A stretch of 64,000 bases of DNA from Streptomyces spinoverrucosus (lineage in GTDB: Bacteria > Actinomycetota > Actinomycetes > Streptomycetales > Streptomycetaceae): NCBI RefSeq assembly GCF_015712165.1, contig NZ_JADPZX010000001.1, positions 5,530,001-5,594,000 of the forward strand, in the 5' to 3' direction. The notes under the pieces were generated by a model. That model had not been told where the DNA came from. It worked only from the letters and a program-made list of their open reading frames with translations, and did not search any database. This document shows, piece by piece, positions 1 through 64,000 of this stretch. Positions within the stretch are counted from its first letter, which is position 1; each line of letters starts with the position of its first letter. The translations under genes and the position numbers were made by a program.

Positions 1-679
1 CCTGGCCGTAGGTGTCGTGGAAGTGCACGCCGAGGGCGGTGGTGGGGATGTGGTCGGCGTTGAGGGCGGTGAGCAGTTCGGTGACGTGTCCGGGGGTCGC
101 CACGCCGATGGTGTCGCCGAGGCTCAGCTCGTCGCAGCCCATGTCCAGCAGGGCCTTGCAGACCCTGACGACCTGGTGGACCGGGACGGGGCCTTCCCAG
201 GGGTCGCCGAAGCACATGGACAGATAGCCGCGGACGTGGACCTGTTCGGCCTTCGCCCGGGTCACCACCGGGTCGAACATGGCCAGGGCCTCGTCGACCG
301 TGCGGTTGAGGTTGGCCTTCGCGAAGGACTCGGTGGCGCTGGCGAAGACGGCGACGCGGGTGGCGCCCAGCGCCAGGGCCCGGTCCAGTCCGCGCGTGTT
401 GGGGACGAGGACCGGGAGGGCGACCGGGAGATCGCTGACGCGCGGGAACAGCTCCTCGGCGTCCGCCAGTTGGGGCACCCACTTGGGGTGGACGAAGCTG
501 GTGGCCTCGATCGTCGTCAGGCCCGCGTCGGCCAGCCGGCGGACGAACTCCGCCTTGACCTCGGTCGGCACCCGCGCCTTCTCGTTCTGCAGGCCGTCGC
601 GCGCGCCGACCTCGTGGATCCGCACGCGCGCGGGCAGCCCCGGCGACGGTACGACCATGGGGAGTCCCTGCGTGCTCAC
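1..679 (-). CDS. hmgL: Hydroxymethylglutaryl-CoA lyase (3' end beyond the left edge)
   Basis: Cleaves HMG-CoA to acetoacetate and acetyl-CoA, the last step of leucine breakdown. The visible 226 residues include the DRE-TIM start ([11 protein letters not shown], near residue 24), then [10 protein letters not shown] and FASATESF, all typical of HMG-CoA lyase. The GTG start overlaps the stop of the carboxylase alpha gene as GTGA, so the two are translationally coupled in one operon read leftwards. The C-terminal third, with the catalytic Cys loop, lies outside the window. S. coelicolor has hmgL next to accA1/accD1 (recalled). Function is highly likely; only the gene's end is unknown. Confidence 0.93.
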
Positions 680-2601
680 GAGGCCACCTCCTCGGTCGGC
701 GTGATGACGGCGAGGACCTGGTCCATGGCAACCGTGGTGCCGGGGCCGACGTCCAGCTCGGCGACCGTGCCGGCGTGCGGGGCGGAGATGACGTGCTCCA
801 TCTTCATCGCCTCCACCACCAGCAGACTCTGACCGGCGCTCACCTCGTCACCCACCGCCACCTTCACGACCGTGACCGTCCCCGGCATCGGCGCGGTGAG
901 CGAGTCGGCGCCGGAGTGGGCGGCGCGGGAGAGGGACGCCTCGACCGGGTCGTGGTCGCGCACGTGCCAGGCGTCGCCGTCGCGGCCGATCCAGTCGGCG
1001 GCGCGGTGGAAGGTGTGGCGGACGCCGTCGAGGGTGACGCTGACGTGGGTGTCGGTGACGGTGTGGGTGCCGCGCGGGCGGTGCGTGACGGGTTCGAGTC
1101 CCGGCACGCGGACGTCGAAGGCCACGGGAGCCGACTCGCCGCCGAGCCGCCAGCCGTTCGGCACGGAGAACGGGTCGATCCAGCCCTCGGTCCGCGGCGG
1201 CCGGAGCGCTTCCAGGCGTACGGCCGCTGCCGCCTCGTACACCTCCTCCGGTACGTCCGTGGAGACGAGCGTCGCCACCTCCCGCTCGACCAGCCCGGTG
1301 TCCAGGTCGCCCGCGACGACCGCCGGATGGGCCAGCAGCCGGCGCAGGAACCCGGCGTTCGTCGGCACGCCCAGGGTCACCGTCTCGGCGAGGGCGGCGC
1401 GCAGCTTGCGCAGGGCGGTGGCGCGGTCGGGGCCGTAGGCGATGACCTTCGACAGCATCGGGTCGTAGAGGCTGCCGACCTCGGTCCCCTCGCTGAGCCC
1501 GGAGTCGGTGCGGACGCCGTCGCCCTGCGGCTCGCGCAGCCTGAGCACCGTGCCGCCGGAGGGCAGGAAGCCGCGGGTGGGGTCCTCGGCGCAGATGCGG
1601 GCCTCTATCGCGTGCCCGGCGAGGGCGATGTCGTCCTGCGCGAAGCCGAGGCGCTCGCCCGCCGCGACCCGCAGCTGCCACTCGACCAGGTCGAGGCCGG
1701 TGATGAGCTCGGTGACGGGGTGCTCCACCTGGAGACGGGTGTTCATCTCCATGAAGTAGTACGCGTTCGGATCCCCGCCGGGGACGATGAACTCGACCGT
1801 GCCCGCCCCGACGTACCCGCACGAGCGTGCCGCCTGCACGGCCGCCTCGCCCATGGCCGCGCGGGTGGCGTCGTCCAGGAGGACGCTGGGCGCCTCCTCG
1901 ATGATCTTCTGGTGGCGGCGCTGGAGGGAGCACTCGCGCTCGCCCAGGTGGACGACGCCTCCGTGGCCGTCGGCCAGGACCTGGATCTCGATGTGGCGGG
2001 GCCGGTCGATCCACCGCTCCACGAGGAGGGTGCCGTCGCCGAAGGAGGCGGTGGCCTCGCGTCGGGCGGCGGCGATCTCGTCGTCGAGGTGGGTCAGGTC
2101 CCGCACCAGGCGCATGCCCTTGCCGCCGCCGCCCGCGGAGGGCTTCAGCAGCACGGGGGCGCCCAGTTCGCGGGCGGCCTTGGCGAGTTCGGGGTCGCGG
2201 CCACCGGGGACGACGGGCACTCCGGCCGCCGCCACGGTCTCCTTGGCGCGGATCTTGTCGCCCATGAGGGCGATGGCGTCGGCGGGCGGTCCGACGAAGA
2301 CGAGTCCGGCGTCGGCGCACGCGCGCGCGAACGCGGCGTTCTCCGCGAGGAAGCCGTAGCCGGGGTGGACGGCCTGGGCGTTCGTCGCGGCCGCCGCCTC
2401 AAGGATCCGCTCCACGGACAGATAGCTCTCGACGGCCGGCGCGGGTCCGATCCGTACCGCGGTGTCGGCCTCGCGGACGTGCCGGGCGTCGGCGTCGGCG
2501 TCGGAGAAGACGGCGACCGAGCGGACGCCCAGCGAGCGGAGCGTACGGATGACGCGGACGGCGATCTCGCCGCGGTTGGCCACAAGAACGGTGTCGAACA
2601 T
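676..2601 (-). CDS. accA1: Biotin-dependent acyl-CoA carboxylase alpha subunit (methylcrotonyl-CoA carboxylase type)
   Basis: ATP-dependent biotin carboxylase fused to a biotin carrier domain, about 641 aa, the usual length. The N-terminus [19 protein letters not shown] opens the biotin carboxylase domain. A glycine-rich ATP-grasp loop ([13 protein letters not shown]) follows, and the biotinylation motif VVEAMKMEH lies near residue 600. I chose ATG at 2601, which has GAGGGG six bases upstream; a GTG at 2613 overlapping the beta-subunit stop is the alternative. Sitting between accD1 and HMG-CoA lyase points to 3-methylcrotonyl-CoA as substrate (leucine catabolism), although propionyl- or acetyl-CoA cannot be excluded from sequence alone. 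Confidence 0.93.
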
Positions 2602-2609
2602 CGGTCCCC

Positions 2610-4226
2610 TCACATCCGGAAGACGCCGAACTGGGGGTCACCCAGGGGCGCGTTGGCGCACGCGGTCAGGGCCAGGCCGACCACCTGACGGGTCTGAAGG
2701 GGGTCGATCACCCCGTCGTCCCAGAGGCGGGCGGTCGCGTAGTAGGCATTCCCCTGACGCTCGTACTGCGCACGGACCGGCGCCTTGAACGCCTCTTCCT
2801 CGTCCAGGGGCCAGTCCTCGCCGCGCCCCTCCATCTGGTCCCGCTTGACGGTGGCGAGGACGGAGGCGGCCTGTTCACCGCCCATGACGGAGATCTTCGC
2901 GTTGGGCCACATCCACAGGAAGCGTGGCGAATACGCGCGGCCGCACATCGAGTAGTTCCCCGCGCCGTACGAACCGCCGACCACGACCGTCAGCTTCGGT
3001 ACGCGGGTGGTGGCGACGGCGGTGACCATCTTCGCCCCGTGCTTGGCGATGCCACCGGCCTCGTAGTCCCGGCCGACCATGAACCCGGAGATGTTCTGCA
3101 GGAACAGCAGCGGGATGCCGCGCTGGTCGCACAGCTCGATGAAGTGGGCGCCCTTCTGGGCGGACTCGGAGAAGAGGATGCCGTTGTTGGCGATGATGCC
3201 GACCGGGTGGCCGTGGATCCGGGCGAAGCCGGTGACCAGGGTCTGCCCGAACTCGGCCTTGAACTCGGCGAACCGGGAGCCGTCGACCACGCGGGCGATG
3301 ATCTCGCGGACGTCGTAGGGGGTGCGGGGGTCCGCGGGCACCGCCCCGTACAACCCGTACGGGTCGACCTTGGGCTCCGTCGCGGGCCGCACCTCCCAGG
3401 GCAGCGCCCCGCGCGCGGGGAGCGTCGCGGCGATGTTCCGCACGATCCGCAGGGCGTGGGCGTCGTCCTCCGCGAGGTGGTCGGTGACACCGGACACGCG
3501 CGCGTGCACCTCGCCGCCGCCGAGCTCCTCGGCGGTGACGACCTCGCCGGTGGCGGCCTTCACCAGTGGGGGGCCGCCGAGGAAGATCGTCCCCTGGTTC
3601 CGCACGATCACGGCCTCGTCGCTCATCGCCGGGACGTACGCCCCGCCGGCCGTGCAGGAGCCGAGGACGGCGGCGATCTGGGGGATGCGGGCGGCGGACA
3701 TCCGGGCCTGGTTGTAGAAGATCCGCCCGAAGTGCTCCCGGTCCGGGAAGACCTCGTCCTGCATGGGCAGGAAGGCGCCGCCCGAGTCGACGAGGTAGAG
3801 ACAGGGCAGCCGGTTCTCCAGGGCGACTTCCTGGGCGCGCAGATGCTTCTTCACCGTCATCGGGTAGTACGTCCCGCCCTTGACGGTCGCGTCGTTGGCG
3901 ACGACGACGCACTCCCGCCCGCTCACCCGCCCGATGCCGGCGATGACACCGGCGGCGGGGGCCTGGCCGTCGTACATCCCGTCGGCGGCGAGCGGGGCCA
4001 GCTCCAGGAAGGGCGAGCCGGGGTCGAGAAGGGTGTCGACGCGGTCGCGCGGCAACAGCTTCCCGCGCGCGGTGTGCCGGGCGCGGGCCTTCTCACCCCC
4101 GCCGAGCCGGGCGGCGGCGAGCTTGGCGCGCAGCTCCTCGACGAGCGCGAGGTGCGCTGCCTCGTTGGCCCGCCAAGCCTCCGACGCGGGGTCTGCCGCG
4201 CTGTGCAGCTCCGGTGCCTGGTCCAT
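2610..4226 (-). CDS. accD1: Acyl-CoA carboxylase beta subunit (carboxyltransferase, methylcrotonyl-CoA type)
   Basis: Transfers carboxyl from carboxybiotin to the acyl-CoA; 538 aa, the normal length for MCC-beta/PCC-beta. Both crotonase-fold halves are present. The N-terminal half contains [19 protein letters not shown] and an oxyanion-type [11 protein letters not shown] stretch. The C-terminal half contains [11 protein letters not shown] and [16 protein letters not shown], which is typical of MCC beta rather than AccD. First gene of the leftward operon accD1-accA1-hmgL. The upstream region carries two palindromes shared with the divergent TetR gene, so repression by that regulator is likely. 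Confidence 0.93.
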
Positions 4227-4245
4227 CCTGCGGTCCCCTCACTTT

Positions 4246-4290
4246 GTTAATGAGCGTTAACGCATTTCCTCCAGGTTAACGACCGCTAAC
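4246..4290. promoter_or_regulatory. Twin palindromic operators in the accD1/TetR divergent promoter
   Basis: Two 16-bp imperfect inverted repeats, GTTAATGAGCGTTAAC (4246-4261) and GTTAACGACCGCTAAC (4275-4290), share GTTA...TAAC ends and are centred 29 bp apart between the divergent starts at 4226 and 4313. This is the usual arrangement for a TetR-family autoregulated divergent promoter. Binding by the adjacent regulator is inferred. Confidence 0.75.
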
Positions 4291-4312
4291 CTCGCTGTCT
4301 AGAATTGCTTCC

Positions 4313-4903
4313 ATGGCCATGCGAACCGACGCCCCCACCCGCCGCGAGCAGATCCTCAAGGAAGCCGCCCGACTCTTCGCCGAGCGCGGCTTCCATGGCG
4401 TCGGCGTGGACGAGATAGGTGCCGCGGTCGGCATCAGCGGCCCCGGCCTCTACCGGCACTTCCCGGGCAAGGACGCGATGCTCGCCGAGCTGCTGGTGGG
4501 CATCAGCGGCCAGCTCCTGACCGGTGGGAAGCGCCGGGTCGCGGAGGCGGACGGGGATCCCGAGGCGGTCCTCGACTCGCTCATCGAGGGCCATATCGAC
4601 TTCGCGCTCGACGACCGCCCGCTCATCACCCTGCACGACCGGGAGCTGGACCGCCTCCGGGACAGCGACCGCAAGCTGGTGCGGCAGCTGCAGCGGCAGT
4701 ACGTCGAGCTGTGGGTGGAGGTGGTGCGTCAGGTGTACCCGGCCCTGTCCGAGCCGACGGCTCGTTCGGCGGTCCACTCGGTCTTCGGTCTGCTGAACTC
4801 GACGCCGCATCTGGGGCGTCCGGGGTCCTTGCCGGGGCGGGGGGCTACGGCGGAGTTGTTGCATCGGATGGCGCGGGGGGCGTTCGGGGCGGTGGGTTCG
4901 TAG
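4313..4903 (+). CDS. TetR/AcrR-family regulator, probably of leucine/acyl-CoA catabolism
   Basis: 196 aa with an N-terminal TetR helix-turn-helix: RREQILKEAARLFAERGF, then VDEIGAAVGISGPGLYRHF around residues 30-50. The rest is an all-helical ligand domain. It is divergent from accD1-accA1-hmgL, with two GTTA-N8-TAAC palindromes between, so it probably represses the operon and itself until an acyl-CoA intermediate accumulates. ATG at 4313 has no clear Shine-Dalgarno and may be leaderless; a second in-frame ATG lies at 4319. The ligand cannot be read from sequence. Confidence 0.9.
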   Translation: MAMRTDAPTRREQILKEAARLFAERGFHGVGVDEIGAAVGISGPGLYRHFPGKDAMLAELLVGISGQLLTGGKRRVAEADGDPEAVLDSLIEGHIDFALDDRPLITLHDRELDRLRDSDRKLVRQLQRQYVELWVEVVRQVYPALSEPTARSAVHSVFGLLNSTPHLGRPGSLPGRGATAELLHRMARGAFGAVGS

Positions 4904-5025
4904 GCGCGGTGGGCCTTCGTTCGTCTGCGGCGCCGTCGTGGCTGGTCGCGCCCACCCGGCGGAGCCGGGAAATAGATACAGCCTCGCGCCCCTTCAGGGG
5001 CGTCGCCGCAACCCGTGGAGGCAGG

Positions 5026-5727
5026 ATGCCGGTCGTCTGTGTCGTTGCCGTCCTCGTCGTCGCGAATCTCGTCAACAACTGGCTCCTGCGCGGTCCCGTT
5101 GCGTACGTCCTGACCTGTGTCGTCGCGACGGTCGTCCTGCTGCTGATCGCCCGCTGGGACGGGCTCACCCGGGCCGAGCTGGGAGTCGACGCGGCGGGGG
5201 TGCGGCGAGGGCTGCGGTGGGCGCCCGTTCTCGTCGGTGGCGTTCTCGTCGTCTGTCTGCTGCTTCTCGCCGTACCGGCCGGACGGGCCGTGTTCCAGGA
5301 CGCCAGGGCCGCCGGTCTGACCAGCGGGGAGTTGCTCTGGAACGTTCTCGTGCGCGTACCTCTCGGCACCGTGCTGCTGGAGGAGACCGCCTTCCGGGGT
5401 GTGCTGTGGGCCATGATCCGGCGTCGGCACGGCACGGCGTGGGCGACCGCCGGCTCCTCGGTGCTCTTCGGCCTGTGGCACGTGCTGCCCTCCCGTGGCC
5501 TCAACCGCTCCAACGCCGCCGTGGGGACGGCGTTCGGAAGCGGTCCTGCGGACGCGGCGGTGACCGTCGCGGTGGCCGTCGTCGCCATGGTCGCCGCCGG
5601 GGCGGTCCTGTGCGAACTGCGCCGCCGCTCCGGCAGCCTGCTGGCGCCCGCCGCGCTGCACTGGGCGATCAACGGCTTCGGCTACGCCCTTTCCTGGGCG
5701 GTACCTCGCTGGTGGCCCGCCGCGTGA
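5026..5727 (+). CDS. CPBP-family (CAAX/Abi-type) intramembrane glutamic endopeptidase
   Basis: 233 aa, strongly hydrophobic, with several membrane segments (VCVVAVLVVANLV, TCVVATVVLLLIA, VLVVCLLLLAVPAG and others). The three family motifs are visible: EETAFRGVLW (paired Glu and Arg), FGLWHVLPS (His), and a C-terminal HWAINGFGYAL. The open frame extends far upstream, but ATG at 5026 has GTGGAGG seven bases before it. The natural substrate is unknown; relatives act in immunity, bacteriocin tolerance or protein processing. There is no functional link to the acyl-CoA genes on either side. Confidence 0.85.
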   Translation: MPVVCVVAVLVVANLVNNWLLRGPVAYVLTCVVATVVLLLIARWDGLTRAELGVDAAGVRRGLRWAPVLVGGVLVVCLLLLAVPAGRAVFQDARAAGLTSGELLWNVLVRVPLGTVLLEETAFRGVLWAMIRRRHGTAWATAGSSVLFGLWHVLPSRGLNRSNAAVGTAFGSGPADAAVTVAVAVVAMVAAGAVLCELRRRSGSLLAPAALHWAINGFGYALSWAVPRWWPAA

Positions 5728-5788
5728 CGAGCGTTACCCGCCGACCGGTCTGGACTCGGCTTCGTACTCACCGGTACGGTAGGTGAGC

Positions 5789-5796
5789 AAGCGCTT
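5789..5796. promoter_or_regulatory. AAGCGCTT palindrome upstream of the acyl-CoA dehydrogenase
   Basis: A perfect 8-bp palindrome within GAGCAAGCGCTTAGAC, 27 bases before the acyl-CoA dehydrogenase start. AGCAAGCGCTT-type sites are common before actinobacterial acyl-CoA dehydrogenase genes, so a TetR operator is plausible but unproven. Confidence 0.45.
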
Positions 5797-5822
5797 AGAC
5801 ATGTACCCGTGGAGGTGGCGGC

Positions 5823-6980
5823 GTGCGCCGTACGGTGTTCAACGAGGATCACGAGGCGTTCCGGGAGACCCTGCGCGCCTTCATCGAGGCCGAGGTCGTG
5901 CCCGTCTACGACGAGTGGTTCGCCGCCGGCCAGGCGCCGCGCGAGTTCTACTACAAGCTCGGTGAGCTGGGCATCTTCGGCATCAACGTGCCCGAGGAGT
6001 TCGGCGGCGCGGGCCTGGACAGCCACAAGTTCGAGGCCGTCCTCTACGAGGAGACCGCCCGCGCGGGTGTCCAGTTCGGCGGCTCCGGCGTGCACGTGCT
6101 GCTCGCCCTGCCGTACATCAAGATGCTGGCCACCGACGAGCAGAAGAAGCGGTACCTGCCGAAGTTCGTCACCGGCGAGGAGATGTGGGCCATCGCGATG
6201 ACGGAGCCGGGCACGGGCTCCGACCTCGCGGGCATGAAGTCCACCGCCAAGCTCTCCGAGGACGGCACGCACTACGTCCTCAACGGCGCCAAGACCTTCA
6301 TCACCGGCGGTGTCCACGCCGACCGTGTGATCGTGTGCGCCCGTACCTCCGCGCCGACCGCCGAGGACCGCCGCCACGGCATCTCCCTCTTCGCCGTGGA
6401 CACCAAGTCCGAGGGCTACTCCGTCGGCCGCAAGCTCGACAAGCTCGGCCTGAAGACCTCCGACACCGCCGAGCTCGCGTTCGTCGACGTCAAGGTGCCC
6501 GTCGAGGACCTCCTCGGCGAGGAGAACAAGGGCTTCTACTACCTCGGCCACAACCTGGCCTCCGAGCGCTGGGGCATCGCCTTCGGCGCCTACGCGCAGG
6601 CCAAGGCCGCCGTCCGGTTCGCCAAGCAGTACGTGCAGGAGCGCACCGTCTTCGGCAAGCCGGTCGCCCACTTCCAGAACACCAAGTTCGAGCTGGCCGC
6701 CTGCCAGGCCGAGGTGGACGCCGCCGAGGCCGTGGCCGACCGGGCGACCGAGGCGCTGGACGCCGGTGAGCTGACGCCCGCCGAGGCCGCGTCCGCGAAG
6801 CTGTTCTGCACCGAGGTCGCGCACCGCGTCATCGACCGCTGCCTGCAGCTGCACGGCGGCTACGGCTACATGAACGAGTACCCGATCGCCCGCCTGTACG
6901 CGGACAACCGTGTGAACAGGATCTACGGCGGAACCAGCGAAATCATGAAGTCGATCATCGCGAAGGACATGGGCCTGTAA
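5823..6980 (+). CDS. Acyl-CoA dehydrogenase
   Basis: FAD-dependent alpha,beta-dehydrogenation of an acyl-CoA; 385 aa, normal length. Motifs: AMTEPGTGSDLAGMKSTA (FAD/substrate loop), the middle beta-domain with NGAKTFITGG, ERTVFGKPVAHFQ, and C-terminal LHGGYGYMNEYPIARLYAD then IYGGTSEIM. At the site where medium-chain enzymes carry the catalytic Glu (YEGT) this protein has Gly (YGGT), as in the long-chain/isovaleryl-type class, so the base probably comes from elsewhere. GTG start with GGAGGTGG upstream. Proximity to the MCC/HMG-lyase operon suggests branched-chain acyl-CoA, but the chain length is not readable. Confidence 0.92.
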   Translation: MRRTVFNEDHEAFRETLRAFIEAEVVPVYDEWFAAGQAPREFYYKLGELGIFGINVPEEFGGAGLDSHKFEAVLYEETARAGVQFGGSGVHVLLALPYIKMLATDEQKKRYLPKFVTGEEMWAIAMTEPGTGSDLAGMKSTAKLSEDGTHYVLNGAKTFITGGVHADRVIVCARTSAPTAEDRRHGISLFAVDTKSEGYSVGRKLDKLGLKTSDTAELAFVDVKVPVEDLLGEENKGFYYLGHNLASERWGIAFGAYAQAKAAVRFAKQYVQERTVFGKPVAHFQNTKFELAACQAEVDAAEAVADRATEALDAGELTPAEAASAKLFCTEVAHRVIDRCLQLHGGYGYMNEYPIARLYADNRVNRIYGGTSEIMKSIIAKDMGL

Positions 6981-6992
6981 GGTTCCGGAAAT

Positions 6993-7004
6993 TACTGGCC
7001 AGTA
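6993..7004. promoter_or_regulatory. TACTGGCCAGTA palindrome before the thioesterase gene
   Basis: A perfect 12-bp palindrome in the gap between the acyl-CoA dehydrogenase stop (6980) and the thioesterase start (7016). It is well placed as an operator for a TetR-type acyl-CoA-responsive repressor. The regulator is not identified. Confidence 0.55.
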
Positions 7005-7015
7005 GAAAAGTGGCC

Positions 7016-7903
7016 ATGAGCCAGGCACTACAGGATCTCCTCGATCTGCTCGACCTGGAGCAGATCGAGGAGAACATCTTCCGCGGCCAGTCCCGGTCCG
7101 CCGTCATCCCACGCGTCTTCGGCGGACAGGTCGCGGCCCAGGCGCTCGTCGCCGCCGGGCGCACGGTCCCCGAGGACCGGCCCCCGCACTCCCTGCACGC
7201 GTACTTCCTGCGCACCGGCGACCCCGGCGCGCCCATCGTCTACACGGTCGACCGCCTCCGCGACGGCCGCTCCTTCACCACCCGCCGCGTCGTCGCGGTC
7301 CAGCACGGCCAGCCGATCTTCGGCATGTCCGTCTCCTTCCAGACGTACGAGGAAGGGATGGACCACCAGACGCCGATGCCGCCCGCGCCCGACCCGGTCA
7401 CGCTGCCGACCTCCGAGGAACGGCTGAGCGGCTACGGCCACCTCGACCCGCAGGTCGTCGAGAAGTTCCTGGAGGCGCGGGCCGCCGTCGACCTGCGGTA
7501 CGTGGACGAGCCGCCGTACGGCAGGTTCGGCGAGCCCCGCGAACCGCACTCGCAGGTGTGGTTCCGCGCCAACGGCAAGCTCGCCGACGACCCCCTGCAG
7601 CACATCGCCCTCGCGACGTACGTCTCCGACATGACCCTGCTCGACTCGGTCCTGCTCGCGCACGGCCGGGGCGGCTGGGCCGTCGGTGACGTCGTCGGGG
7701 CCTCACTGGACCACGCGATGTGGTTCCACCGCCCGTTCCGCGCCGACGAGTGGCTCCTGTACGACCAGGAGTCCCCGTCGGCGTACGGCGGCCGCGGCCT
7801 CGGCCAGGCCCGCATCTACACGCAGGACGGCCGCCTCGCCATCACGGTGATCCAGGAGGGCGTCGTACGGGTACCGCGGGCCAGGGCGACAGGCCCTAGG
7901 TGA
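7016..7903 (+). CDS. Acyl-CoA thioesterase II (TesB family)
   Basis: Hydrolyses acyl-CoA to free acid and CoA. About 295 aa, the length of double-hotdog TesB enzymes. The first hotdog has IFRGQS, VFGGQVAAQALVAAGRTV, LHAYFLRTGDP and the DGRSFTTRRVVAVQ signature. The second has SDMTLLDSVLLAHG, ASLDHAMWFHRPFRADEWLLYDQESP and ARIYTQDGRLAITVIQEGVVR, with the expected Asp/Thr/Gln-type residues. ATG at 7016 is preferred; GTG at 7010 is possible. It probably trims CoA pools with the dehydrogenase upstream. Its 3' end overlaps the convergent phosphatase-like gene by 8 bases. Confidence 0.92.
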   Translation: MSQALQDLLDLLDLEQIEENIFRGQSRSAVIPRVFGGQVAAQALVAAGRTVPEDRPPHSLHAYFLRTGDPGAPIVYTVDRLRDGRSFTTRRVVAVQHGQPIFGMSVSFQTYEEGMDHQTPMPPAPDPVTLPTSEERLSGYGHLDPQVVEKFLEARAAVDLRYVDEPPYGRFGEPREPHSQVWFRANGKLADDPLQHIALATYVSDMTLLDSVLLAHGRGGWAVGDVVGASLDHAMWFHRPFRADEWLLYDQESPSAYGGRGLGQARIYTQDGRLAITVIQEGVVRVPRARATGPR

Positions 7904-8684
7904 GCCCCGCCTCCGACAGCAGGTAGGCCGTCATCGGGTCGTAGTAGCGGGGGCTGACCACGTGGTCGTCGAGCGGGACCGTCACCTGGACGGTCCCCTC
8001 GGCCTCCGCGATGAACAGGGCCGGGTCGTTGCAGTCCGCGTAGCCCACGGCGTCGACGCCGTGTTGGCCCGCGTAGCCCGCCCAGCCGTGGTCGGCGACG
8101 ACCAGGTCGGGCAGCGGGCGGCCGCCGCGCTCCAGGGCGGTGAGGATGGCCTTCATCGGTTCACCCGAGTGGGTGTGCCACAGGGTGGCGCCGTGCTCCA
8201 GCATCGCCACGTCCGCGAACTGCATGACGTACCCCTCGTCCGTCTGCAGTCCGTCCGGGATCACCACGATCTCGCAGCCGGCGGTGCGCAGTGCCGCCGC
8301 CGTCGCCCGGTGCACGTCGAGCAGACCGCCCGGGTGGCCGGTCGCGAACAGCACCCGCTGCTTGCCGTCGGCCGCCTTGCGCAGCCGGGCGGCGAGACGC
8401 TCCAGGGCGGCGACCGTCAGCTCGGGGTCGATGGTGTCCTGGCCGTGCCGGTACTCGGGGTCGTCGTTCACGCCGACCCGCTCCGCCATCACCGCGAGCA
8501 CGTCCTGCTCGTCGGTCCAGCGGTCGCCGAGCTCCAGACCGAGCCAGAAGTTGCGGACGCCGTTCGACAGTTGGCGGTAGTGGGAGAGGTTGTTCTCACG
8601 CGGGGTGGCGACGTCGCCCGCGATACGGGTCTTCACAAGGTGCTCGACGAGCTCGGCGCGGCTGGGTGTCCCGGATATCGGCAT
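7896..8684 (-). CDS. Conserved actinobacterial protein, usually annotated as a phosphatase
   Basis: 262 aa, cytoplasmic. Visible conserved stretches are TPRENNLSHYRQL, VLFATGHPGGLLDVH, VVIPDGLQTDEGYV, LWHTHSGEPM and VVADHGWAGYAGQHGVD. The many His/Asp residues would suit a metal-dependent hydrolase. I recall this family annotated as phosphatase in Streptomyces but cannot name a substrate. ATG at 8684 is preferred over the upstream in-frame start at 8750, because AAGAG lies before it and the added N-terminus looks non-coding. The stop lies within the last codons of the convergent thioesterase gene. Confidence 0.72.
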   Translation of the reverse strand: MPISGTPSRAELVEHLVKTRIAGDVATPRENNLSHYRQLSNGVRNFWLGLELGDRWTDEQDVLAVMAERVGVNDDPEYRHGQDTIDPELTVAALERLAARLRKAADGKQRVLFATGHPGGLLDVHRATAAALRTAGCEIVVIPDGLQTDEGYVMQFADVAMLEHGATLWHTHSGEPMKAILTALERGGRPLPDLVVADHGWAGYAGQHGVDAVGYADCNDPALFIAEAEGTVQVTVPLDDHVVSPRYYDPMTAYLLSEAGLT

Positions 8685-8770
8685 GGCTCTTATTGTGCGG
8701 CACGCGCCCGGACCCGTCCCCGACGTCCCGCACGCTGGGACGTGGGTCACTCACACGAGGTCACAGGGCG

Positions 8771-10237
8771 TCACAACTGCCGCAGCGCGAACCACAGCTC
8801 CATCCGTACGTCCGGATCGTCCAGGTCCGCCTCCAACAGGGCCCCGCACCGGGCGATCCGCTGCCGGACGGTGTTGCGGTGCACCGACAGGGCGACGGCG
8901 GTGCGGTCCCAACTGCCGTGCAGGGACAGCCAGGTGCGCAGGGTGTCGGTGAGGGCGGGAGTCCCCGCGACCGGGGCCAGCAGGGCGCGGGCGTACGCCT
9001 CGGCCTCACCGCCCGGCACCAGGTCGGCGAGGGCGGGACGGCCGCCGTGCCGCACCAGCGGGGCGCGGGTGGCGCGGGCCCGGGCCAGCGCGCGGGCCGC
9101 CTGGGTGTCCGCGGCCGGCCACTCCCGGGGGTCGACGGGACCGCTGACGCCCAGGGCCCAGCCGGGGTGCGCGGCCGGTTCACGATCGGCGGGCAGCAGG
9201 ACGCGTACGACGTCCTTGGCGAGGTCCACCAGCGGCGAACCCAGCGCCGCGCCGAGCGCCGAGGCGGCGACCGGGTCCGGGGCGTGCGCCTCGGGCCGCG
9301 CGTGCACGACCAGCCACCGCCCGGCGCCGAGCAGCGGGGCCACGGCCTCCGGCTCGGCGCCCAGCAGCAGCCGGACCAGCGCTGAGGAGCGGGCCGCGCC
9401 GGTGCCGCTCTGGTGCTCGCCGGTGAGGAGGGAGAGCAGCACGGCGGCGACGGAGGCGATGGCGTGGTCGGCGGGGTCGCGCTGCGGCGCGGCGACCCCG
9501 AGCACAAAACCCTGACCGGCGCCGAGGGCGTATGCGGAGAGGTGGGTGCCGGTGACGGTGTCGGTGGCGGAGGTGGGGGAGGGGCGTGCGTCTCCCGGCC
9601 GTACCACCCCCGCCAGCTCCCCCAGCGCCCCCCGTACCTCCTCCGCCGGCGCTCGGCCCGCCGTGGCGATCTCGGTGCCGTCGGTGCCGTACAGCACCGC
9701 CCATCCGCCCACCCGTTGGGCCAGCTGTCGCAGCACGGACGGCACCGGGTCGGGGCGGGCGGCGGCCGAGGCCAGGCTCTGCTGGGCCTCCGTCACCCGG
9801 CGCAGTTCGGCGTGCCGGGCCTGGGCCATGAGCTGCCAGACGGCGCGGGCGACGCCGGAGAACGTGGTCTGGGGCGGGACCTCCAGCAACGGCAGGCCGT
9901 ACGCCTCGCAGGCCGCGACCAGCGCGCGCGGCACCGTGTCGTGCACCGGCGCCAGTCCGAAGCCGAGGGCCGCGCCGCCCGCCGCGACGATCCGCGAGAC
10001 GTAGTCGTCGAAATACGTGCCCGAGCCCGCCGCCTCCGGGATGTGCACGCCGGCCGTGAGCAGCAGCTCGCCGCCCAGCAGGTACGGGTACGGGTCGGAC
10101 ATCTCCGAGGTGTGCGCCCCGTGGATCACGATGCCGGGGCCGGACGGCCCGGCGATCTGGCGCAGGGCCAGGTCCTCGCGGGCCAGGAGGGACGCGAGGG
10201 GCACGGGTGGCGTGGGGGGAACCGCTGGGTCCGGCAT
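8771..10237 (-). CDS. PucR-family transcriptional regulator
   Basis: About 488 aa. The N-terminal PucR-type domain contains LLAREDLALRQIAGP, YLLGGELLLTAG and the FGLAPVHDTVPRALVAACEAYGLPLLEVP segment. A central GAF/CdaR-like region follows. The C-terminal PucR helix-turn-helix (LRTWLSLHGSWDRTAVALS then HRNTVRQRIARCGALL) closes the protein. ATG at 10237 has GGAGGG upstream; ATG at 10255 is the alternative. It is divergent from the symporter-agmatinase-TPP enzyme genes, so control of that nitrogen-compound uptake set is the simplest reading, in line with known PucR roles in purine and polyamine use. Confidence 0.88.
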   Translation of the reverse strand: MPDPAVPPTPPVPLASLLAREDLALRQIAGPSGPGIVIHGAHTSEMSDPYPYLLGGELLLTAGVHIPEAAGSGTYFDDYVSRIVAAGGAALGFGLAPVHDTVPRALVAACEAYGLPLLEVPPQTTFSGVARAVWQLMAQARHAELRRVTEAQQSLASAAARPDPVPSVLRQLAQRVGGWAVLYGTDGTEIATAGRAPAEEVRGALGELAGVVRPGDARPSPTSATDTVTGTHLSAYALGAGQGFVLGVAAPQRDPADHAIASVAAVLLSLLTGEHQSGTGAARSSALVRLLLGAEPEAVAPLLGAGRWLVVHARPEAHAPDPVAASALGAALGSPLVDLAKDVVRVLLPADREPAAHPGWALGVSGPVDPREWPAADTQAARALARARATRAPLVRHGGRPALADLVPGGEAEAYARALLAPVAGTPALTDTLRTWLSLHGSWDRTAVALSVHRNTVRQRIARCGALLEADLDDPDVRMELWFALRQL

Positions 10238-10419
10238 GGTGTGCGTTCCCTCCATCCCGTCCGGTCCGATTGGATGAAACGTACACTTCGCAGTCGCTTT
10301 CCAGCCACCTAGTGTCAGTCCAGACCAGTGGCCGCGGGTACGGGCGGATGTCCCCGCGAGGAGCCACCGCACACCCCATCTGCACGACACGCCACCGAGA
10401 GCGCGTGAAGGAGGCCCCC

Positions 10420-11883
10420 ATGGCCGTCGACTACATCGTGATCGTCGTCTATCTGGCCGGCATGCTGGCCATGGGCTGGTGGGGCATGCGCCGCGCCAGG
10501 TCGAAGAGCGAGTTCCTGGTCGCCGGCCGCCGCCTCGGCCCGTCCATGTACTCCGGCACCATGGCGGCGATCGTCCTCGGCGGCGCGTCCACCATCGGCG
10601 GCGTGGGCCTCGGCTACCAGTACGGCCTGTCCGGCGCCTGGATGGTCTTCACCATCGGCCTCGGCCTGCTCGCCCTGTCGATCTTCTTCTCCGCCCGCAT
10701 CGCCCGCCTGAAGGTCTACACCGTCTCCGAGATGCTGGACCTCCGGTACGGCGGCCGGGCGGGCGTGATCTCGGGCGTGGTCATGTGGGCGTACACCCTC
10801 ATGCTCGCGGTGACGTCGACCATCGCGTACGCCACGATCTTCGACGTCCTGTTCGACATGAACCGCACCCTCGCGATCATCCTCGGCGGCTCGATCGTCG
10901 TCGCCTACTCGACGCTGGGCGGCATGTGGTCGATCACGCTGACCGACATGGTGCAGTTCGTGGTGAAGACGATCGGCGTGCTGCTCCTGCTCCTGCCCAT
11001 CGCGGTCGTCAAGGCGGGCGGCTTCAGCGAGATGAAGGCCCAGCTGCCGACGGAGTACTTCGACCCGCTGGGCATCGGCGGCGAGACGATCTTCACCTAC
11101 GTGCTCATCTACACGTTCGGCATGCTCATCGGCCAGGACATCTGGCAGCGCGTCTTCACCGCCCGCAGCGACAAGACCGCGAAGTGGGGCGGCACGGTCG
11201 CCGGCACCTACTGCCTGGCCTACGCCCTCGCCGGCGCCGTCATCGGTACCGCGGCCAAGGTGCTCTACCCCAACCTGGCCAGCGCGGACGACGCCTTCGC
11301 GACCATCGTCAAGGACGAACTGCCCGTCGGCGTGCGGGGCCTGGTGCTGGCCGCCGCGCTCGCCGCGGTGATGTCGACCTCGTCCGGCGCGCTGATCGCC
11401 TGCGCGACCGTCGCCAACAACGACATCTGGGCGCGGCTGCGCGGTGTCGTACGGCCCGGCGGTGGCGGTGAGCACGACGAGGTCAAGGGCAACCGGACCT
11501 TCATCCTGATCATGGGCCTCGCCGTGATCGGTACGGCGATCGCGCTCAACGACGTCGTCGAGGCGCTGACGGTGGCGTACAACCTGCTGGTCGGCGGGCT
11601 GCTCGTGCCGATCCTCGGCGGGCTGCTGTGGAAGCGCGGCACCGCGCAGGGCGCGCTGGCCGCCGTGGCCGTCGGTGGCGTCGCGGTGATCGCGCTGATG
11701 GCGACGTACGGGATCCTCGCCAACGAGCCCGTCTACTACGGCCTGCTGTCCTCGCTGGCCGCCTACCTGATCGTCTCGCTGGCCACGCCCGCCACCGACG
11801 AGGCGGTGCTGGCCGCCTGGCGGGAGCGACTGGCCGGGCGGGCACCCGAACCCGTGTCCGAGCAGGTCCCGGCTCACCAGTAG
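10420..11883 (+). CDS. Sodium:solute symporter (SSS family)
   Basis: 487 aa with about 13 predicted membrane segments, e.g. DYIVIVVYLAGMLAMGWWGM, LGLLALSIFFSARIARL, IILGGSIVVAYSTLGGMWS and a C-terminal LIVSLATPATDEAV tail. The motif KSEFLVAGRRLGPSMYSGTMAAIVLGGASTIGG (read in two parts near residues 28-60) is the SSS N-terminal signature. ATG at 10420 has AAGGAGG seven bases before it. It sits between the divergent PucR regulator and agmatinase, so it likely imports a guanidino or amine nitrogen source. The substrate is inferred from neighbours only. Confidence 0.9.
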   Translation: MAVDYIVIVVYLAGMLAMGWWGMRRARSKSEFLVAGRRLGPSMYSGTMAAIVLGGASTIGGVGLGYQYGLSGAWMVFTIGLGLLALSIFFSARIARLKVYTVSEMLDLRYGGRAGVISGVVMWAYTLMLAVTSTIAYATIFDVLFDMNRTLAIILGGSIVVAYSTLGGMWSITLTDMVQFVVKTIGVLLLLLPIAVVKAGGFSEMKAQLPTEYFDPLGIGGETIFTYVLIYTFGMLIGQDIWQRVFTARSDKTAKWGGTVAGTYCLAYALAGAVIGTAAKVLYPNLASADDAFATIVKDELPVGVRGLVLAAALAAVMSTSSGALIACATVANNDIWARLRGVVRPGGGGEHDEVKGNRTFILIMGLAVIGTAIALNDVVEALTVAYNLLVGGLLVPILGGLLWKRGTAQGALAAVAVGGVAVIALMATYGILANEPVYYGLLSSLAAYLIVSLATPATDEAVLAAWRERLAGRAPEPVSEQVPAHQ

Positions 11884-11939
11884 AGTCGTAGCACAAGCAG
11901 TGCATACGCGATGAAGCGTAAGAAAGAAGGCATTTCACC

Positions 11940-12914
11940 ATGAGCAGCAACGAGACGCCGACCCCCCGCGGCCCCGTCGACTCGTCCCGCGTCCCGCGGT
12001 ACGCCGGTCCCGCGACCTTCGCCCGGCTGCCCCGCCTCGACGAGGTCGGCACCGCCGACGTCGCCGTCGTGGGCGTGCCGTTCGACTCGGGCGTCTCGTA
12101 CCGGCCGGGCGCCCGCTTCGGCGGCAACGCGATCCGCGAGGCGTCCCGGCTGCTGCGCCCCTACAACCCGGCGCAGGACGCGTCCCCCTTCGCCCTCGCC
12201 CAGGTCGCGGACGGCGGCGACATCGCCGTGAACCCCTTCAACATCAACGAGGCCGTGGAGACCGTCGAGGCGGCCGCCGACGACCTGCTCGGCACCGGCG
12301 CCCGCCTGATGACGCTGGGCGGCGACCACACCATCGCGCTGCCGCTGCTCCGGTCGGTGGCGAAGAAGCACGGTCCGGTCGCGCTGCTGCACTTCGACGC
12401 CCACCTCGACACCTGGGACACGTACTTCGGCGCCGAGTACACGCACGGCACCCCGTTCCGCCGCGCGGTGGAGGAAGGCATCCTCGACACCTCCGCGCTC
12501 TCCCACGTCGGCACCCGCGGCCCGCTGTACGGCAAGCAGGACCTCACCGACGACGAGAAGATGGGCTTCGGCATCGTCACCTCCGCGGACGTCTACCGCC
12601 GGGGCGCCGACGAGGTGGCCGACCAGCTGCGCCAGCGCATCGGCGACAGGCCCCTCTACATCTCCATCGACATCGACTGCCTCGACCCGGCGCACGCGCC
12701 CGGCACGGGCACGCCCGAGGCCGGCGGCATGACCTCCCGCGAGCTGCTGGAGATCCTGCGCGGCCTGGCATCCTGCAACCTGGTGTCCGCCGACGTCGTC
12801 GAGGTGGCCCCCGCGTACGACCACGCGGAGATCACGTCGGTGGCGGCCTCCCACACGGCGTACGAACTGACCACGATCATGTCCCGACAGATTGCCGAGG
12901 CACGCGCGAAGTGA
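11940..12914 (+). CDS. speB: Agmatinase / ureohydrolase family protein
   Basis: 324 aa, arginase-fold binuclear manganese hydrolase releasing urea from a guanidino compound. Metal-binding motifs are complete: [20 protein letters not shown] and [14 protein letters not shown]. The N-terminus has [19 protein letters not shown], typical of agmatinases. AAAGAAGG lies before ATG 11940. The TPP enzyme gene starts inside its last codon (GTGA overlap), so the two form a pair, probably behind the symporter. The family also includes guanidinobutyrase and guanidinopropionase, so agmatine is likely but not certain. Confidence 0.88.
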
Positions 12915-14596
12915 CGCACGACCACGACCTGGTACTCCGCCCGACGCCCGCCCAGACGGAGGCCGCCCTCAACCCTCCCCCCGGCCGCAACGGCGGAGAC
13001 CTGGTCGTGGAGACACTGGCCGGGCTCGGCGCGACGACGGTCTTCGGCCTGCCCGGCCAGCACGCGCTCGGCATGTTCGACGCGCTGCGCCGCTCGGACC
13101 TGCGGTACGTGGGCCTGCGGGTGGAGAACAACGCCGGTTTCGCGGCGGACGCGTACGGCCGGATCACCGGTGAGGCGGCGCCGCTGCTGCTGTCGACGGG
13201 GCCGGGCGCGCTGACCTCGCTGGCCGCGCTCCAGGAGGCGCGCGCGGCCTCCGCCCCCGTACTGGCGATCAGCAGCCAGATCCCTTCCGCCGGTCTCGGC
13301 GGCGGCCGCCACGGCTATCTGCACGAACTCCCCGACCAGGCCGCCTCGTTCAGGGGCGTGGTCAAGTCCGTCCACACCGTCCGTACGCAGTCCCAGATCC
13401 CGTCGGCGATCGCGGAGGCGTGGCGGTCGGCGCTGACGGCTCCGCACGGGCCGGTGTGGGTGGAGATCCCGCAGGACGTGCTGCTGGCCGAGACGTCGCT
13501 GCCCGTGGTGACGGGGGTGGACGCGACGCCGGAGGAGGTCGTGCCGCGCCCCGAACTCACGGCGGTGGCGGCCGACCTGCTCTTCCGGGCCGAACGCCCG
13601 GCGATCATCGCGGGTGGGGGCGTCGTACGGGCGGACGCGTCGGGCAAGCTGCGGCAGCTGGCGGAGCGGCTCCAGGCGCCCGTCGTGACGACCTTCGGCG
13701 GCAAGGGGGCGTTCCCGTGGGAGCACCCGCTGTCGCTGCAGTCCTGGCTGGAGGACCGTCATATGACGGACTTCCTGGAGGACGCGGACGTCCTGCTCGT
13801 CGTCGGCTCGGGCCTCGGCGAACTCTCCTCGAACTACCACACGTTCAAGCCGCGCGGCCGGGTCGTCCAGATCGAGGCGGACCTCGGCAAGCTGGAGTCC
13901 AACCACCCGGCGCTGGGTATCCACGCGGACGCGCGCCTGGCGTTGCAGGCGCTGCTGGAGACGGTGGAGGAGCGGGACGACACGGGCGCGCCGGAGCGCG
14001 TCCGTGACCTGCTGGCGCGGATCGCCGACCGGATCGCCGCCCAGGAACTCACCCTGGAGCAGCAGCTGCTGACGTCGGTCCGCCGCGCGTTGCCGTCCGA
14101 CTCCCCGTCCTTCTGGGACATGACGATCCTGGCGTACTGGGCCTGGTCGGCCTTCGACCCGAAGGCCCCCAACACCATGCACTCCGCCCAGGGCGCCGGA
14201 GGCCTCGGCTACGGCTTCCCGGCGGCACTGGGCGCGGCGGCCGCCGACCCGACCCGCCCGGTGCTGGCGGTGTCGGGCGACGGCGGCGCCCTGTACTCGA
14301 TCGCCGAGCTGGCGACGGCCCGGCAGTACGACCTGAACGTCACCTGGCTGATCGTCGACGACGGCGGTTACGGCATCCTGCGCGAGTACATGACCGACAC
14401 CTTCGGCCAGGCCACGGCGACGGAACTGACCCGCCCCGACTATGTGGCGCTGGCCCAGTCCTTCGGCGTCCCGGGCGTCCGGACGACCCCCGGGACCCTG
14501 GAACAGGACCTGGCGAAGGCACTGGCGTCACCGGGGCCGTCGGTGGTGGTGCTTCCGGCGGTGCTGCGGATGTTCGCGGCTACGCATCTGGGATAG
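12911..14596 (+). CDS. Thiamine-pyrophosphate-dependent enzyme (acetolactate-synthase-like)
   Basis: 561 aa, three-domain TPP enzyme. The N-terminal PYR domain has [16 protein letters not shown] and the cofactor-activating Glu in [17 protein letters not shown]. The middle domain has [18 protein letters not shown]. The C-terminal PP domain has the metal/TPP motif [16 protein letters not shown] followed by [12 protein letters not shown] start overlaps the agmatinase stop as GTGA, so translation is coupled. Biosynthetic IlvB is usually followed by ilvN; none is present, so a catabolic decarboxylase or lyase role with the agmatinase product is more likely. The reaction is unknown. Confidence 0.85.
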
Positions 14597-14602
14597 CTCC
14601 GA

Positions 14603-14962
14603 TCAACAGGCGCCCGGGCCGACGCCGTCGATGCGGCCGCCGAAGTCGCCGCGGTAGCGGGAGCGCCAGTCGCCGTTGAAGACGTCGCGCTTCTCGACCG
14701 GATCCCAGTTGATGAAGCAGGCGCGGGTGCTCGCGACGAACGAGCCGACGTGATCGTGCAGGTTGGGCGGCATGTCGCGGTAGCCGCTGCGGGCCGTCCA
14801 CTCCCAGGAGTCACCGCCGAAGCCCTCACCGCTCCAGAAGCACACCGACCCGTCCGGACAGGCGGGCGGCGCGGCCGCCTCGGCGGCGACCGCGCCGTGC
14901 GACGGCAGGACGAGGGCGGTCAGGGCGAGGGCGGCGACGACCGACCAGGAACGAAGCTTCAT
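14603..14962 (-). CDS. Secreted peptidase-inhibitor family I36-like protein
   Basis: 119 aa. A Sec signal peptide (KLRSWSVVAALALTALVLPS, ending AVAAEA) is followed by a small Cys-containing beta domain: CPDGSVCFWSGEGFGG, then FVASTRACFINWDP. This pattern (CxxGxxCxW...) is that of I36/SMPI-like proteinase inhibitors common in Streptomyces. GGAGGAG lies five bases before ATG 14962. Convergent with the TPP gene, with only six bases between the stops. Confidence 0.75.
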   Translation of the reverse strand: MKLRSWSVVAALALTALVLPSHGAVAAEAAAPPACPDGSVCFWSGEGFGGDSWEWTARSGYRDMPPNLHDHVGSFVASTRACFINWDPVEKRDVFNGDWRSRYRGDFGGRIDGVGPGAC

Positions 14963-15576
14963 GTGGCTCCTCCGGTAACTGCGGTACGCCCCCGGCGGGT
15001 TTGCCCGGGGCGCCCTGCCATGGTCCCGAGGGGATGCGGCGGCATGCCCGGCTGCCGGGGCCGCACACCACCTCTTGGAGGGAACCGGAAGCACGTCGTA
15101 GGGAGGGCGTTCCCGGTGGTGCAGGCCGGTGCCCGAGGCCGGCGGACGTGCCCTTTCGGCCCCGTGAGCTGGGCCGGTGGGCAGGTGCCCGCCGCGCTGT
15201 CGGTCGCCGTGGTGGCGGTGTTCTGCGCGGTGACCCTCGCGGTGGCCGTACGCCGCTTCTCCGGGCGGATCGAAACGGCACGATTTCCTGCCGCAGCAGG
15301 CAAGGTGGTCCACGGCGTCGGTGCGGCCCGCCCTGTGCAGCGGGCCGACTGGGCTGTGCGGGGCGAATCCGGTGCCTGCCTCGGCGGCCCCGCGGCACCA
15401 GGCCGACGCCTCAACCGCCCGTCCGGTGCAGCGGGTTGCCCTGTCGCCCCGCGAACCCAGCCAGGAGGGTGAGCGCAGGTGCTGCCCGCGTCGGTGTATG
15501 GCGGGATGCAGCACCGAGCGAGAAAGGCCCACAGACGTCGGACCAGACTGCCGCCGCGCAGGGCCCGGCTGGGTGG
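14963..15576. other. 614-bp stretch with no supportable gene
   Basis: It contains the promoter of the I36-like gene and GC-rich DNA. A rightward hydrophobic stretch (AALSVAVVAVFCAVTLAVAV, about 15188-15247) lies in an open frame lacking a convincing start or conserved tail. It may be the wreck of a membrane protein gene, and I do not annotate it. Confidence 0.4.
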
Positions 15577-16974
15577 TCACTTCCGCTTCAGGTGGCGGGT
15601 GAGGTGCTGGAACGTGGTCCAGGCCTGGGGGTCGGTGCCGTCGCCCAGGGGGTAGTGGAGGGCGGTTGGTGCCGCGCGGCCGAGCCGCACGGGCGTGCCC
15701 TGCTGCGGGTGTTCGGCGCGGGCCGGGCCGATGTGCTCAGCCTCGTCGTGTCCAAGGGTGAATGCGACTGGAATCGGGGGGTGTTCGAGGCGCGCGGGGA
15801 CGGTCAGGTCGCGGCGGGCGATGCGGAGCGCGGTGAGCAGGGTGACGAGGCCGTGCTGGGCGTCGAGTTCGGCTGCGAGGTCCTCGATGGCGTCCAGAGG
15901 CGGGGTCTCGTCGCCGCTGTAACCGAGGGCGAGGGTGATGTCCTCCTCGACGCCCGATGGTGTGCGCAGCACGCGCTCGGTGGCGAGGGCCGGGCGGTCG
16001 GGGTGTCCGACGGCGATCAGCCACGTGGGGTGGGGGGCGCGTGCGCGGGCGAGCTCGGTCAACTGGCGGGTAGACCAAGGGAGGTTGACCGGCTCCGCGG
16101 TGCTCCATCCTGCGGGCGGGGTACCGGTCAGGTGTCGGAAGGCGGTCTCCAGCGCGTGGCCGAGGATGAGAACCTCGTCGGCGGCGTGCCGGGTTCTCAG
16201 GGTGAGGATCAGCTGACGGTCGCCGTTGTCGGCCCTGGCCGTGAAGGCCTCGGCGTTCCGGGTGTTGCCCCTGTCGTCGCGTACGGGGGTGAAGGTGCCA
16301 GCCTTCCAGTGGAGTACCGCGCCGGACAGGCCGTCGTAGTAGCCGTGCTCGGGGTCTTGGACAACCCAGCGGTTGGGCAGGCCGCGCAGTGCGCTGCGGG
16401 TGGGCAGGGTGAGGCGTGCCGTGGGCGGGGTGACGATCTGCAGGGCGCGGTCGGTGGCGGTGGTGGTGCGCAGGGTGTCGGAGAGCCAGCTGGTCATGGC
16501 GACCAGAGGGCGGTCCTGGATGACCACGGCCGTCGAGTCGGTGAGGAGGTCCACGGCGGGGGCGCCGGTGGCAGGAGCCGGGATCGCGGAGATGTCGGTG
16601 GTGAGGGGGACGACGTCGGTGGTGGCGGCCTCCGGTGGCCAGACCGTGCCACCCAGCACGGTGGCCAGCCGTCCGGCGAAGGAGCCGGCGAGGCGTCCGG
16701 CATCGGCGACGGCGGTGGAGGCGCGGGCCTCGGTCCACCACATCGGCTGGTCCCCGACCGGGTGCTGCAGCAGACGGGCTGCTTCGCCGGGCACCTGGAT
16801 GAGGATGGGCGACTCGACGGAGACCAGAGGTCGGCCGTCGGGGGCGCACAGCTGGACGACGGCGCCGTCCGCCAGGGTGTTCACACCGAGGTCGGGGCCG
16901 CCGGCGTACAGGCCCGCCAGGAGGGCGGGGAGGTCCGGCACGGTGGCGGTGAGAGCGATGACGTCCTTGGTCAC
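15577..16974 (-). CDS. DUF6177 family protein (toxin-locus associated)
   Basis: 465 aa, no signal peptide or membrane segment. I recognise the family by MTKDVIALT, PMWWTEARASTAV and the WVVQDPEHGYYDGLSGAVLHW block near residue 230. Streptomyces members usually lie beside type-VII-secretion-like toxin genes, as here, downstream of the pentapeptide protein and the 928-aa toxin in the same orientation. GTG start at 16974 after an AGGTGAAG-like site. No catalytic motif is obvious; an export or chaperone role is only a guess from context. Confidence 0.7.
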   Translation of the reverse strand: MTKDVIALTATVPDLPALLAGLYAGGPDLGVNTLADGAVVQLCAPDGRPLVSVESPILIQVPGEAARLLQHPVGDQPMWWTEARASTAVADAGRLAGSFAGRLATVLGGTVWPPEAATTDVVPLTTDISAIPAPATGAPAVDLLTDSTAVVIQDRPLVAMTSWLSDTLRTTTATDRALQIVTPPTARLTLPTRSALRGLPNRWVVQDPEHGYYDGLSGAVLHWKAGTFTPVRDDRGNTRNAEAFTARADNGDRQLILTLRTRHAADEVLILGHALETAFRHLTGTPPAGWSTAEPVNLPWSTRQLTELARARAPHPTWLIAVGHPDRPALATERVLRTPSGVEEDITLALGYSGDETPPLDAIEDLAAELDAQHGLVTLLTALRIARRDLTVPARLEHPPIPVAFTLGHDEAEHIGPARAEHPQQGTPVRLGRAAPTALHYPLGDGTDPQAWTTFQHLTRHLKRK

Positions 16975-17183
16975 GGGCTTGCTTCACCTGCTTCACCTGC
17001 GAGGGCGGTCTGGATCAGCTGGTACGAGCGGGCGCGGCTGATGATTGTGTCGACCAGGGTGACCCGGTTGAGCACCGTACGGCTGTTGGTCACTCTGCCG
17101 GACACCCTCCCTGCACTGCCACGGTGGCCTGTGCCACCGCCCTTCGCCTTCCTGCTGTCATGACTTTTCGCCTGTTGGGCCGG

Positions 17184-18071
17184 CTATGTGTTCTCTTCCG
17201 TGACCTTTTCAATGAATGCGATCGCTTCCGCTTCACTGATCTCCACGTGGTCGACCTCGTTGTGCCCCAGCTCGTAGAGCCGCAGGTACTCGGTTGGTTC
17301 CCAGCGCAGGTTCCTGGTGAATGCCTCGTCATGCGCTACGCCGTTCACGATGCGGCGTCTGACGATGCCCTGAGGATTGCTGCGCGAGTAGCCCTCGCTG
17401 AACTTGGCGTAGTAAGTAATGCCACCGCAGCGCGGGCCGAGAACACGTACGTTCGCTCCACGGCTGTTCAGCCACCGCTCGAGTTCCAGTCCGTCGATCT
17501 CACGCCGTACGCCTGCCTGGTCGATGGCCGCAGGGCCGAAGAGCGTGCCAGAGAGCCCGCGCACGACTGTGTGCTCGTCGAGTACCGCCTTCAAGGACGT
17601 CTCACGCACTGACGCGTTGGTGAGATCGGCGCTCGCCAGCTTGACGTCGATCAAGGATGCGCCATCGAGCTTGGCTCGTCGAAAGCGAGCTGATCGGGCG
17701 TCGACTGCCCAGAGGCTGGTACTTCCCAGGTCTGCATCGTCCAAAGTGGCACCGCGCAGGGAAGCCTCATCGAGCTCAGCCTTGACCAGCGACGCGCTGG
17801 AGAGGTCGGCCTCATCGAGCACCGCGCCTTCCAGATGTGCCCGATAGAGGTCGGTGCCAACGAGTTTGGCGCTTCGGAGGACGGTCTGTGTCAGGAGCGC
17901 CATGGCCAGGTCCGCACCTGACAGGTCGGCCTGGGACAGGTCGAGTGACGAAGCGTCCAGAAGCGAGTCAGCCTGCTCCGCCCACTCCCGGAGAGCGGCA
18001 GCAGCTTCCTCGTCAGGCGGCATCATCCGGACGACTCGGTTCACGTCACGGATACCAGACAACTCGATCAC
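17184..18071 (-). CDS. Pentapeptide-repeat protein with immunity-like C-terminal domain
   Basis: Up to 295 aa. Pentapeptide repeats A(D/N)LxxA run through about residues 35-165 (DLSQADLSGADLAM, GAVLDEADLSSASLVKAELD, GASLIDVKLASADLTNA). A distinct C-terminal domain of about 80 residues follows, with YYAKFSEGYSRSNPQG, VRRRIVNGVAHDEAF and RNLRWEPTEYLRLYELGHNE. The gene overlaps or abuts the toxin stop (GTG at 18071, 18044 or ATG at 18026 are possible starts), the position of a cognate immunity gene. I infer immunity to the toxin; the repeat part might mimic nucleic acid. Confidence 0.78.
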   Translation of the reverse strand: MIELSGIRDVNRVVRMMPPDEEAAAALREWAEQADSLLDASSLDLSQADLSGADLAMALLTQTVLRSAKLVGTDLYRAHLEGAVLDEADLSSASLVKAELDEASLRGATLDDADLGSTSLWAVDARSARFRRAKLDGASLIDVKLASADLTNASVRETSLKAVLDEHTVVRGLSGTLFGPAAIDQAGVRREIDGLELERWLNSRGANVRVLGPRCGGITYYAKFSEGYSRSNPQGIVRRRIVNGVAHDEAFTRNLRWEPTEYLRLYELGHNEVDHVEISEAEAIAFIEKVTEENT

Positions 18072-20832
18072 TCCACCCGTGCTGCTCGACGATCGACTTG
18101 ACGTCGTCGATCGCCGCTTGGTTGGCATTGCGCATGTCGAGGATAACTATGCGCCGCTTGGTGGCAATCTGGTCCTCCAGCTTGCGCACCCACCCCTGGT
18201 TGTTCGACGGGTTGTAGGCTCCCTTGAACGGCAGTGTCTTGTCGCGGACATTGTTGAGTGGGGGCCAGTCCGAGTGCACTCCCTTGATGTCGTAGAACTC
18301 TCCGGTGCTCGGCGAATAGAGATCTCCCTGATTGGCGCCAGGGGGTCGCTGAATGTCGGTGGGGACTTTTCCGTTTTCGCGTAGGTCGAGCGCGACGCGG
18401 GCTTCGTCCATTTCCGACGGCTTCACTTTACCCTTGTGATCAGGGTCCTGCTTCAGCTGGTCGAAGTCATCGCTGTACCGCTGCGCGAGATCATTCAGGT
18501 GCGCATCGTGAGCTGTGCGCTGCTCCGGGGTGAGTTCCGGAGGCGGCCCGTTCCCGTGCACAGACTCATCGCTGTGCCGCCCTAGGCCGACGTCGGGCGC
18601 GTCGGTGGATCCCGTGCCGCGCAGATCATGGTCAAGCCGAATCGAGTCCGCTCCGTGGGGGACCGGAACCCTGTCGAACAGATCGTTCTGCGCGGCCTGA
18701 ACAGCGGCGAGTTCATCGCTGGAGAGGCCAGGGAGCCGCCCCTTCTCGTAGAGGGCGTGGGTGTCCATCTTGGCGACGAAGCTCTCAGGGGTGTGGAACT
18801 GCACCTCGAAGATCTGACCAGTCGAAGGGTCCCGCCACGTTGAATTGATGCCCTTGTATCCCGAAGACTCCCAGGTGTTCTTGAACGTGACATTCTCGAA
18901 CCCGCGGGCACGTAGATCGTCGACCGCCTGCTGCACGCCGTGTGAGTAGTCCCTGGGGGGAATCTCAACTGTGTATCGAAGGGAATCTCTGATGTTGGCC
19001 AGAGCCCGCTCCGGCGTCAGTCGGGCGTCTTCGAGCAAGGCTGTGGCGACCTTGCGCTTGAGAGAATCCTCGCCCTTCAGGCGGTATTCGAGACCGTTGA
19101 GCTTCCCGTGCTCGACATGACCGGCAGCCGCTTGAACAGCCTCCGTGATGTGTGGCTCGGTCGCCAAGGCCCGGTCCATGAACTGGTCGGTGGCGGCATT
19201 CTCCTCCGGACTGAGTCTCAGTCCCTTGGGCCCTTCCCATGAACCGTCCGGGAGGTTGCCTCCAGGCTCCATGGGGCCGTCGGGCAGATGCGAACCTCCG
19301 CCGACCGGCGGGCCTCCAGAGTCACTGCCACCACCGCCCGGCACGGAAGAGTCCGAGTGCGCGGTGCCTGTCCCGTCAGGGATATCGCGGCTGTGCCCCA
19401 GAGAGGTCTCACTAGCGACTGCGGCCCCGTGGCTTGACTGTGGCGACGCGCTGTCGCCGATGTGAGCCGTGGCCTCAGGAGTACGGGACCCTGCACTAAC
19501 ACCTGCGAGTTCCCTCTGCGAGGGTGTCCCGTGCTGAGCGGCGCGTACGTCGGCGGGCGACTCCTGGCGCGGAGTGTCGCTGATGGCGTTGCCGTCGCGG
19601 TCGAGGGGGATGAATTCGCCGTCCTCGATGCGGACCTTGGAGCCATCGGAGAGTTCCAGCACGCTGTGCGGGGCACGCAGGTCCGGGATGCCGTTCACGC
19701 CGCGCAGGTTCTCCGCTACCTGGGCGATCCTTGGTAGCGCATGCCCCGTCACCTTGGCCGCAGCACCAATCGGGTCGATGGCGTCGCCGACCTTCGCGAC
19801 CGTGGTGGCGACCTTCGCAGCGGCACCCGCCTTGCCCGCGGAGGCGACCTTGAGTGGGCCGGCGCCCAGGGTGAGGCCGTTGAAGACGACGGTGGCGGCG
19901 GCGCGGGCCGGATTTTCCTTCCACATGTCCCAGGCGACGAGGGACTTGGCAAACTCCTTGGCGTTCCCCTTGCTGTCCTGGGCGAAGTCGGACGCGAAGA
20001 CCCCGGTGGGCTTCTGGCCGCCGGACTCCATGAGATAGGTCTCGGCCCCGACCACCACCCGGACCAGGCCTTCCCAGGACTGCTTGGCCTTGTCCGAGCC
20101 GTGGGCGCCGAACAGCGTCGCGAGACCGTCGATGGTGCCCCAGACGTTGTCGACGATCAGCCCGTCCCAGAAGAAACTCTTGGCGTAGTAGCCGAGGTCG
20201 TCCGGGTCCCACCAGTCGTGGGACTGGGCGACCGGTGTCCCCCAGGGGAGTTCCTTGGCCTGGTCCAGCACCTCGGCACTGTGCCCATAGAGTTCCGCGT
20301 CGAGCGGCTTGAACTGCTTGGCGCCGGTGTTCATGACGTACTGGGTGCCGCCGACCAGGGCCGTGATCTTGTTGTTGCATGCGATCTCAGCGGCCGTGAA
20401 CGCAGCCTGGGCGGCCGCCACTTCATGCATCAGGGTTTGGTGCTCTTGGACCTTGTCCGCGGCATCGGTCCAGGACTCGTCGAACTCCCCGCCGGCCGTC
20501 CTGAGCCCCGCCACGAACGCGGTCGCCTGGTTCTGCAGGTGCTCCAACCGCTTGGCGATCGGCGCGACTTCGGCCGCGTAGGTGCGCAGGGCGTTGGCCA
20601 CCGCGGCGACCTTGTCCGCGAATCTGTCGGCCGCCTCGCGTGCCGGTGCGGTGGACGCGAAGAGGTCCTCCGCCTCCGGGGCCTGGTAGAAGGCCGACAG
20701 CCCCTGGAACTGCCGGTGGGCTTCCCCGCCGGCCTGGCGGATGCCGTCCGCCTGGACCCGCAGGGCATCGGTGTGCTGCTCCAACTGGCCGAGATCGCCG
20801 GTGAACAGCGGGATCGAGTCCGGCTTGATCAC
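18046..20832 (-). CDS. T7SS-type polymorphic toxin with RelA/SpoT-like and PD-(D/E)XK-like regions
   Basis: 928 aa. Residues 1-110 form a helical export-type domain (FQGLSAFYQAPEAEDL, ADRFADKVAAVANALRTYA). A hydrophobic linker and a Pro/Gly/Ser-rich spacer (about 430-540) follow. Residues about 560-690 match the RelA/SpoT nucleotidyltransferase plan: RLKGEDSLKRK, IRDSLRYTVEIP, GYKGINSTW, FEVQFHTPESF. The last 160 residues look like a second warhead: an E-x-ARVALDLRENG helix, then GDLYSPSTGEFYDIKG, a PD-(D/E)XK nuclease pattern. The GTG start overlaps the DUF6507 gene as GTGA, and the immunity candidate overlaps its end. Domain calls are by motif only. Confidence 0.8.
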   Translation of the reverse strand: MIKPDSIPLFTGDLGQLEQHTDALRVQADGIRQAGGEAHRQFQGLSAFYQAPEAEDLFASTAPAREAADRFADKVAAVANALRTYAAEVAPIAKRLEHLQNQATAFVAGLRTAGGEFDESWTDAADKVQEHQTLMHEVAAAQAAFTAAEIACNNKITALVGGTQYVMNTGAKQFKPLDAELYGHSAEVLDQAKELPWGTPVAQSHDWWDPDDLGYYAKSFFWDGLIVDNVWGTIDGLATLFGAHGSDKAKQSWEGLVRVVVGAETYLMESGGQKPTGVFASDFAQDSKGNAKEFAKSLVAWDMWKENPARAAATVVFNGLTLGAGPLKVASAGKAGAAAKVATTVAKVGDAIDPIGAAAKVTGHALPRIAQVAENLRGVNGIPDLRAPHSVLELSDGSKVRIEDGEFIPLDRDGNAISDTPRQESPADVRAAQHGTPSQRELAGVSAGSRTPEATAHIGDSASPQSSHGAAVASETSLGHSRDIPDGTGTAHSDSSVPGGGGSDSGGPPVGGGSHLPDGPMEPGGNLPDGSWEGPKGLRLSPEENAATDQFMDRALATEPHITEAVQAAAGHVEHGKLNGLEYRLKGEDSLKRKVATALLEDARLTPERALANIRDSLRYTVEIPPRDYSHGVQQAVDDLRARGFENVTFKNTWESSGYKGINSTWRDPSTGQIFEVQFHTPESFVAKMDTHALYEKGRLPGLSSDELAAVQAAQNDLFDRVPVPHGADSIRLDHDLRGTGSTDAPDVGLGRHSDESVHGNGPPPELTPEQRTAHDAHLNDLAQRYSDDFDQLKQDPDHKGKVKPSEMDEARVALDLRENGKVPTDIQRPPGANQGDLYSPSTGEFYDIKGVHSDWPPLNNVRDKTLPFKGAYNPSNNQGWVRKLEDQIATKRRIVILDMRNANQAAIDDVKSIVEQHGWSDRVVWYP

Positions 20833-21221
20833 AGGCGGCCCGCCTTCCAGCCGTCCGGCATATCGGGCCGGACCAGTCCGGCCGCCCGCTGCTGCGCCTC
20901 GGCCGCCATCTCCAGGTCGCCTTGCTGGTACGCGACGGTGGCCTGCACCGCGGCAGTGACGGACTTGCCGATACGTGTACCGATGAACTGCAGTTCATCG
21001 GTCGTGCCCTCGATGAACTCCGCGAGCGCGGCGGCCACCAGCCCGGCCTGCCCCTTGTGCTCCCCGCTCGCCCCACCCGGGGCAAGCGTCCCTGCAGAGG
21101 TGGCCGCGCCTTCCAGATCACCCGAGTACGCCTGGACGATGTCATCCAGGACCTTCATGACGTCTCCGACAGTCGAGAGCACACCTCCGACCCCGGACGG
21201 AGATATGTCCCACCCCGGCAT
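20829..21221 (-). CDS. DUF6507 family protein, WXG100-like partner of the toxin
   Basis: 130 aa, mostly helical, starting MPGWDISPSGVGGVLS and containing AALAEFIEGTTDELQFIGTRIG. I recognise the DUF6507 family, small helical proteins typically encoded just before Streptomyces T7SS-like toxins. The stop overlaps the toxin GTG start, so 1:1 coupled synthesis is expected, as for a WXG-type chaperone or targeting subunit. First gene of the leftward toxin operon. Its Shine-Dalgarno is weak. Confidence 0.75.
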   Translation of the reverse strand: MPGWDISPSGVGGVLSTVGDVMKVLDDIVQAYSGDLEGAATSAGTLAPGGASGEHKGQAGLVAAALAEFIEGTTDELQFIGTRIGKSVTAAVQATVAYQQGDLEMAAEAQQRAAGLVRPDMPDGWKAGRL

Positions 21222-21515
21222 GCGTCTGGCCCCGTTTCTCTCCCCGTAACTGCGATTCCGCTGCCGTCCGCTACGCCGCGTACTTCATCAACCCATCCCC
21301 GTATGCGTCGAATGTGACGTGCAGTTCGTCGAACATCCTCTCGCATCACGAGTTGCAGGCGCAACGCGGAAGGGGGGCGAAGTGGCGTGAACCAGTTCAT
21401 CGACGGCCGTGGAAACACCGACGACTCGCCCCCACTGCGCGGCGTTACCGAGGCTGAGTTCCCCATGATCGTGCGTACTGAGGAACTCGGCCCCGTGTGC
21501 GGTGTCCGTCGATGG

Positions 21516-22322
21516 CTACCAGATCGCCTCCACCCACTCCGGGTGGTCGATGAACGGGTTGCGGTTGCCCTGGTACGAGTTGTAGATGACGTCGTTGCGG
21601 CGTTCCTCGAAGGTGCTCGGGGGGTCCTGTTCGTGCCACTGCTTCAGGACGGAGAGGCGGCCGTGGTAAGGGACGCTGCCGTTGGAGACCGAGTCGTTGG
21701 GCTCCAGGTCGGGCCAGCTGTCGTCGCCCTCGTAGCGGACGGCCATGTAGAGGATCATGCGGGCCACGTCGCCCTTGACGGCGTCACGCGGCTCGAAGGA
21801 GTTGGAGTCGGTGAGGCTGCCGCCGCTGTTGGTGAAGCCGCTGCCGCCGTTGTCGAAGTCCTTGTTGCCGCGGACGGAGTTGACCTGGACGTCCTCGGGG
21901 CGCAGGTGGTGCAGGTCGGTGCCGGGGCCGGCGGACGTGCCGAAGTCGCCGTGCGACTGGGCCCAGACGTGCTCGCGGTTCCAGTTGCCGGTGTTGCCGC
22001 CGTTGAGGGACTTGCTGCGGGAGATGCCCGAGTACAGCAGGATCACGTTGTTGCTGTTGTTGGGGTCCTGGTCGGTGACCTTCAGCGCGTTCCAGACGGC
22101 GGAGTAGGAGAGCTTCGTCTGGTTGCCGATGATCGTGTGCAGCGAGGACTTGAGGCTGGTACCCGTCTTGCCGATCGCGTTCTTGTAGTACGTCGAGTCG
22201 TACGCGGTCGTCGTGGCCGCCGCCGGGGTCGCGGTCAGCGTCGGTGTGATGAGGCCGACCAGGACGGCGGCCGTCGTCAGCGCCACTGACTTCCAGCGGC
22301 GGCGTATGCGTCTCGCCAGCAT
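21516..22322 (-). CDS. Secreted endonuclease I family nuclease
   Basis: 268 aa with a signal peptide (RRIRRRWKS, a hydrophobic core, then ATPAAA). The mature part has the endonuclease I/HNH-type metal site: NWNREHVWAQSHG, then DLHHLRPEDVQVNSVRGNKDFD, and the DVARMILYMAVRYEGDD block. Relatives degrade extracellular DNA without sequence specificity. ATG 22322 has GGGA upstream. It ends before the DUF6507 promoter region; the intervening 294 bases hold no gene I can support. Confidence 0.88.
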   Translation of the reverse strand: MLARRIRRRWKSVALTTAAVLVGLITPTLTATPAAATTTAYDSTYYKNAIGKTGTSLKSSLHTIIGNQTKLSYSAVWNALKVTDQDPNNSNNVILLYSGISRSKSLNGGNTGNWNREHVWAQSHGDFGTSAGPGTDLHHLRPEDVQVNSVRGNKDFDNGGSGFTNSGGSLTDSNSFEPRDAVKGDVARMILYMAVRYEGDDSWPDLEPNDSVSNGSVPYHGRLSVLKQWHEQDPPSTFEERRNDVIYNSYQGNRNPFIDHPEWVEAIW

Positions 22323-22592
22323 GTGGGGTGTCCCATCTACGCGGGTTGAATGGAGGCGGCAAATGGGAGAGTGGCATGGACATGTAGTGGTGTCGAGGGC
22401 TTGTACGTGTCCATTGGGTGTCGGGAAACGGCAAATCGGATTTTGGTTACGCGAGTTGAGGTGCCGAGGCGTCTCCGACCCGAAAGCCGGGGCCGTGCAG
22501 GGCCCGTCGCGGCGTCGCCCGCCCGGTGCGAAGGCCCACCGCCGCACGCGTACGGTGGACGTATGGCCTCCCTTACAGGAGGGAAAGGCGCG

Positions 22593-23423
22593 ATGCCCGA
22601 GCACAAGGTCGGCACACAGGAAGAGTTCGACGCGGCCCGAGCCGAGCTGCTCGTGGAGGAGAAGGAGCTCACCCGTCGGAACGACGAGCTCGCACGGAAG
22701 CGGCGGGAGCTTCCCTGGGTGCCCGTCGAGAAGGACTACCGCTTCGAGACCGAGGACGGGGCGAAGTCACTCGCGGACCTCTTCGACGGGCGCTCGCAGC
22801 TGCTCGTCTACCACTTCATGTTCGGCCCGCCCTACGACGCCGGATGCACGGTCTGCTCCTCGATCGCGGACACCCTCGACCCCAACGTCGTCCACCTCAA
22901 GGCCCGCGACGTGACGCTGATCTGCTCCTCACGGGCGCCACTCGACAAGCTCCTGGCATACCGGGCGCGCATGGGCTGGAGCTTCGACTGGGTCTCCGCG
23001 GGCGGCAGCGACTTCCACCGCGACCTCGGCTTCCAGTACGCCGAGGAGGACCTGAGGCCGTTCCTGGAAGGCAACATCCCACCGACGGTGCGCCAGATGG
23101 CCGAGCTGTCCGGCACGGACGTACGCGGATACGTCACCGAGGGTCCCGGGCTGAGCGCCTACCTGCTCTCGCACGGCACGGTCTATCGGACGTACCTCAC
23201 CACCGCGCGTGGCCTCGAACCGGTCATGGCCTACTACGGCCTCCTGGACCGGGCGCCGATGGGCCGCCACGAGGAGGGTGAGCAGATGTTCTGGCTGCGC
23301 CGCCACGACGAGTACGGGGCCAAGACAGCCGCCACCCCGCAGACCCGGAGTACGAGTGGCGATCGAGCGGGTCCCGGCGGGCCTGAGCCGCGGAGCGGGC
23401 GCTCCGGTCCCCAGTCGCAGTGA
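22593..23423 (+). CDS. DUF899 family thioredoxin-like protein
   Basis: 276 aa. Motifs: PWVPVEKDYRFETEDGAKSLADLFDGRSQLLVYHFMFG (positions about 39-76, quoted in pieces: PWVPVEKDYRF; LADLFDGRSQLLVYHFMF), then a Cys pair in DAGCTVCSSIAD and a C-terminal YYGLLDRAPMGRHE. This is the DUF899 family with a thioredoxin-like fold, annotated as putative dithiol-disulfide isomerase-like; activity is not established. ATG 22593 has AGGAGGG ten bases upstream; ATG at 22563 is the alternative. Confidence 0.85.
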   Translation: MPEHKVGTQEEFDAARAELLVEEKELTRRNDELARKRRELPWVPVEKDYRFETEDGAKSLADLFDGRSQLLVYHFMFGPPYDAGCTVCSSIADTLDPNVVHLKARDVTLICSSRAPLDKLLAYRARMGWSFDWVSAGGSDFHRDLGFQYAEEDLRPFLEGNIPPTVRQMAELSGTDVRGYVTEGPGLSAYLLSHGTVYRTYLTTARGLEPVMAYYGLLDRAPMGRHEEGEQMFWLRRHDEYGAKTAATPQTRSTSGDRAGPGGPEPRSGRSGPQSQ

Positions 23424-23607
23424 AAAGGGGGCGGGGTGACAATGGGGAGGCGGGCCTCCCTCGATTCGGCCCCGGTCCCCGGCGGGGAGATCGCGCTCGT
23501 GGCGCGGCCAGGGACGTCAGTGTCGGACGGTGTCGGCGGCTGAGGTCTGTCCGGGGCTGCGGGCGTGCAGCCCGCCACTTCACGACTCCTCCCGGTTAGG
23601 AAGACTC

Positions 23608-23940
23608 ATGAACCGGCCCACACGCCTCCTCACCCTCGGCGCCCTCGTGGCCGCCCCGCTCGTATCTGCCCCGACCGCCCTCGCGGCGGTCCCCCAGTCC
23701 CCGCCGGCCGCCGTCCCGGCCGCGACCTGTTCAGTCTCGGGCGTCCTCGAGAACGGGAAGGTGCACCTGTCCGGCGGCGGCTTCACCCCGGGCCCGGCCT
23801 ATGTGTTCGGGTCGGCCGGCTTCGGCGGGACGGTCGAGATCGCCCAGAACGGAGGCTTCCAGATCATGAACGTGCCGCCCGCTCAGTACACCGTCCGGCA
23901 GGGCGGCGAACTGACCCAGTGCAGCGGCTTCAGCGGCTAG
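23608..23940 (+). CDS. Small secreted protein of unknown function
   Basis: 110 aa. A signal peptide (RLLTLGALVAAPLVSAPTALA) is followed by one beta-rich domain with two Cys (ATCSVSGVLENGKVHL and ELTQCSGFSG). GTTAGGAAG lies before ATG 23608. I do not recognise a family. Neighbouring genes give no hint of function. Confidence 0.65.
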   Translation: MNRPTRLLTLGALVAAPLVSAPTALAAVPQSPPAAVPAATCSVSGVLENGKVHLSGGGFTPGPAYVFGSAGFGGTVEIAQNGGFQIMNVPPAQYTVRQGGELTQCSGFSG

Positions 23941-24088
23941 TACTGCAACGGAGCGGTCGTCGGCGATCCTCGTCCTGCGCGGGCCTTGGACCGGGGCCGC
24001 CGGGCGGTCGGAAAGACCGTCGCGCAACACCCCGTCCCGCGCTTCGGTTTCGTCCCCACGCCGACGAGCAGAACTCCGACCCTGACAG

Positions 24089-24108
24089 ATCAAGCAACGT
24101 TGCTTGAT
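24089..24108. promoter_or_regulatory. Perfect 20-bp palindrome upstream of the beta-lactamase-like gene
   Basis: ATCAAGCAACGTTGCTTGAT is its own reverse complement over all 20 bases. It ends 46 bases before the beta-lactamase-like start. No T-run follows, which argues against a terminator and for a dimeric repressor site. No regulator gene is adjacent. Confidence 0.7.
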
Positions 24109-24154
24109 GCGGTACCAGTACAACCTTTCCCTCGAACTCGTGAGTCAAGAGGGC

Positions 24155-25036
24155 ATGACTCACGGGATATCACGCGACAAGTCAAGAGCCACTTCCGGAC
24201 GCGCCAGAGCGCTCGTCGCGGCAGGAGTGGGCGCCGGCGTGCTCATATCCGGCGTCGCCGCCGCCTCGCCCGCCGCCGCCGCGCCCGCGCCCGCCGTCAG
24301 CTGCACGTCCGCGAAGGCGGGCCTCGCCGCCAAGCTGAAGACGGACATCACCGCCGCCCTCGCCAACCGCAAGGGCACCGTCGCCGTCGGCCTCTACGAC
24401 CGCTCGACCAACACCACCTGCACCTTGCGCGCCTCCACCGCCTACGACTCGGCCAGCGTCGTCAAGGTCACCGTCCTCGCCGCGCTGCTGTGGGACGCGA
24501 AGAAGCAGAATCGATACCTCACAAGCCGCGAGGCCACCCTCGCCAAGGCCATGATCACCAAGTCGGACAACGCGTCGACCTCCACCCTGTGGAAGCAGCT
24601 GGGCCTGACGAAGATCAAGGGCTTCCTGTCCGCCGCCGGCATGACGCAGACCAAGCCCGGCGCGAACGGCTACTGGGGCCTGACCCAGATCACCGTCACC
24701 GACGAGCAGAAGCTGCTCAAGCTCATCACCGCCAAGAACGCGGTGCTCAGCGACAACTCGCGCGCCTACATCCTGAAGCTGATGGGCCAGGTGGTCTCCT
24801 CGCAGCGCTGGGGCACGCCGTACGGGGTGCCGTCCGGGGTCTCCGTCGCCGTCAAGAACGGCTGGCTGCAGCGGGCCACCAACGGCTGGCGGGTGCACAG
24901 CGTCGGCGCCTTCAAGGGCCGTGGCCACGACTACGTGATCACCGTGCTCACCCACGGCAACAGCACCATGAACTACGGCATCGCGACCATCCAGGGCGTG
25001 GCCAAGGTGGTCCACAAGGACCTCGCCGCGTCCTGA
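24155..25036 (+). CDS. Secreted class A beta-lactamase-fold serine hydrolase
   Basis: 293 aa. A long signal peptide (RARALVAAGVGAGVLISG to ASPAAAAPA) leads to a penicillin-recognising fold: nucleophile motif SVVK in YDSASVVKVTVLAALLWD, SDN in AMITKSDNAST, and a KTG-equivalent VKNGW. The omega-loop Glu of true class A beta-lactamases is not clear, so D-Ala-D-Ala-related or esterase activity is as likely as resistance. ATG at 24155 is chosen; GTG 24140 and further upstream starts exist, but the signal peptide supports a start here. Confidence 0.8.
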   Translation: MTHGISRDKSRATSGRARALVAAGVGAGVLISGVAAASPAAAAPAPAVSCTSAKAGLAAKLKTDITAALANRKGTVAVGLYDRSTNTTCTLRASTAYDSASVVKVTVLAALLWDAKKQNRYLTSREATLAKAMITKSDNASTSTLWKQLGLTKIKGFLSAAGMTQTKPGANGYWGLTQITVTDEQKLLKLITAKNAVLSDNSRAYILKLMGQVVSSQRWGTPYGVPSGVSVAVKNGWLQRATNGWRVHSVGAFKGRGHDYVITVLTHGNSTMNYGIATIQGVAKVVHKDLAAS

Positions 25037-25092
25037 CGACGCTTCACGCGGCGGTCCCCCGCCCGTCACCGGCCCGCCCTACGGTGACGCCC

Positions 25093-26145
25093 ATGCGCCT
25101 GAGATCCGTACGCACCGTACGCACCGCACTCGCCACTGTCACCGCCGGCCTGGCGGCGGCCACCTGTCTGACCGCCGCCGGGCCCGCCCAGGCCGGGACC
25201 AACGCCCCGAGCCACGCCTGCTCGCCCTCCGTGTCCATCGACCGCTTCTCCGACGCGCTCGACAAGACGACGTACGAGGGCACCTACGTCGGCAACTTCT
25301 CCGCGCTCGCCGTCGACCGGAAGGGCACGCTCGCCGCGCTGTCCGACCGCTCCTCGCTGCTCACGCTGAACCCCTGGACGCTCCAGCCCGAGCACGTCGT
25401 CCAGCTCGCCGACGAGAACGGCACCGCCCTCGACTCCGAGGGCCTGGTCGTGGACCGGGACGGCACCTACCTCGTCTCCTCCGAGACCGAGCCCTCCATA
25501 CGCCGCTACGGCCGCGACGGCAAGATCCTCGACCGGCTCCCCGTCCCGGACGCCCTGCGCGTAGCCCCGGCCGGCCGCGCGGTCGGCAACGGCACCTTCG
25601 AGGGCCTCACCCTCCTCCCCGGCGGCCGCACCCTGCTCGCCTCCATGGAGTACGCCCTCTCCGGCGACAGCGCGGGCATCGTCCGCTTCCAGACCTGGCA
25701 GCGACACGGCAAGGGCGGCTTCCGCCTCGGCGCCCAGTACGCCTACCGCGCCGACACCGGCCTCGGCGTCCCCGAGGTCACCGCGCTCCCCGACGGCCGC
25801 CTCCTCGTCCTGGAGCGCGGCTTCACCGCCGGCGTCGGCAACACGGTCCGCCTCTACCTGGCCGACCCGCGCCGCGCCACCAACACGGCCGACATCGAGG
25901 CGCTGACCGGCCAGGACGACGTACGCCTGATCAAGAAGACCCTGCTCGCGGACCTGGTGAACTGCCCGTCACTGGGAGCGACGGCCAAGCAGCCCCAGCC
26001 GAACCCGCTCCTCGACAACATCGAGGCGATGACGATCACCGGCTGGACCAAGGGCCGCTTCAGGGTCCTCCTGGCCAGCGACGACAACCAGAACCCAGCA
26101 CAGACGACCCGCTTTTACTCGATGCAGGTCAGGACAACCCCCTAA
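25093..26145 (+). CDS. Secreted phytase-like esterase family protein
   Basis: 350 aa. A signal peptide (RTALATVTAGLAAATCLTAA to AQAGT) precedes a beta-propeller-type 'esterase-like activity of phytase' domain: FSALAVDRKGTLAALSDR, LDSEGLVVDRDGTYLVSSE, NGTFEGLTLLPGGRTLLASME and DNIEAMTITGWTKGRFRVLLASDDN. Acidic loop residues could bind calcium. ATG 25093 is preferred; GTG 25084 is possible. Likely extracellular; substrate unknown. Confidence 0.82.
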   Translation: MRLRSVRTVRTALATVTAGLAAATCLTAAGPAQAGTNAPSHACSPSVSIDRFSDALDKTTYEGTYVGNFSALAVDRKGTLAALSDRSSLLTLNPWTLQPEHVVQLADENGTALDSEGLVVDRDGTYLVSSETEPSIRRYGRDGKILDRLPVPDALRVAPAGRAVGNGTFEGLTLLPGGRTLLASMEYALSGDSAGIVRFQTWQRHGKGGFRLGAQYAYRADTGLGVPEVTALPDGRLLVLERGFTAGVGNTVRLYLADPRRATNTADIEALTGQDDVRLIKKTLLADLVNCPSLGATAKQPQPNPLLDNIEAMTITGWTKGRFRVLLASDDNQNPAQTTRFYSMQVRTTP

Positions 26146-26179
26146 GGGGCGCGGGGAACTGCGCGACCAGCCCCCACGG
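26145..26179. repeat. Dispersed Streptomyces GC-rich intergenic repeat
   Basis: AGGGGCGCGGGGAACTGCGC followed by GACCAGCCCCCACGG, directly after the phytase-like stop. I recognise this as the widespread Streptomyces post-gene repeat, which folds into an imperfect hairpin and probably serves as a terminator. Confidence 0.55.
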
Positions 26180-26280
26180 CGCCGCACTCGAACAACAACG
26201 CACCCCCCACGGCGGGATGAAATCCGCTCCGTTCCGCGTTGGTGCCTTCCGGAAGATCAGGCCAAACGGAAGGCACCGGC

Positions 26281-29200
26281 GTGGAACCGCAACGGGGATG
26301 GGCACGACGACTGGCCGGATACGCCTGGCGGCATCCGACGGACGTCGTACTCGCCCTCGGCTCCTCCCTCGCCGGCATGGCCGTCATGGCCCTCGTCCCC
26401 CTGATCACCAAGGTGATCATCGACGACGTCATCGGCGACAAGACCCGCGCCATGGCCCCCTGGGCCACCCTCCTCATCGCCGCCGCCCTCCTCGTCTACG
26501 CCCTCACCTACATCCGCCGCTTCTACGGCGGCCGCCTCGCCCTCGACGTCCAGCACGACCTGCGGACGGAGATGTACGGGACGATCACCCGACTCGACGG
26601 GCGGCGGCAGGACGAGCTGTCCACCGGCCAGGTCATCGGCCGCGCCACCAGCGACCTCCAGCTGATCCAGGGCCTGCTCTTCATGCTCCCGATGACCATC
26701 GGGAACTTCCTCCTCTTCCTGATCTCCCTGGTGATCATGGCGTGGCTGTCGCTGCCGCTCACCCTGGTCGCCCTGGCCGTCGCCCCCGCCCTGTGGTTCA
26801 TCGCCAAGCGCAGCCGCGCCAAGCTCCACCCCGCCACCTGGTACGCCCAGGCCCAGGCCGCCGCCGTCGCGGGCGTCGTCGACGGCGCCGTCAGCGGCGT
26901 ACGCGTGGTGAAGGGCTTCGGGCAGGAGGAGCAGGAGACCGGCAAGCTCCGGGAGGTCGGCAGAAAGCTCTTCGCGGGCCGCCTGCGCACCATCCGGCTG
27001 AACTCGAAGTACACCCCGGCCCTTCAGGCCGTCCCCGCCCTCGGCCAGGTCGCGATGCTCGCGCTCGGCGGCTGGCTGGCCGTCCGCGGCCACATCACGC
27101 TCGGCACGTTCGTCGCCTTCTCCACCTACCTGGCCCAGCTCGTCGGCCCGGTCCGCATGCTCGCCATGGTCCTCACCGTCGGCCAGCAGGCCCGCGCCGG
27201 CACCGAGCGCGTCCTGGAGCTGATCGACACCGAGCCCTCGATGCGGGACGGGCGCAAGGACCTCCCGGCCGACGCGCCGGCCACCGTCGAGTTCGACGAC
27301 GTCTCCTTCGGATACGACGACAGCAAGCCCGTTCTGAAGGGCCTCACCTTCGAGATCCGCCCCGGCGAGACCCTCGCCGTCGTCGGCTCCTCCGGCTCCG
27401 GAAAGTCGACGGTCTCCCTGCTCCTGCCGCGTTTCTACGACGTCACGCACGGCGCCGTCCTCGTCGGCGGCCACGACGTCCGCGAACTCACCCTCGACTC
27501 GCTGAGAGCCGCGATCGGCCTGGTCCCCGAGGACTCGTTCCTCTTCTCGGACACGGTCCGCAACAACATCGCCTACGGCCGCCCGGACGCCACCGACGAA
27601 CAGATCGAGGCCGCCGCCCGGGCCTCGCAGGCCGACCGCTTCATCCGGGAACTCCCCGACGGCTACGACACCACCGTCGGCGAGCACGGCCTCACCCTCT
27701 CCGGCGGCCAGCGCCAGCGCATCGCCCTCGCCCGCGCCCTGCTCACCGACCCGCGCCTGCTCGTCCTCGACGACGCCACCTCCGCCGTGGACGCCCGCGT
27801 CGAGCACGAGATCCACGAGGCGCTCAAGCAGGTCATGCTGGGCCGCACCACGCTGCTCATCGCCCACCGGCGCTCCACCCTCAACCTCGCCGACCGCATC
27901 GCCGTCCTGGACGCCGGCCGGCTCGCCGACATCGGCACCCACGAGGAGCTCCAGAAACGCTCCGCCCTCTACCGCCGCCTGCTCACCGACCCCGACGAGC
28001 TCGGTGCCGTCTCCCCGGGCCACGCCCCGCCGGCCGCGCCCCAGGAGGACACCTCCGTCCGCGACGAACTGGACGCCGAGTTCGACGCCGAACGCGGGGT
28101 CACGCCCCGCCTGTGGACCGGTGACCGCGAGCCCAAGGACACCGCCCTCGCCGGCACCCCGGCCACCCCGGAACTGCTCGCCCAGGTCGACGCCCTGCCC
28201 CCGGCCACCGGCACCCCCGGCGTCGACGAGGCCCGTGCCGTCCAGGCGGAGGAGTCGTACGGGCTGAAGCGGCTGCTGCGAGGCTTCGGCCTGCCCCTGC
28301 TGATCAGCCTCGGCCTCGTCGCCGTCGACGCCGGCATGGGACTGCTGCTGCCCGTGCTGATCCGGCACGGCATCGACAGCGGTGTCACCCAGATGGCCAT
28401 CGGCGCCGTCTGGGCCGCCTCGCTGCTCGCCCTGCTCGCCGTCCTCGCCCAGTGGGTGGCGCAGATCGGCGAGACCCGGATGACCGGCCGTACCGGTGAA
28501 CGTGTGCTGTACGCCCTGCGGTTGAAGATCTTCGCCCAGCTCCAGCGGCTCGGACTCGACTACTACGAGCGGGAGTTGACGGGCCGGATCATGACCCGGA
28601 TGACGACCGACGTGGACGCGCTGTCGACGTTCCTTCAGACGGGCCTGGTCACCGCCTTCGTCTCCGTCGTCACCTTCTTCGGCATCATGGTCGCCCTGCT
28701 GGTGATCGACGTCCAGCTCGCCCTCGTCGTGTTCGCCACGCTGCCACCGCTGATCATCGCCACGTACTTCTTCCGCAAGGCCAGCGTGAAGGCGTACGAA
28801 CTCGCCCGTGAGCGGGTCTCCACGGTCAACGCCGACCTTCAGGAGACGGTGTCCGGGCTGCGGATCGTGCAGGCGTTCCGGCGCGAGCGGGACGGCGGGC
28901 GGCGGTTCGCGGAGCGCAGCGACAGCTACCGGCAGGCCCGTGTCCACGGCCAGTGGCTGATCTCCGTCTACTTCCCCTTCGTGCAGTTCCTGTCGTCCGC
29001 CGCCGCCGCGGCCGTGCTCGTCGCGGGCGCCGGGCGGGTGGAGGCGGCCACGCTCACCGCCGGCGCGCTGGTCGCGTACCTCCTCTACATCGACCTCTTC
29101 TTCGCCCCCGTCCAGCAGCTCTCCCAGGTCTTCGACGGCTACCAGCAGGCGTCCGTCTCGCTCGGCCGGATCCAGGAACTGCTCCAGGAACCGACGTCGA

Positions 29201-29994
29201 CGAAGTCCGCCGACGAACCCCGCGAAGTCCTCTCCCTGCGCGGCGAGATCGCCTTCGAGGACGTGCACTTCTCCTACGGCGACGACGAGGAGGCCCTCAG
29301 CGGCATCGACCTCACCGTCCCCGCCGGGCAGACCGTCGCCTTCGTCGGCGAGACCGGCGCGGGCAAGTCGACGCTGGTGAAGCTGGTGGCGCGGTTCTAC
29401 GACCCGACCGGCGGCCGGGTCACCGTCGACGGCGCCGATCTGCGCGACCTCGACATCACCTCGTACCGGCACCGCCTGGGCGTGGTACCGCAGGAGGCGT
29501 ATCTCTTCCCGGGCACCGTCCGCGACGCCATCGCCTACGGCCGGCCGGACGCCACCGACGCCGAGGTGGAGGCGGCGGCCCGCGCGGTTGGCGCGCACGA
29601 GATGATCGCGACGCTGGACGGCGGCTACCTCCACGAGGTCGCCGAACGCGGCCGCAACCTCTCCGCCGGGCAACGGCAGCTGATCGCGCTGGCCCGCGCC
29701 GAACTCGTCGACCCGGACGTCCTGCTCCTCGACGAGGCGACGGCGGCCCTGGACCTGGCCACCGAGGCACAGGTCAACCAGGCCACGGACCGCCTGACCG
29801 GCCGCCGTACCACCCTCGTGGTGGCCCACCGGCTGACCACGGCCGCCCGCGCGGACCGGGTGATCGTCATGGATCAGGGCCGGGTCGCCGAGGACGGCAC
29901 GCACGAGGAGCTGCTGGCGCGGGGCGGGCGGTACGCGCGGCTGTGGCGGACGTTCATCGGCGCGCCGGAGCCGGAGAAGACCGTAGGCGTCTGA
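26281..29994 (+). CDS. Fused two-half ABC multidrug-type exporter
   Basis: 1237 aa, a tandem TMD-NBD-TMD-NBD exporter. TMD1 spans about residues 15-300. NBD1 has Walker A GSSGSGKST (about 370), signature LSGGQRQR (about 472) and Walker B LLVLDDATSAVD (about 493). TMD2 spans about 670-950. NBD2 has Walker A GETGAGKST (about 1022), an altered signature LSAGQRQ (about 1127) and Walker B VLLLDEATAALD. Streptomyces often encodes such halves separately; here they are one polypeptide joined by an acidic linker. GTG 26281 has GGAAGG upstream. The substrate is unknown. Confidence 0.92.
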   Translation: MEPQRGWARRLAGYAWRHPTDVVLALGSSLAGMAVMALVPLITKVIIDDVIGDKTRAMAPWATLLIAAALLVYALTYIRRFYGGRLALDVQHDLRTEMYGTITRLDGRRQDELSTGQVIGRATSDLQLIQGLLFMLPMTIGNFLLFLISLVIMAWLSLPLTLVALAVAPALWFIAKRSRAKLHPATWYAQAQAAAVAGVVDGAVSGVRVVKGFGQEEQETGKLREVGRKLFAGRLRTIRLNSKYTPALQAVPALGQVAMLALGGWLAVRGHITLGTFVAFSTYLAQLVGPVRMLAMVLTVGQQARAGTERVLELIDTEPSMRDGRKDLPADAPATVEFDDVSFGYDDSKPVLKGLTFEIRPGETLAVVGSSGSGKSTVSLLLPRFYDVTHGAVLVGGHDVRELTLDSLRAAIGLVPEDSFLFSDTVRNNIAYGRPDATDEQIEAAARASQADRFIRELPDGYDTTVGEHGLTLSGGQRQRIALARALLTDPRLLVLDDATSAVDARVEHEIHEALKQVMLGRTTLLIAHRRSTLNLADRIAVLDAGRLADIGTHEELQKRSALYRRLLTDPDELGAVSPGHAPPAAPQEDTSVRDELDAEFDAERGVTPRLWTGDREPKDTALAGTPATPELLAQVDALPPATGTPGVDEARAVQAEESYGLKRLLRGFGLPLLISLGLVAVDAGMGLLLPVLIRHGIDSGVTQMAIGAVWAASLLALLAVLAQWVAQIGETRMTGRTGERVLYALRLKIFAQLQRLGLDYYERELTGRIMTRMTTDVDALSTFLQTGLVTAFVSVVTFFGIMVALLVIDVQLALVVFATLPPLIIATYFFRKASVKAYELARERVSTVNADLQETVSGLRIVQAFRRERDGGRRFAERSDSYRQARVHGQWLISVYFPFVQFLSSAAAAAVLVAGAGRVEAATLTAGALVAYLLYIDLFFAPVQQLSQVFDGYQQASVSLGRIQELLQEPTSTKSADEPREVLSLRGEIAFEDVHFSYGDDEEALSGIDLTVPAGQTVAFVGETGAGKSTLVKLVARFYDPTGGRVTVDGADLRDLDITSYRHRLGVVPQEAYLFPGTVRDAIAYGRPDATDAEVEAAARAVGAHEMIATLDGGYLHEVAERGRNLSAGQRQLIALARAELVDPDVLLLDEATAALDLATEAQVNQATDRLTGRRTTLVVAHRLTTAARADRVIVMDQGRVAEDGTHEELLARGGRYARLWRTFIGAPEPEKTVGV

Positions 29995-30095
29995 GCCCCC
30001 CCGACCGTAGGTGGCCGAGCCCGTGCAACCATCGGGCGTACGCCCTGCGTCCGTACATCCGTACGTCGATCCGAGGGGTGCGGAGGGGGACGACT

Positions 30096-30485
30096 GTGGA
30101 CACCGGTGCGATACGACGTCGGATGGCGCTCGGCGTGGCCGTGCTGACCGCGTCCGGGTTGCTGGCGCTCGCCGCGCCGGCGGACGCGCACGCGGCGGCC
30201 TCCAACTGCGCCGGACGCAAGGTCAGGACGCTGCCGTTCTCCACCGGCGTCGTGAAGGTCTACAAGCGCGGCGGTTACGTCTGCGCCGTCACCTTCGCGA
30301 AGAACCCCGGCACCAAGCGGTCGATGTCGGTCAGCGTGCAGGCGCGCGGCAACCGTCCGGTCGTCGACAAGGGCAGGTACGCGCACCGGGCGGGCCCGGT
30401 GACCGTGCACGCCGGGCAGCGGTGCGTGTGGGTGAAGGGCTCGGTGGGGCGGGGGTCGGTGAGCTCGGGCTGGATCCTGTGCTGA
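30096..30485 (+). CDS. Small secreted basic protein of unknown function
   Basis: 129 aa. A signal peptide (RRRMALGVAVLTASGLLALA to ADAHA) is followed by a Lys/Arg-rich domain with paired Cys (NCAGRKVRT, GGYVCAVTF, GQRCVWVKG, GWILC). GTG 30096 has GGAGGGGG upstream. Many streptomycetes encode similar short secreted proteins; no function is assigned. Confidence 0.7.
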   Translation: MDTGAIRRRMALGVAVLTASGLLALAAPADAHAAASNCAGRKVRTLPFSTGVVKVYKRGGYVCAVTFAKNPGTKRSMSVSVQARGNRPVVDKGRYAHRAGPVTVHAGQRCVWVKGSVGRGSVSSGWILC

Positions 30486-30581
30486 CAGCCGAGCCGACCT
30501 GCTGATTCGTCAAGCACCCTGGTGGACAGGTGTGTTGCTCCGATAGCTTCCGGCGCACATCTGTTCTCACAGGGAGGGTGC

Positions 30582-32000
30582 ATGCGCAAGGCGCTCAGAT
30601 GGCTGCTCGCGCTCACCGTGTTCATAGGCACGCTGAGCACGGCGGGGGCGGCCACCGCCGCCCAGCCGGAGGCCACCGACATCAAGGATCGGCTGCTTTC
30701 CATACCGGGCATGAGCCTGATCGAGGAGAAGCCGTACCCCGGGTACCGCTTCTTCGTCCTCAACTACACACAGCCGGTCGACCACCGCAGGCCCGCCAAG
30801 GGCACGTTCCAGCAGCGGATCACGGTGCTGCACAAGGACGTCTCGCGGCCGACGGTCTTCTTCACGAGCGGCTACGGCCTCTCCACGACACCCCGCCGCA
30901 GCGAGCCGACCCAGATCGTGGACGGCAACCAGGTCTCCATGGAGTACCGCTTCTTCACGCCGTCCCGGCCCAGCCCGGCCGACTGGACCAAGCTGGACAT
31001 CCGCCAGGCCGCCGACGACCAGCACCGCATCTTCGAGGCGCTGAAGCCGGTCTACTCCAAGAAGTGGCTTTCCACCGGCGGTTCGAAGGGCGGCATGACC
31101 GCCACGTACTACGAGCGTTTCCACCCCCGTGACATGGACGGCGTCGTCGCGTACGTCGCCCCCAACGACGTCGTGAACGACAAGGACGCGGCGTACGACC
31201 GCTTCTTCGCCGGCGTCGGCACCAAGGAGTGCCGGGACCGGCTGAACGGCGTGCAGCGCGAGGCGCTGGTGCGCCGGGAGCCGCTGGAGCAGCGGTACGA
31301 GGCGTACGCGGCCGAGAACGGCTACACCTTCGACACCGTCGGCAGCCTCGACAAGGCGTACGAGGCGACCGTCCTCGACTACGTGTGGGGCTTCTGGCAG
31401 TACAGCCTGCTGTCCGACTGCGACACCATCCCGGCGGACGCGAAGAACGCGACCGACGAGGAGATCTGGAACTCCATCGACACGGTCGCCGGGTTCTCCT
31501 TCTACACCGACCAGGGCCTGGCGCCGTACACGCCGTACTACTACCAGGCCGGTACACAGCTGGGCGCGCCGACGATCGTCTTCCCGCACATCGAGAAGAA
31601 GTACATCCGGTACGGCTATCTGCCGCCGCGCAACTTCGTGCCGCGGTCGATCCCGATGAAGTTCGAGCAGGGCGCGATGAAGGACGTCGACAGCTGGGTG
31701 CGCCACAACGCGCGGCAGATGCTGTTCGTCTACGGCGAGAACGACCCCTGGGGCGCCGAGCCGTTCCGCCTCGGCAAGGGCGCGCGCGACTCGTACGTCT
31801 TCACCGCCCCCGGCGCCAACCACGGCGCCAACGTGGCAGGGCTCCAGGAGAAGCAGAAGGCGTTGGCCACGGCCAAGATCCTGAAGTGGGCGGGCGTCGC
31901 GTCCGCCACCGTCGAGGCCGACCCGGCCGCGGCCAAGCCGCTGGCCAAGTACGACTTCCGGCTCGACAAGCGGGGCACGGAGCGCACCCTGCGCCCGTAA
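30582..32000 (+). CDS. Secreted S28-type serine peptidase (tripeptidyl aminopeptidase family)
   Basis: 472 aa with a signal peptide (RKALRWLLALTVFIGTLSTA to ATAAQ). Catalytic elements of the alpha/beta-hydrolase-fold peptidase are visible: nucleophile Ser in TGGSKGGMTATYYERFHP, Asp in YGENDPWGAEPF and His in PGANHGANV. The N-terminal FVLNYTQPVDHRRPAKGTFQQR is the family signature. Predicted extracellular removal of short peptides from N-termini. CAGGGAGGG lies before ATG 30582. Confidence 0.88.
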   Translation: MRKALRWLLALTVFIGTLSTAGAATAAQPEATDIKDRLLSIPGMSLIEEKPYPGYRFFVLNYTQPVDHRRPAKGTFQQRITVLHKDVSRPTVFFTSGYGLSTTPRRSEPTQIVDGNQVSMEYRFFTPSRPSPADWTKLDIRQAADDQHRIFEALKPVYSKKWLSTGGSKGGMTATYYERFHPRDMDGVVAYVAPNDVVNDKDAAYDRFFAGVGTKECRDRLNGVQREALVRREPLEQRYEAYAAENGYTFDTVGSLDKAYEATVLDYVWGFWQYSLLSDCDTIPADAKNATDEEIWNSIDTVAGFSFYTDQGLAPYTPYYYQAGTQLGAPTIVFPHIEKKYIRYGYLPPRNFVPRSIPMKFEQGAMKDVDSWVRHNARQMLFVYGENDPWGAEPFRLGKGARDSYVFTAPGANHGANVAGLQEKQKALATAKILKWAGVASATVEADPAAAKPLAKYDFRLDKRGTERTLRP

Positions 32001-32008
32001 CGCCGCCG

Positions 32009-32044
32009 CTGCGCCCGTCCGTCGGTCACACCGGGCGGGCGCAG
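32009..32044. terminator. Bidirectional hairpin between convergent genes
   Basis: CTGCGCCCGTCCG (32009-32021) pairs with CGGGCGGGCGCAG (32032-32044) at 12 of 13 positions. It lies right after the peptidase stop and spans the stop of the convergent lipoprotein gene. Confidence 0.6.
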
Positions 32045-32622
32045 CCCACCGGACGGGCGCCGCCCAGCTGGACGTACAGGGCGGTGGCCGCCGGGCAGTC
32101 GGTGCGCGCGGTGACCGCGTCCGTCACCTGGTACTGCGGCCGCTCCCGGCCCCCGCCGTCGCACGCCGTTTCCCGCACCTTTCCGCCCCCGGCGTCGTAC
32201 ACACAGTCCCCGACGATCGTGCGTGGACCGCCGCCACCGCCCGGGTCGCCGGGGTGCGGCGGCTGGAGTGCGCGCATGCAGGCGTAGCCCTGGGGGACGG
32301 CCCCGTCGCCGTCCTCGTCGTGGGAGGGGCGCTGTTCGCTGATGTGCAGCACGAAGTCGGTGGTCGCCGGGCACGGCGGACCGTCGCCCACCCGGCCGTC
32401 GTGGCGCGCCACGACCCGCGCGGCAGCGCGCTCGCCGGAGCAGGGCACCTCGGTGAAGCTGGTCGTACCGAACGAACTGCACTCGTCGACCGCCAGGAAC
32501 ACCGCCCCGAACCCCGAGGCCCTGGTCGGCACCGGTGACGGGCCGTCCTGCATCACATGTTGCTGACAGCCCACCAGCCACAGTGCCGCCAGCAGCGCCC
32601 CCGCACACCTTCTCCCACGCAT
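32026..32622 (-). CDS. Putative lipoprotein of unknown function
   Basis: 198 aa. A type II signal peptide with lipobox LVGC (ALLAALWLVGCQQ) predicts anchoring to the membrane outer face. The mature part is Cys-rich (VDECSSFG, EVPCSGERA, GPPCPATTDF, YACMRAL, VGDCVYDAGG, TACDGG), a septum-formation or DUF4333-like arrangement, but I cannot name the family. ATG 32622 has GGGGGG at good spacing; ATG 32628 is alternative. Confidence 0.75.
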   Translation of the reverse strand: MRGRRCAGALLAALWLVGCQQHVMQDGPSPVPTRASGFGAVFLAVDECSSFGTTSFTEVPCSGERAAARVVARHDGRVGDGPPCPATTDFVLHISEQRPSHDEDGDGAVPQGYACMRALQPPHPGDPGGGGGPRTIVGDCVYDAGGGKVRETACDGGGRERPQYQVTDAVTARTDCPAATALYVQLGGARPVGCARPV

Positions 32623-32755
32623 GGTCATTCCCCCCAACCCGCGTCCAGCGTGACCCGCCACAGCGGGCACACGCCAGACACGCAGCGCGCTTTGCGCCTG
32701 TTTGGGGGTGGTACGCCGGGAGCGTGGCGTACCGCACCCTACGTCCGATCGTTGG

Positions 32756-34588
32756 CTAGTACGACAACCCGTGCCCGACCGGATACAGCACCCGCGCCGG
32801 ATCGTCCGCCCGCTGCACCGGCACCGGCAGCTTGCCGCGCGGCCGTACCTTCCCGGCGATGACCCGGGCCGCCGCCCGCAGCTCCACGTCCGTCCAGGAG
32901 TAGGACGCCAGGTAGCCGCGTACGCCCGGCAGATGAGCGACGTCGTACGGATTGCGGACGGCCACCGCGACCACCGGCTTCCCGGTCGCCAGCAACCGTT
33001 CGACCAGCGTCTTCTGCGAGCCGGCAGCCGTGACGTTGTACGTCCCCACGACCACCGCGTCCGCGTCCTGGGCCGCCGCGACGGCCCGCTCGATGGTCGC
33101 CGCGGAGGGTGCCGTACCGGTGGACAACGCGGTCGCCGTGAATCCGAGTTCGCTCAGCGCGGTCGCGAGGACGCCGGTGGGCGGCCCCGTCGTGCCGGAC
33201 GGCGAGGCCGGGTCGGCGCCCACGACCAGCAGCTTGGGGTGCTCGCGCCGGGACAGCGGCAGCAGTCCGCCCTCGTTGACCAGGAGGGTCGTCGTCCGCT
33301 CGGCGATCCGGTCGGCCGCCGCGAGGTGCGCCTTGGTGCCGACCGCGCGGTCGACGCCCCGCGCGCTGACGTACGGCTCGTCGAACAGCCCCAGCTTCGC
33401 CTTGAGCCGCAGCACCCGCAGGATGGACTCGTCGAGCCGTTCCTCGGTGAGCTCGCCGTCCTGTACGGCCTTCAGGACCGCGTTCCAGGCGACGTCCAGC
33501 TTGGGCGGGTTCAGGAGCTGGTCCACGCCCGCCTTCAGCGCCAGCACCGGCACCCGGTCGTCGCCGTACTTGGTGCGCACGCCCTCCATGCCGAGGGAGT
33601 CCGTCACCACGACCCCGTCGTAGCCCAGCTCCTCGCGCAGGATGCCGGTGAGGATCGGGCGGGACAGGGTGGCCGGGTCGCCCGAGGGGTCCAGCGCCGG
33701 GACCATGATGTGCGCGGTCATGATCGAGTCGATGCCGGCCCTGATCGCCGCCCGGAACGGGGGAGCGTCGAGCGTGCCCCACTGCTCCCGGGTGTGCTCG
33801 ATGACCGGGAAGCCGTAGTGGCTGTCGACCTCGGTGTCGCCGTGGCCCGGGAAGTGCTTGGCGGTCGCGGCGACCTTCGAGCGCTGGTACCCGTCGACCT
33901 CCGCCGCGACCAGCCCGGCCGCCGCGTCCGGGTCCGCGCCGAAGGAGCGTACGCCGATGACGGGGTTGGCCGGGTTGACGTTGACGTCGGCGACGGGGGA
34001 GTAGTCCTGCCGGATGCCCATCGCGCGCAGCTCCTCGCCCGCGATCCGGCCGAGGGTGCGGGCGTCGGCGTGCGAGCCGCCGGCGCCGACGGCCATCGCG
34101 CCGGGGAACAGCGTCGCGGGCCTGCCCACTCGGGCGACTATCCCGTGCTCCTGGTCCGTGGAGATCAGCACGGGCAGGCCGCGGGGGAGGCCGAGGGAGG
34201 CCTTCTGGATGCCGTTCGACAGGTCCGCGATCTGGTGCGGGGTACGGGTGTTGTGCGCCCAGGTGAAGTAAATGATCCCGCCGAGGCGGTACTTGGCGAG
34301 CAGCTCGGCGGCCGTGCGCACGCCGAGTTCCTTGAGGTTGGCGTCGATGTCGGCCTGGTCGGGGGCGGTGGCGGAGTGGCCGTAGACCCGGGAGACGAAC
34401 AGCTGGCCGACCTTCTCCTCCAGGGTCATCCGGGAGATGAGCTTGCGAAGGCGTTTGTCGTCGTCGGCGTGGGCGCTGGTCTGCCCGACCGTCAGGGCCG
34501 CGGTCACGCCGGCGGTGGCGGCGAGGACCGTACGTCTGGAGGGGGCGGCAGCGGTGTTTCCTGCGCTTGTCGTGCTGGCGTGGTGCAC
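32756..34588 (-). CDS. Secreted GH3 glycosidase (beta-N-acetylhexosaminidase type)
   Basis: 610 aa. A twin-arginine signal (SRRTVLAATAGVTAAL, ending SAHA) precedes a GH3 barrel: MTLEEKVGQLFVSR, LISTDQEHG, the KHFPGHGDT acid/base loop of NagZ-type enzymes (His/Asp dyad) and nucleophile Asp in VVVTDSLGMEG. A C-terminal GH3 alpha/beta sandwich domain is also present (ERTTTLLVNEGGLLPL). GTG 34588 has GGAAGGAG upstream. Likely releases N-acetylglucosamine from chitin or muropeptides. Its leader carries tandem 12-bp repeats and an inverted repeat. Confidence 0.9.
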   Translation of the reverse strand: MHHASTTSAGNTAAAPSRRTVLAATAGVTAALTVGQTSAHADDDKRLRKLISRMTLEEKVGQLFVSRVYGHSATAPDQADIDANLKELGVRTAAELLAKYRLGGIIYFTWAHNTRTPHQIADLSNGIQKASLGLPRGLPVLISTDQEHGIVARVGRPATLFPGAMAVGAGGSHADARTLGRIAGEELRAMGIRQDYSPVADVNVNPANPVIGVRSFGADPDAAAGLVAAEVDGYQRSKVAATAKHFPGHGDTEVDSHYGFPVIEHTREQWGTLDAPPFRAAIRAGIDSIMTAHIMVPALDPSGDPATLSRPILTGILREELGYDGVVVTDSLGMEGVRTKYGDDRVPVLALKAGVDQLLNPPKLDVAWNAVLKAVQDGELTEERLDESILRVLRLKAKLGLFDEPYVSARGVDRAVGTKAHLAAADRIAERTTTLLVNEGGLLPLSRREHPKLLVVGADPASPSGTTGPPTGVLATALSELGFTATALSTGTAPSAATIERAVAAAQDADAVVVGTYNVTAAGSQKTLVERLLATGKPVVAVAVRNPYDVAHLPGVRGYLASYSWTDVELRAAARVIAGKVRPRGKLPVPVQRADDPARVLYPVGHGLSY

Positions 34589-34602
34589 GTGCGCTCCTTC
34601 CG

Positions 34603-34649
34603 GAGGAGATCGCTGAGGAGATCGCTGAGGAGATCGCTGAGGAATCGCT
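34603..34649. repeat. 12-bp tandem repeats in the GH3 leader
   Basis: GAGGAGATCGCT occurs three times perfectly (34603, 34615, 34627) and once with a one-base deletion (34639), just upstream of the GH3 ribosome-binding site on the opposite sense. Copy number could vary by slippage and alter leader length. Confidence 0.85.
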
Positions 34650-34653
34650 GAAG

Positions 34654-34690
34654 GAAACTTCCAAAGAGTCACCAATATCCGGGAAGTTTC
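34654..34690. promoter_or_regulatory. Inverted repeat GAAACTTCC-N19-GGAAGTTTC upstream of GH3
   Basis: Perfect 9-bp arms (34654-34662 and 34682-34690) with a 19-bp spacer, about 70-100 bases upstream of the GH3 start, where a sugar-responsive repressor or activator would bind. The regulator is not identified. Confidence 0.55.
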
Positions 34691-35038
34691 TGCCGGTCAA
34701 GGGGACGCACAACGCGGGCGGGAGAGGGGCCGCCATCGGCGCAGGGAGGGGGGCGCACCGATGGCGGCGAGCTGCCGGCCGTGCTGCGGCGGAGAGGGTG
34801 GTCAGCGATCGCAGCCAGCGGCGAGGCCGACACCGCACCACGGTGACTCGTCCGGCAACCCGGCGGTTGGACGGGGGTGGCGGGGGGCGGGTTCCCGTGG
34901 TTGGGAACTCGGTGCGAGAGGGACGAGAAGGACGGCCGTGGGCGGGTGTGGAGGGGAAAGGAAGGGCCTCCGGGGCTTCCCCCGGAGGCCGGATTCCTCG
35001 TGCCGGCCGAATCAGCGGTACCGGCGGGACGAGCCGGA
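34691..35038. other. 348-bp GC-rich spacer without a gene
   Basis: Lies between the GH3 promoter side and the 3' end of the DNRLRE/FG-GAP gene. I see no start with codon bias, no tRNA and no strong hairpin. Confidence 0.5.
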
Positions 35039-38000
35039 TCAGCCCATTTGCCTCATCGTGGCGGCGTCGCCCGAGCGGAGTCTGGTCGACGTGCCGAGGG
35101 AGGTGGCGCCGCCCTTGAACAGCAGGAGATCTCCGGCGCTGTTGGTCGCCCAGACGTCGGGGATGCCGTCGCCGGTGATGTCCGGGGTGCCGTAGAGCAG
35201 CGGGTAGGCGGTCGTGGTCATGGTGCCGGAAACGTACGGGTCGTCACCGTCCAGGCTCCAGCCGGACTGACCGAGGCTCTTCAGCTCGGTGCCCGCGCCG
35301 GACGGGTCGGGCTTGCCCTTGCGGAGAAAGATGTTGCCTTCGGCCGTGCGGTACGTCATGTCGGCCTCGCCGTCCTTGTTGTAGTCCGCGACGGCCACGA
35401 AGTCCCGGTCCGCCCAGGCCGACGTCGTCATCTGGGTCGCGGTCTCGAAGGTGCCTCCGCTGTAGCCGCTGAAGAACCACAGCTCCGCGCCCGCGGCGCC
35501 GCCTGCGACGAAGAGCTCCGGCTGGCCGTCGCCCGTGATGTCACCGGCCGACTTGATCTCCGAGAAGGTCGACGGCGACGGCGCGTTCGCCGGGAGGCGG
35601 ACCTCCACCCTGCGTGTGACGTCGACCGCTCCGTAGCCGTCGCCCGGGTAGATGAACAGGCGGCCGTCGGGGGTGCGGACCACCCAGTCCGTGATGCCGT
35701 CGGCGGGCGCGAAGTCGCCGTTGTGGGTGACCAGGGCGTAGGTGTCGGTGCCGTTCCAGATGTGCGGAGCTGTGCCGGACTCCTTGAGCAGGGTGCCCTT
35801 GCCGTGGATGCCCCAGTTGCTGGTGAGCCACGTGCCGTCCTGTGAGACGGAGTTGATCCAGAAGTTGCCCATGGCGGTGACATGGCCGAAGTCAGGGCTG
35901 CCGTCGCCCGTCAGGTCGCCGGGGCCGTCCGGGGTGGGACGCGGCTTGACGTAGAAGAAGTGCTTGGTGGGGCTGGGGGAGATGTTGCCCGCCTGGTCCA
36001 CCGCCTTGACGTAGAGCGTGTTCGGGCCCGCGGCGGGAGGCTTGATACCGGTGCCCGTGACCGACTTGACGGGCGTCGTGCACGAGGCGGTCAGGCCGCC
36101 GGACGTGCCCTGTTTGCCGTTCGCGCAGACATAGCCGTCGTAGGTCGTGGAGTTGATGGAGTAGACGAACTTCACGATGTCGGTCTCGTTGGAGGCCACC
36201 TTGAAGGTGAAGGTCCCAGGCGTGCCGAAGGGGACCGTCGACCAGACGTCACCAGTGCTGTTGTTCTCGGTGTCGGCGGGGAACTCCGGGGAGGCCACGG
36301 GGCCCGGCGAGTCGGGCAGGTTCGTGTCGTAGGTGAAGCGGCACCAGGCCGTGCCGCCGGTCGGCGCCCACCCGCTGCTCACCTTCGCGTCCCAGGCACG
36401 CACCCGCCACTGGTAGGTGACACCGTCGGACAGGCCGGTCGGCCGGGCCGAAGCCGTCTCGCCGTTCCTGACGGAGTCGTAGTAGGTCTTCTTCGTGCTC
36501 GAGTAGTCGGCGCCGGCCTTGCCGATCTCGAACTCCAGCTTGGCAAGGTCGTCGTCCGGATCCGTCGCCTTGGCGTGCATGTACAGCTCGGAGCTCTTGC
36601 CGACCTTGATGTACGGGGAGGCGCTGGTGTCGCAGGAGCCCGGTGACAGCGTGACCGAGGTCGGGGTGTTGGGCCTGCGGTTGTAGGTGATGGAGAGCTC
36701 CGGCGACCCGGCCCCCTCCGCCCGGAACTTCTTCCAGGAGTACGTGTCCGTCTCCGACGCGGTCGCGGCCGTGGTCGGAGCGGAGCCGGACGTCGAGGCG
36801 ACCAGGCCGATGTTGAAGGTGGTCCAGCCGTTGTCGGCGGCCTCCTGGGCCAGCGAGGTCACCGTGAAGTTGACGTAGGCGTCCGGGCAGGAACTGTTGG
36901 ACTTCCAGCCGTACGCGAACGACTTCGAGGTGATCTTCCGCTTCCAGGCGGGCTGACGGTTCCAGGTGGTGCCGGAACCGAAGGGGTCGGTGCGCCAGAC
37001 CTGCATCGTGCGCTTGCTGCACGACCACGAGTGCGTCTCCAGGACCTTCAGGGTGGCGCCGGAGACGTCCGCGTCCTTGATGGAGGAGCGCAGCTGCATC
37101 TTGAAGAAGGAGCGCGACGTGCCCCAGGTGTCCCGCTCGAAGCCGACGCGGGCCTCCTTGGTGTCCTCGTTGTAGTTGGCGCCGTCGTAGAAGTTCGAGT
37201 TCGGGTACTTCTTGTAGACCGACGTCCAGTTGGCGCGGATGCCTGTGGTGGAGGGGTCGAGGAACAGGGGGTACGTCAGGTCCTCGGTGGTTCGGAGGTA
37301 GCCGCGCGGCGGGCTGATCGTCAGGACGTCGCCGCCGAAGGAGGCGCCGGCGGTGGTGGCGTGGGCGCCTTCGCCGGGGCCGTGCAGGGCGGGGAGGGCG
37401 AGGGTGTCGTGGGCGCCGGACTCGGCTTGGAGGGCGGCGGGGTTGACGGCCCACGGGTCCTCGTCACCGGTCGGCTCGTCCGTCGGCTCGGGCGATCGCT
37501 CCGGTCCCGGTTCGACCTTCTCCGGGTCCTCGTTCGTGCCTGTCGGGGCCTCAGGGTCCGTGGCAGGCGCGTCCGTGTCGTGCGTGCCGCCCGAGTCCCA
37601 CAGGAACGGCGTCGGAGAGACGGTGACCTCGTTGCCCGCGTTGTCCTCGCCCATGAGTACCTTGGTGACGGGGTCGAGGACGAAGGAGAGCGTGGGCGAG
37701 GTGAAGCGGTAGCGCGGCGGCTCGTCGGCCAGCCGCTCGGCGGCCTCGGGCGTATGGGCCACCAGGACGTGGGTGTAGCCGGTGTTCCGCGCCGTGAGCA
37801 GCAGGTCGACACCGGGCAGTACGCCTTCGTACAGGGCCTTGTTGTCCTGCACCAGCGGCTGGGGCAGCGGTCCCGGCCACTCGACCTCGATCTCGTGCTG
37901 CTCGACGGTCATCGTCAGCAGCGGGGACCAGTCCTCCGTGTCGGCCACCGGCCGGACGCCACTGCGGCTGCTTCGGTACACGGCCCGGTCCACCCCGTTG

Positions 38001-38434
38001 GCCGAGGAATTGGCGTCCCCTGCCGAAAAGGTCACGGGATGAGGACTGTTGACAGTCCGCCAACCTTCCTTCGACTTGATCAGAGACGTGTCGATCGCTG
38101 CCCATTCGCCCTTCTCATTACGGGCCCGCACGGGATCTACAGATGAATTATAGGTAAACGAACCATTAGGGTTGGCGAACGTCGTGGAGAATTCATCGGT
38201 TAGTGCGGTGACTTCGACTCTCTTCCCGGACTTGCGTGCCCGGCGCTGCGCCTCGTCCTCGTCGACCGGCTTGGCGATGCGCTGCCCGCGGGTGTCGGCG
38301 GCGCTCGGAGAGTCGTCCCGCAGTGTCAGCACCGCGCCCCCGCCGGCCAGCACTGCCAGCGCGACGGCGGCCGCGATCGCTCGCCCGACTCGCTTTCTGG
38401 CAGGCGGAGTTGCTTCGCTGTCGATCTCGCTCAC
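35039..38434 (-). CDS. Large exported DNRLRE/FG-GAP repeat protein paired with the RHS toxin
   Basis: 1131 aa. A signal anchor (AIAAAVALAVLAGGGAVL, residues 19-37) is followed by a beta-rich region. A DNRLRE-like domain follows (around residues 390-560, with ANWTSVYKKYPNSNFYDGA and an AYVNFTVTSLAQEAADNGW strand). A fibronectin/Ig-like stretch comes next. C-terminal FG-GAP/VCBS-type calcium loops are DLTGDGSPDFGH, DITGDGQPELFV, DYNKDGEADMTY and DITGDGIPDVWA. GTG 38434 is divergent from the RHS gene. Such proteins commonly adjoin Streptomyces RHS genes, so a role in display or delivery is plausible. Confidence 0.82.
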   Translation of the reverse strand: MSEIDSEATPPARKRVGRAIAAAVALAVLAGGGAVLTLRDDSPSAADTRGQRIAKPVDEDEAQRRARKSGKRVEVTALTDEFSTTFANPNGSFTYNSSVDPVRARNEKGEWAAIDTSLIKSKEGWRTVNSPHPVTFSAGDANSSANGVDRAVYRSSRSGVRPVADTEDWSPLLTMTVEQHEIEVEWPGPLPQPLVQDNKALYEGVLPGVDLLLTARNTGYTHVLVAHTPEAAERLADEPPRYRFTSPTLSFVLDPVTKVLMGEDNAGNEVTVSPTPFLWDSGGTHDTDAPATDPEAPTGTNEDPEKVEPGPERSPEPTDEPTGDEDPWAVNPAALQAESGAHDTLALPALHGPGEGAHATTAGASFGGDVLTISPPRGYLRTTEDLTYPLFLDPSTTGIRANWTSVYKKYPNSNFYDGANYNEDTKEARVGFERDTWGTSRSFFKMQLRSSIKDADVSGATLKVLETHSWSCSKRTMQVWRTDPFGSGTTWNRQPAWKRKITSKSFAYGWKSNSSCPDAYVNFTVTSLAQEAADNGWTTFNIGLVASTSGSAPTTAATASETDTYSWKKFRAEGAGSPELSITYNRRPNTPTSVTLSPGSCDTSASPYIKVGKSSELYMHAKATDPDDDLAKLEFEIGKAGADYSSTKKTYYDSVRNGETASARPTGLSDGVTYQWRVRAWDAKVSSGWAPTGGTAWCRFTYDTNLPDSPGPVASPEFPADTENNSTGDVWSTVPFGTPGTFTFKVASNETDIVKFVYSINSTTYDGYVCANGKQGTSGGLTASCTTPVKSVTGTGIKPPAAGPNTLYVKAVDQAGNISPSPTKHFFYVKPRPTPDGPGDLTGDGSPDFGHVTAMGNFWINSVSQDGTWLTSNWGIHGKGTLLKESGTAPHIWNGTDTYALVTHNGDFAPADGITDWVVRTPDGRLFIYPGDGYGAVDVTRRVEVRLPANAPSPSTFSEIKSAGDITGDGQPELFVAGGAAGAELWFFSGYSGGTFETATQMTTSAWADRDFVAVADYNKDGEADMTYRTAEGNIFLRKGKPDPSGAGTELKSLGQSGWSLDGDDPYVSGTMTTTAYPLLYGTPDITGDGIPDVWATNSAGDLLLFKGGATSLGTSTRLRSGDAATMRQMG

Positions 38435-38772
38435 GCGGGCCGGCCCTTCTCTCTACGGGGATGCCCTCGGGCCTGATGGCAGGCCGTGCGAGCGCGTGAC
38501 GCGCGCCGGATTCGGGCGGATGGAGTATGAGCAGGGCCGACCGGTGAGATCAACACCCGGAAATTCCGTAGGGATTGAGGAAGGCTCAGTCCCTTGGCCG
38601 CGGCGTACTTTTTTGCAGCTCTTTGCGGCCTTTTGGAAAGTGACATAGTTAACACAGAATCTTCATTGCTTGACGGAACCTTTCACAAAGCCGCACCTTC
38701 AGCGCAGTCGTTGATCACACATGTGCCATCGCTCTGAGCGTTTCTGATGGTCTGTGGCTCGGGAAGGGTCGA
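38435..38772. promoter_or_regulatory. AT-rich divergent promoter region of the FG-GAP and RHS genes
   Basis: 338 bp between two divergent GTG starts, clearly lower in GC than its surroundings around 38600-38700 (T-run at 38609, then GACATAGTTAACACAG). It probably holds both promoters. I do not assign -10/-35 boxes. Confidence 0.55.
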
Positions 38773-41700
38773 GTGGCCGTGGGTGGGGTGCTGTCGTGGT
38801 GCGGCAGAGGTTCACTGTCCGGGAGATCTCCGCGTGAGCGCCTGATACGTCGCCGAACGCGGACCGGCGTCGTCGCCGGTCTGGTCCTCGCCCTCAACGT
38901 CACGCTGCTGCCCAGCGCAGTGGCGTTCGGCCCCGACGACGACCCGCGTACCACCGTCGAGCTGGACGAGCTGCAGCAGACCGACGCCGTCGCGCTGGAC
39001 GAGGCGACGACCGACCGCCTTGACGAGCTCACCGGCCAGATCGACACCGAGCCGGAGAAGGAGTACGCCCCGGCGGCCGTCGCCGAGGTCCCCGCGGCCT
39101 CCGGCACCAAACCCGTCGACAACCTCGCCCCGGGCACCACGACCGAGGTCGCCGCCTCCGCCGACGGCACGGTCAGTGTCGCCGTCGGCGCACCCGAGGG
39201 GGCGTCGCCCGAGGCGGCCGACGCCCTGGAGGGCGAGTGGAGTGTTGCCGTCGCGCCAGAGGCTGAGGCGGTGTCAAGCGGTGCCCAGGGCTTCATGCTC
39301 GCCGTCGACGCCCCCGACACCGCCACCGGCAAGGCTGTCGTCTCCATCGACGCGACCCGCTTTGCCGAGGCCTACAGCGCCCAGTGGCTGGACCGGCTCT
39401 CCTTCACGCTGATGCCCGCCTGCTACGCGGACACACCCGAGTTGGAGGAGTGCTCGACCGGCCGTCCGGTCACCACCGAAATCGAACGCACCGGCGACAC
39501 GGTGACCGTGCCCCTCGACGCGGGCGACTCCTCCGGGTCCGAGCCGGACCCCGGCGAGGACCCCGCCCCCGACGAGCCCGACGGCAGCACCGAGACCACC
39601 GCCGAGGTCCCGGAGACCCTCCTCAACCTGACCGTGGACACCGCCGACCTCCAGGCCGTCTCCACCGGTTCCGCCACCAATCCCGCCGTCGGCACCGGCA
39701 CCGGCGGCGTGAGCCCGGCGGTCTGGCGGGGCTCCACCAGGACCGCCGTCCGGCAGGTCGCCGGCTCCTCCGGCGGTGGTCTCTTCGTCGGCACTTCCCA
39801 CGGCGGCGGCGCCGGCGGCGACTTCGCGGCGGCCCCGCTGGTCTCCGCGGGCTCCTGGTCCCAGGGCGGCTCCACGGGCGCCTTCACCTACGCGTACACG
39901 ATGGCCGCCCCGCAGGTCCCCGCCGGCCCGTCCCCGAACGTCACCCTCAGCTACAACTCGCAGACGTCGGACGGCCGTACGTCCGCCACCAACAACCAGG
40001 TCTCCTGGGTCGGTGAGGGCTGGGACTACCTCCCCGGCGCCATCACCCGCACCTTCGTCGGCTGTGCCGCCGACACCGCCAACGCCAACAACGACAAGCA
40101 CTTCACCGGCGACCAGTGCTGGGGCACGAACAACGCCGTGCTGTCGCTGAACGGCACCACCACCGAGCTGGTGCGCGGCGACGAGGACGGGCAGTGGAAG
40201 AGCGCCCGCGGCGACAACATGCGCGTCGAGCTGCTCGACGAGACGAAGTACAAGGACGTCGTCGGCAAGGACGTCACCCACACCTCCAACAACGGCGACA
40301 ACAACGGCGAGTTCTGGCGCGTCACCACCAGCGACGGCACCCAGTACTACTTCGGCCTCAACCGCCTGCCGGGCTGGACGTCGGGCAAGCCGGAGACCAA
40401 CTCCGTGCTCAACGTGCCGGTCGCCGGCAACCACAGCACCGACCCCTGCCACGCCACCAAGTTCCAGGACTCCTTCTGCGACCAGGGCTGGCGCTTCCAG
40501 CTCGACTACGTCGTCGACACCAGCGGCAACGCGATGACGCTGTGGTGGGAGAAGGAGAAGAACGCCTACGCGCGCAACATGAAGGAGAAGCCGGCCGTCC
40601 GCTACGACCGGGCCGGCTACCTCAAGCGCATCGACTACGGCCAGCGCACCGGGACGCTGTTCTCCGACGAGCCCCTCGGCCGCATGGCGTTCACCGCGCA
40701 GGAGCGCTGCCTCTGGGACAACGTCCTCAAGGTGCCCTGCACCGATACCAACTTCAACTCCAAGCAGTCCCATCTCACCCGGCCCTGGTTCGACACCCCC
40801 GCCGACCTCGCCTGCGCCACCGGCGGCAAGTGCTCGACGTACGCCCCGACCTTCTGGTCCCGCAAGCGCCTGGCCACGGTCACGGCGTGCGCCCAGCGCC
40901 AGCAGGGCGTGCGGCTGACCGAGTACAACGATTTGGACGACTCCGGCTCTCGCCACGCCTGCGGGATCAAGGACGACGGCGACACCACGACTCTGCTGTC
41001 CAAGGTGGACTCCTGGGCCCTGGAGCAGTCCTTCCCCTGGAACCTGACGGGTGAGTACACCGCGCTGTGGCTGGAGTCCATCACCCGCACCGGGTACGCG
41101 GTGGACGGCACCACCGAGGTCCTCAACCCCGTCTCCTTCGGCCACAACGACAGCCCGCTGCCCAACCGGGTCCGCGAGGGCGCGGAGGACAGGTCGCCGG
41201 TTTTCGCCCGGCTGCGCATCCAGAACGTGATCTCCGAGTACGGCGGCCGCACGGAGGTCATCTACAAGAAGCCCGACGGCGCCTGCCTCACCGGCAGCGA
41301 CTTCCCGCCGAAGGACAAGAACCACGGGCTCTGCTATCCGGCTTACTGGCACGCCGACGACGAGCTGGCCGACAAGCGCATCTCCTGGTTCAACAAGTAC
41401 CTCGTCGAGCAGATCACCGAGTACCCGCAGCTGTTCGACGCCAAGAACGTCACGACGACGTACAAGTACGAGACCTTCGACGACCCCGTCAACGGCGCGC
41501 TGTGGGCGAAGAACACCGCCGAGTTCTCCCGCCCGAAGACCCGCACCTGGGACCAGTGGCGCGGCTACCCCACGGTCATCACGGAGACCGGCATCACGGA
41601 CGGCGCCGAGGGCAGCGTCGCGTCCAAGTCGGTCACCCGCTACTTCCGCGGCATGAGCGACGACGTCCTCGACGACAGCACGCCGACCGACGAGTCCGAC

Positions 41701-44700
41701 AACCCCAAGCGCTCGTACACGATGCCGGACATCACCGGCGCGGGCATCAAGGCGGACCGGCAGGCCTACGCGGGCATGGTCGCCGAGTCGCTGACGTACC
41801 CGGACGAGGCCGCCGCGACCACCACCGACTGGATATCCCGCACCGTCAACTACCCCGACGACCCGGTGCGCCTGGCCACTCGCAACCGCCCCGCCAAGGA
41901 CGGCCCGGACGTGATCGCCGAGCGCGTCACGCTCGGCAAGACGGAGACCATCACCAAGGCGTCGGGCCAGGGCGCGGACAAGTCGACCCTGCGAACGGTC
42001 CGTACGGAGACCGACTACGACGCCGACGGTCTGCCGACCGAGGTCCGCGAGTACGGCGACATCAACGACAACCGCGACGACGCGTGCACCACCACCTCCT
42101 ACGTGCACAACACGGCGGACGACAACTACCTCGTCGGCCTGGTCTCCCAGACCGTCACCACCACCGGCACGACCACCTGCTCCACCGAGCTGTCGGCGGG
42201 GACCCGGTCGACGCTGGTCGCCGCCTCCCGGGTGTTCTACGACGATGCCGGCGACCACACCGCCACGCCCACCAAGGGCCTGGTGACGAAGACTCTGACG
42301 CCGACCGGCACCGGCACCGCCTGGCAGAGCGACCATCCCGAGTCGCGGACCACTTACGACGAGTTCGGCCGCATCACGGCGGTCACCGACCCCACCGGGC
42401 TGGTCAACCGCACCGCGTACTCGCCGTCCGAGGGCCAGGTCTACGGGATCACGACCGTCGAGGGCAGCAAGGTCGTCGACGGCAACGAGACCGGTTTCAC
42501 CAGCACCGTCACGGTGGAGCCCGGCCGCGGCGCCACCCTGACCGCGAAGGACGCCAACGACCGCGTCACCCGGTACACCTACGATCCGCTCGGACGCACG
42601 GCCGCCACCTGGGACGCCACCCAGTCCGCCACCGACGACCCGACGGCCCGGTACACCTACAACACCGACCTGCGGAAGCCGGTGTCGGTGGTCATGGAGT
42701 CGCTGGAGGACAACCCGACCTCGGCGGTCGACGGCGACAACGCGGTGTACGAGAGGTCCACCACCATCTACGACGGCCTGGGCCGCGAGCGGCAGGCCCA
42801 GACGCCGGCCGTCGGCGGCGGCCGCCTGGTCACGGACACCTTCCACAACAAGTCCGGGCAGGTGCGTCTCACCCGCAACGCCTACTACATGGAGGGCGCG
42901 CCGGACACCGAGATCGCCGCTCCCAAGTCGGACTCCCTCGTCCCGAACGCCACCACCTACACCTACGACGGCCTGGGCCGCGTCCTGACCGTCACCCCCG
43001 TCCACTCCTCCTTCGCGCAGACGGGAGCGACGTACACGAACGGCGACGGGACGGTGGCGCACCGCAGCACGGACCGCCGCACCCGCTACGAGTACGGCCT
43101 CGACTACACGATCGTCCGCCAGCCCCAGGGCACCCCCGGCTCCCGGGTGTGGACGGACGCGCTGGGCCGCACCGTCCGCCAGGACACCTTCAGCGACACG
43201 CAGCTCAGCGAGTCCGGCGCGATCACCACGACGTACGAGTACGACCTGCGCGGCGACATGGTGACCAGCACCGACGACGCCGGTCACACCCGCACCTGGA
43301 CGTACGACGCGCTGGGCCGGGTCACCGATGCCACCGACCCGGACACCGGCGCCACGCACACCGAGTACGACGACTACGGCCGGGTCCTGTCGGCGCGCGA
43401 CGGCCGCGGCACCACGCTCTCCTATACCTACGAGCGCTACAACCGGGTGGAGCAGATCAAGGCCACCCCGCCGAACTCCACCACCGCCACTGTCGTCCAG
43501 TCGTACGCCTACGACGCCGCCACCGGTGGCAAGGGCCGGCTCGCCTCGGCCACCCGCTACACCGACGGCAAGCCGTACACCACGTCCATGGCCGGCTACA
43601 CGGCCGACTACCAGCCCACGTCGATGACGGTGGCGCTGCCGCCGGGCTCGACCCCCGGCCTGACCGCAGAGGGCTTCGCCACCCAGTACCCCTACACCTA
43701 CAAGTACAACTCCGACGGCCAGATGGAGTCGTACACCGCCCCGGCCGCGGGCGGTCTGACCTCCGAGGCCGTCGTCACCCGGTACAACGAGGCCGGGCTG
43801 CCGGTCACGGTGTCCGGCCGGGACTGGTACGTCGCCGAGACCGCCTACTCGCCGTACGGGCAGGTGCTGCGCTCCACCGTCGGCGAGCAGGGCCACCGGG
43901 TGTGGCAGGAGAGCACCTTCGACGAGTCCACCGGTGAGCTGCTGACCAGCAAGGTGAAGCGGGAGACCGCGACGGAGAGCACCGTCAACAGGCGCTCCTA
44001 CGCCTACGACGCCTCCGGCAACGTCCTCACCGTCGCCGACACCGACGGCGGCGGTATCACTGACCGGCAGTGCTTCACGTACGACACGCTCGGCCAGCTG
44101 AGGCAGGCCTGGACGACGCCGAGCGGTGGCTCCTGCACCGCGTCCGGCAAGTCCACCGCCGAGCCGGTGTACTCCGACGGCACGGTCAACGTCTCCTCGA
44201 ACAACGCCGGTTACTGGCAGTCCTACGCGTACGACGTCCTCGGCAACCGCACCAAGAAGACCGTCCACAAGGCCGACCCGACCTTCGACGCCGGCAAGGT
44301 CGTCACCGACGGCGACGTCGTCACCGACTACGCGTACGGCACCAGCGACACCGGCAGGAACGACCAGCCGCACACGCTGACGTCGTACACCACCACGTCG
44401 AAGACGGCGGCCGGCGCGACGGTCACCACCCGCTCGACACAGAGCTACGACCTGGCGGGCAACCTGGAGTCGCGGGGCACCGGCGGCGACACCGCGCAGG
44501 GGCTGACCTGGACCTGGGACAACAAGGTCGAGACCGTCACCGGTTTCGGCGCCGACGGTTCCGGGGCCTGGGTGGGCGCCGACAGCAAGTGCCTGGACCT
44601 GGCCGGAGCCATCACGGATGCCGGTACGGCCCTGCAGCTCTGGCCGTGCAACGGCAACAAGGCGCAGGACTTCCGTATCCGGGCGCTGGACTCCGACGAC

Positions 44701-46977
44701 AACGGCACGGTGGAGAACCCCACCCTCGGCCAGCTCGTGGTCGCGGGACGCTGCGCGCAGCCGACCGGCACGACGGCCGGGTCGGCCGTCCGGATCCAGG
44801 CCTGCGACAAGAAGGTGGCGACCCAGCGCTGGCAGACGCTGGACACGGGCCAGATCAAGCTGGTCGGCACGGAACTGTGCCTGTCCACCCCCTCGACGAC
44901 GTCCGGCACGGACCTCACCCTGGCGGCCTGCAACCAGACGCTGGCCACCCAGCTGTGGAAGCCCGCCTCGAAGACGGCGTACGTCTACGACGGCCTGGGC
45001 AACCGCCTGCTGGAGCGCAGCAGTGCGGGCGCGGTGCTGCACCTGCCGGACACGAAGGTGTCCCTGAACACCGCCGGAGGCGTCCGCTACGCGGAGCGCA
45101 CCTACGGGCACGCCGGTGCCCCGTCGGTGACGCGCTACCGGGAGGTGTCCTCCACCGGCGGCACCACCGAGCAACTGTTCGCGCAGGCCACCGACATCAA
45201 CGGCACCCCGCTCGCGGAGGTCCGGCTCGACGGCGGGATGAGCGTCCGGCTGACGAAGAAGGACCCGTGGGGTGCGGATCGCGCCATCAACCCCCAGATG
45301 CGCTCGCACACCACGTTCCACACCGGTGACGACGACGCCGCGACGGGCCTGATCCACCTGGGGGCGCGGGAGTACGACCCGCAGACGGGCCGCTTCATCT
45401 CCGCCGACCCGGTCCTGGACCAGAGCGACCCGCTCCAGGCGAACGGCTACTCCTACGCCAACAACAACCCGGTGACGCACGCCGACCCGAGTGGTCTGAC
45501 GTCGTCGGCGTCGAGCTTCGATGCGTCGATCGCGGCGCTGGAGGCGAAGATCGCCGAGTATCAGCGGACGCTGAACCGTTCGATCGGCGATGTGATCCTG
45601 GCGACCGGCTGGGCGGTGTTCAAGGAGTTCGTCGGCTGGGGCGATGTGGTCGGCTGCTTCTCGCAGGGCGACTTGTGGGCGTGCGGCAGCCTGCTGATGG
45701 ATGCCATTCCGTGGACCAGCGTCTTCTCCAAGGGCAAGAGGATGTGGCGGGCGTTCGAGTCGACGCTGGGCGCGGTGCGGGCGTGGCAGTCGGCGAAGCG
45801 TGCGGCCGAGATCGGCATCAAGGCGGCCCGTGCGGCGAAGGCGTCTTTGATCCGGGCGAAGAAGGCGGCGGAGGCGGCCGCGGCGGAGGCCAAACGCAAG
45901 GCCCGCGCGGCGGCGAAGGCGGCGGCGGAGGCGGCGAAGAAGAAGTCGCACACCGGGTCGAAGGGTGCCCGCGGTAATCCGGTCCAGGTCAAGGCGCGTA
46001 CGACGTCCCAGTCGAAGGGGTCTTCGGGCGGGGGTCGGGCGGAGTCGAAGTCGGGTGGTTCGCGGGGTGGTTCGGGGCGGGAGGACTCGGACTCCGGGGG
46101 CGGCGGCTCGGACTCGGGGGGCGGCGAGGGCGGAAGCTGCCCGACGGTCGACAACAGCTTCACGCCGGACACCAAGGTCCTGATGGCCGACGGCTCCACC
46201 AAGGCGATCAAGGACGTCAAGGTCGGTGACAAGGTCCTGGCGACGGACCCGGAGACGGGCGAGACCCGGGTGGAGACGGTCACCGCCGAGATCCTGGGCA
46301 AGGGCGTCAAGCACCTGGTCAAGGTCACCATCGACACCGACGGCAAGAAGGGCACGCAGACCGCGTCGGTCACGGCGACCGACGGCCACCCCTTCTGGGT
46401 GCCGGAACTGGGCGAGTGGATCGACGCGACCGACCTGCGCGCGGGACAGTGGCTGCGCACCGGCGCCGGCACGCTGGTCCAGATTGCGGCGATCGAACGC
46501 TGGACGACTCTGTGGGCCACGGTCCACAACCTCACCGTCAGCAACCTGCACACGTACTATGTGCTGGCGGGGGCTACGCCGGTCCTGGTTCACAATTGCG
46601 GCGAGGGTGATGGCTACCTTTACCGCGGAGTCCCGAATGAGCATTACAAGTATGATGATGCTTTGGAGGGGCGTGCTGTCCCGCTTGGCGGGCACTCTGA
46701 CCCGGGACGTCACGCGGGCGGTAATACTAATAGTGAGTTCACTTCGTGGACTCATGACTACGAGGACGTCGCTCTTGACGCGGCCGAGGAGCTTGGTCCG
46801 GGAGGGATCGTAATGCGAATCCCGCACGCCAGCGTCCCGGCCGGCAGAGATGTTCGAATCCATGGGACCGAACATGAAGTGTATGAGGAGTCGGAGCATG
46901 CGCTGCGTGGCGTGATCGATGGCGCAGAGATCAGTATCGACAGAGGGCCCTGGCGCAGGCCGGGCGGTGGCGGATAG
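38773..46977 (+). CDS. RHS/YD-repeat polymorphic toxin with HINT domain and ART-like tip
   Basis: 2734 aa. An N-terminal export signal (TGVVAGLVLALNVTLL, residues 34-49) is followed by a long YD-repeat shell (RYTYDPLGR, TYTYDGLGR, TWTYDALGR). A ricin-B lectin insert lies at about 1935-2063 (CLDLAGAITDAGTALQLWPC). The RHS core GLIHLGAREYDPQTGRFISADPV lies near 2195-2215, then an Ala/Lys helix. The HINT domain spans C2456 to HNC2609 and should self-cleave to free the tip. Tip residues 2610-2734 show an ADP-ribosyltransferase-like R-S-E pattern: YLYRGV, EFTSWT, EESEHALRG. GTG start after GAAGGG. The tip has lower GC than the shell. The integrative core lies within HINT codons 2593-2600. Confidence 0.9.
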   Translation: MAVGGVLSWCGRGSLSGRSPRERLIRRRTRTGVVAGLVLALNVTLLPSAVAFGPDDDPRTTVELDELQQTDAVALDEATTDRLDELTGQIDTEPEKEYAPAAVAEVPAASGTKPVDNLAPGTTTEVAASADGTVSVAVGAPEGASPEAADALEGEWSVAVAPEAEAVSSGAQGFMLAVDAPDTATGKAVVSIDATRFAEAYSAQWLDRLSFTLMPACYADTPELEECSTGRPVTTEIERTGDTVTVPLDAGDSSGSEPDPGEDPAPDEPDGSTETTAEVPETLLNLTVDTADLQAVSTGSATNPAVGTGTGGVSPAVWRGSTRTAVRQVAGSSGGGLFVGTSHGGGAGGDFAAAPLVSAGSWSQGGSTGAFTYAYTMAAPQVPAGPSPNVTLSYNSQTSDGRTSATNNQVSWVGEGWDYLPGAITRTFVGCAADTANANNDKHFTGDQCWGTNNAVLSLNGTTTELVRGDEDGQWKSARGDNMRVELLDETKYKDVVGKDVTHTSNNGDNNGEFWRVTTSDGTQYYFGLNRLPGWTSGKPETNSVLNVPVAGNHSTDPCHATKFQDSFCDQGWRFQLDYVVDTSGNAMTLWWEKEKNAYARNMKEKPAVRYDRAGYLKRIDYGQRTGTLFSDEPLGRMAFTAQERCLWDNVLKVPCTDTNFNSKQSHLTRPWFDTPADLACATGGKCSTYAPTFWSRKRLATVTACAQRQQGVRLTEYNDLDDSGSRHACGIKDDGDTTTLLSKVDSWALEQSFPWNLTGEYTALWLESITRTGYAVDGTTEVLNPVSFGHNDSPLPNRVREGAEDRSPVFARLRIQNVISEYGGRTEVIYKKPDGACLTGSDFPPKDKNHGLCYPAYWHADDELADKRISWFNKYLVEQITEYPQLFDAKNVTTTYKYETFDDPVNGALWAKNTAEFSRPKTRTWDQWRGYPTVITETGITDGAEGSVASKSVTRYFRGMSDDVLDDSTPTDESDNPKRSYTMPDITGAGIKADRQAYAGMVAESLTYPDEAAATTTDWISRTVNYPDDPVRLATRNRPAKDGPDVIAERVTLGKTETITKASGQGADKSTLRTVRTETDYDADGLPTEVREYGDINDNRDDACTTTSYVHNTADDNYLVGLVSQTVTTTGTTTCSTELSAGTRSTLVAASRVFYDDAGDHTATPTKGLVTKTLTPTGTGTAWQSDHPESRTTYDEFGRITAVTDPTGLVNRTAYSPSEGQVYGITTVEGSKVVDGNETGFTSTVTVEPGRGATLTAKDANDRVTRYTYDPLGRTAATWDATQSATDDPTARYTYNTDLRKPVSVVMESLEDNPTSAVDGDNAVYERSTTIYDGLGRERQAQTPAVGGGRLVTDTFHNKSGQVRLTRNAYYMEGAPDTEIAAPKSDSLVPNATTYTYDGLGRVLTVTPVHSSFAQTGATYTNGDGTVAHRSTDRRTRYEYGLDYTIVRQPQGTPGSRVWTDALGRTVRQDTFSDTQLSESGAITTTYEYDLRGDMVTSTDDAGHTRTWTYDALGRVTDATDPDTGATHTEYDDYGRVLSARDGRGTTLSYTYERYNRVEQIKATPPNSTTATVVQSYAYDAATGGKGRLASATRYTDGKPYTTSMAGYTADYQPTSMTVALPPGSTPGLTAEGFATQYPYTYKYNSDGQMESYTAPAAGGLTSEAVVTRYNEAGLPVTVSGRDWYVAETAYSPYGQVLRSTVGEQGHRVWQESTFDESTGELLTSKVKRETATESTVNRRSYAYDASGNVLTVADTDGGGITDRQCFTYDTLGQLRQAWTTPSGGSCTASGKSTAEPVYSDGTVNVSSNNAGYWQSYAYDVLGNRTKKTVHKADPTFDAGKVVTDGDVVTDYAYGTSDTGRNDQPHTLTSYTTTSKTAAGATVTTRSTQSYDLAGNLESRGTGGDTAQGLTWTWDNKVETVTGFGADGSGAWVGADSKCLDLAGAITDAGTALQLWPCNGNKAQDFRIRALDSDDNGTVENPTLGQLVVAGRCAQPTGTTAGSAVRIQACDKKVATQRWQTLDTGQIKLVGTELCLSTPSTTSGTDLTLAACNQTLATQLWKPASKTAYVYDGLGNRLLERSSAGAVLHLPDTKVSLNTAGGVRYAERTYGHAGAPSVTRYREVSSTGGTTEQLFAQATDINGTPLAEVRLDGGMSVRLTKKDPWGADRAINPQMRSHTTFHTGDDDAATGLIHLGAREYDPQTGRFISADPVLDQSDPLQANGYSYANNNPVTHADPSGLTSSASSFDASIAALEAKIAEYQRTLNRSIGDVILATGWAVFKEFVGWGDVVGCFSQGDLWACGSLLMDAIPWTSVFSKGKRMWRAFESTLGAVRAWQSAKRAAEIGIKAARAAKASLIRAKKAAEAAAAEAKRKARAAAKAAAEAAKKKSHTGSKGARGNPVQVKARTTSQSKGSSGGGRAESKSGGSRGGSGREDSDSGGGGSDSGGGEGGSCPTVDNSFTPDTKVLMADGSTKAIKDVKVGDKVLATDPETGETRVETVTAEILGKGVKHLVKVTIDTDGKKGTQTASVTATDGHPFWVPELGEWIDATDLRAGQWLRTGAGTLVQIAAIERWTTLWATVHNLTVSNLHTYYVLAGATPVLVHNCGEGDGYLYRGVPNEHYKYDDALEGRAVPLGGHSDPGRHAGGNTNSEFTSWTHDYEDVALDAAEELGPGGIVMRIPHASVPAGRDVRIHGTEHEVYEESEHALRGVIDGAEISIDRGPWRRPGGGG
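46548..46571 (+). other. Attachment core A inside the RHS HINT codons
   Basis: 24 bases identical to copies at 57573 and 63080: arms GCACA and TGTGC around a 7-bp centre CGTACTA, followed by TGGCGGG. This is the layout of a tyrosine-recombinase crossover site. It encodes HTYYVLAG, just before the HNC cleavage junction. I infer attL of element 1. Confidence 0.8.
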
Positions 46978-47034
46978 ACCGCTGCTGGGTGCCGTCTGAG
47001 ACCAAGCGAGTTCACAGATTCGTGGGAGAGTTCC

Positions 47035-47394
47035 GTGGAAAGAAGCCGCCTTGCGCAACTCCTCGCCGGGGCTAGTGAAGTGCGGCTTCTTTCCCGAGCC
47101 GCCCTCGGTGGAGGTGTCGATTACAAGGTCTGGCCTGAAGGCGTCGCAACTCAACGTCTCGTCTCCATCTATGAGAGGCGAGAGCGTGGAACCCGCCGCT
47201 CTGGCCAACCTTCGCTTGGATTCGCTGAAGCACTCGATTCCCTTCGCGCGTATGAGGGCACCGAGCTTGCAATCGGATTCATCGATGATCGACGTCGGGG
47301 CGGGTACTACTTCCAGCTCTTCCTGAACCTGGAACTTAGTTCGGTCGTTGCCTGTTTCGGAGTGAAATCAACTCGGGATCTTCAGGATTCTTAA
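47035..47394 (+). CDS. Candidate immunity protein for the RHS ART-like tip (Imm1)
   Basis: 119 aa, no signal peptide, mixed alpha/beta (RSRLAQLLAGASEV, VATQRLVSIYERRERG, YYFQLFLNLELSSVV). It starts 57 bases after the RHS stop at GTG 47035, preceded by GGGAGAG, and shares the tip's lower GC. Position is the only evidence for immunity; I recognise no family. It lies inside element 1, so the tip and its protection travel together. Confidence 0.65.
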   Translation: MERSRLAQLLAGASEVRLLSRAALGGGVDYKVWPEGVATQRLVSIYERRERGTRRSGQPSLGFAEALDSLRAYEGTELAIGFIDDRRRGGYYFQLFLNLELSSVVACFGVKSTRDLQDS

Positions 47395-47560
47395 GATGGT
47401 CGCCTTCGGGTAAGTTACCTGACGTGATTTCCAGCCAATGGGACCCTGTGGGGTCGGGCCCGAGAAGTCGGTAGTCCGGTTTCGCGGGTTCAGGAAGTGC
47501 CGACTGTTCTGAATGGGATTTCAGGTCCCACGATGGATTTCCCCTGGATTGTTGAGACGG

Positions 47561-47595
47561 CTCGGGGCCCTGCCAGTTTTCGGCAGGGCCCCGAG
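47561..47595. terminator. Perfect 14-bp hairpin between Imm1 and integrase 1
   Basis: CTCGGGGCCCTGCC, loop AGTTTTC, then GGCAGGGCCCCGAG. It separates rightward Imm1 from leftward int and probably stops both transcripts. An equivalent hairpin occurs at 58445 in element 2. Confidence 0.8.
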
Positions 47596-47600
47596 GTGTT

Positions 47601-47622
47601 TGACGGCAACGCTGACGGCAAC
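47601..47622. repeat. Arm-type integrase repeats, left side of element 1
   Basis: Two direct TGACGGCAAC copies (47601 and 47613, 12-bp spacing) immediately after the integrase stop. The same decamer pairs recur at 57461, 58487 and 62968, always near an element end. I infer arm-binding sites of the integrase. Confidence 0.75.
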
Positions 47623-47623
47623 G

Positions 47624-48907
47624 TCAGCGGACGACGCCTGCGGCGGATGGTTCGTCAGGGTCGTCGTCCTGGGCGCCGAGGGCGTTGCCGAGGGTTTCGA
47701 TGGCTTGGCGCTGGAGGCGGAGTCGGACGTGGGCGTAGACGTCGGCGGTGACGCCGATGTGGGAGTGGCCGAGGAGTTCCTTGATCACCACGAGGTCGAC
47801 TCCCTGTTCCAGAAGCAGGGTGGCGGTCGAGTGGCGGAGGTCGTGAAACCGGATGCGACGCAGTCCTGCGCGGTTGAGGAGTCGGCTGAACCTGCGGGTG
47901 AGGTTGGCGGGTTCGAGAGGACCGCCGGTGGGGGTGGTGAACACGAGGCCGTTGTCCGACCAGCCCGTCCCCGCGGCCCGGCGTGCTTCCTCCTGCTGTT
48001 CCCGGTGGGTCTTCAGGGAGTTGACGCATTCGGTGGGGAGGGCGATGCGACGCTCGGAAGCGCGGGTCTTGGTGTGCAGGACGGTCAGGCCGCCGGTGCG
48101 GGTGCGCTGGAGGGAACGGTGGATGGCGGCGGTTCCCGTGTTGAGGTCGAGGTCGTCCCAGTGCAGCCCGAGGAGTTCGCCCTTGCGGAGTCCGGTGCGT
48201 AGGGCGAGTTCGTACAGCGCGTGGTGTCGGTCGCTGCTGGCTGCGTGGAGGAACTGCCGGGCCTCGCTTGCGGTGAAGGGCTTGAAGCGCCGGGTGCGGG
48301 GTGCGGGGGTTTTTACGTTGCGGGCGACGTTGCGTGGCAGGTCGTCTTCGCGGACGGCGTGCTCCAGGGCGGACTTGAGGACCGAGTGGACGTAGGTCAC
48401 GGTCAGCGGGGAGAGCCGCTTATTGCAGCACTGGCCGATGGCGCAGCAGGAGCGCCGGTCGGTGTCCCGCCCCTGGGTGCAGCACTGGCAGGCGACGCGG
48501 AGGTGGTCGAGGAAGGTGCGGACGTCGCGGGCGGTGAGTCGGGCGAGCTTCTCGACCCCGAGCTCGGGGTCGAGATGGAGGCGGACGCAGGCGGCGTAGC
48601 GGGTGTGAGTGTTCTCCCGCACCTGGTGCACGGCAACGCCGTTCAGCCAGTACGTCAGGTACGTACTGACGGTGCTGTCGGCCGCCGCGACGGGCAGGCC
48701 AAGGTTGCTGGCGGCGATCTTCTCGGTGAGCTTGGCCAGGGCCTCCTTACGGCTGGTGCCGTAGACGCGGACGCGCTTGCGGGTATTGCCGGGAGCGAGG
48801 ACGTACCCGGCGGCTTCCCAACGGCCGTCCTTGCGCTGATAGACGGTCCCGTCGCCGTTGGCGCGGGAGCGGGTGCGGCGGGATGAGGCGGGGCGCGGCG
48901 TGGTCAT
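47624..48907 (-). CDS. Tyrosine site-specific integrase of element 1
   Basis: 427 aa. N-terminal arm-binding region (GDGTVYQRKDGRWEAAGYV), SAM-like core-binding domain with a Cys-rich insert (CQCCTQGRD...CCAIGQCC, around residues 142-162) that may bind metal, then the catalytic domain. Catalytic residues: Arg in LRTGLRKGELLGLHW, HxxR in FHDLRHSTATLLLEQG, His/Trp-position GHSHIG and Tyr in TADVYAHV. ATG 48907 overlaps the xis stop (TGATG). It is close kin to the element 2 integrase. It should recombine the three cores seen here. Confidence 0.93.
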   Translation of the reverse strand: MTTPRPASSRRTRSRANGDGTVYQRKDGRWEAAGYVLAPGNTRKRVRVYGTSRKEALAKLTEKIAASNLGLPVAAADSTVSTYLTYWLNGVAVHQVRENTHTRYAACVRLHLDPELGVEKLARLTARDVRTFLDHLRVACQCCTQGRDTDRRSCCAIGQCCNKRLSPLTVTYVHSVLKSALEHAVREDDLPRNVARNVKTPAPRTRRFKPFTASEARQFLHAASSDRHHALYELALRTGLRKGELLGLHWDDLDLNTGTAAIHRSLQRTRTGGLTVLHTKTRASERRIALPTECVNSLKTHREQQEEARRAAGTGWSDNGLVFTTPTGGPLEPANLTRRFSRLLNRAGLRRIRFHDLRHSTATLLLEQGVDLVVIKELLGHSHIGVTADVYAHVRLRLQRQAIETLGNALGAQDDDPDEPSAAGVVR

Positions 48908-49134
48908 CAGGCGGCGGCTTCCTGTTCGAGGCGGGCACGGATGAAGTCGGTCAGAGCGTGGGTGGGGATGCGGCGGGCGCGGCCGAGGGTGATCGAGGCG
49001 AGTTGGCCGGAGCGGAGCAGGTCGTAGACGGCGGAGCGGCCGAGCTGGAGGCGGACCATCACCTGGGGCACCGTGAGCAGATCCAGCGCCGGTGCCGCCT
49101 CCGTGCGGTGAGCGGTGAGCGGGGGCGAGGTCAT
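48907..49134 (-). CDS. Excisionase-like MerR-type helix-turn-helix protein (Xis1)
   Basis: 75 aa. The HTH core LLTVPQVMVRLQLGRSAVYDLLRSGQLASITLGRARRIP (residues about 21-60, quoted as landmarks LTVPQVM and RSAVYDLLRSG) matches HTH_17 excisionases. Sits directly between rep and int with one-base overlaps on both sides (TGATG), as in pSAM2 repSA-xis-int. Expected to bias the integrase toward excision. Confidence 0.88.
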   Translation of the reverse strand: MTSPPLTAHRTEAAPALDLLTVPQVMVRLQLGRSAVYDLLRSGQLASITLGRARRIPTHALTDFIRARLEQEAAA

Positions 49135-50558
49135 CAGCAGCCCCCTTCGGCCGCGAACCGTCGTTCCAGTTCCCTGCGGTGCCAGACGTGGGCGGCGAGG
49201 AGCGCGGCGCCGGGGCTGTAGCCCGAGCCGAGGTAGTCCCACTGGCCGACGACGAGCGTGGTGGCCGGGTCGAGGTCGGGCAGGCCGGCGCGGGCCTGTT
49301 CGGTGCGCCAGGTGCGGCGGGCGTCGCGCAGCGCGCCCAGGGTGGTGGAGTAGCTGCGGGACTTGGTGGAGAAGTGGCCGCGGAAGCCGAGCATGTGCGC
49401 CCACTTCCAGAGCTTGAGTTCGGAGAATTCCGGCAGGCGGCCCAGTTCCCAGCAGGTGCGGATCATCTGCCGCACGTGCCGGGCGACGGCGAGCCGGGGC
49501 AGCGGCCGGGCCTGGCCGGTGCCGTCGCAGGCGGTGCACGGGATGGGGGTGCCGTGGGACAGGAGGGTGGCGCCGCGTCCCTGGCAGGGGCGGCAGTACA
49601 GGGCGCGGTCGAGGGTGCCGGAGGCGTCGGCGGACTTGGTGGCGTACTTCGCCACATAGGCGGCTACGGCCTGGTCGCTGAATTCGGCGTTGGTGCCGAA
49701 GGCGGCGATCTCGCGCACGTCGAGCTGCTGGCCCCAGCCGAGTTCACGTTCCCCGACCGCATCGGAGCCGACGGTGATGCGGGCGCGCGGTGCGGCGGCG
49801 CGGATGGCGTCGGTGAGCACGGCGGCGGTGGCGTTCGGGGGCGGGGGCTGGGTGTTGCCGTCGGGGCCGTCGAGGCGGATGACGGCGTGGAAGTGGACCA
49901 GGCCGCGCTTCTGGTACTCGGCGACCTTGGCGAAGGACACCCGCAGAACCGTGCGGGCGGCCTTCTGAGGGAGGCCGAGCCGGAGGGCGAGCTCGCGGCG
50001 CAGGTAGGTGGTGAAGCGGGCCCACAAGGCTCCGGCGTGGGCGTTGAAGAGGACCGCGCCCGCGTAGTCGTACGTCGCGGGATTGAGCGGTGTGCCGAGC
50101 AGTGGGTCCGTGGGCTCGTGGCGGATTCCGCAGCGGCAGGGCCGGGCGTCGGGGCGGTTATGGACGGGGCCGAAGGAGGGGGCGGTGAGGGTGGCGAAGA
50201 CGCGGGGGTGGGTGCGGACCGCGTCGGGGACGGTCTTGCCGCCGGAGAGGCCAGCGCGGATGAGGTGGTAGGTGTCGGCGGCGTAAAGGCGGGAACAGGC
50301 CGGGCAGCGTGAGGCACGGCGGTTACCGCACGTGGTCAGCAGGCTGCCGGTGGGCTCGTCGGAGGAGTTGTAGGAGCGCAGCACCTCGCCGGTTGTGGTG
50401 TCGACGGTAGCGGTGTGGCCGGTGAGGCGGACGGGTTCGGTGCAGCCGCCGAGGTGTTCGATCTGCTGCTGTGCGCGGTCGAAGTCGGGATGGTTGACCA
50501 GGTGGAGCAGGTCCCGCACGGCGGGGCTTGCCACGTGGCGCAGGTCCAGGGTGACCAT
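49134..50558 (-). CDS. RepSA-like rolling-circle replication initiator
   Basis: 474 aa. N-terminal zinc-type Cys pairs (SRCPACSRLYAADTYHLIRAG), the HUH metal motif in VHFHAVIRLDGPDGN, the probable nicking Tyr in AAYVAKYATKSAD, a second Cys cluster (LYCRPCQGRG...CTACDGTGQ) and a conserved C-terminal WKWAHMLGFRGHFSTKSR. Known relatives replicate AICEs such as pSAM2 after excision. ATG 50558; overlaps xis1 by one base. Its own promoter is likely in the 50559-50706 gap. Confidence 0.9.
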   Translation of the reverse strand: MVTLDLRHVASPAVRDLLHLVNHPDFDRAQQQIEHLGGCTEPVRLTGHTATVDTTTGEVLRSYNSSDEPTGSLLTTCGNRRASRCPACSRLYAADTYHLIRAGLSGGKTVPDAVRTHPRVFATLTAPSFGPVHNRPDARPCRCGIRHEPTDPLLGTPLNPATYDYAGAVLFNAHAGALWARFTTYLRRELALRLGLPQKAARTVLRVSFAKVAEYQKRGLVHFHAVIRLDGPDGNTQPPPPNATAAVLTDAIRAAAPRARITVGSDAVGERELGWGQQLDVREIAAFGTNAEFSDQAVAAYVAKYATKSADASGTLDRALYCRPCQGRGATLLSHGTPIPCTACDGTGQARPLPRLAVARHVRQMIRTCWELGRLPEFSELKLWKWAHMLGFRGHFSTKSRSYSTTLGALRDARRTWRTEQARAGLPDLDPATTLVVGQWDYLGSGYSPGAALLAAHVWHRRELERRFAAEGGC

Positions 50559-50590
50559 TCGGGGCGTGTCCCTTCAGTTCGGGTGGGCGA

Positions 50591-50636
50591 CCCCGAGCAG
50601 CAACCAGTCAGGAAGGCGTGTTGGTGCTGCTCGGGG
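50591..50636. terminator. Hairpin between DUF2637 gene and rep
   Basis: CCCCGAGCAGCA pairs with TGCTGCTCGGGG, with a further ACCA/TGGT extension across one bulge. It lies in the leader of rep and could terminate tra-operon transcription or attenuate rep expression. Confidence 0.6.
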
Positions 50637-50706
50637 CATGGCGGACCGGGCCCATCAGGTGGGCGTGGAGTTACGCGAGGGGGATGCGGCCGGTGAGGGC
50701 CGGGGC

Positions 50707-51432
50707 TCAGAGCTGAGCGAGGGCGGCGGTGGCCACCGGGAGGGCGATGCCCATGCGCGCGCCCAGGTGGGCGGCGGTGATCGGGGTCCCGTGCTCGGCG
50801 CGGTGGGTGTCCGCGATGCGCCGGGCCGCGTCCAGCAGGGCGGCAGGCAGGGCCGGGCCGGAGGCGGGCCGGGTTGTCTGGGCGACGGCGGCGGGAGCCG
50901 CGACGGTCGGCGGTTCCTCGGTCGGCGAGGCGACGGCGACTGGACCAGGGGCCGGGAGTGCTGATTCAGGTGCGGGTGCTTCGGCGGGCACCGGCTCGGA
51001 GACGGGAGCGGTGGCGTCCTCCAGGTGCGGGATGGGGGTGTGGAACTGGGTGAGGAGGGTGGGGCCGACGTGGCCCCAGCCAAGGAGCAGGAGCGGGGCG
51101 ACGGTGTCCAGGCAGGCCCGGCCGTAGCGTCCGGTCAGCAGTGGTTCGGCGGTGTTCAGGGCGAGGGTGAGCAGCCCACACAGGTGCAGCAGCCGGGTAC
51201 CGGCCCGCAGCTCCGCTTTGGGTACGTCGCGCAGGGCCAGGAACCGCAGGGCGACCAGGAGTCCGACGACGGACAGGTCCACCATGGGGGCGATCAGCGG
51301 CGCGATCGGGTGCGGAACACCGAGTCGCAGCGCGAGCGCCCAGACGTTACCGAAGGAGAAGACGAAGGCCAGGGCCGCGATGACCGCCATGACCACGGTC
51401 ACGGTGCGCCGGGTGAACCGTTCCTCCCTCAT
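50707..51432 (-). CDS. DUF2637 membrane protein of the transfer region
   Basis: 241 aa. Several N-terminal membrane segments (TVTVVMAVIAALAFVFSFGN, LIAPMVDLSVVGLLVALRFL, HLCGLLTLALNTAEPLL) then a Pro/Ala-rich linker and a C-terminal small HTH-like part (THRAEHGTPITAAHLGARMG). DUF2637 proteins are standard in Streptomyces conjugative elements and resemble spread (Spd) proteins. GGAGG lies eight bases before ATG 51432. Confidence 0.82.
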   Translation of the reverse strand: MREERFTRRTVTVVMAVIAALAFVFSFGNVWALALRLGVPHPIAPLIAPMVDLSVVGLLVALRFLALRDVPKAELRAGTRLLHLCGLLTLALNTAEPLLTGRYGRACLDTVAPLLLLGWGHVGPTLLTQFHTPIPHLEDATAPVSEPVPAEAPAPESALPAPGPVAVASPTEEPPTVAAPAAVAQTTRPASGPALPAALLDAARRIADTHRAEHGTPITAAHLGARMGIALPVATAALAQL

Positions 51433-51462
51433 GATCTCAACCTCCGTTCTGGGAAGGGTCGT

Positions 51463-52860
51463 TCAGGACTGCTTGGTGAGCCGGGGTGCGGGCATTGCCG
51501 TCCGGCCGGTCGAGCGGAGAAGCGCGTCCAGGCACAATTCCGGGTCGACGGTCAGGTGCGAGGTTTCCTCGGCGACGCGGGCGGCGTCGCCGTCGGAGAC
51601 GTACGGGGTGCGGATGCGGGTGTAGCCGGGGCGGCCCTGCATCGCCATCACCGCGACGCCGACGTAGGCGGGGTCTTGCAAGGTGACCGGGCTGGCGTCG
51701 GGCCAGTTGCGGATGTCCTCGCCCAGCGCGGCCACTGCTGCCTCCACCGTCTTCTGCGCGAAGGACAGCCCGATGGGGCACACGTCGCGGATGAAGGTGG
51801 GGATGGCATCGCCGGTGGTCTTCTGGCTGATCAGGATCACAAGGATGCCGACACTGCGGCCCTTCTTGACCAGGTCCTCCACCAGCCGGGCGTTCTCCGC
51901 CGTCAACGCGGCCAGCCGTTTCGTGGCCGGGTCGCTGCCCTTGTAATCGCGGAAGTACGTGTGCGCCTCATCGATGATCAGGACCGTGAGCGGCCATTTC
52001 GGAGAGGGGCCGACGTGCCACATGTTCTTCACGCCCAGCACGTCCCGGATCGTCGCCGAGCGTCGCTTGCGCAGCTCCACCAGCCGTTTGAACAGCGCGT
52101 TCGCCTCATCGAGGTCGTCCCCGCAGAACGCGAACATCCGCTTGACCAGGTCGGCGTAATCACCTTCCAAGGCCCGCGACACCTTCCCGTCCGCAGCCGC
52201 GATCTGCACGGCGGCCGACGGCGCGAAGTCGCAGACAAACTTGTTGACCCCCGAGGTCTTGCCCGCACCAGGGACGCCGGCCATGGTCACCCCGGGCACG
52301 TTGGCCAGGGACACGCACACCTTCGCGGCGTACTCGTCCATGCCCAGCTCCCAGCGCGTCAGGTCCGCGGGTGGGCGACCGGTGGGCCGGTGGCGGGTGG
52401 GCGTAGTCAGCGGGTCGGAGCGCACGCCCCGAATCACCACCTTGCCGGGGCCGTCCGGCAGCACGGACACTCGCGTGCACCGCCAGGCGTCCGCCAGGAA
52501 CCGGGCCGACTTCTGGTACTCCTCCAGCCCGACCTGCGGCAGCGTGCGCGCCCGGACGATCACCCCGAACTGGTCGGGCTTGACCTTGATCTTCGGAGTC
52601 AACACCCGGGGAGCGGGGGTGGCTCCGTCCTTCTGGGCGGTGATCTGTGCGAGCAGGCCCGGGGTCTTGTCGATGACCGTCAGACCGGCCATCCGCGCGA
52701 GGCGTACCCAGCCCCAGCGCACCCGGACGGCCTGCCGCATGCTGGCCCGCATGCCCTTGTCGGCCCGGACGTAGCGCACCACCGTCACCAGCAGCCACAC
52801 ACCGACCAGCGCCGTAGCGATCGGCAGCGCGTACGACGCGTATTCCGTGACGGCTTCCAT
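51463..52860 (-). CDS. TraSA/TraB-like FtsK-family DNA translocase
   Basis: 465 aa. One or two N-terminal membrane segments (YALPIATALVGVWLLVTVV) anchor an FtsK/SpoIIIE ATPase: Walker A in TMAGVPGAGKTSGVNKFV, Walker B in PLTVLIIDEAHTYF, and sensor region VILISQKTTGDAIPTFIRD. In Streptomyces a single such protein moves double-stranded DNA between mycelia without relaxase or type IV machinery. ATG 52860 is one base after the stop of the 62-aa gene. Absent from element 2. Confidence 0.92.
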   Translation of the reverse strand: MEAVTEYASYALPIATALVGVWLLVTVVRYVRADKGMRASMRQAVRVRWGWVRLARMAGLTVIDKTPGLLAQITAQKDGATPAPRVLTPKIKVKPDQFGVIVRARTLPQVGLEEYQKSARFLADAWRCTRVSVLPDGPGKVVIRGVRSDPLTTPTRHRPTGRPPADLTRWELGMDEYAAKVCVSLANVPGVTMAGVPGAGKTSGVNKFVCDFAPSAAVQIAAADGKVSRALEGDYADLVKRMFAFCGDDLDEANALFKRLVELRKRRSATIRDVLGVKNMWHVGPSPKWPLTVLIIDEAHTYFRDYKGSDPATKRLAALTAENARLVEDLVKKGRSVGILVILISQKTTGDAIPTFIRDVCPIGLSFAQKTVEAAVAALGEDIRNWPDASPVTLQDPAYVGVAVMAMQGRPGYTRIRTPYVSDGDAARVAEETSHLTVDPELCLDALLRSTGRTAMPAPRLTKQS

Positions 52861-52861
52861 G

Positions 52862-53050
52862 TCAGGCCCCCTCTTCGCGTATCAGGTGCAGCATGTCGCC
52901 CAGGTCGAGGCGGGCCGCGCGCTCCGGGCTCAGGCCGAGCAGAGCAAGTACCGCCGTCGAGACGGCGAACGTGCCCTTGTCCTCGGTTCCCGGCAGGGGC
53001 CGGAGGGGGTACAACTCCCGCTCCGGTGTGGGGTTTTCGAAGCGGATCAC
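52862..53050 (-). CDS. Small transfer-operon protein of unknown function
   Basis: 62 aa, no membrane segment. Motifs FENPTPERELYPLRPLPGTE and LLGLSPERAARLDLGDMLHLIREEG. GTG 53050 overlaps the SCO3933-like stop (GTGA). Small proteins at this place occur in many Streptomyces AICEs; I know no function. Confidence 0.72.
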   Translation of the reverse strand: MIRFENPTPERELYPLRPLPGTEDKGTFAVSTAVLALLGLSPERAARLDLGDMLHLIREEGA

Positions 53051-53400
53051 TGGGCAGCCTCCACCGTCACCAGGTCCAGGCGGGCGGCCCGGTAGGCGAC
53101 GCCGTCGGAGAGCTGACCGTTGAAGATCCGCGCCCACGGGGTCGCGAACAACTCGACCGGCCGCACCATCGCCCCCGGCTTGAGCCCGGCTGCGAGGCCG
53201 GTCTCCGGGACCGTGATCTTCAGGACTTCGGCCCGGCCGTCCTCCATCAGCATCACGGTCACCGTGTACAGCGATGCCCCGGTCTCCCGGTCGCTGGCGA
53301 CTTCCCCGGTCTGCTGGTCCTTGATCTTCAGCACCGGCTCGGTGCCCGCGATGCACACCGCCGACGGCAGCAGAGCAACACGGATTCGAGTCATGGCCAT
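53047..53400 (-). CDS. SCO3933-family regulatory protein
   Basis: 117 aa. Recognised by TRIRVALLPSAVCIAGTEP, LKIKDQQTGEVASDRETG and SDGVAYRAARLDLVT. Members are a fixed part of pSAM2-like elements, encoded just before the transfer gene and annotated as regulatory. ATG 53400 has AAGGGG upstream; ATG 53394 is an alternative. First gene of the leftward operon, facing the KorSA-like gene. Confidence 0.82.
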   Translation of the reverse strand: MAMTRIRVALLPSAVCIAGTEPVLKIKDQQTGEVASDRETGASLYTVTVMLMEDGRAEVLKITVPETGLAAGLKPGAMVRPVELFATPWARIFNGQLSDGVAYRAARLDLVTVEAAQ

Positions 53401-53486
53401 GCCATCACGCCCCTTGTTCGGTGGAGTCGCTTGATCGACTCGCCATGACCATAGCGGCACACTCGCTACGCCCGCAACACTCGATT

Positions 53487-53506
53487 CGTATCGATACACC
53501 GATACG
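53487..53506. promoter_or_regulatory. Putative KorSA-type operator
   Basis: CGTATCG-ATACAC-CGATACG: two inverted heptamers, the left forming part of the palindrome GTATCGATAC. It lies in the divergent gap between the transfer operon (start 53400) and the GntR regulator (start 53566), as expected for repression of both. Confidence 0.7.
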
Positions 53507-53565
53507 GCTGAAACGCCGAGGACGCCCGGGTGTGCCGCGAGTGCCGACGCCGCTACCCTCGTGCC

Positions 53566-54459
53566 ATGAAGCTGCCCCTGGGAGAGGACCCCCGGCCGCC
53601 GTACGTCCAGGCCGCCGACGTCCTGCGCACCGCCATCCACGACGGCGAGCTGCGCCCAGGCGAACGGCTCCCCGCCGCGCGCGAGCTGCAACGACGCTTC
53701 GGCATCGCCAGCTCCACCGTCCAAAACGCCCTGCGGCTCCTCAAGGAGGAGGGGCTGATCTACTCCGTCCTGGGGCGGGGTAGCTACGTCCGCGCGCCGA
53801 AGCCGATCGTGACCACCGAAACGGAGGTCGTCACGGCAGAGGAAGACGAGGTTGATCCCGGCGAGTCCGATCCCGAGTACACCGGTCTCGCTACGCTCCG
53901 ACGTGGTTGGCAGACCGCCGACAGCCCCCCTGACGATCCCCGCCCCCCGTACGTGCGGACCGCGGACGAACTCCGCAAGCAGATCAAGGACGGCCGGCTC
54001 GCACCGGGTGCCAAGCTCCCGTCCGCCCGGGATCTGCAAGCCCAGTACGGCATCGCCAACTCCACGGCGCAGAACGCCCTGCGCGTCCTCAAGGAGGAAG
54101 GGCTGGTCTACTCCGTGCAGGGCCGAGGCGTATTCGTCCGCCAGCTCAGCCCGCGCGATCAGTTCCTCAAGCGCTACAACGAGGGACTGGAGGAGATGGT
54201 GGCCCAGCGCCGGGCGGACGAGGAAGCGGTACGACTCAGCGGCAAGACCGATGACGAGGTAGCCGCCGAACTCGCCGCCGCCGAGGAACGGTTCACCAAG
54301 GCCAGCACCGAGTTCGAAGCCGCTACCGCCCACCGTGACGCCATGCGCGCCGTCATGGAGCAACGCAAGCGCCTCAGCGGCAACTACACGCCCGAGGAGA
54401 CCGCAGCCAGCGCTCAGCGCCTGCGCGACCGACTGGACGAAGGCAGACGCCGACGCTGA
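53566..54459 (+). CDS. KorSA-like GntR regulator with two winged helix domains
   Basis: 297 aa with a duplicated GntR HTH: residues about 11-75 (LRPGERLPAARELQRRFGIASS, LLKEEGLIYSVLGRGSYV) and about 130-200 (LAPGAKLPSARDLQAQYGIANS, VLKEEGLVYSVQGRGVFV). A C-terminal coiled-coil-prone helix follows. KorSA in pSAM2 represses the activator and transfer functions. The doubled DNA-binding domain suggests binding of paired sites or self-dimerisation in cis. ATG 53566. Confidence 0.88.
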   Translation: MKLPLGEDPRPPYVQAADVLRTAIHDGELRPGERLPAARELQRRFGIASSTVQNALRLLKEEGLIYSVLGRGSYVRAPKPIVTTETEVVTAEEDEVDPGESDPEYTGLATLRRGWQTADSPPDDPRPPYVRTADELRKQIKDGRLAPGAKLPSARDLQAQYGIANSTAQNALRVLKEEGLVYSVQGRGVFVRQLSPRDQFLKRYNEGLEEMVAQRRADEEAVRLSGKTDDEVAAELAAAEERFTKASTEFEAATAHRDAMRAVMEQRKRLSGNYTPEETAASAQRLRDRLDEGRRRR

Positions 54460-54569
54460 ACCACCCGCACCCGGCGGAACAGCGGGGCGCGCAGCTCGGG
54501 GCGCAGCTCGGGTGTCGGGTCTCAGGTGACGCTTGACAGGTTGGCGTCGGGTGATGCTTGACGTCTGTC

Positions 54570-54782
54570 CTAGACGATCTTTCGTCTGTTGTACTCCCCG
54601 GACTTGCGGACGACCACCCCCTTGGCGGTGGTGCGGGGAACGGTGGTGATCAGGTCGTCCCCGTGGAAGACGCGGATGACGCTGTCGTCCAGGTGGGCGG
54701 TGACGACCTGGTGGGCATAGGCCCGACCGATCTGGATGCGCCGATCAGACGCGCACAGCCAAGCCGAGGCAAGCGGTGTCAA
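54570..54782 (-). pseudogene. IS481-type transposase C-terminal remnant
   Basis: About 70 codons matching only the tail of IS481-family transposases: RRIQIGRAYAHQVVTAHLDD, VFHGDDLITTVPRT and a basic end. The catalytic DDE core is gone. Direct repeats GTGACGCTTGACAGG/GTGATGCTTGACGTC (about 54525-54563) flank one side, and a related GTCAAGCATCAGGTG lies on the other. It is a decayed insertion in the element's non-coding region. Confidence 0.65.
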
Positions 54783-55128
54783 GCATCAGGTGAAGCCGCA
54801 GTGTCAACCATCAACCGAGACAGGACAGGGCGCAGCTCGGGGGAGCTGTTCAGAGTTTCTTTACTTGATCAAGGCGGTCCGCTGGCGCGGCCCGCGCGCG
54901 CCCGGCCCCTCGGGGCCGCCGCCCGCTCCTGTCTCCGCCCCGCTCGCCGACGACCCCGCCGGTCCGGGCGCGCAACAGCCAGCACAGCGAACCACTTCCG
55001 GGGCTCTGCCCCAGACCCCGGCCCTCTCTCTGAGGGGGTAGAAGGCGAGTGGACGGGTGCGGCTTCGTCGTGGTGTGGGGTTGCGGTCGCGGAAGGGGGC
55101 CCCTCGCCGCCCGGTTACCGGAGGCGTA

Positions 55129-55205
55129 CCAGGAACCCCCGGGTGCCGCCAAGGCCGAGCGCACGCGTCACGAAGTGAGCCTTGGCGGCCCCCGGGGAAC
55201 CCTGG
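55129..55205. repeat. Long imperfect inverted repeat (26-bp arms)
   Basis: Arms at 55129-55154 and 55180-55205 match at 22 of 26 positions (shared ends CCAGG and GCCGCCAAGG), with a 25-nt loop. It lies in the 912-bp non-coding part between korSA-like and XRE genes, the area where a cis transfer locus or single-strand origin would be expected. Function is inferred only from structure. Confidence 0.6.
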
Positions 55206-55371
55206 TCCGGCGAAGCTGCCCGACCGACGAGGGACCCCCTCCCGCTCAGGCCCGATCCTGCCGGAGCCCGGCCCGCCACGTGGTGAGGCACCCCTGCGGG
55301 CGGGTGTCTGCCGGATCGCCCCCAGGTGATGTGCCGGCCGGGCGTACCGTGGAGTGGGAGGTGGTGAGTTG

Positions 55372-56619
55372 ATGACTACGGAGCTGGCCGACAACGTCCG
55401 CAAGTACCGGCGTCGCGCGGGGATGAGCCAGGAGGAACTGGCCCACGCCGCAGGCGTATCACCGGGCACGGTACGCAAGGCCGAGCAGGGCGGCACTCTC
55501 CGCATGGAGACCCTGCACACGCTCGCCCGAGCGCTGGGGGTGACCACCGCCGCCTTGATGGCGTCCGATGCCCCGGAGCCTGTCGGGCGGACCGAGGAGC
55601 CGAACCGCGTCAACCTGATCCAGCTCCGCGCCGCCCTCACCCCAGCCGTCGGGCTCGTGGACCAGGACGCCGAAGCCGTGGCCGAGGAACCGAACCTGCG
55701 CACCTTCCGACGGACGCTGCAAGACGCACGGGTGCTGTACTTCTCCGACAGCTACAAGAGCGTCGCGGCCCAACTGCCAGTCCTGCTGCGTGATGCCGCA
55801 CAAGCCGTCGCCTACTACGACAGCGGGGACGAGCACCGGCAGGCCCTGCTGGCCCGCGCCGAAGCGCTGCGTCTGGCCGGCACCTACCTCACCCAGGTCC
55901 GGCAGTACGACATCGCGTACGCCGCTGTACGTGGCGCCATCAAGGACGCCCGTCAGGCCGGAGACATGCTCGCGGCGGGCTCAGGTGTCGGCTGCATGTG
56001 CTGGCTGCTGGTGCGCCAGGGAAGGCTGGACGAGGCGGAACAGGTCGCCGCCCAGAGCATGGACGCGGTAGAGCCGAAGATCACCGGGGCCGAGCCGGAC
56101 CACTACGCGGTGTGGGGCGGCCTGGCGATGGAGGCCGCCGCCGCAGCCGCGAGGAACAACCGTCCCGACGAGGCGAAGGCGTACCGTCAAGCCGCCCGGG
56201 TCGCGGCAACCGCCATCGGGACGGCACATCGCAACGTCTCCCGGCACTGGTCCGTCTTCGGGCCGGTCACCGCCGCGGTCAAGGCACTCGAAGACTCCAT
56301 GGTCATTGGCGACGCCCGCGCGGTGGTGCGCAAGGCAGGCGAGCAGGAGGAGTTGTCACCCAAGGCGTGGAAGCGCCTGGGCAGGCCCAGCACCAACGAC
56401 GGGAACCGCTTCACCCTCGATGTGGCGCGCGCCCACACCCGGACCGGCGACCTGTCCGCCGCCATGGACGAGCTGACCCGTGCCAGGGAAGCCGCCCCGC
56501 AATGGCTGCGGCACCAGAACGGGGCCGCCGAGACCATGCAGGAGATCCTGGGCAAGCGGAAGCGCACCCTAACGACGGAGATGCGCGAAATGGCCGACTA
56601 CCTGGGCGTTATCGGGTAG
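55372..56619 (+). CDS. XRE-family regulator with TPR-like C-terminal domain
   Basis: 415 aa. N-terminal XRE HTH (LADNVRKYRRRAGMSQEELA, AGVSPGTVRKAEQGG) followed by about 300 residues of helical tetratricopeptide-like repeats (RAEALRLAGTYLTQVRQYDIA, LLVRQGRLDEAEQVAAQSMD). Such proteins are common in Streptomyces and in AICEs, some responding to peptides. ATG 55372 has GGGAGGTGG upstream. It may be the activator of excision/transfer analogous to Pra; that is a guess. Confidence 0.85.
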   Translation: MTTELADNVRKYRRRAGMSQEELAHAAGVSPGTVRKAEQGGTLRMETLHTLARALGVTTAALMASDAPEPVGRTEEPNRVNLIQLRAALTPAVGLVDQDAEAVAEEPNLRTFRRTLQDARVLYFSDSYKSVAAQLPVLLRDAAQAVAYYDSGDEHRQALLARAEALRLAGTYLTQVRQYDIAYAAVRGAIKDARQAGDMLAAGSGVGCMCWLLVRQGRLDEAEQVAAQSMDAVEPKITGAEPDHYAVWGGLAMEAAAAAARNNRPDEAKAYRQAARVAATAIGTAHRNVSRHWSVFGPVTAAVKALEDSMVIGDARAVVRKAGEQEELSPKAWKRLGRPSTNDGNRFTLDVARAHTRTGDLSAAMDELTRAREAAPQWLRHQNGAAETMQEILGKRKRTLTTEMREMADYLGVIG

Positions 56620-56746
56620 CTGCCACGCAGCGTGGCAGTTCGTGAACCAAGAGTCGTGAACTGCCATGGCTCTCAACTGGGGTGACAGTCAGTCAGTGCC
56701 TACGGTCAGTGTGTCCACGATCCGTGACCCAGGCCGGGGGTGCCCA

Positions 56747-57121
56747 GTGAGCCAGCCCAGGAGCGATGCCGAACGCATGCGTCGCAGAGCGTTGTACGAC
56801 GCCGCGTCGGGTGGGGGAGGTCCCCGCTTACTGCCGTGGACCAGCCCGGAGGGCAAGCCCTGCTACCTGAGCACCGATGGCCGGGGCTACCTCTCCACCC
56901 TCGCCGACAGCATCGAGACGGTGCAGCTTGGCATGGGCCAGGAGCTGCTGGAGTACGCCCGAGAAGCCACGGCTCCCGGAGCGCCAACTTCGTCGGCCAC
57001 GGAATACCGTTGGCTGGCCTGCCGGTTGACCGAGGCCCTGGCGGACGTGCTCCGAGTAGCCGACTCGCGCGGGCAGCGCCTCCCGGACTCGGAAGAGGAA
57101 GAGGTGGACGAGGGTGCCTGA
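56747..57121 (+). CDS. Element-borne protein of unknown function
   Basis: 124 aa, acidic end (DSEEEEVDEG), core LYDAASGGGGPRLLPWTSPE and CYLSTDGRGYLSTLADSIE. GTG 56747 with GGGGG before it is preferred over the upstream in-frame ATG 56666. Overlaps the next gene by 8 bases. I recognise it as a frequent companion of XRE/DUF7848 genes but know no function. Confidence 0.65.
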   Translation: MSQPRSDAERMRRRALYDAASGGGGPRLLPWTSPEGKPCYLSTDGRGYLSTLADSIETVQLGMGQELLEYAREATAPGAPTSSATEYRWLACRLTEALADVLRVADSRGQRLPDSEEEEVDEGA

Positions 57122-57404
57122 CTCTGCGGACACCGACGCACCGGTCCGCGACTCCGCACGGGGGCGCTACCGATTCCGCGAGTACCACGTGACCACCGTC
57201 CCCGACCCCCTGGCTCTGCCGGCCTTCACGGCGGTCTGCGTCACCGCCGGCGAGGAAAGCAACTGCGGTGCCACATCCGGCACCCTGGACACCCCGGACG
57301 AGCTGACGTGCTGGATCGCCCGACACTGCGCCCAGACCGGCCACCAGCACTACGAGCAGACCGTCCGAGCCATACTCCGTGCCGAGCCCGGAGCGTGGCA
57401 GTAA
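57114..57404 (+). CDS. DUF7848-like small protein
   Basis: 96 aa: YRFREYHVTTVPD, then a sparse Cys pair (VCVTAGEESNCGA), LTCWIARHCAQTGHQHYEQT. The W-x2-RHC-x2-(T/N)xH pattern recurs in the element 2 gene at 61011 (WVLRHCGQNPSHHTY), so both elements carry this family. Possibly metal binding. Last gene before the right arm repeats and core B. Confidence 0.65.
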   Translation: MPDSADTDAPVRDSARGRYRFREYHVTTVPDPLALPAFTAVCVTAGEESNCGATSGTLDTPDELTCWIARHCAQTGHQHYEQTVRAILRAEPGAWQ

Positions 57405-57460
57405 AGTCCCCCTGCGCCAACACCGCGCCAGCGGCAGCGCCACCCTGCGCCCCGCGCTCC

Positions 57461-57482
57461 TGACGGCAGTAGCGACGGCAAC
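57461..57482. repeat. Arm-type integrase repeats, right side of element 1
   Basis: TGACGGCAGTAG (57461) and a second copy GACGGCAAC (57474), followed by CGCACAACCACGGACACC at 57499, all also present upstream of core C. Inferred P-arm sites. Confidence 0.7.
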
Positions 57483-57572
57483 ACCCACAGATTCCCCCGC
57501 ACAACCACGGACACCAGCGGAACCCAAAACCGCCGCTGATCTGCGAATACGCAGATAGAGAGGGGCCGTGTA

Positions 57573-57596
57573 GCACACGTACTATGTGCTGGCGGG
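57573..57596 (+). other. Attachment core B
   Basis: Identical to core A over 24 bases. Preceded by CGTGTAG, so a TAG stop sits directly before the HTYY codons. Reading frame into the tip is the same as in RHS. It serves as attR of element 1 and attL of element 2 (inferred). Confidence 0.8.
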
Positions 57597-58032
57597 GGCC
57601 ACTCCGGTCCTGGTTCACAACTGCAATACGTCTTATCAGCTGTCGCTCGATACGCGAGCCGCAGTCGGTAGTGGAAATGCGCAGGCATACCAGATTGCAC
57701 ACACCGGAGCGACCGAATACCGTGCCGTCGGTGGCGGAGAGAGAGTCTGGGCTGACGGTTTCGACAGAAACACTGGAGAACTTCTCGATGCCAAGTTCAT
57801 TGAGAAGCCTGGACGTAGTCCGTTCATTCCAGGATCAGGCATTCCCGACTTCATTCGGAACAAGATTGCGGCTAAGACCGATGACGAGTTCAGAAGATAT
57901 TCTGCCGTGATCAATGATCCTTCCAATCCTCTGACGGGGCTACGCGTGATCACCAACCATCCCGGTGCGGTGCCATACTTCCAAGGGTTGATGCAGCAGC
58001 ATGGCATCCCAGGCTCAGTGGTTGTGAGATAG
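57574..58032 (+). CDS. Orphan RHS tip 2: restriction-endonuclease-fold toxin module
   Basis: 152 codons open from HTYYVLAGATPVLVHNC to the stop, with no own RHS shell; TAG lies immediately upstream. A GTG at 57586 could start a short form without signal. The tip (about 135 aa) has AYQIAHTGATEYRAV, VWADGFDRNTGELLDAKFIEK and LRVITNHPGAVPYFQGLM, which I recognise as the Tox-REase-2 type, with E...D...DAK as the PD-(D/E)XK signature. GC is lower than in the shell. Becomes part of RHS in frame if element 1 excises (inferred). Confidence 0.78.
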   Translation, partial: HTYYVLAGATPVLVHNCNTSYQLSLDTRAAVGSGNAQAYQIAHTGATEYRAVGGGERVWADGFDRNTGELLDAKFIEKPGRSPFIPGSGIPDFIRNKIAAKTDDEFRRYSAVINDPSNPLTGLRVITNHPGAVPYFQGLMQQHGIPGSVVVR

Positions 58033-58042
58033 GAGCAGGTCA

Positions 58043-58411
58043 GTGACGTACCTCGCCGTCTTTGAGAGCGACACATGGCGTCTGGAGCGAGAGGTTCTGG
58101 CGCGGGCGCTTGCTAGCGACTGGCCGCAAGTCCAGCTGAAACTGGCTTCCCCTGGATCCCCAGGTTCCGAGGTTCGCGATGTGGAATGGAGCTACCAAGC
58201 GGAATTGGGTGAGCTTGAGGGATACGCGCACTCGGACGGGCAGGGGATCTACCTGGAAGGGCCCATCGAACTCGTGGCTGACTTTGTCGTCTGGTATCGG
58301 GGGCTGGTGCCGCCCGAGGAGCAAGTCATCTTCTGTGATGACTCCTACAGCTTCGATGGCGTAGTCTCGACGAACGCGGTAAGAGAAGACATCATCGCCA
58401 TCACCGAGTGA
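58043..58411 (+). CDS. Candidate immunity protein for tip 2 (Imm2)
   Basis: 122 aa, acidic, cytosolic: MTYLAVFESDTWRLE, GIYLEGPIELVADFVVWYRG, VIFCDDSYSFDGVV. GTG 58043 lies 10 bases after the tip 2 stop with AGGAGC before it. Position gives the role; the family is not identified. It remains intact although the tip is silent, as expected if sister cells still fire it. Confidence 0.68.
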   Translation: MTYLAVFESDTWRLEREVLARALASDWPQVQLKLASPGSPGSEVRDVEWSYQAELGELEGYAHSDGQGIYLEGPIELVADFVVWYRGLVPPEEQVIFCDDSYSFDGVVSTNAVREDIIAITE

Positions 58412-58444
58412 GTGACCCCGTTCGAGAATTGCACTGCAAAGGAG

Positions 58445-58479
58445 GGGAGGCCCTGCCGGAGTTTCCGGCAGGGCCTCCC
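58445..58479. terminator. Perfect 15-bp hairpin between Imm2 and integrase 2
   Basis: GGGAGGCCCTGCCGG, loop AGTTT, then CCGGCAGGGCCTCCC. Same place and similar sequence as the hairpin at 47561. Confidence 0.8.
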
Positions 58480-58486
58480 TGGCGTT

Positions 58487-58509
58487 TGACGGCAGTAGAT
58501 GACGGCAAC
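58487..58509. repeat. Arm-type integrase repeats, left side of element 2
   Basis: TGACGGCAGTAG (58487) and TGACGGCAAC (58500), directly after the integrase 2 stop, matching the pair at 47601. Confidence 0.72.
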
Positions 58510-58510
58510 G

Positions 58511-59818
58511 TCAGCGGACGAGGGCGGCGCAGGGTGGCGGTTCGTCGCCCTTACTCTCGACTGCCTCGATGATCGCCGGGGTGTTGAGTGCGGTGCTGAG
58601 GGTGTCGATGGCGTCTCGCTGGATGCGGAGCCTTACGTGGGCGTAGACGGTGGCGGTGACGCCGATGTGGGCATGGCCGAGGAGTTCCTTGATCACGACG
58701 AGTTCGACGCCCTGCTCCAGGAGCAAGGTCGCGGTGGAATGCCTGAGATCGTGGAAGCGGATGCGGCGGCAGCCAGCCTTGCGAAGGAGCGTGGTGAAGG
58801 TGCGGGTGAGGTTGGTCGGGTCGATCGCTCTGCCCTGGGCAGTGGCGAACACATGTCCGTTGTGCTGCCACGTGGTTCCTGCGGCCTCACGTTCGCGCTG
58901 CTGCTGTTCTTGGTGGAGTTTCAGCGAGTGGAGGCAGCGGGTGGGGAGGGCGACGCGGCGCTCGGAGGCGCGCGTTTTGGTGGGCAGCGTGGTGAGTGTG
59001 CCTGTGCTGGTGCGCTGGAGGGTTCGGCGGATTGCGGCGGTACCGGCGTCGAGGTCGAGGTCTTCCCAGTGGAGGCCGAGTAGTTCGCCCTTGCGGAGTC
59101 CGGTGTGAAGGGCGAGTTCGAACAGTGCGTGCAAACGGTGACCTTGCGCGGCGGTGAGGAGCTGGCGGGCTTCGTCGGCGGTGAGTGGTTCGAAGCGTCG
59201 GGGCCGTGGGGTGCCGGTGCGGACGTTGCGGGCGACGTTGCGCGGGATCTCCTCCTCGCGGACGGCGTGCTCCAGGGCGGACTTGAGCACGGAGTGTATG
59301 TAGGTGAGCGTCAGCGGGGAGAGCAGCTTGTGGCAGCACTGGCCGACGGCGCAGCAGCGGGGCTGGTCGCGCCGGGCGTCGAGGCGACGGGTGCAGCACT
59401 GGCAGGTGGTGCGGAGCTGGTTGAGCCAGGTGCGGACGTCTTTGGCGGTGAGCTTGCTGAGCTTCTTCTTGCCGAGGCCGGGGATGAGGTAGCGGTTGAC
59501 GCAGGTGGTGTAGCGGGTGTGGGTGTTTTCGCGGAGGTGGTGGACGGCGACGTTCTCCAGCCAGTACGTCAGGTAGGCGGCCACGCTGCCTTGCGCGGAG
59601 GGGACGGGGAGGCCGCGGTTGCTGGCGGCGATCTTCTCGGTGAGTTTGGCCAGGGCTTCTTTGCGGGTGGTGCCGTAGACGCGGATGCGCTTGCGGGTGT
59701 TGCTGGGGGCGAGGACGTATCCGGCGGCTTCCCAGCGGCCGTCCTTGCGCTGGTAGACGGTGCCGTCGCCGTTGGCGCGGGTGCGGCGGGAGGCGGGGTT
59801 GTCTCGGGGCCTGGTCAT
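58511..59818 (-). CDS. Tyrosine site-specific integrase of element 2
   Basis: 435 aa, clearly homologous throughout to integrase 1 (shared GDGTVYQRKDGRWEAAGYVLAP, Cys-rich insert CQCCTRRLD...CCAVGQCC, RTGLRKG-type LHTGLRKGELLGLHW, FHDLRHSTATLLLEQG, GHAHIGVTATVYAHV). All catalytic positions (R, HxxR, H, Y) are present. ATG 59818 overlaps the xis2 stop. The open frame continues upstream but the xis gene occupies that DNA. Differences are spread along the protein, so it is a diverged sister rather than a recent duplicate. Confidence 0.92.
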   Translation of the reverse strand: MTRPRDNPASRRTRANGDGTVYQRKDGRWEAAGYVLAPSNTRKRIRVYGTTRKEALAKLTEKIAASNRGLPVPSAQGSVAAYLTYWLENVAVHHLRENTHTRYTTCVNRYLIPGLGKKKLSKLTAKDVRTWLNQLRTTCQCCTRRLDARRDQPRCCAVGQCCHKLLSPLTLTYIHSVLKSALEHAVREEEIPRNVARNVRTGTPRPRRFEPLTADEARQLLTAAQGHRLHALFELALHTGLRKGELLGLHWEDLDLDAGTAAIRRTLQRTSTGTLTTLPTKTRASERRVALPTRCLHSLKLHQEQQQREREAAGTTWQHNGHVFATAQGRAIDPTNLTRTFTTLLRKAGCRRIRFHDLRHSTATLLLEQGVELVVIKELLGHAHIGVTATVYAHVRLRIQRDAIDTLSTALNTPAIIEAVESKGDEPPPCAALVR

Positions 59819-60045
59819 CAGGCGGCGGCTTCCTGGTCGAGGCGGGTGCGAATGAAGTCGGTGAGGGCGTGGGCGGGGATGCGGCGGGCGCGGCCGAGGG
59901 TGATCGAGGCGAGCTGGCGGGTGCGGAGGAGGTCGTAGACCGTGGAGCGGCCGAGCTGGAGGCGGGCCATTACCTGGGGAACCGTCAGCAGCTCCTCGGA
60001 CGTGCTCGGTCCCTCGTCGGGCGCGGCGGGTGCCTGCATAGTCAT
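59818..60045 (-). CDS. Excisionase-like protein of element 2 (Xis2)
   Basis: 75 aa, nearly the same HTH as Xis1 (LLTVPQVMARLQLGRSTVYD, LASITLGRARRIPAHAL, DFIRTRLDQEAAA) with a different N-terminal 20 residues. One-base overlaps with int2 and the rep2 remnant are kept. Confidence 0.88.
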   Translation of the reverse strand: MTMQAPAAPDEGPSTSEELLTVPQVMARLQLGRSTVYDLLRTRQLASITLGRARRIPAHALTDFIRTRLDQEAAA

Positions 60046-60495
60046 CAGCAGCCCCCTTCCGCGATGAACTGCCGTTCCAGTTCTCTGCGGTGCCAGACAG
60101 CGGCGGCAAGGAATGCGGCGCCGGGGCTGTAGCCGCTGCCGAGGTAGGCCCAGTGGCCGATGACGAGGGTGGTGTCCGGGTCGGGCTCGGGCAGGCCGGT
60201 GTGGGCGCGGGCTTGTTCGGTGCGCCAGGCGCGGCGGGCGTCGCGCAGCGCGCCGAGGGTGGTGGAGTAGCGGCGGGACTTGGTGGAGAAGTGGCCCCGG
60301 AAGCCGAGCATGTGTGCCCACTTCCAGAGCTTGAGGTGGGCGAACTCGGGCAGCCTGCCGAGCTCCCAGCAGGTGCGGATCATCTGCCGCACGTGCAGGG
60401 CGACGGCGAGTCGGGGCAGGGGGCGGGCCTGTCCGGTTCCGTCGCATGCGGTGCAGGGGAGTGGGGTGCCGTGGAGCAGGAGGGTGGCGCCGTGA
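60045..60495 (-). pseudogene. 3' remnant of a RepSA-like initiator gene
   Basis: About 150 codons matching the C-terminal third of rep1 (GATLLLHGTPLPCTACDGTGQ, IRTCWELGRLPEF, WKWAHMLGFRGHFSTKSR). The homology stops near 60495; the HUH and Tyr motifs are missing. The DNA next to the break resembles 54900-54960 of element 1, marking a large internal deletion. Confidence 0.85.
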
Positions 60496-61010
60496 CGCGG
60501 GCCGCCGCGCGCCGGCGGCCGGTGACCGCCGCCCGCTCCTGTCTACCGCCCCGCTGGCGACGGCCGCCGACCACTCGGCGCGCAGAGCCGGGAGCATAGG
60601 CCGGACTGCCAACCGAGAGCCCCGCTGTCCGACCGCTCAGCAGCAGACCGACCGGGCACCCGAGAGGCCGTCCGGCAAGCTCGTACCGTGCGGCGTCGGT
60701 ATCCCGGCGGTGCTGTCGTCTGGAACGCCGGCCGTGGTGCCTGGCTGGGGCCGTGACGATGGAGATAACTGGGCTGATACCGGTGCGGGGTTGAGCGAGG
60801 CACACATGGCGGGTGATCAGTCGGCGCGCCCGCCGTCGTGGCTGACTTTCTGTGGCTGAGGCCAAAGCCTCACCGCCATGGGCACGGCACGCACGTGAGG
60901 GCCCGCCCCTGCCGAGGCTGACGAGGACGGGGGAGCCTGGATCGGTCGCGCCGGCAGGGACGGGAGTCGGGTGGGTCAGCGCGGTGCGGTGCTCGGGCGA
61001 GCGGGGCGGG
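60496..61010. other. 515-bp junction region without a supportable gene
   Basis: The first 70 bases share GCCGCCCGCTCCTGTCT and CGCCCCGCT with 54918-54943 of element 1. The rest is GC-rich with no convincing frame. Confidence 0.5.
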
Positions 61011-61247
61011 TCAGGTCTGCCGCCAGGCCCGCCAGGGCCGGGTGATGATCTCCCGGTAGGTGTGGTGGGACGGGTTCTGGCCGCAGTGCCGCAGCACCCA
61101 GTCCTGCGGTTCGGCGAAGTCCTCGCTTGTCGGGGACGTCTCTCCGTCTACGGCGCACTGCATCGCGTACAGGACCGGCTCCGCGTCCGGCTCGCGGTCA
61201 GGCTGGAGAGTCCAGGTCTCGTAGCGGAGGACCGAGCGAGGGGTCAC
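61011..61247 (-). CDS. DUF7848-like small protein of element 2
   Basis: 78 aa: SVLRYETWTLQPD, YAMQCAVDGETS, WVLRHCGQNPSHHTYREI. Related in plan to the 96-aa protein at 57114 but on the other strand. GTG 61247 with GGAGG upstream, overlapping the previous stop as GTGA. Confidence 0.7.
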   Translation of the reverse strand: MTPRSVLRYETWTLQPDREPDAEPVLYAMQCAVDGETSPTSEDFAEPQDWVLRHCGQNPSHHTYREIITRPWRAWRQT

Positions 61248-61486
61248 CGTCCCCACCTCCGGTTGGCCACGGCCACCTTGGCACTCAACTCCTCGGCCGT
61301 AGTCGGCGGACGTACGTCCTCGGGCGGCACGTCCCACTCCCGGCCACCGCGCGGCGGCCGAAGCTGCACGTACGGACCCACATGCCCCATCACCACGCCC
61401 ACCTTGCCGTTCCGTCGGTCGACCACCAGGGCGCCGACATCGGGCGAGACGGTGTGCCCGTCGGTATCAGGGATGGGGGCCGTCAT
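61244..61486 (-). CDS. Small protein of unknown function
   Basis: 80 aa: SPDVGALVVDRRNGKVGVVMG, VQLRPPRGGREWDVPPED, a small beta-barrel-like pattern. ATG 61486 has GGGGTGG upstream. Coupled to the DUF7848-like gene. Widespread in Streptomyces as a companion of DUF7848; function unknown. Confidence 0.65.
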   Translation of the reverse strand: MTAPIPDTDGHTVSPDVGALVVDRRNGKVGVVMGHVGPYVQLRPPRGGREWDVPPEDVRPPTTAEELSAKVAVANRRWGR

Positions 61487-61741
61487 CGTGACCACCCCGG
61501 TGAGGCGGTGCGCGACCGGGCGTCCAGTCGCAGGGCGGGAACACATGGGGTGGTGCTCTTTCGCACGGTGATGCTCCTCGGCGGCGTGGATGCGTGCCCC
61601 TGGGCCCGTCGGTGCCGCAGGGTCGGCATCGATCCTCACGCCGGTCACCGGGACGAAGGAACCTCCACCAAACCCCACTCCGGGACGTCCCGCACCATGT
61701 AGAACGTCCCTGGTGCCGTCCTGAGACGAAGGGGGAGACTC

Positions 61742-62488
61742 GTGCCGAACGAGAGACTACGAGCCGTCATGGCAGCCGGAGGCTGGACATACGCCACCCT
61801 CGCCCAGGAAGTCGAGATCGACCCCAAGTCGGTCGAGCGCTGGGTGAACCTCGGGCGCACCCCACGCCGTGCCACAGCCCTACAGGCGGCCAAAGCCCTG
61901 GGAGAAGACGTGCACGCACTCTGGCCGGCACTCCGCCAAGCCCGCCCCGCCCGCGCCATCAGCCCTGAGCTGGTGGCGCTTTACGAACAGCGCGCCGACA
62001 TCCCCGTTTCGGCGTTCACCGACCTGATGGCCCAGGCCCGGGAACGGATCGACATCCTCGTCTACGCAGCCGTATTCCTCCACGAGGCGTACCCGCGGCT
62101 GAACGAACTCCTCACCGAACGCGCCGCCGAAGGCTGCACCGTCCGCATCGCAGTCGGGGACGCCGACAGCGACAACGTCCAAGCCCGCGGCCAGGAGGAG
62201 CGGTTCGGCCACGGCATCGAATCCCGCTGCCGCCTCGCACTCATGCACTACAGACCGCTCGTCGGCACCCCCGGCATCGACGTCCGCACCCACGGCACCA
62301 CGCTCTACAACTCCCTCTACCGCGCCGACGACCAGCAACTCGTCAACGCCCATGTCTGGGGCGTCAACGCCTACGCCGCCCCGGTATGGCATCTTCGTCG
62401 ACACGAGACAGGCGGCATGTTCGACACCTACGCCGAGAGCTTCGACGCGGTGTGGGCGACGGCGACGCCAGTACGAGAGGAACGCTGA
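61742..62488 (+). CDS. HTH regulator with phospholipase-D-like C-terminal domain
   Basis: 248 aa. N-terminal HTH-like region (RAVMAAGGWTYATLAQEVEI, SVERWVNLGRTPRRATA) and a C-terminal region with PLD-like strands (RIDILVYAAVFLHEAYPRL, VRIAVGDADSDNV, TTLYNSLYRADDQQLVNAHV). No complete HKD motif is present, so the fold may only bind ligand or DNA. GTG 61742 after GGGGGAG. The NUDIX gene follows after two bases. Confidence 0.78.
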   Translation: MPNERLRAVMAAGGWTYATLAQEVEIDPKSVERWVNLGRTPRRATALQAAKALGEDVHALWPALRQARPARAISPELVALYEQRADIPVSAFTDLMAQARERIDILVYAAVFLHEAYPRLNELLTERAAEGCTVRIAVGDADSDNVQARGQEERFGHGIESRCRLALMHYRPLVGTPGIDVRTHGTTLYNSLYRADDQQLVNAHVWGVNAYAAPVWHLRRHETGGMFDTYAESFDAVWATATPVREER

Positions 62489-62490
62489 CC

Positions 62491-62961
62491 GTGGCCCGCA
62501 CCGAGTACTACGACGACCCCAGCGCACCCCAGCCGAACAGCATGGTCGTCGCCGCATCCGCCGTCGTCACCGACGACCACGGGCACATCCTCCTCCAGCG
62601 CCGCCGCGACAACGACCTATGGGCGCTGCCCGGCGGCGGCATGGAGCTGACCGACTCCCTGCCCGGCACGGCCGTCCGCGAAGTCAAGGAAGAGACCGGC
62701 CTCGACGTCGAGATCACCGGCCTGGTCGGCACCTACACCGACCCGAAACACATCATCGCCTACACCGACGGCGAGGTCCGCCGCCAGTTCAACGTCTGCT
62801 TCACCGCCCGCATCACCGGCGGCCGACTGGAGATCTCCGACGAGTCCACCGAACTCCGGTTCGTGCCGCCCGAAGAGATCGAGCCGTTGCCGATGCACCA
62901 CACCCAACGGCTCAGGCTCCAGCACTTCCTGGAACACCGTGAGAAGCCGTACCTGGGCTGA
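62491..62961 (+). CDS. NUDIX hydrolase, Pif-like candidate
   Basis: 156 aa. Nudix box GGGMELTDSLPGTAVREVKE then ETGL is complete (G-x5-E-x7-REVxEE). VAASAVVTDDHGHILLQRRR precedes it. GTG 62491 has GAGAGGAACG upstream. pSAM2 encodes a NUDIX protein, Pif, that blocks transfer between cells already carrying the element; this protein, next to the core in a related element, may do the same. The alternative is nucleotide housekeeping. Confidence 0.85.
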   Translation: MARTEYYDDPSAPQPNSMVVAASAVVTDDHGHILLQRRRDNDLWALPGGGMELTDSLPGTAVREVKEETGLDVEITGLVGTYTDPKHIIAYTDGEVRRQFNVCFTARITGGRLEISDESTELRFVPPEEIEPLPMHHTQRLRLQHFLEHREKPYLG

Positions 62962-62967
62962 ACCGGC

Positions 62968-62990
62968 TGACGGCAGTAGCTGACGGCAAC
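62968..62990. repeat. Arm-type integrase repeats, right side of element 2
   Basis: TGACGGCAGTAG (62968) and TGACGGCAAC (62981), then CGCACAACCACGGACACC near 62996, matching the set at 57461-57516. Confidence 0.72.
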
Positions 62991-63079
62991 AACCCCGCAC
63001 AACCACGGACACCCACGCACTTCACCGGACCAGCAAACCACGCTTGACCTGCGAAAAAGCAGGTCGATGGTGCCGCGTA

Positions 63080-63103
63080 GCACACGTACTATGTGCTGGC
63101 GGG
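63080..63103 (+). other. Attachment core C
   Basis: Same 24 bases as cores A and B, preceded by CGCGTAG (TAG stop immediately before the HTYY codons). Sequence after the core diverges by silent changes (e.g. GCCACGCCAGTCCTCGTA) while the protein stays identical. Inferred attR of element 2. Confidence 0.8.
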
Positions 63104-63527
63104 CGCCACGCCAGTCCTCGTACACAACTGCAACCACGCGGAGGGGTTCAGCGCCGCTGAGGAAGCACTTGGTGGACTGACGCACAAGCGAAATTCGATC
63201 GGCGGTGCCTTCTACGCACATTCCGAATCGTGGGATGACACTTCGCCAGTCCAGATGGTTTCCGGGCGCCGGAATCTTCCGGACGACTACGTGGACCCGC
63301 CAGGTGCAACCAAGAACGGCGACCACCTGGAGGCCCAAGTCGCGACGCTCATGAGAGAGCGAGGCCTGAAGGAAGGAACCCTGTACCACACTGGGGACTG
63401 GACTTGCCCCATGTGTGCGTCCACGCTTCAGGATATGCTTCCGTCCAAGTCTTCCCTTACTGTCTTCTACAGGAAGAACGGTGAGATTTTCGGCGAGACT
63501 TATTTGAGTCGAGATTGGTGGGACTGA
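63081..63527 (+). CDS. Orphan RHS tip 3: DddA/SCP1.201-like deaminase module
   Basis: 148 codons open from HTYYVLAGATPVLVHNC. The tip has the cytidine-deaminase-fold metal site: HLE in GDHLEAQVATLMRERGLKEG, then CPMC in TCPMCASTLQDMLPSKSSLT. Layout and flanking residues (HxEGQ-like helix, xxGTLYHTGD, C-x2-C-x6-LP) match the SCP1.201/DddA family of toxins that deaminate cytosine in DNA. No shell, no signal, TAG before it; GTG 63093 is the only plausible start. Probably the original RHS tip, displaced by two integrations. Confidence 0.8.
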   Translation, partial: HTYYVLAGATPVLVHNCNHAEGFSAAEEALGGLTHKRNSIGGAFYAHSESWDDTSPVQMVSGRRNLPDDYVDPPGATKNGDHLEAQVATLMRERGLKEGTLYHTGDWTCPMCASTLQDMLPSKSSLTVFYRKNGEIFGETYLSRDWWD

Positions 63528-63533
63528 CATTTC

Positions 63534-64000
63534 ATGGAAAAAGATGTGGTCGACCCGGGAAGTGTCGATATCGCAGCGTTCTTGACCTCATGGTATGGGC
63601 TACCGCAGCCCGTGTCAGGGAAGAGTGATCCTGCGTTTGACTGGATTCCTGATGGTCTCAAGTGGTGCCATGAGATGAGTATGCGATGGGGCGTCCCTCT
63701 CGATGGCGTGAAGCGTCTCCTGCCGCTTTCGGAATTGTCGGAAGAGGAAGGGAAATTCATCTTCATGGCGGACCAAGGGGGGTGGGCCTGGGCTTTTGAC
63801 GGGATGGCGCCGCTGGTCATTTTTGAAGTGAAGGATGATGAGCCATGGCGACAACTTTCCGGAGGGTGGGAGGATTTCTTTCGCTATCACGTCTTCACTG
63901 AGACAATTGAAAATGCGCCATTTGTGCAGTGGTCCTCGGATGTCTCTATGAGTGATGTGGAGCGCGTGCTTGCGTCGTTCCAGGAGATTTCCTTCAGTCA
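63534..64000 (+). CDS. Candidate immunity protein for tip 3 (Imm3), cut by the right edge
   Basis: 155 codons visible, no stop. Acidic, aromatic-rich: SVDIAAFLTSWYGLPQP, FIFMADQGGWAWAFDG, DEPWRQLSGGWEDFFRYHVF. The pattern resembles SMI1/KNR4 (SUKH)-type immunity proteins, without certainty. ATG 63534 lies 6 bases after the tip 3 stop. GC is clearly lower than in the rest of the window. Confidence 0.7.
   Translation, partial: MEKDVVDPGSVDIAAFLTSWYGLPQPVSGKSDPAFDWIPDGLKWCHEMSMRWGVPLDGVKRLLPLSELSEEEGKFIFMADQGGWAWAFDGMAPLVIFEVKDDEPWRQLSGGWEDFFRYHVFTETIENAPFVQWSSDVSMSDVERVLASFQEISFS

What the first reader, a model, noticed from the sequence alone, without database searches (positions are those of the whole stretch)
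46548..63103. Integrative elements use the RHS HINT codons as attachment site and swap the toxin tip in frame
Seen: a 24-bp sequence occurs at 46548, 57573 and 63080, each time followed by codons for the same HTYYVLAGATPVLVHNC block, a different toxin tip and a different immunity gene. Two units with integrase and excisionase lie between the copies. The core has inverted arms GCACA/TGTGC around 7 bp, as tyrosine recombinases need. Because the crossover lies in HINT codons just before the HN-C cleavage junction, any incoming tip is fused in frame and keeps its self-release site. Inference: the elements are mobile toxin-tip cartridges, and integration converts the host's RHS effector. I know of no description of this arrangement.
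Basis: partly seen in the sequence, partly recalled or inferred. Interest (0 to 1): 0.97.

Follow-up and report, generated by a model that had tools for sequence, protein, structure and literature searches.

The report
Mobile elements that swap toxin tips
In Streptomyces and related soil bacteria, integrative DNA elements sit exactly inside the codons of the predicted self-cleaving part of giant RHS toxin genes, and each brings its own in-frame toxin end, so that their insertion likely changes which toxin the cell makes and pushes the old toxin end downstream, where it is predicted to be silent.

Summary
Confirmed, and broader than the window. The 24-bp core occurs three times in the window (0 expected) and a fourth time 7.5 kb beyond core 3. 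Core 1 lies in HINT codons of a 2734-aa RHS protein; tips 2 and 3 lie behind a stop codon. Of 175 related integrase genes or fragments elsewhere, 155 have the core beside their 3' end (14 do not, 5 are at contig edges, 1 is too distant). Of 46 sister integrases listed, 20 were examined: all lie by tRNA genes, none by a core. Near-identical elements (98% over 6 kb from the core on) are attached to dissimilar RHS genes. One orthologous RHS locus holds 11 tip families in 14 species; the tip fused in one is the displaced tip in another. The core is fixed at DNA level (TAT in 206 of 210 sites; background 10%). So elements of one integrase clade use HINT codons as attachment site and carry a tip plus a predicted immunity gene. 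Excision, transfer, HINT cleavage and toxicity are untested. Six of the 14 orthologous sites show no trace of an element, so other routes of tip change are not excluded. My searches of open-licence papers found no description.

The parts
38773..46977 (+). RHS protein, 2734 aa: RHS core, ricin-B lectin domain, PT-HINT (residues 2470-2608), then tip 1
46548..46571 (+). core 1, in HINT codons; junction of host RHS gene and unit 1 (attL by inference)
46597..46977 (+). tip 1, after the HN codons, fused in frame
47035..47394 (+). predicted immunity gene 1 (position only; no Pfam or NCBIfam hit)
47624..48907 (-). integrase 1 (P0004, 427 aa; motifs TGLRKGELLGL at 238, HDLRHSTATLL at 355, VYAHV at 390)
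48907..49134 (-). excisionase-family gene
   Evidence: TIGR01764
49134..50558 (-). RepSA-type replication initiator
   Evidence: PF20199, 510 bits
51463..52860 (-). possible FtsK/SpoIIIE-type transfer protein (weak, below the curated cut-off)
53566..54459 (+). GntR-type regulator
55354..56619 (+). helix-turn-helix regulator
57515..57596 (+). right end of unit 1 (inverted repeat, TAG) and core 2
57622..58032 (+). tip 2, displaced, Tox-REase-2
58043..58411 (+). predicted immunity gene 2 (position only)
58511..59818 (-). integrase 2 (P0005)
59805..59995 (-). DNA 90% identical to the first excisionase region
   Evidence: family D4
60045..60503 (-). truncated copy of the rep region
   Evidence: families D1 and D8
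62386..62961 (+). NUDIX gene near the right end of unit 2
63023..63103 (+). right end of unit 2 and core 3
63129..63527 (+). tip 3, displaced, DddA-like
63534..64000 (+). predicted immunity gene 3 (position only; runs off the window)

Best explanation
Integrative elements of one integrase clade, of pSAM2 type by their RepSA gene, lie with their attachment core inside the HINT codons of RHS toxin genes and each carries its own in-frame toxin tip and a predicted immunity gene beside its integrase, so that integration likely replaces the tip of the host's RHS effector and shunts the old tip downstream behind a stop codon. Likely course: the integrase recombines the core of the element with the core in the RHS gene, within about 11 bp (ACGTACTATGT). 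Everything downstream of the crossover is exchanged: the last dozen or so HINT codons, tip, predicted immunity gene and element. The right end of the element has an in-frame stop and often a hairpin, so displaced tips, and by inference the tip on an excised circle, are not made as part of an RHS protein. New elements enter at the RHS-proximal core and older ones decay further out, leaving arrays of tips. Shown by sequence: positions, frame, stop codons, clade-specific linkage, single orientation, breakpoints at the core, and occupied, decayed and apparently empty orthologous sites. Inferred: catalysis, excision, conjugation, HINT release, toxin and immunity function.
For: Core copies and frames. 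155 of 175 integrase genes or fragments have the core on their 3' side; of 134 main integrases 122 have it on the 3' side in the same orientation, 0 in the opposite one; 0 of 20 sister integrases, which lie by tRNA genes. In 46 of 46 pairs printed with tips of 88% or more, homology starts within the first 5 bases of the core, while the 100 nt before it are at most 76% identical in 21 of 22 fused pairs. Orthologous locus: tip displaced in G104 is the fused tip of G367 (79% aa; DNA homology from 4 bases before the core), with RHS flanks 80-85% identical. Synonymous positions of the core are fixed: TAT 206 of 210 against 200 of 2002. 97 of 104 right ends have an in-frame stop within 18 codons.
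Against: 14 of 175 integrases lack the core nearby. 6 of 14 orthologous sites (two of them seen for only 3.8 and 5.2 kb) and 13 of 20 other core loci have neither clade integrase nor right end, yet have varied tips; either elements were lost without trace or tips also change by other routes. The possible transfer protein scores below its cut-offs. Within pattern-found loci the TAT codon is only 29 of 39. Monophyly of the HINT-linked integrases has only moderate support (0.767). No excision was observed.
Confidence: 0.9

Rival explanations
1. Tips are exchanged by ordinary homologous recombination across the conserved HINT end, as proposed for enterobacterial rhs genes; the integrases are bystanders.
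For: The HINT end is conserved, and homology between orthologous loci runs to its end at about +46 to +70. Tips differ also where no element is seen.
Against: Units 98% identical over 6 kb are attached to dissimilar RHS genes; integrase and tip travel together, in one orientation; the core is conserved at synonymous positions; right ends share a signature; sister integrases show no such link.
Confidence: 0.06
2. The swaps are history: the arrays in this strain and most others are fossils and no element moves now.
For: Many later units have broken or lost integrases: in 31 loci with two or more, the first is full length in 28, later ones in 10 of 35 (biased, because full-length hits were the entry point). 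Unit 2 has a truncated rep, unit 3 no integrase.
Against: Unit 1 has intact integrase, excisionase and RepSA frames. 98% identity over 6 kb between elements in two species (L217, L218) points to recent spread.
Confidence: 0.15
3. The repeated HINT ends come from tandem duplication or breakage of RHS genes, with integrases inserted by chance.
For: Arrays of dissociated rhs tips are common in other bacteria (PMC2935791, passages).
Against: Upstream of displaced cores lies element right end, not RHS sequence; unit boundaries coincide with the core in species after species.
Confidence: 0.01

Closest known systems
Actinomycete integrative and conjugative elements (AICEs; pSAM2)
   Same: Tyrosine integrase, excisionase, RepSA, GntR regulator, direct repeats at the ends, tandem accretion (accretion is described in PMC9513070, passages).
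   Different: Integrates in HINT codons of toxin genes instead of, mostly, tRNA genes, and the cargo completes the target protein. PMC9513070 reports 14 insertions in protein-coding genes; their table is in a supplement that I could not read; 'Rhs' has 0 occurrences in the main texts of PMC3218068 and PMC9513070.
C-terminal tip displacement of enterobacterial rhs genes
   Same: New tips displace old ones, which stay downstream as silent fragments; a circular intermediate was proposed (PMC2935791, passages).
   Different: [quoted passage not shown] Here an integrase and a short core are linked to the swap, across dissimilar RHS genes.
Polymorphic toxin systems with HINT pre-toxin domains
   Same: RHS stalk, HINT, exchangeable tip with a following gene (PMC3482391, passages of the first 300,000 characters).
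   Different: No integrase-borne route is mentioned in the held text ('integrase' 0 occurrences).
Contact-dependent inhibition genes on mobile DNA
   Same: Toxin and immunity on a mobile element; loss exposes the cell to siblings (PMC4927057, abstract and passages).
   Different: There the delivery gene moves too; here only tip and predicted immunity gene, using the host's delivery gene.

Membership tests
AICE (pSAM2 type) | tyrosine integrase and excisionase | tested here: met
AICE (pSAM2 type) | RepSA-type replication initiator | tested here: met
   PF20199, 510 bits; NCBIfam RepSA 587 bits, below its cut-off of 700
AICE (pSAM2 type) | FtsK/TraB-type transfer protein | tested here: inconclusive
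   18.6 bits, cut-off 24; TraB 17.6 bits, cut-off 800
AICE (pSAM2 type) | direct repeats at both ends (attL/attR) | tested here: met
AICE (pSAM2 type) | integration in a tRNA gene (usual, not required) | tested here: not met
   no tRNA in the window; core in HINT codons
AICE (pSAM2 type) | excision and conjugative transfer | not testable with these tools
   needs an experiment
Polymorphic RHS toxin | RHS region, HINT, variable C-terminal toxin domain | tested here: met
Polymorphic RHS toxin | cognate immunity gene after the tip | tested here: inconclusive
   genes are there; two of three scanned, no Pfam or NCBIfam hit
Integron and gene cassette | integron-type integrase acting on cassettes that carry no integrase | tested here: not met
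   integron integrase model 50.3 bits, cut-off 265; the units carry their own integrase

The most novel reading that the evidence does not exclude
RHS toxin genes of Streptomycetaceae are standing docking slots for conjugative elements: on arrival an element reprograms the recipient's weapon and gives it the matching immunity in one step, so that the recipient joins the donor's kin group; loss of the element restores the older tip and exposes the cell to its siblings, which would keep the element in the population. The frozen synonymous codons of the core would then be kept as an attachment site shared by host genes and elements across the family.
Probability: 0.45. Interest if true: 0.96.

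Novelty: new variant of a known kind. Interest (0 to 1): 0.9.

Why it matters
How polymorphic toxins change their tips is an open question; [quoted passage not shown] Here a widespread family of site-specific elements is linked to the swap, across dissimilar RHS genes and species, and the step can be tested directly. It also shows the coding DNA of a self-cleaving protein segment serving as attachment site, so that an incoming domain is fused in frame and, by inference, keeps its release junction.

Tried and rejected
Tandem RHS duplication: rejected, because upstream of displaced cores lies element right end and not RHS sequence. A tRNA attachment site: no tRNA in the window; the sister integrases lie by tRNAs, this clade does not. 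Second copy of the tRNA-Arg end in the sister loci, to map their attachment core: in the 18 of 20 loci with the exact tRNA stretch none was found within the 8.5-9.8 kb held, so their core is not known here. Matching a tip displaced in locus A with the same tip fused in an orthologous locus B: none in the first set; one later (G104 and G367). A clean empty partner for G104: G007 looked empty but holds a right end without integrase; G131 is the better empty site. Trees: the first was uninformative at the root, IQ-TREE timed out, FastTree on 65 sequences gave 0.767 for the HINT group and 0.931 for the tRNA-Arg group. Structure prediction, fold search and the protein database search were not used.
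Full report
1. The observation. The core GCACACGTACTATGTGCTGGCGGG is exact at 46548, 57573 and 63080 and nowhere else in the window with up to 3 mismatches; 100 shuffles gave none. Core 1 lies in an RHS gene of 2734 aa with PT-HINT (residues 2470-2608), a ricin-B lectin domain and an RHS core. Cores 2 and 3 have TAG directly before them. After each core come the codons HTYYVLAGATPVLVHNC and a different tip; tip 2 hits Tox-REase-2 and tip 3 DddA-like. Unit 1 (11025 bp) has integrase, excisionase and RepSA and a GntR regulator; a possible FtsK-type transfer protein scores below the curated cut-offs. Unit 2 (5507 bp) has an integrase and copies of the excisionase and part of the rep region. The array goes on to core 4 with tip 4 at C1:5600604 and an integrase remnant behind it; unit 3 (7523 bp) has no integrase detected. 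A second RHS locus of the same genome shows a fused tip, a displaced tip behind the same right-end signature, and integrase fragments.

2. The integrase clade is tied to the core. P0004 was searched in 392 genomes of the genus; 105 have a match at E <= 1e-100. Its list splits (my hand count, own genome left out) into 88 places at 63% identity or more and 46 at 52% or less. I fetched 80 regions for the first group and 20 of the 46 of the second, and 77 named loci from another collection, the best kept of 274 candidates; their record titles are mostly Streptomyces, with Kitasatospora, Actinacidiphila, Streptacidiphilus and one labelled Saccharothrix. Over these sets, identical sequences counted once and the window left out, there are 175 integrase genes or fragments: 108 have an RHS-fused core and 47 a displaced or tandem core within 3.5 kb on their 3' side, 14 have none, 5 are at contig edges, 1 is too distant. 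Of 134 main integrases with enough flank, the core is on the 3' side in the same orientation in 122, on the 5' side in the same orientation in 12, and in the opposite orientation in 0. All 20 second-group integrases lie by tRNA genes, 19 by tRNA-Arg (ACG) and 1 by tRNA-Thr, and none has a core nearby. Of the 14 misses I looked at seven: L097 and L111 have a tip with core remnants but no HINT frame upstream, L108 has a core further out, L065 and L103 have transposase-like frames at the junction, L107 and L126 show nothing recognised (the names of the transposase-like frames are my reading of the translations).

3. Both sides of the core. Of 107 distinct ORFs upstream of fused cores, 106 match the window's HINT; of the 87 that are at least 700 aa long, 82 match its RHS part and 5 do not. 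61 tips (58 of 97 listed, and the window's three) were scanned: 21 Pfam families are hit, each by one or two tips, so at most 28 of 61 have a hit; they are nucleases, RNases, deaminases, ADP-ribosyltransferase folds and others. First units have a median of 8533 bp (78 units, 1445 to 16537 bp).

4. Breakpoints at the core. 249 distinct sites give 128 pairs that share a tip (75% or more over 200 nt or more), 67 fused-fused and 52 fused-displaced. In all 46 pairs printed (tips 88% or more), homology begins within the first 5 bases of the core and in most runs through tip and next gene into the integrase; L217/L218 are 98% identical for 5983 nt. Yet in 21 of 22 fused pairs the last 100 nt before the core are at most 76% identical; the exception is 87%. 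Conversely, two RHS genes of G080 are identical for 1500 nt up to the core and then carry different tips.

5. One locus in many species. A query from the RHS gene of G007 matched 17 of 392 genomes at E <= 1e-200. In 14 the core follows; in G196, G228 and G254 no core was found in 19 kb. The 14 fused tips form 11 families (shared: G338/G131, G104/G333, G067/G267). States: intact integrase, right end and displaced tip, 1 (G104); right end with integrase fragment, 2 (G049, G128); right end without integrase, 1 (G007); integrase fragments without right end, 4 (G367, G381, G333, G267); neither, 6 (G338, G131, G097, G067, G317, G139). The six include G338 and G097, of which only 3.8 and 5.2 kb beyond the core were seen. 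Left-flank homology between loci with different tips ends at about +46 to +70 from the core, the end of HINT; the right flank resumes at about +1.0 kb in G131, +1.9 in G317, +2.0 in G007, +7.1 in G049, +7.9 in G381 and +10.1 in G104. The displaced tip of G104 is the fused tip of G367 (79% aa over 114; 77% DNA over 1164 nt beginning 4 bases before the core), while the RHS genes before the fused cores are 85% and 80% identical in two stretches. That is a natural before-and-after pair, in two species. Of 20 other core-bearing loci chosen by hand, 7 hold fragments of a clade integrase (2 of these also a second right end) and 13 hold neither, one of the 13 with an unrelated integrase.

6. DNA-level constraint. 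In 119 sites Thr is ACG in 117, the first Tyr TAC in 118 and the second Tyr TAT in 118, while third positions outside vary. Over all integrase-linked sites TAT is 206 of 210; in the 1500 nt before 138 fused cores 200 of 2002 Tyr codons are TAT; in pattern-found loci TAT is 29 of 39. The CAT variant of the first codon is in 8 of 63 fused and 0 of 56 displaced sites, as expected if it is host sequence left of the crossover. With GTG/GTA variants to the right, about 11 bp (ACGTACTATGT) remain for strand exchange; this is inference. The 5-7-5 shape resembles a tRNA anticodon arm (tRNA-Arg of the sister loci: TCTGA-CTACGGA-TCAGA). Descent from tRNA-targeting elements is inference; the tree is only moderately supported.

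7. Right end. 97 of 104 displaced cores have an in-frame stop within 18 codons, 52 directly before the core and 40 six codons before; 7 have none in that range. Displaced sites were defined by a short upstream frame, so some stop is expected by definition; its fixed place is not. 68 of 104 have a perfect 5-7 bp hairpin, against a mean of 22.2 in shuffles. I infer that displaced tips are not made as RHS fusions; other starts were not excluded.

8. Literature. Passages of PMC2935791, PMC3482391, PMC3218068, PMC9513070 and PMC4927057 were seen; all other papers only as search listings. Searches listed no paper that by title and abstract start describes this arrangement; several showed only the best 12-20 of more hits. 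The library holds open-licence papers only, and supplements could not be read.

9. Verdict. The mechanism is strongly supported by comparative sequence and untested at the bench. It joins two known kinds, AICEs and exchangeable toxin tips, in a way that I did not find described. HINT self-cleavage at HN-C, and the roles of tip and next gene, rest on established knowledge of these families and were not tested.

Noticed in passing
L021 and L020 (own genome C1:5907486-5918726): A second RHS locus with fused and displaced tips and several integrase fragments of the same clade.
   Followed up: partly
element right ends, e.g. window 57540-57572 and 63045-63079: Inverted repeat (ACCTGC..GCAGGT and variants), most often 14-19 nt before the core: 68 of 104 right ends against 22.2 in shuffles. 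Terminator or recombinase-binding site?
   Followed up: partly
window 61742-62961; G007 near C1:1345433-1345896: An HTH and a NUDIX gene near the right end of unit 2; a closely similar NUDIX stretch stands before the right end of the integrase-less relic in G007.
   Followed up: no
L019:4122-5702: Unit 3, without integrase, carries an asparagine-synthase-like gene.
   Followed up: no
window 35039-38434: Divergent neighbour of the RHS gene: a 1131-aa protein with a DNRLRE domain.
   Followed up: no
L084 and L085 (G301:C1 near both ends): The same locus appears at both ends of one contig, as in terminal inverted repeats.
   Followed up: no
L097, L111: Tip with core next to an integrase but no HINT frame upstream: secondary site or later deletion?
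   Followed up: no
G196, G228, G254 (L351-L353): Three of 17 matching RHS loci without a recognisable core; what ends the RHS gene there was not examined.
   Followed up: no
P0001 residues 1936-2062: Ricin-B lectin domain inside the RHS part.
   Followed up: no
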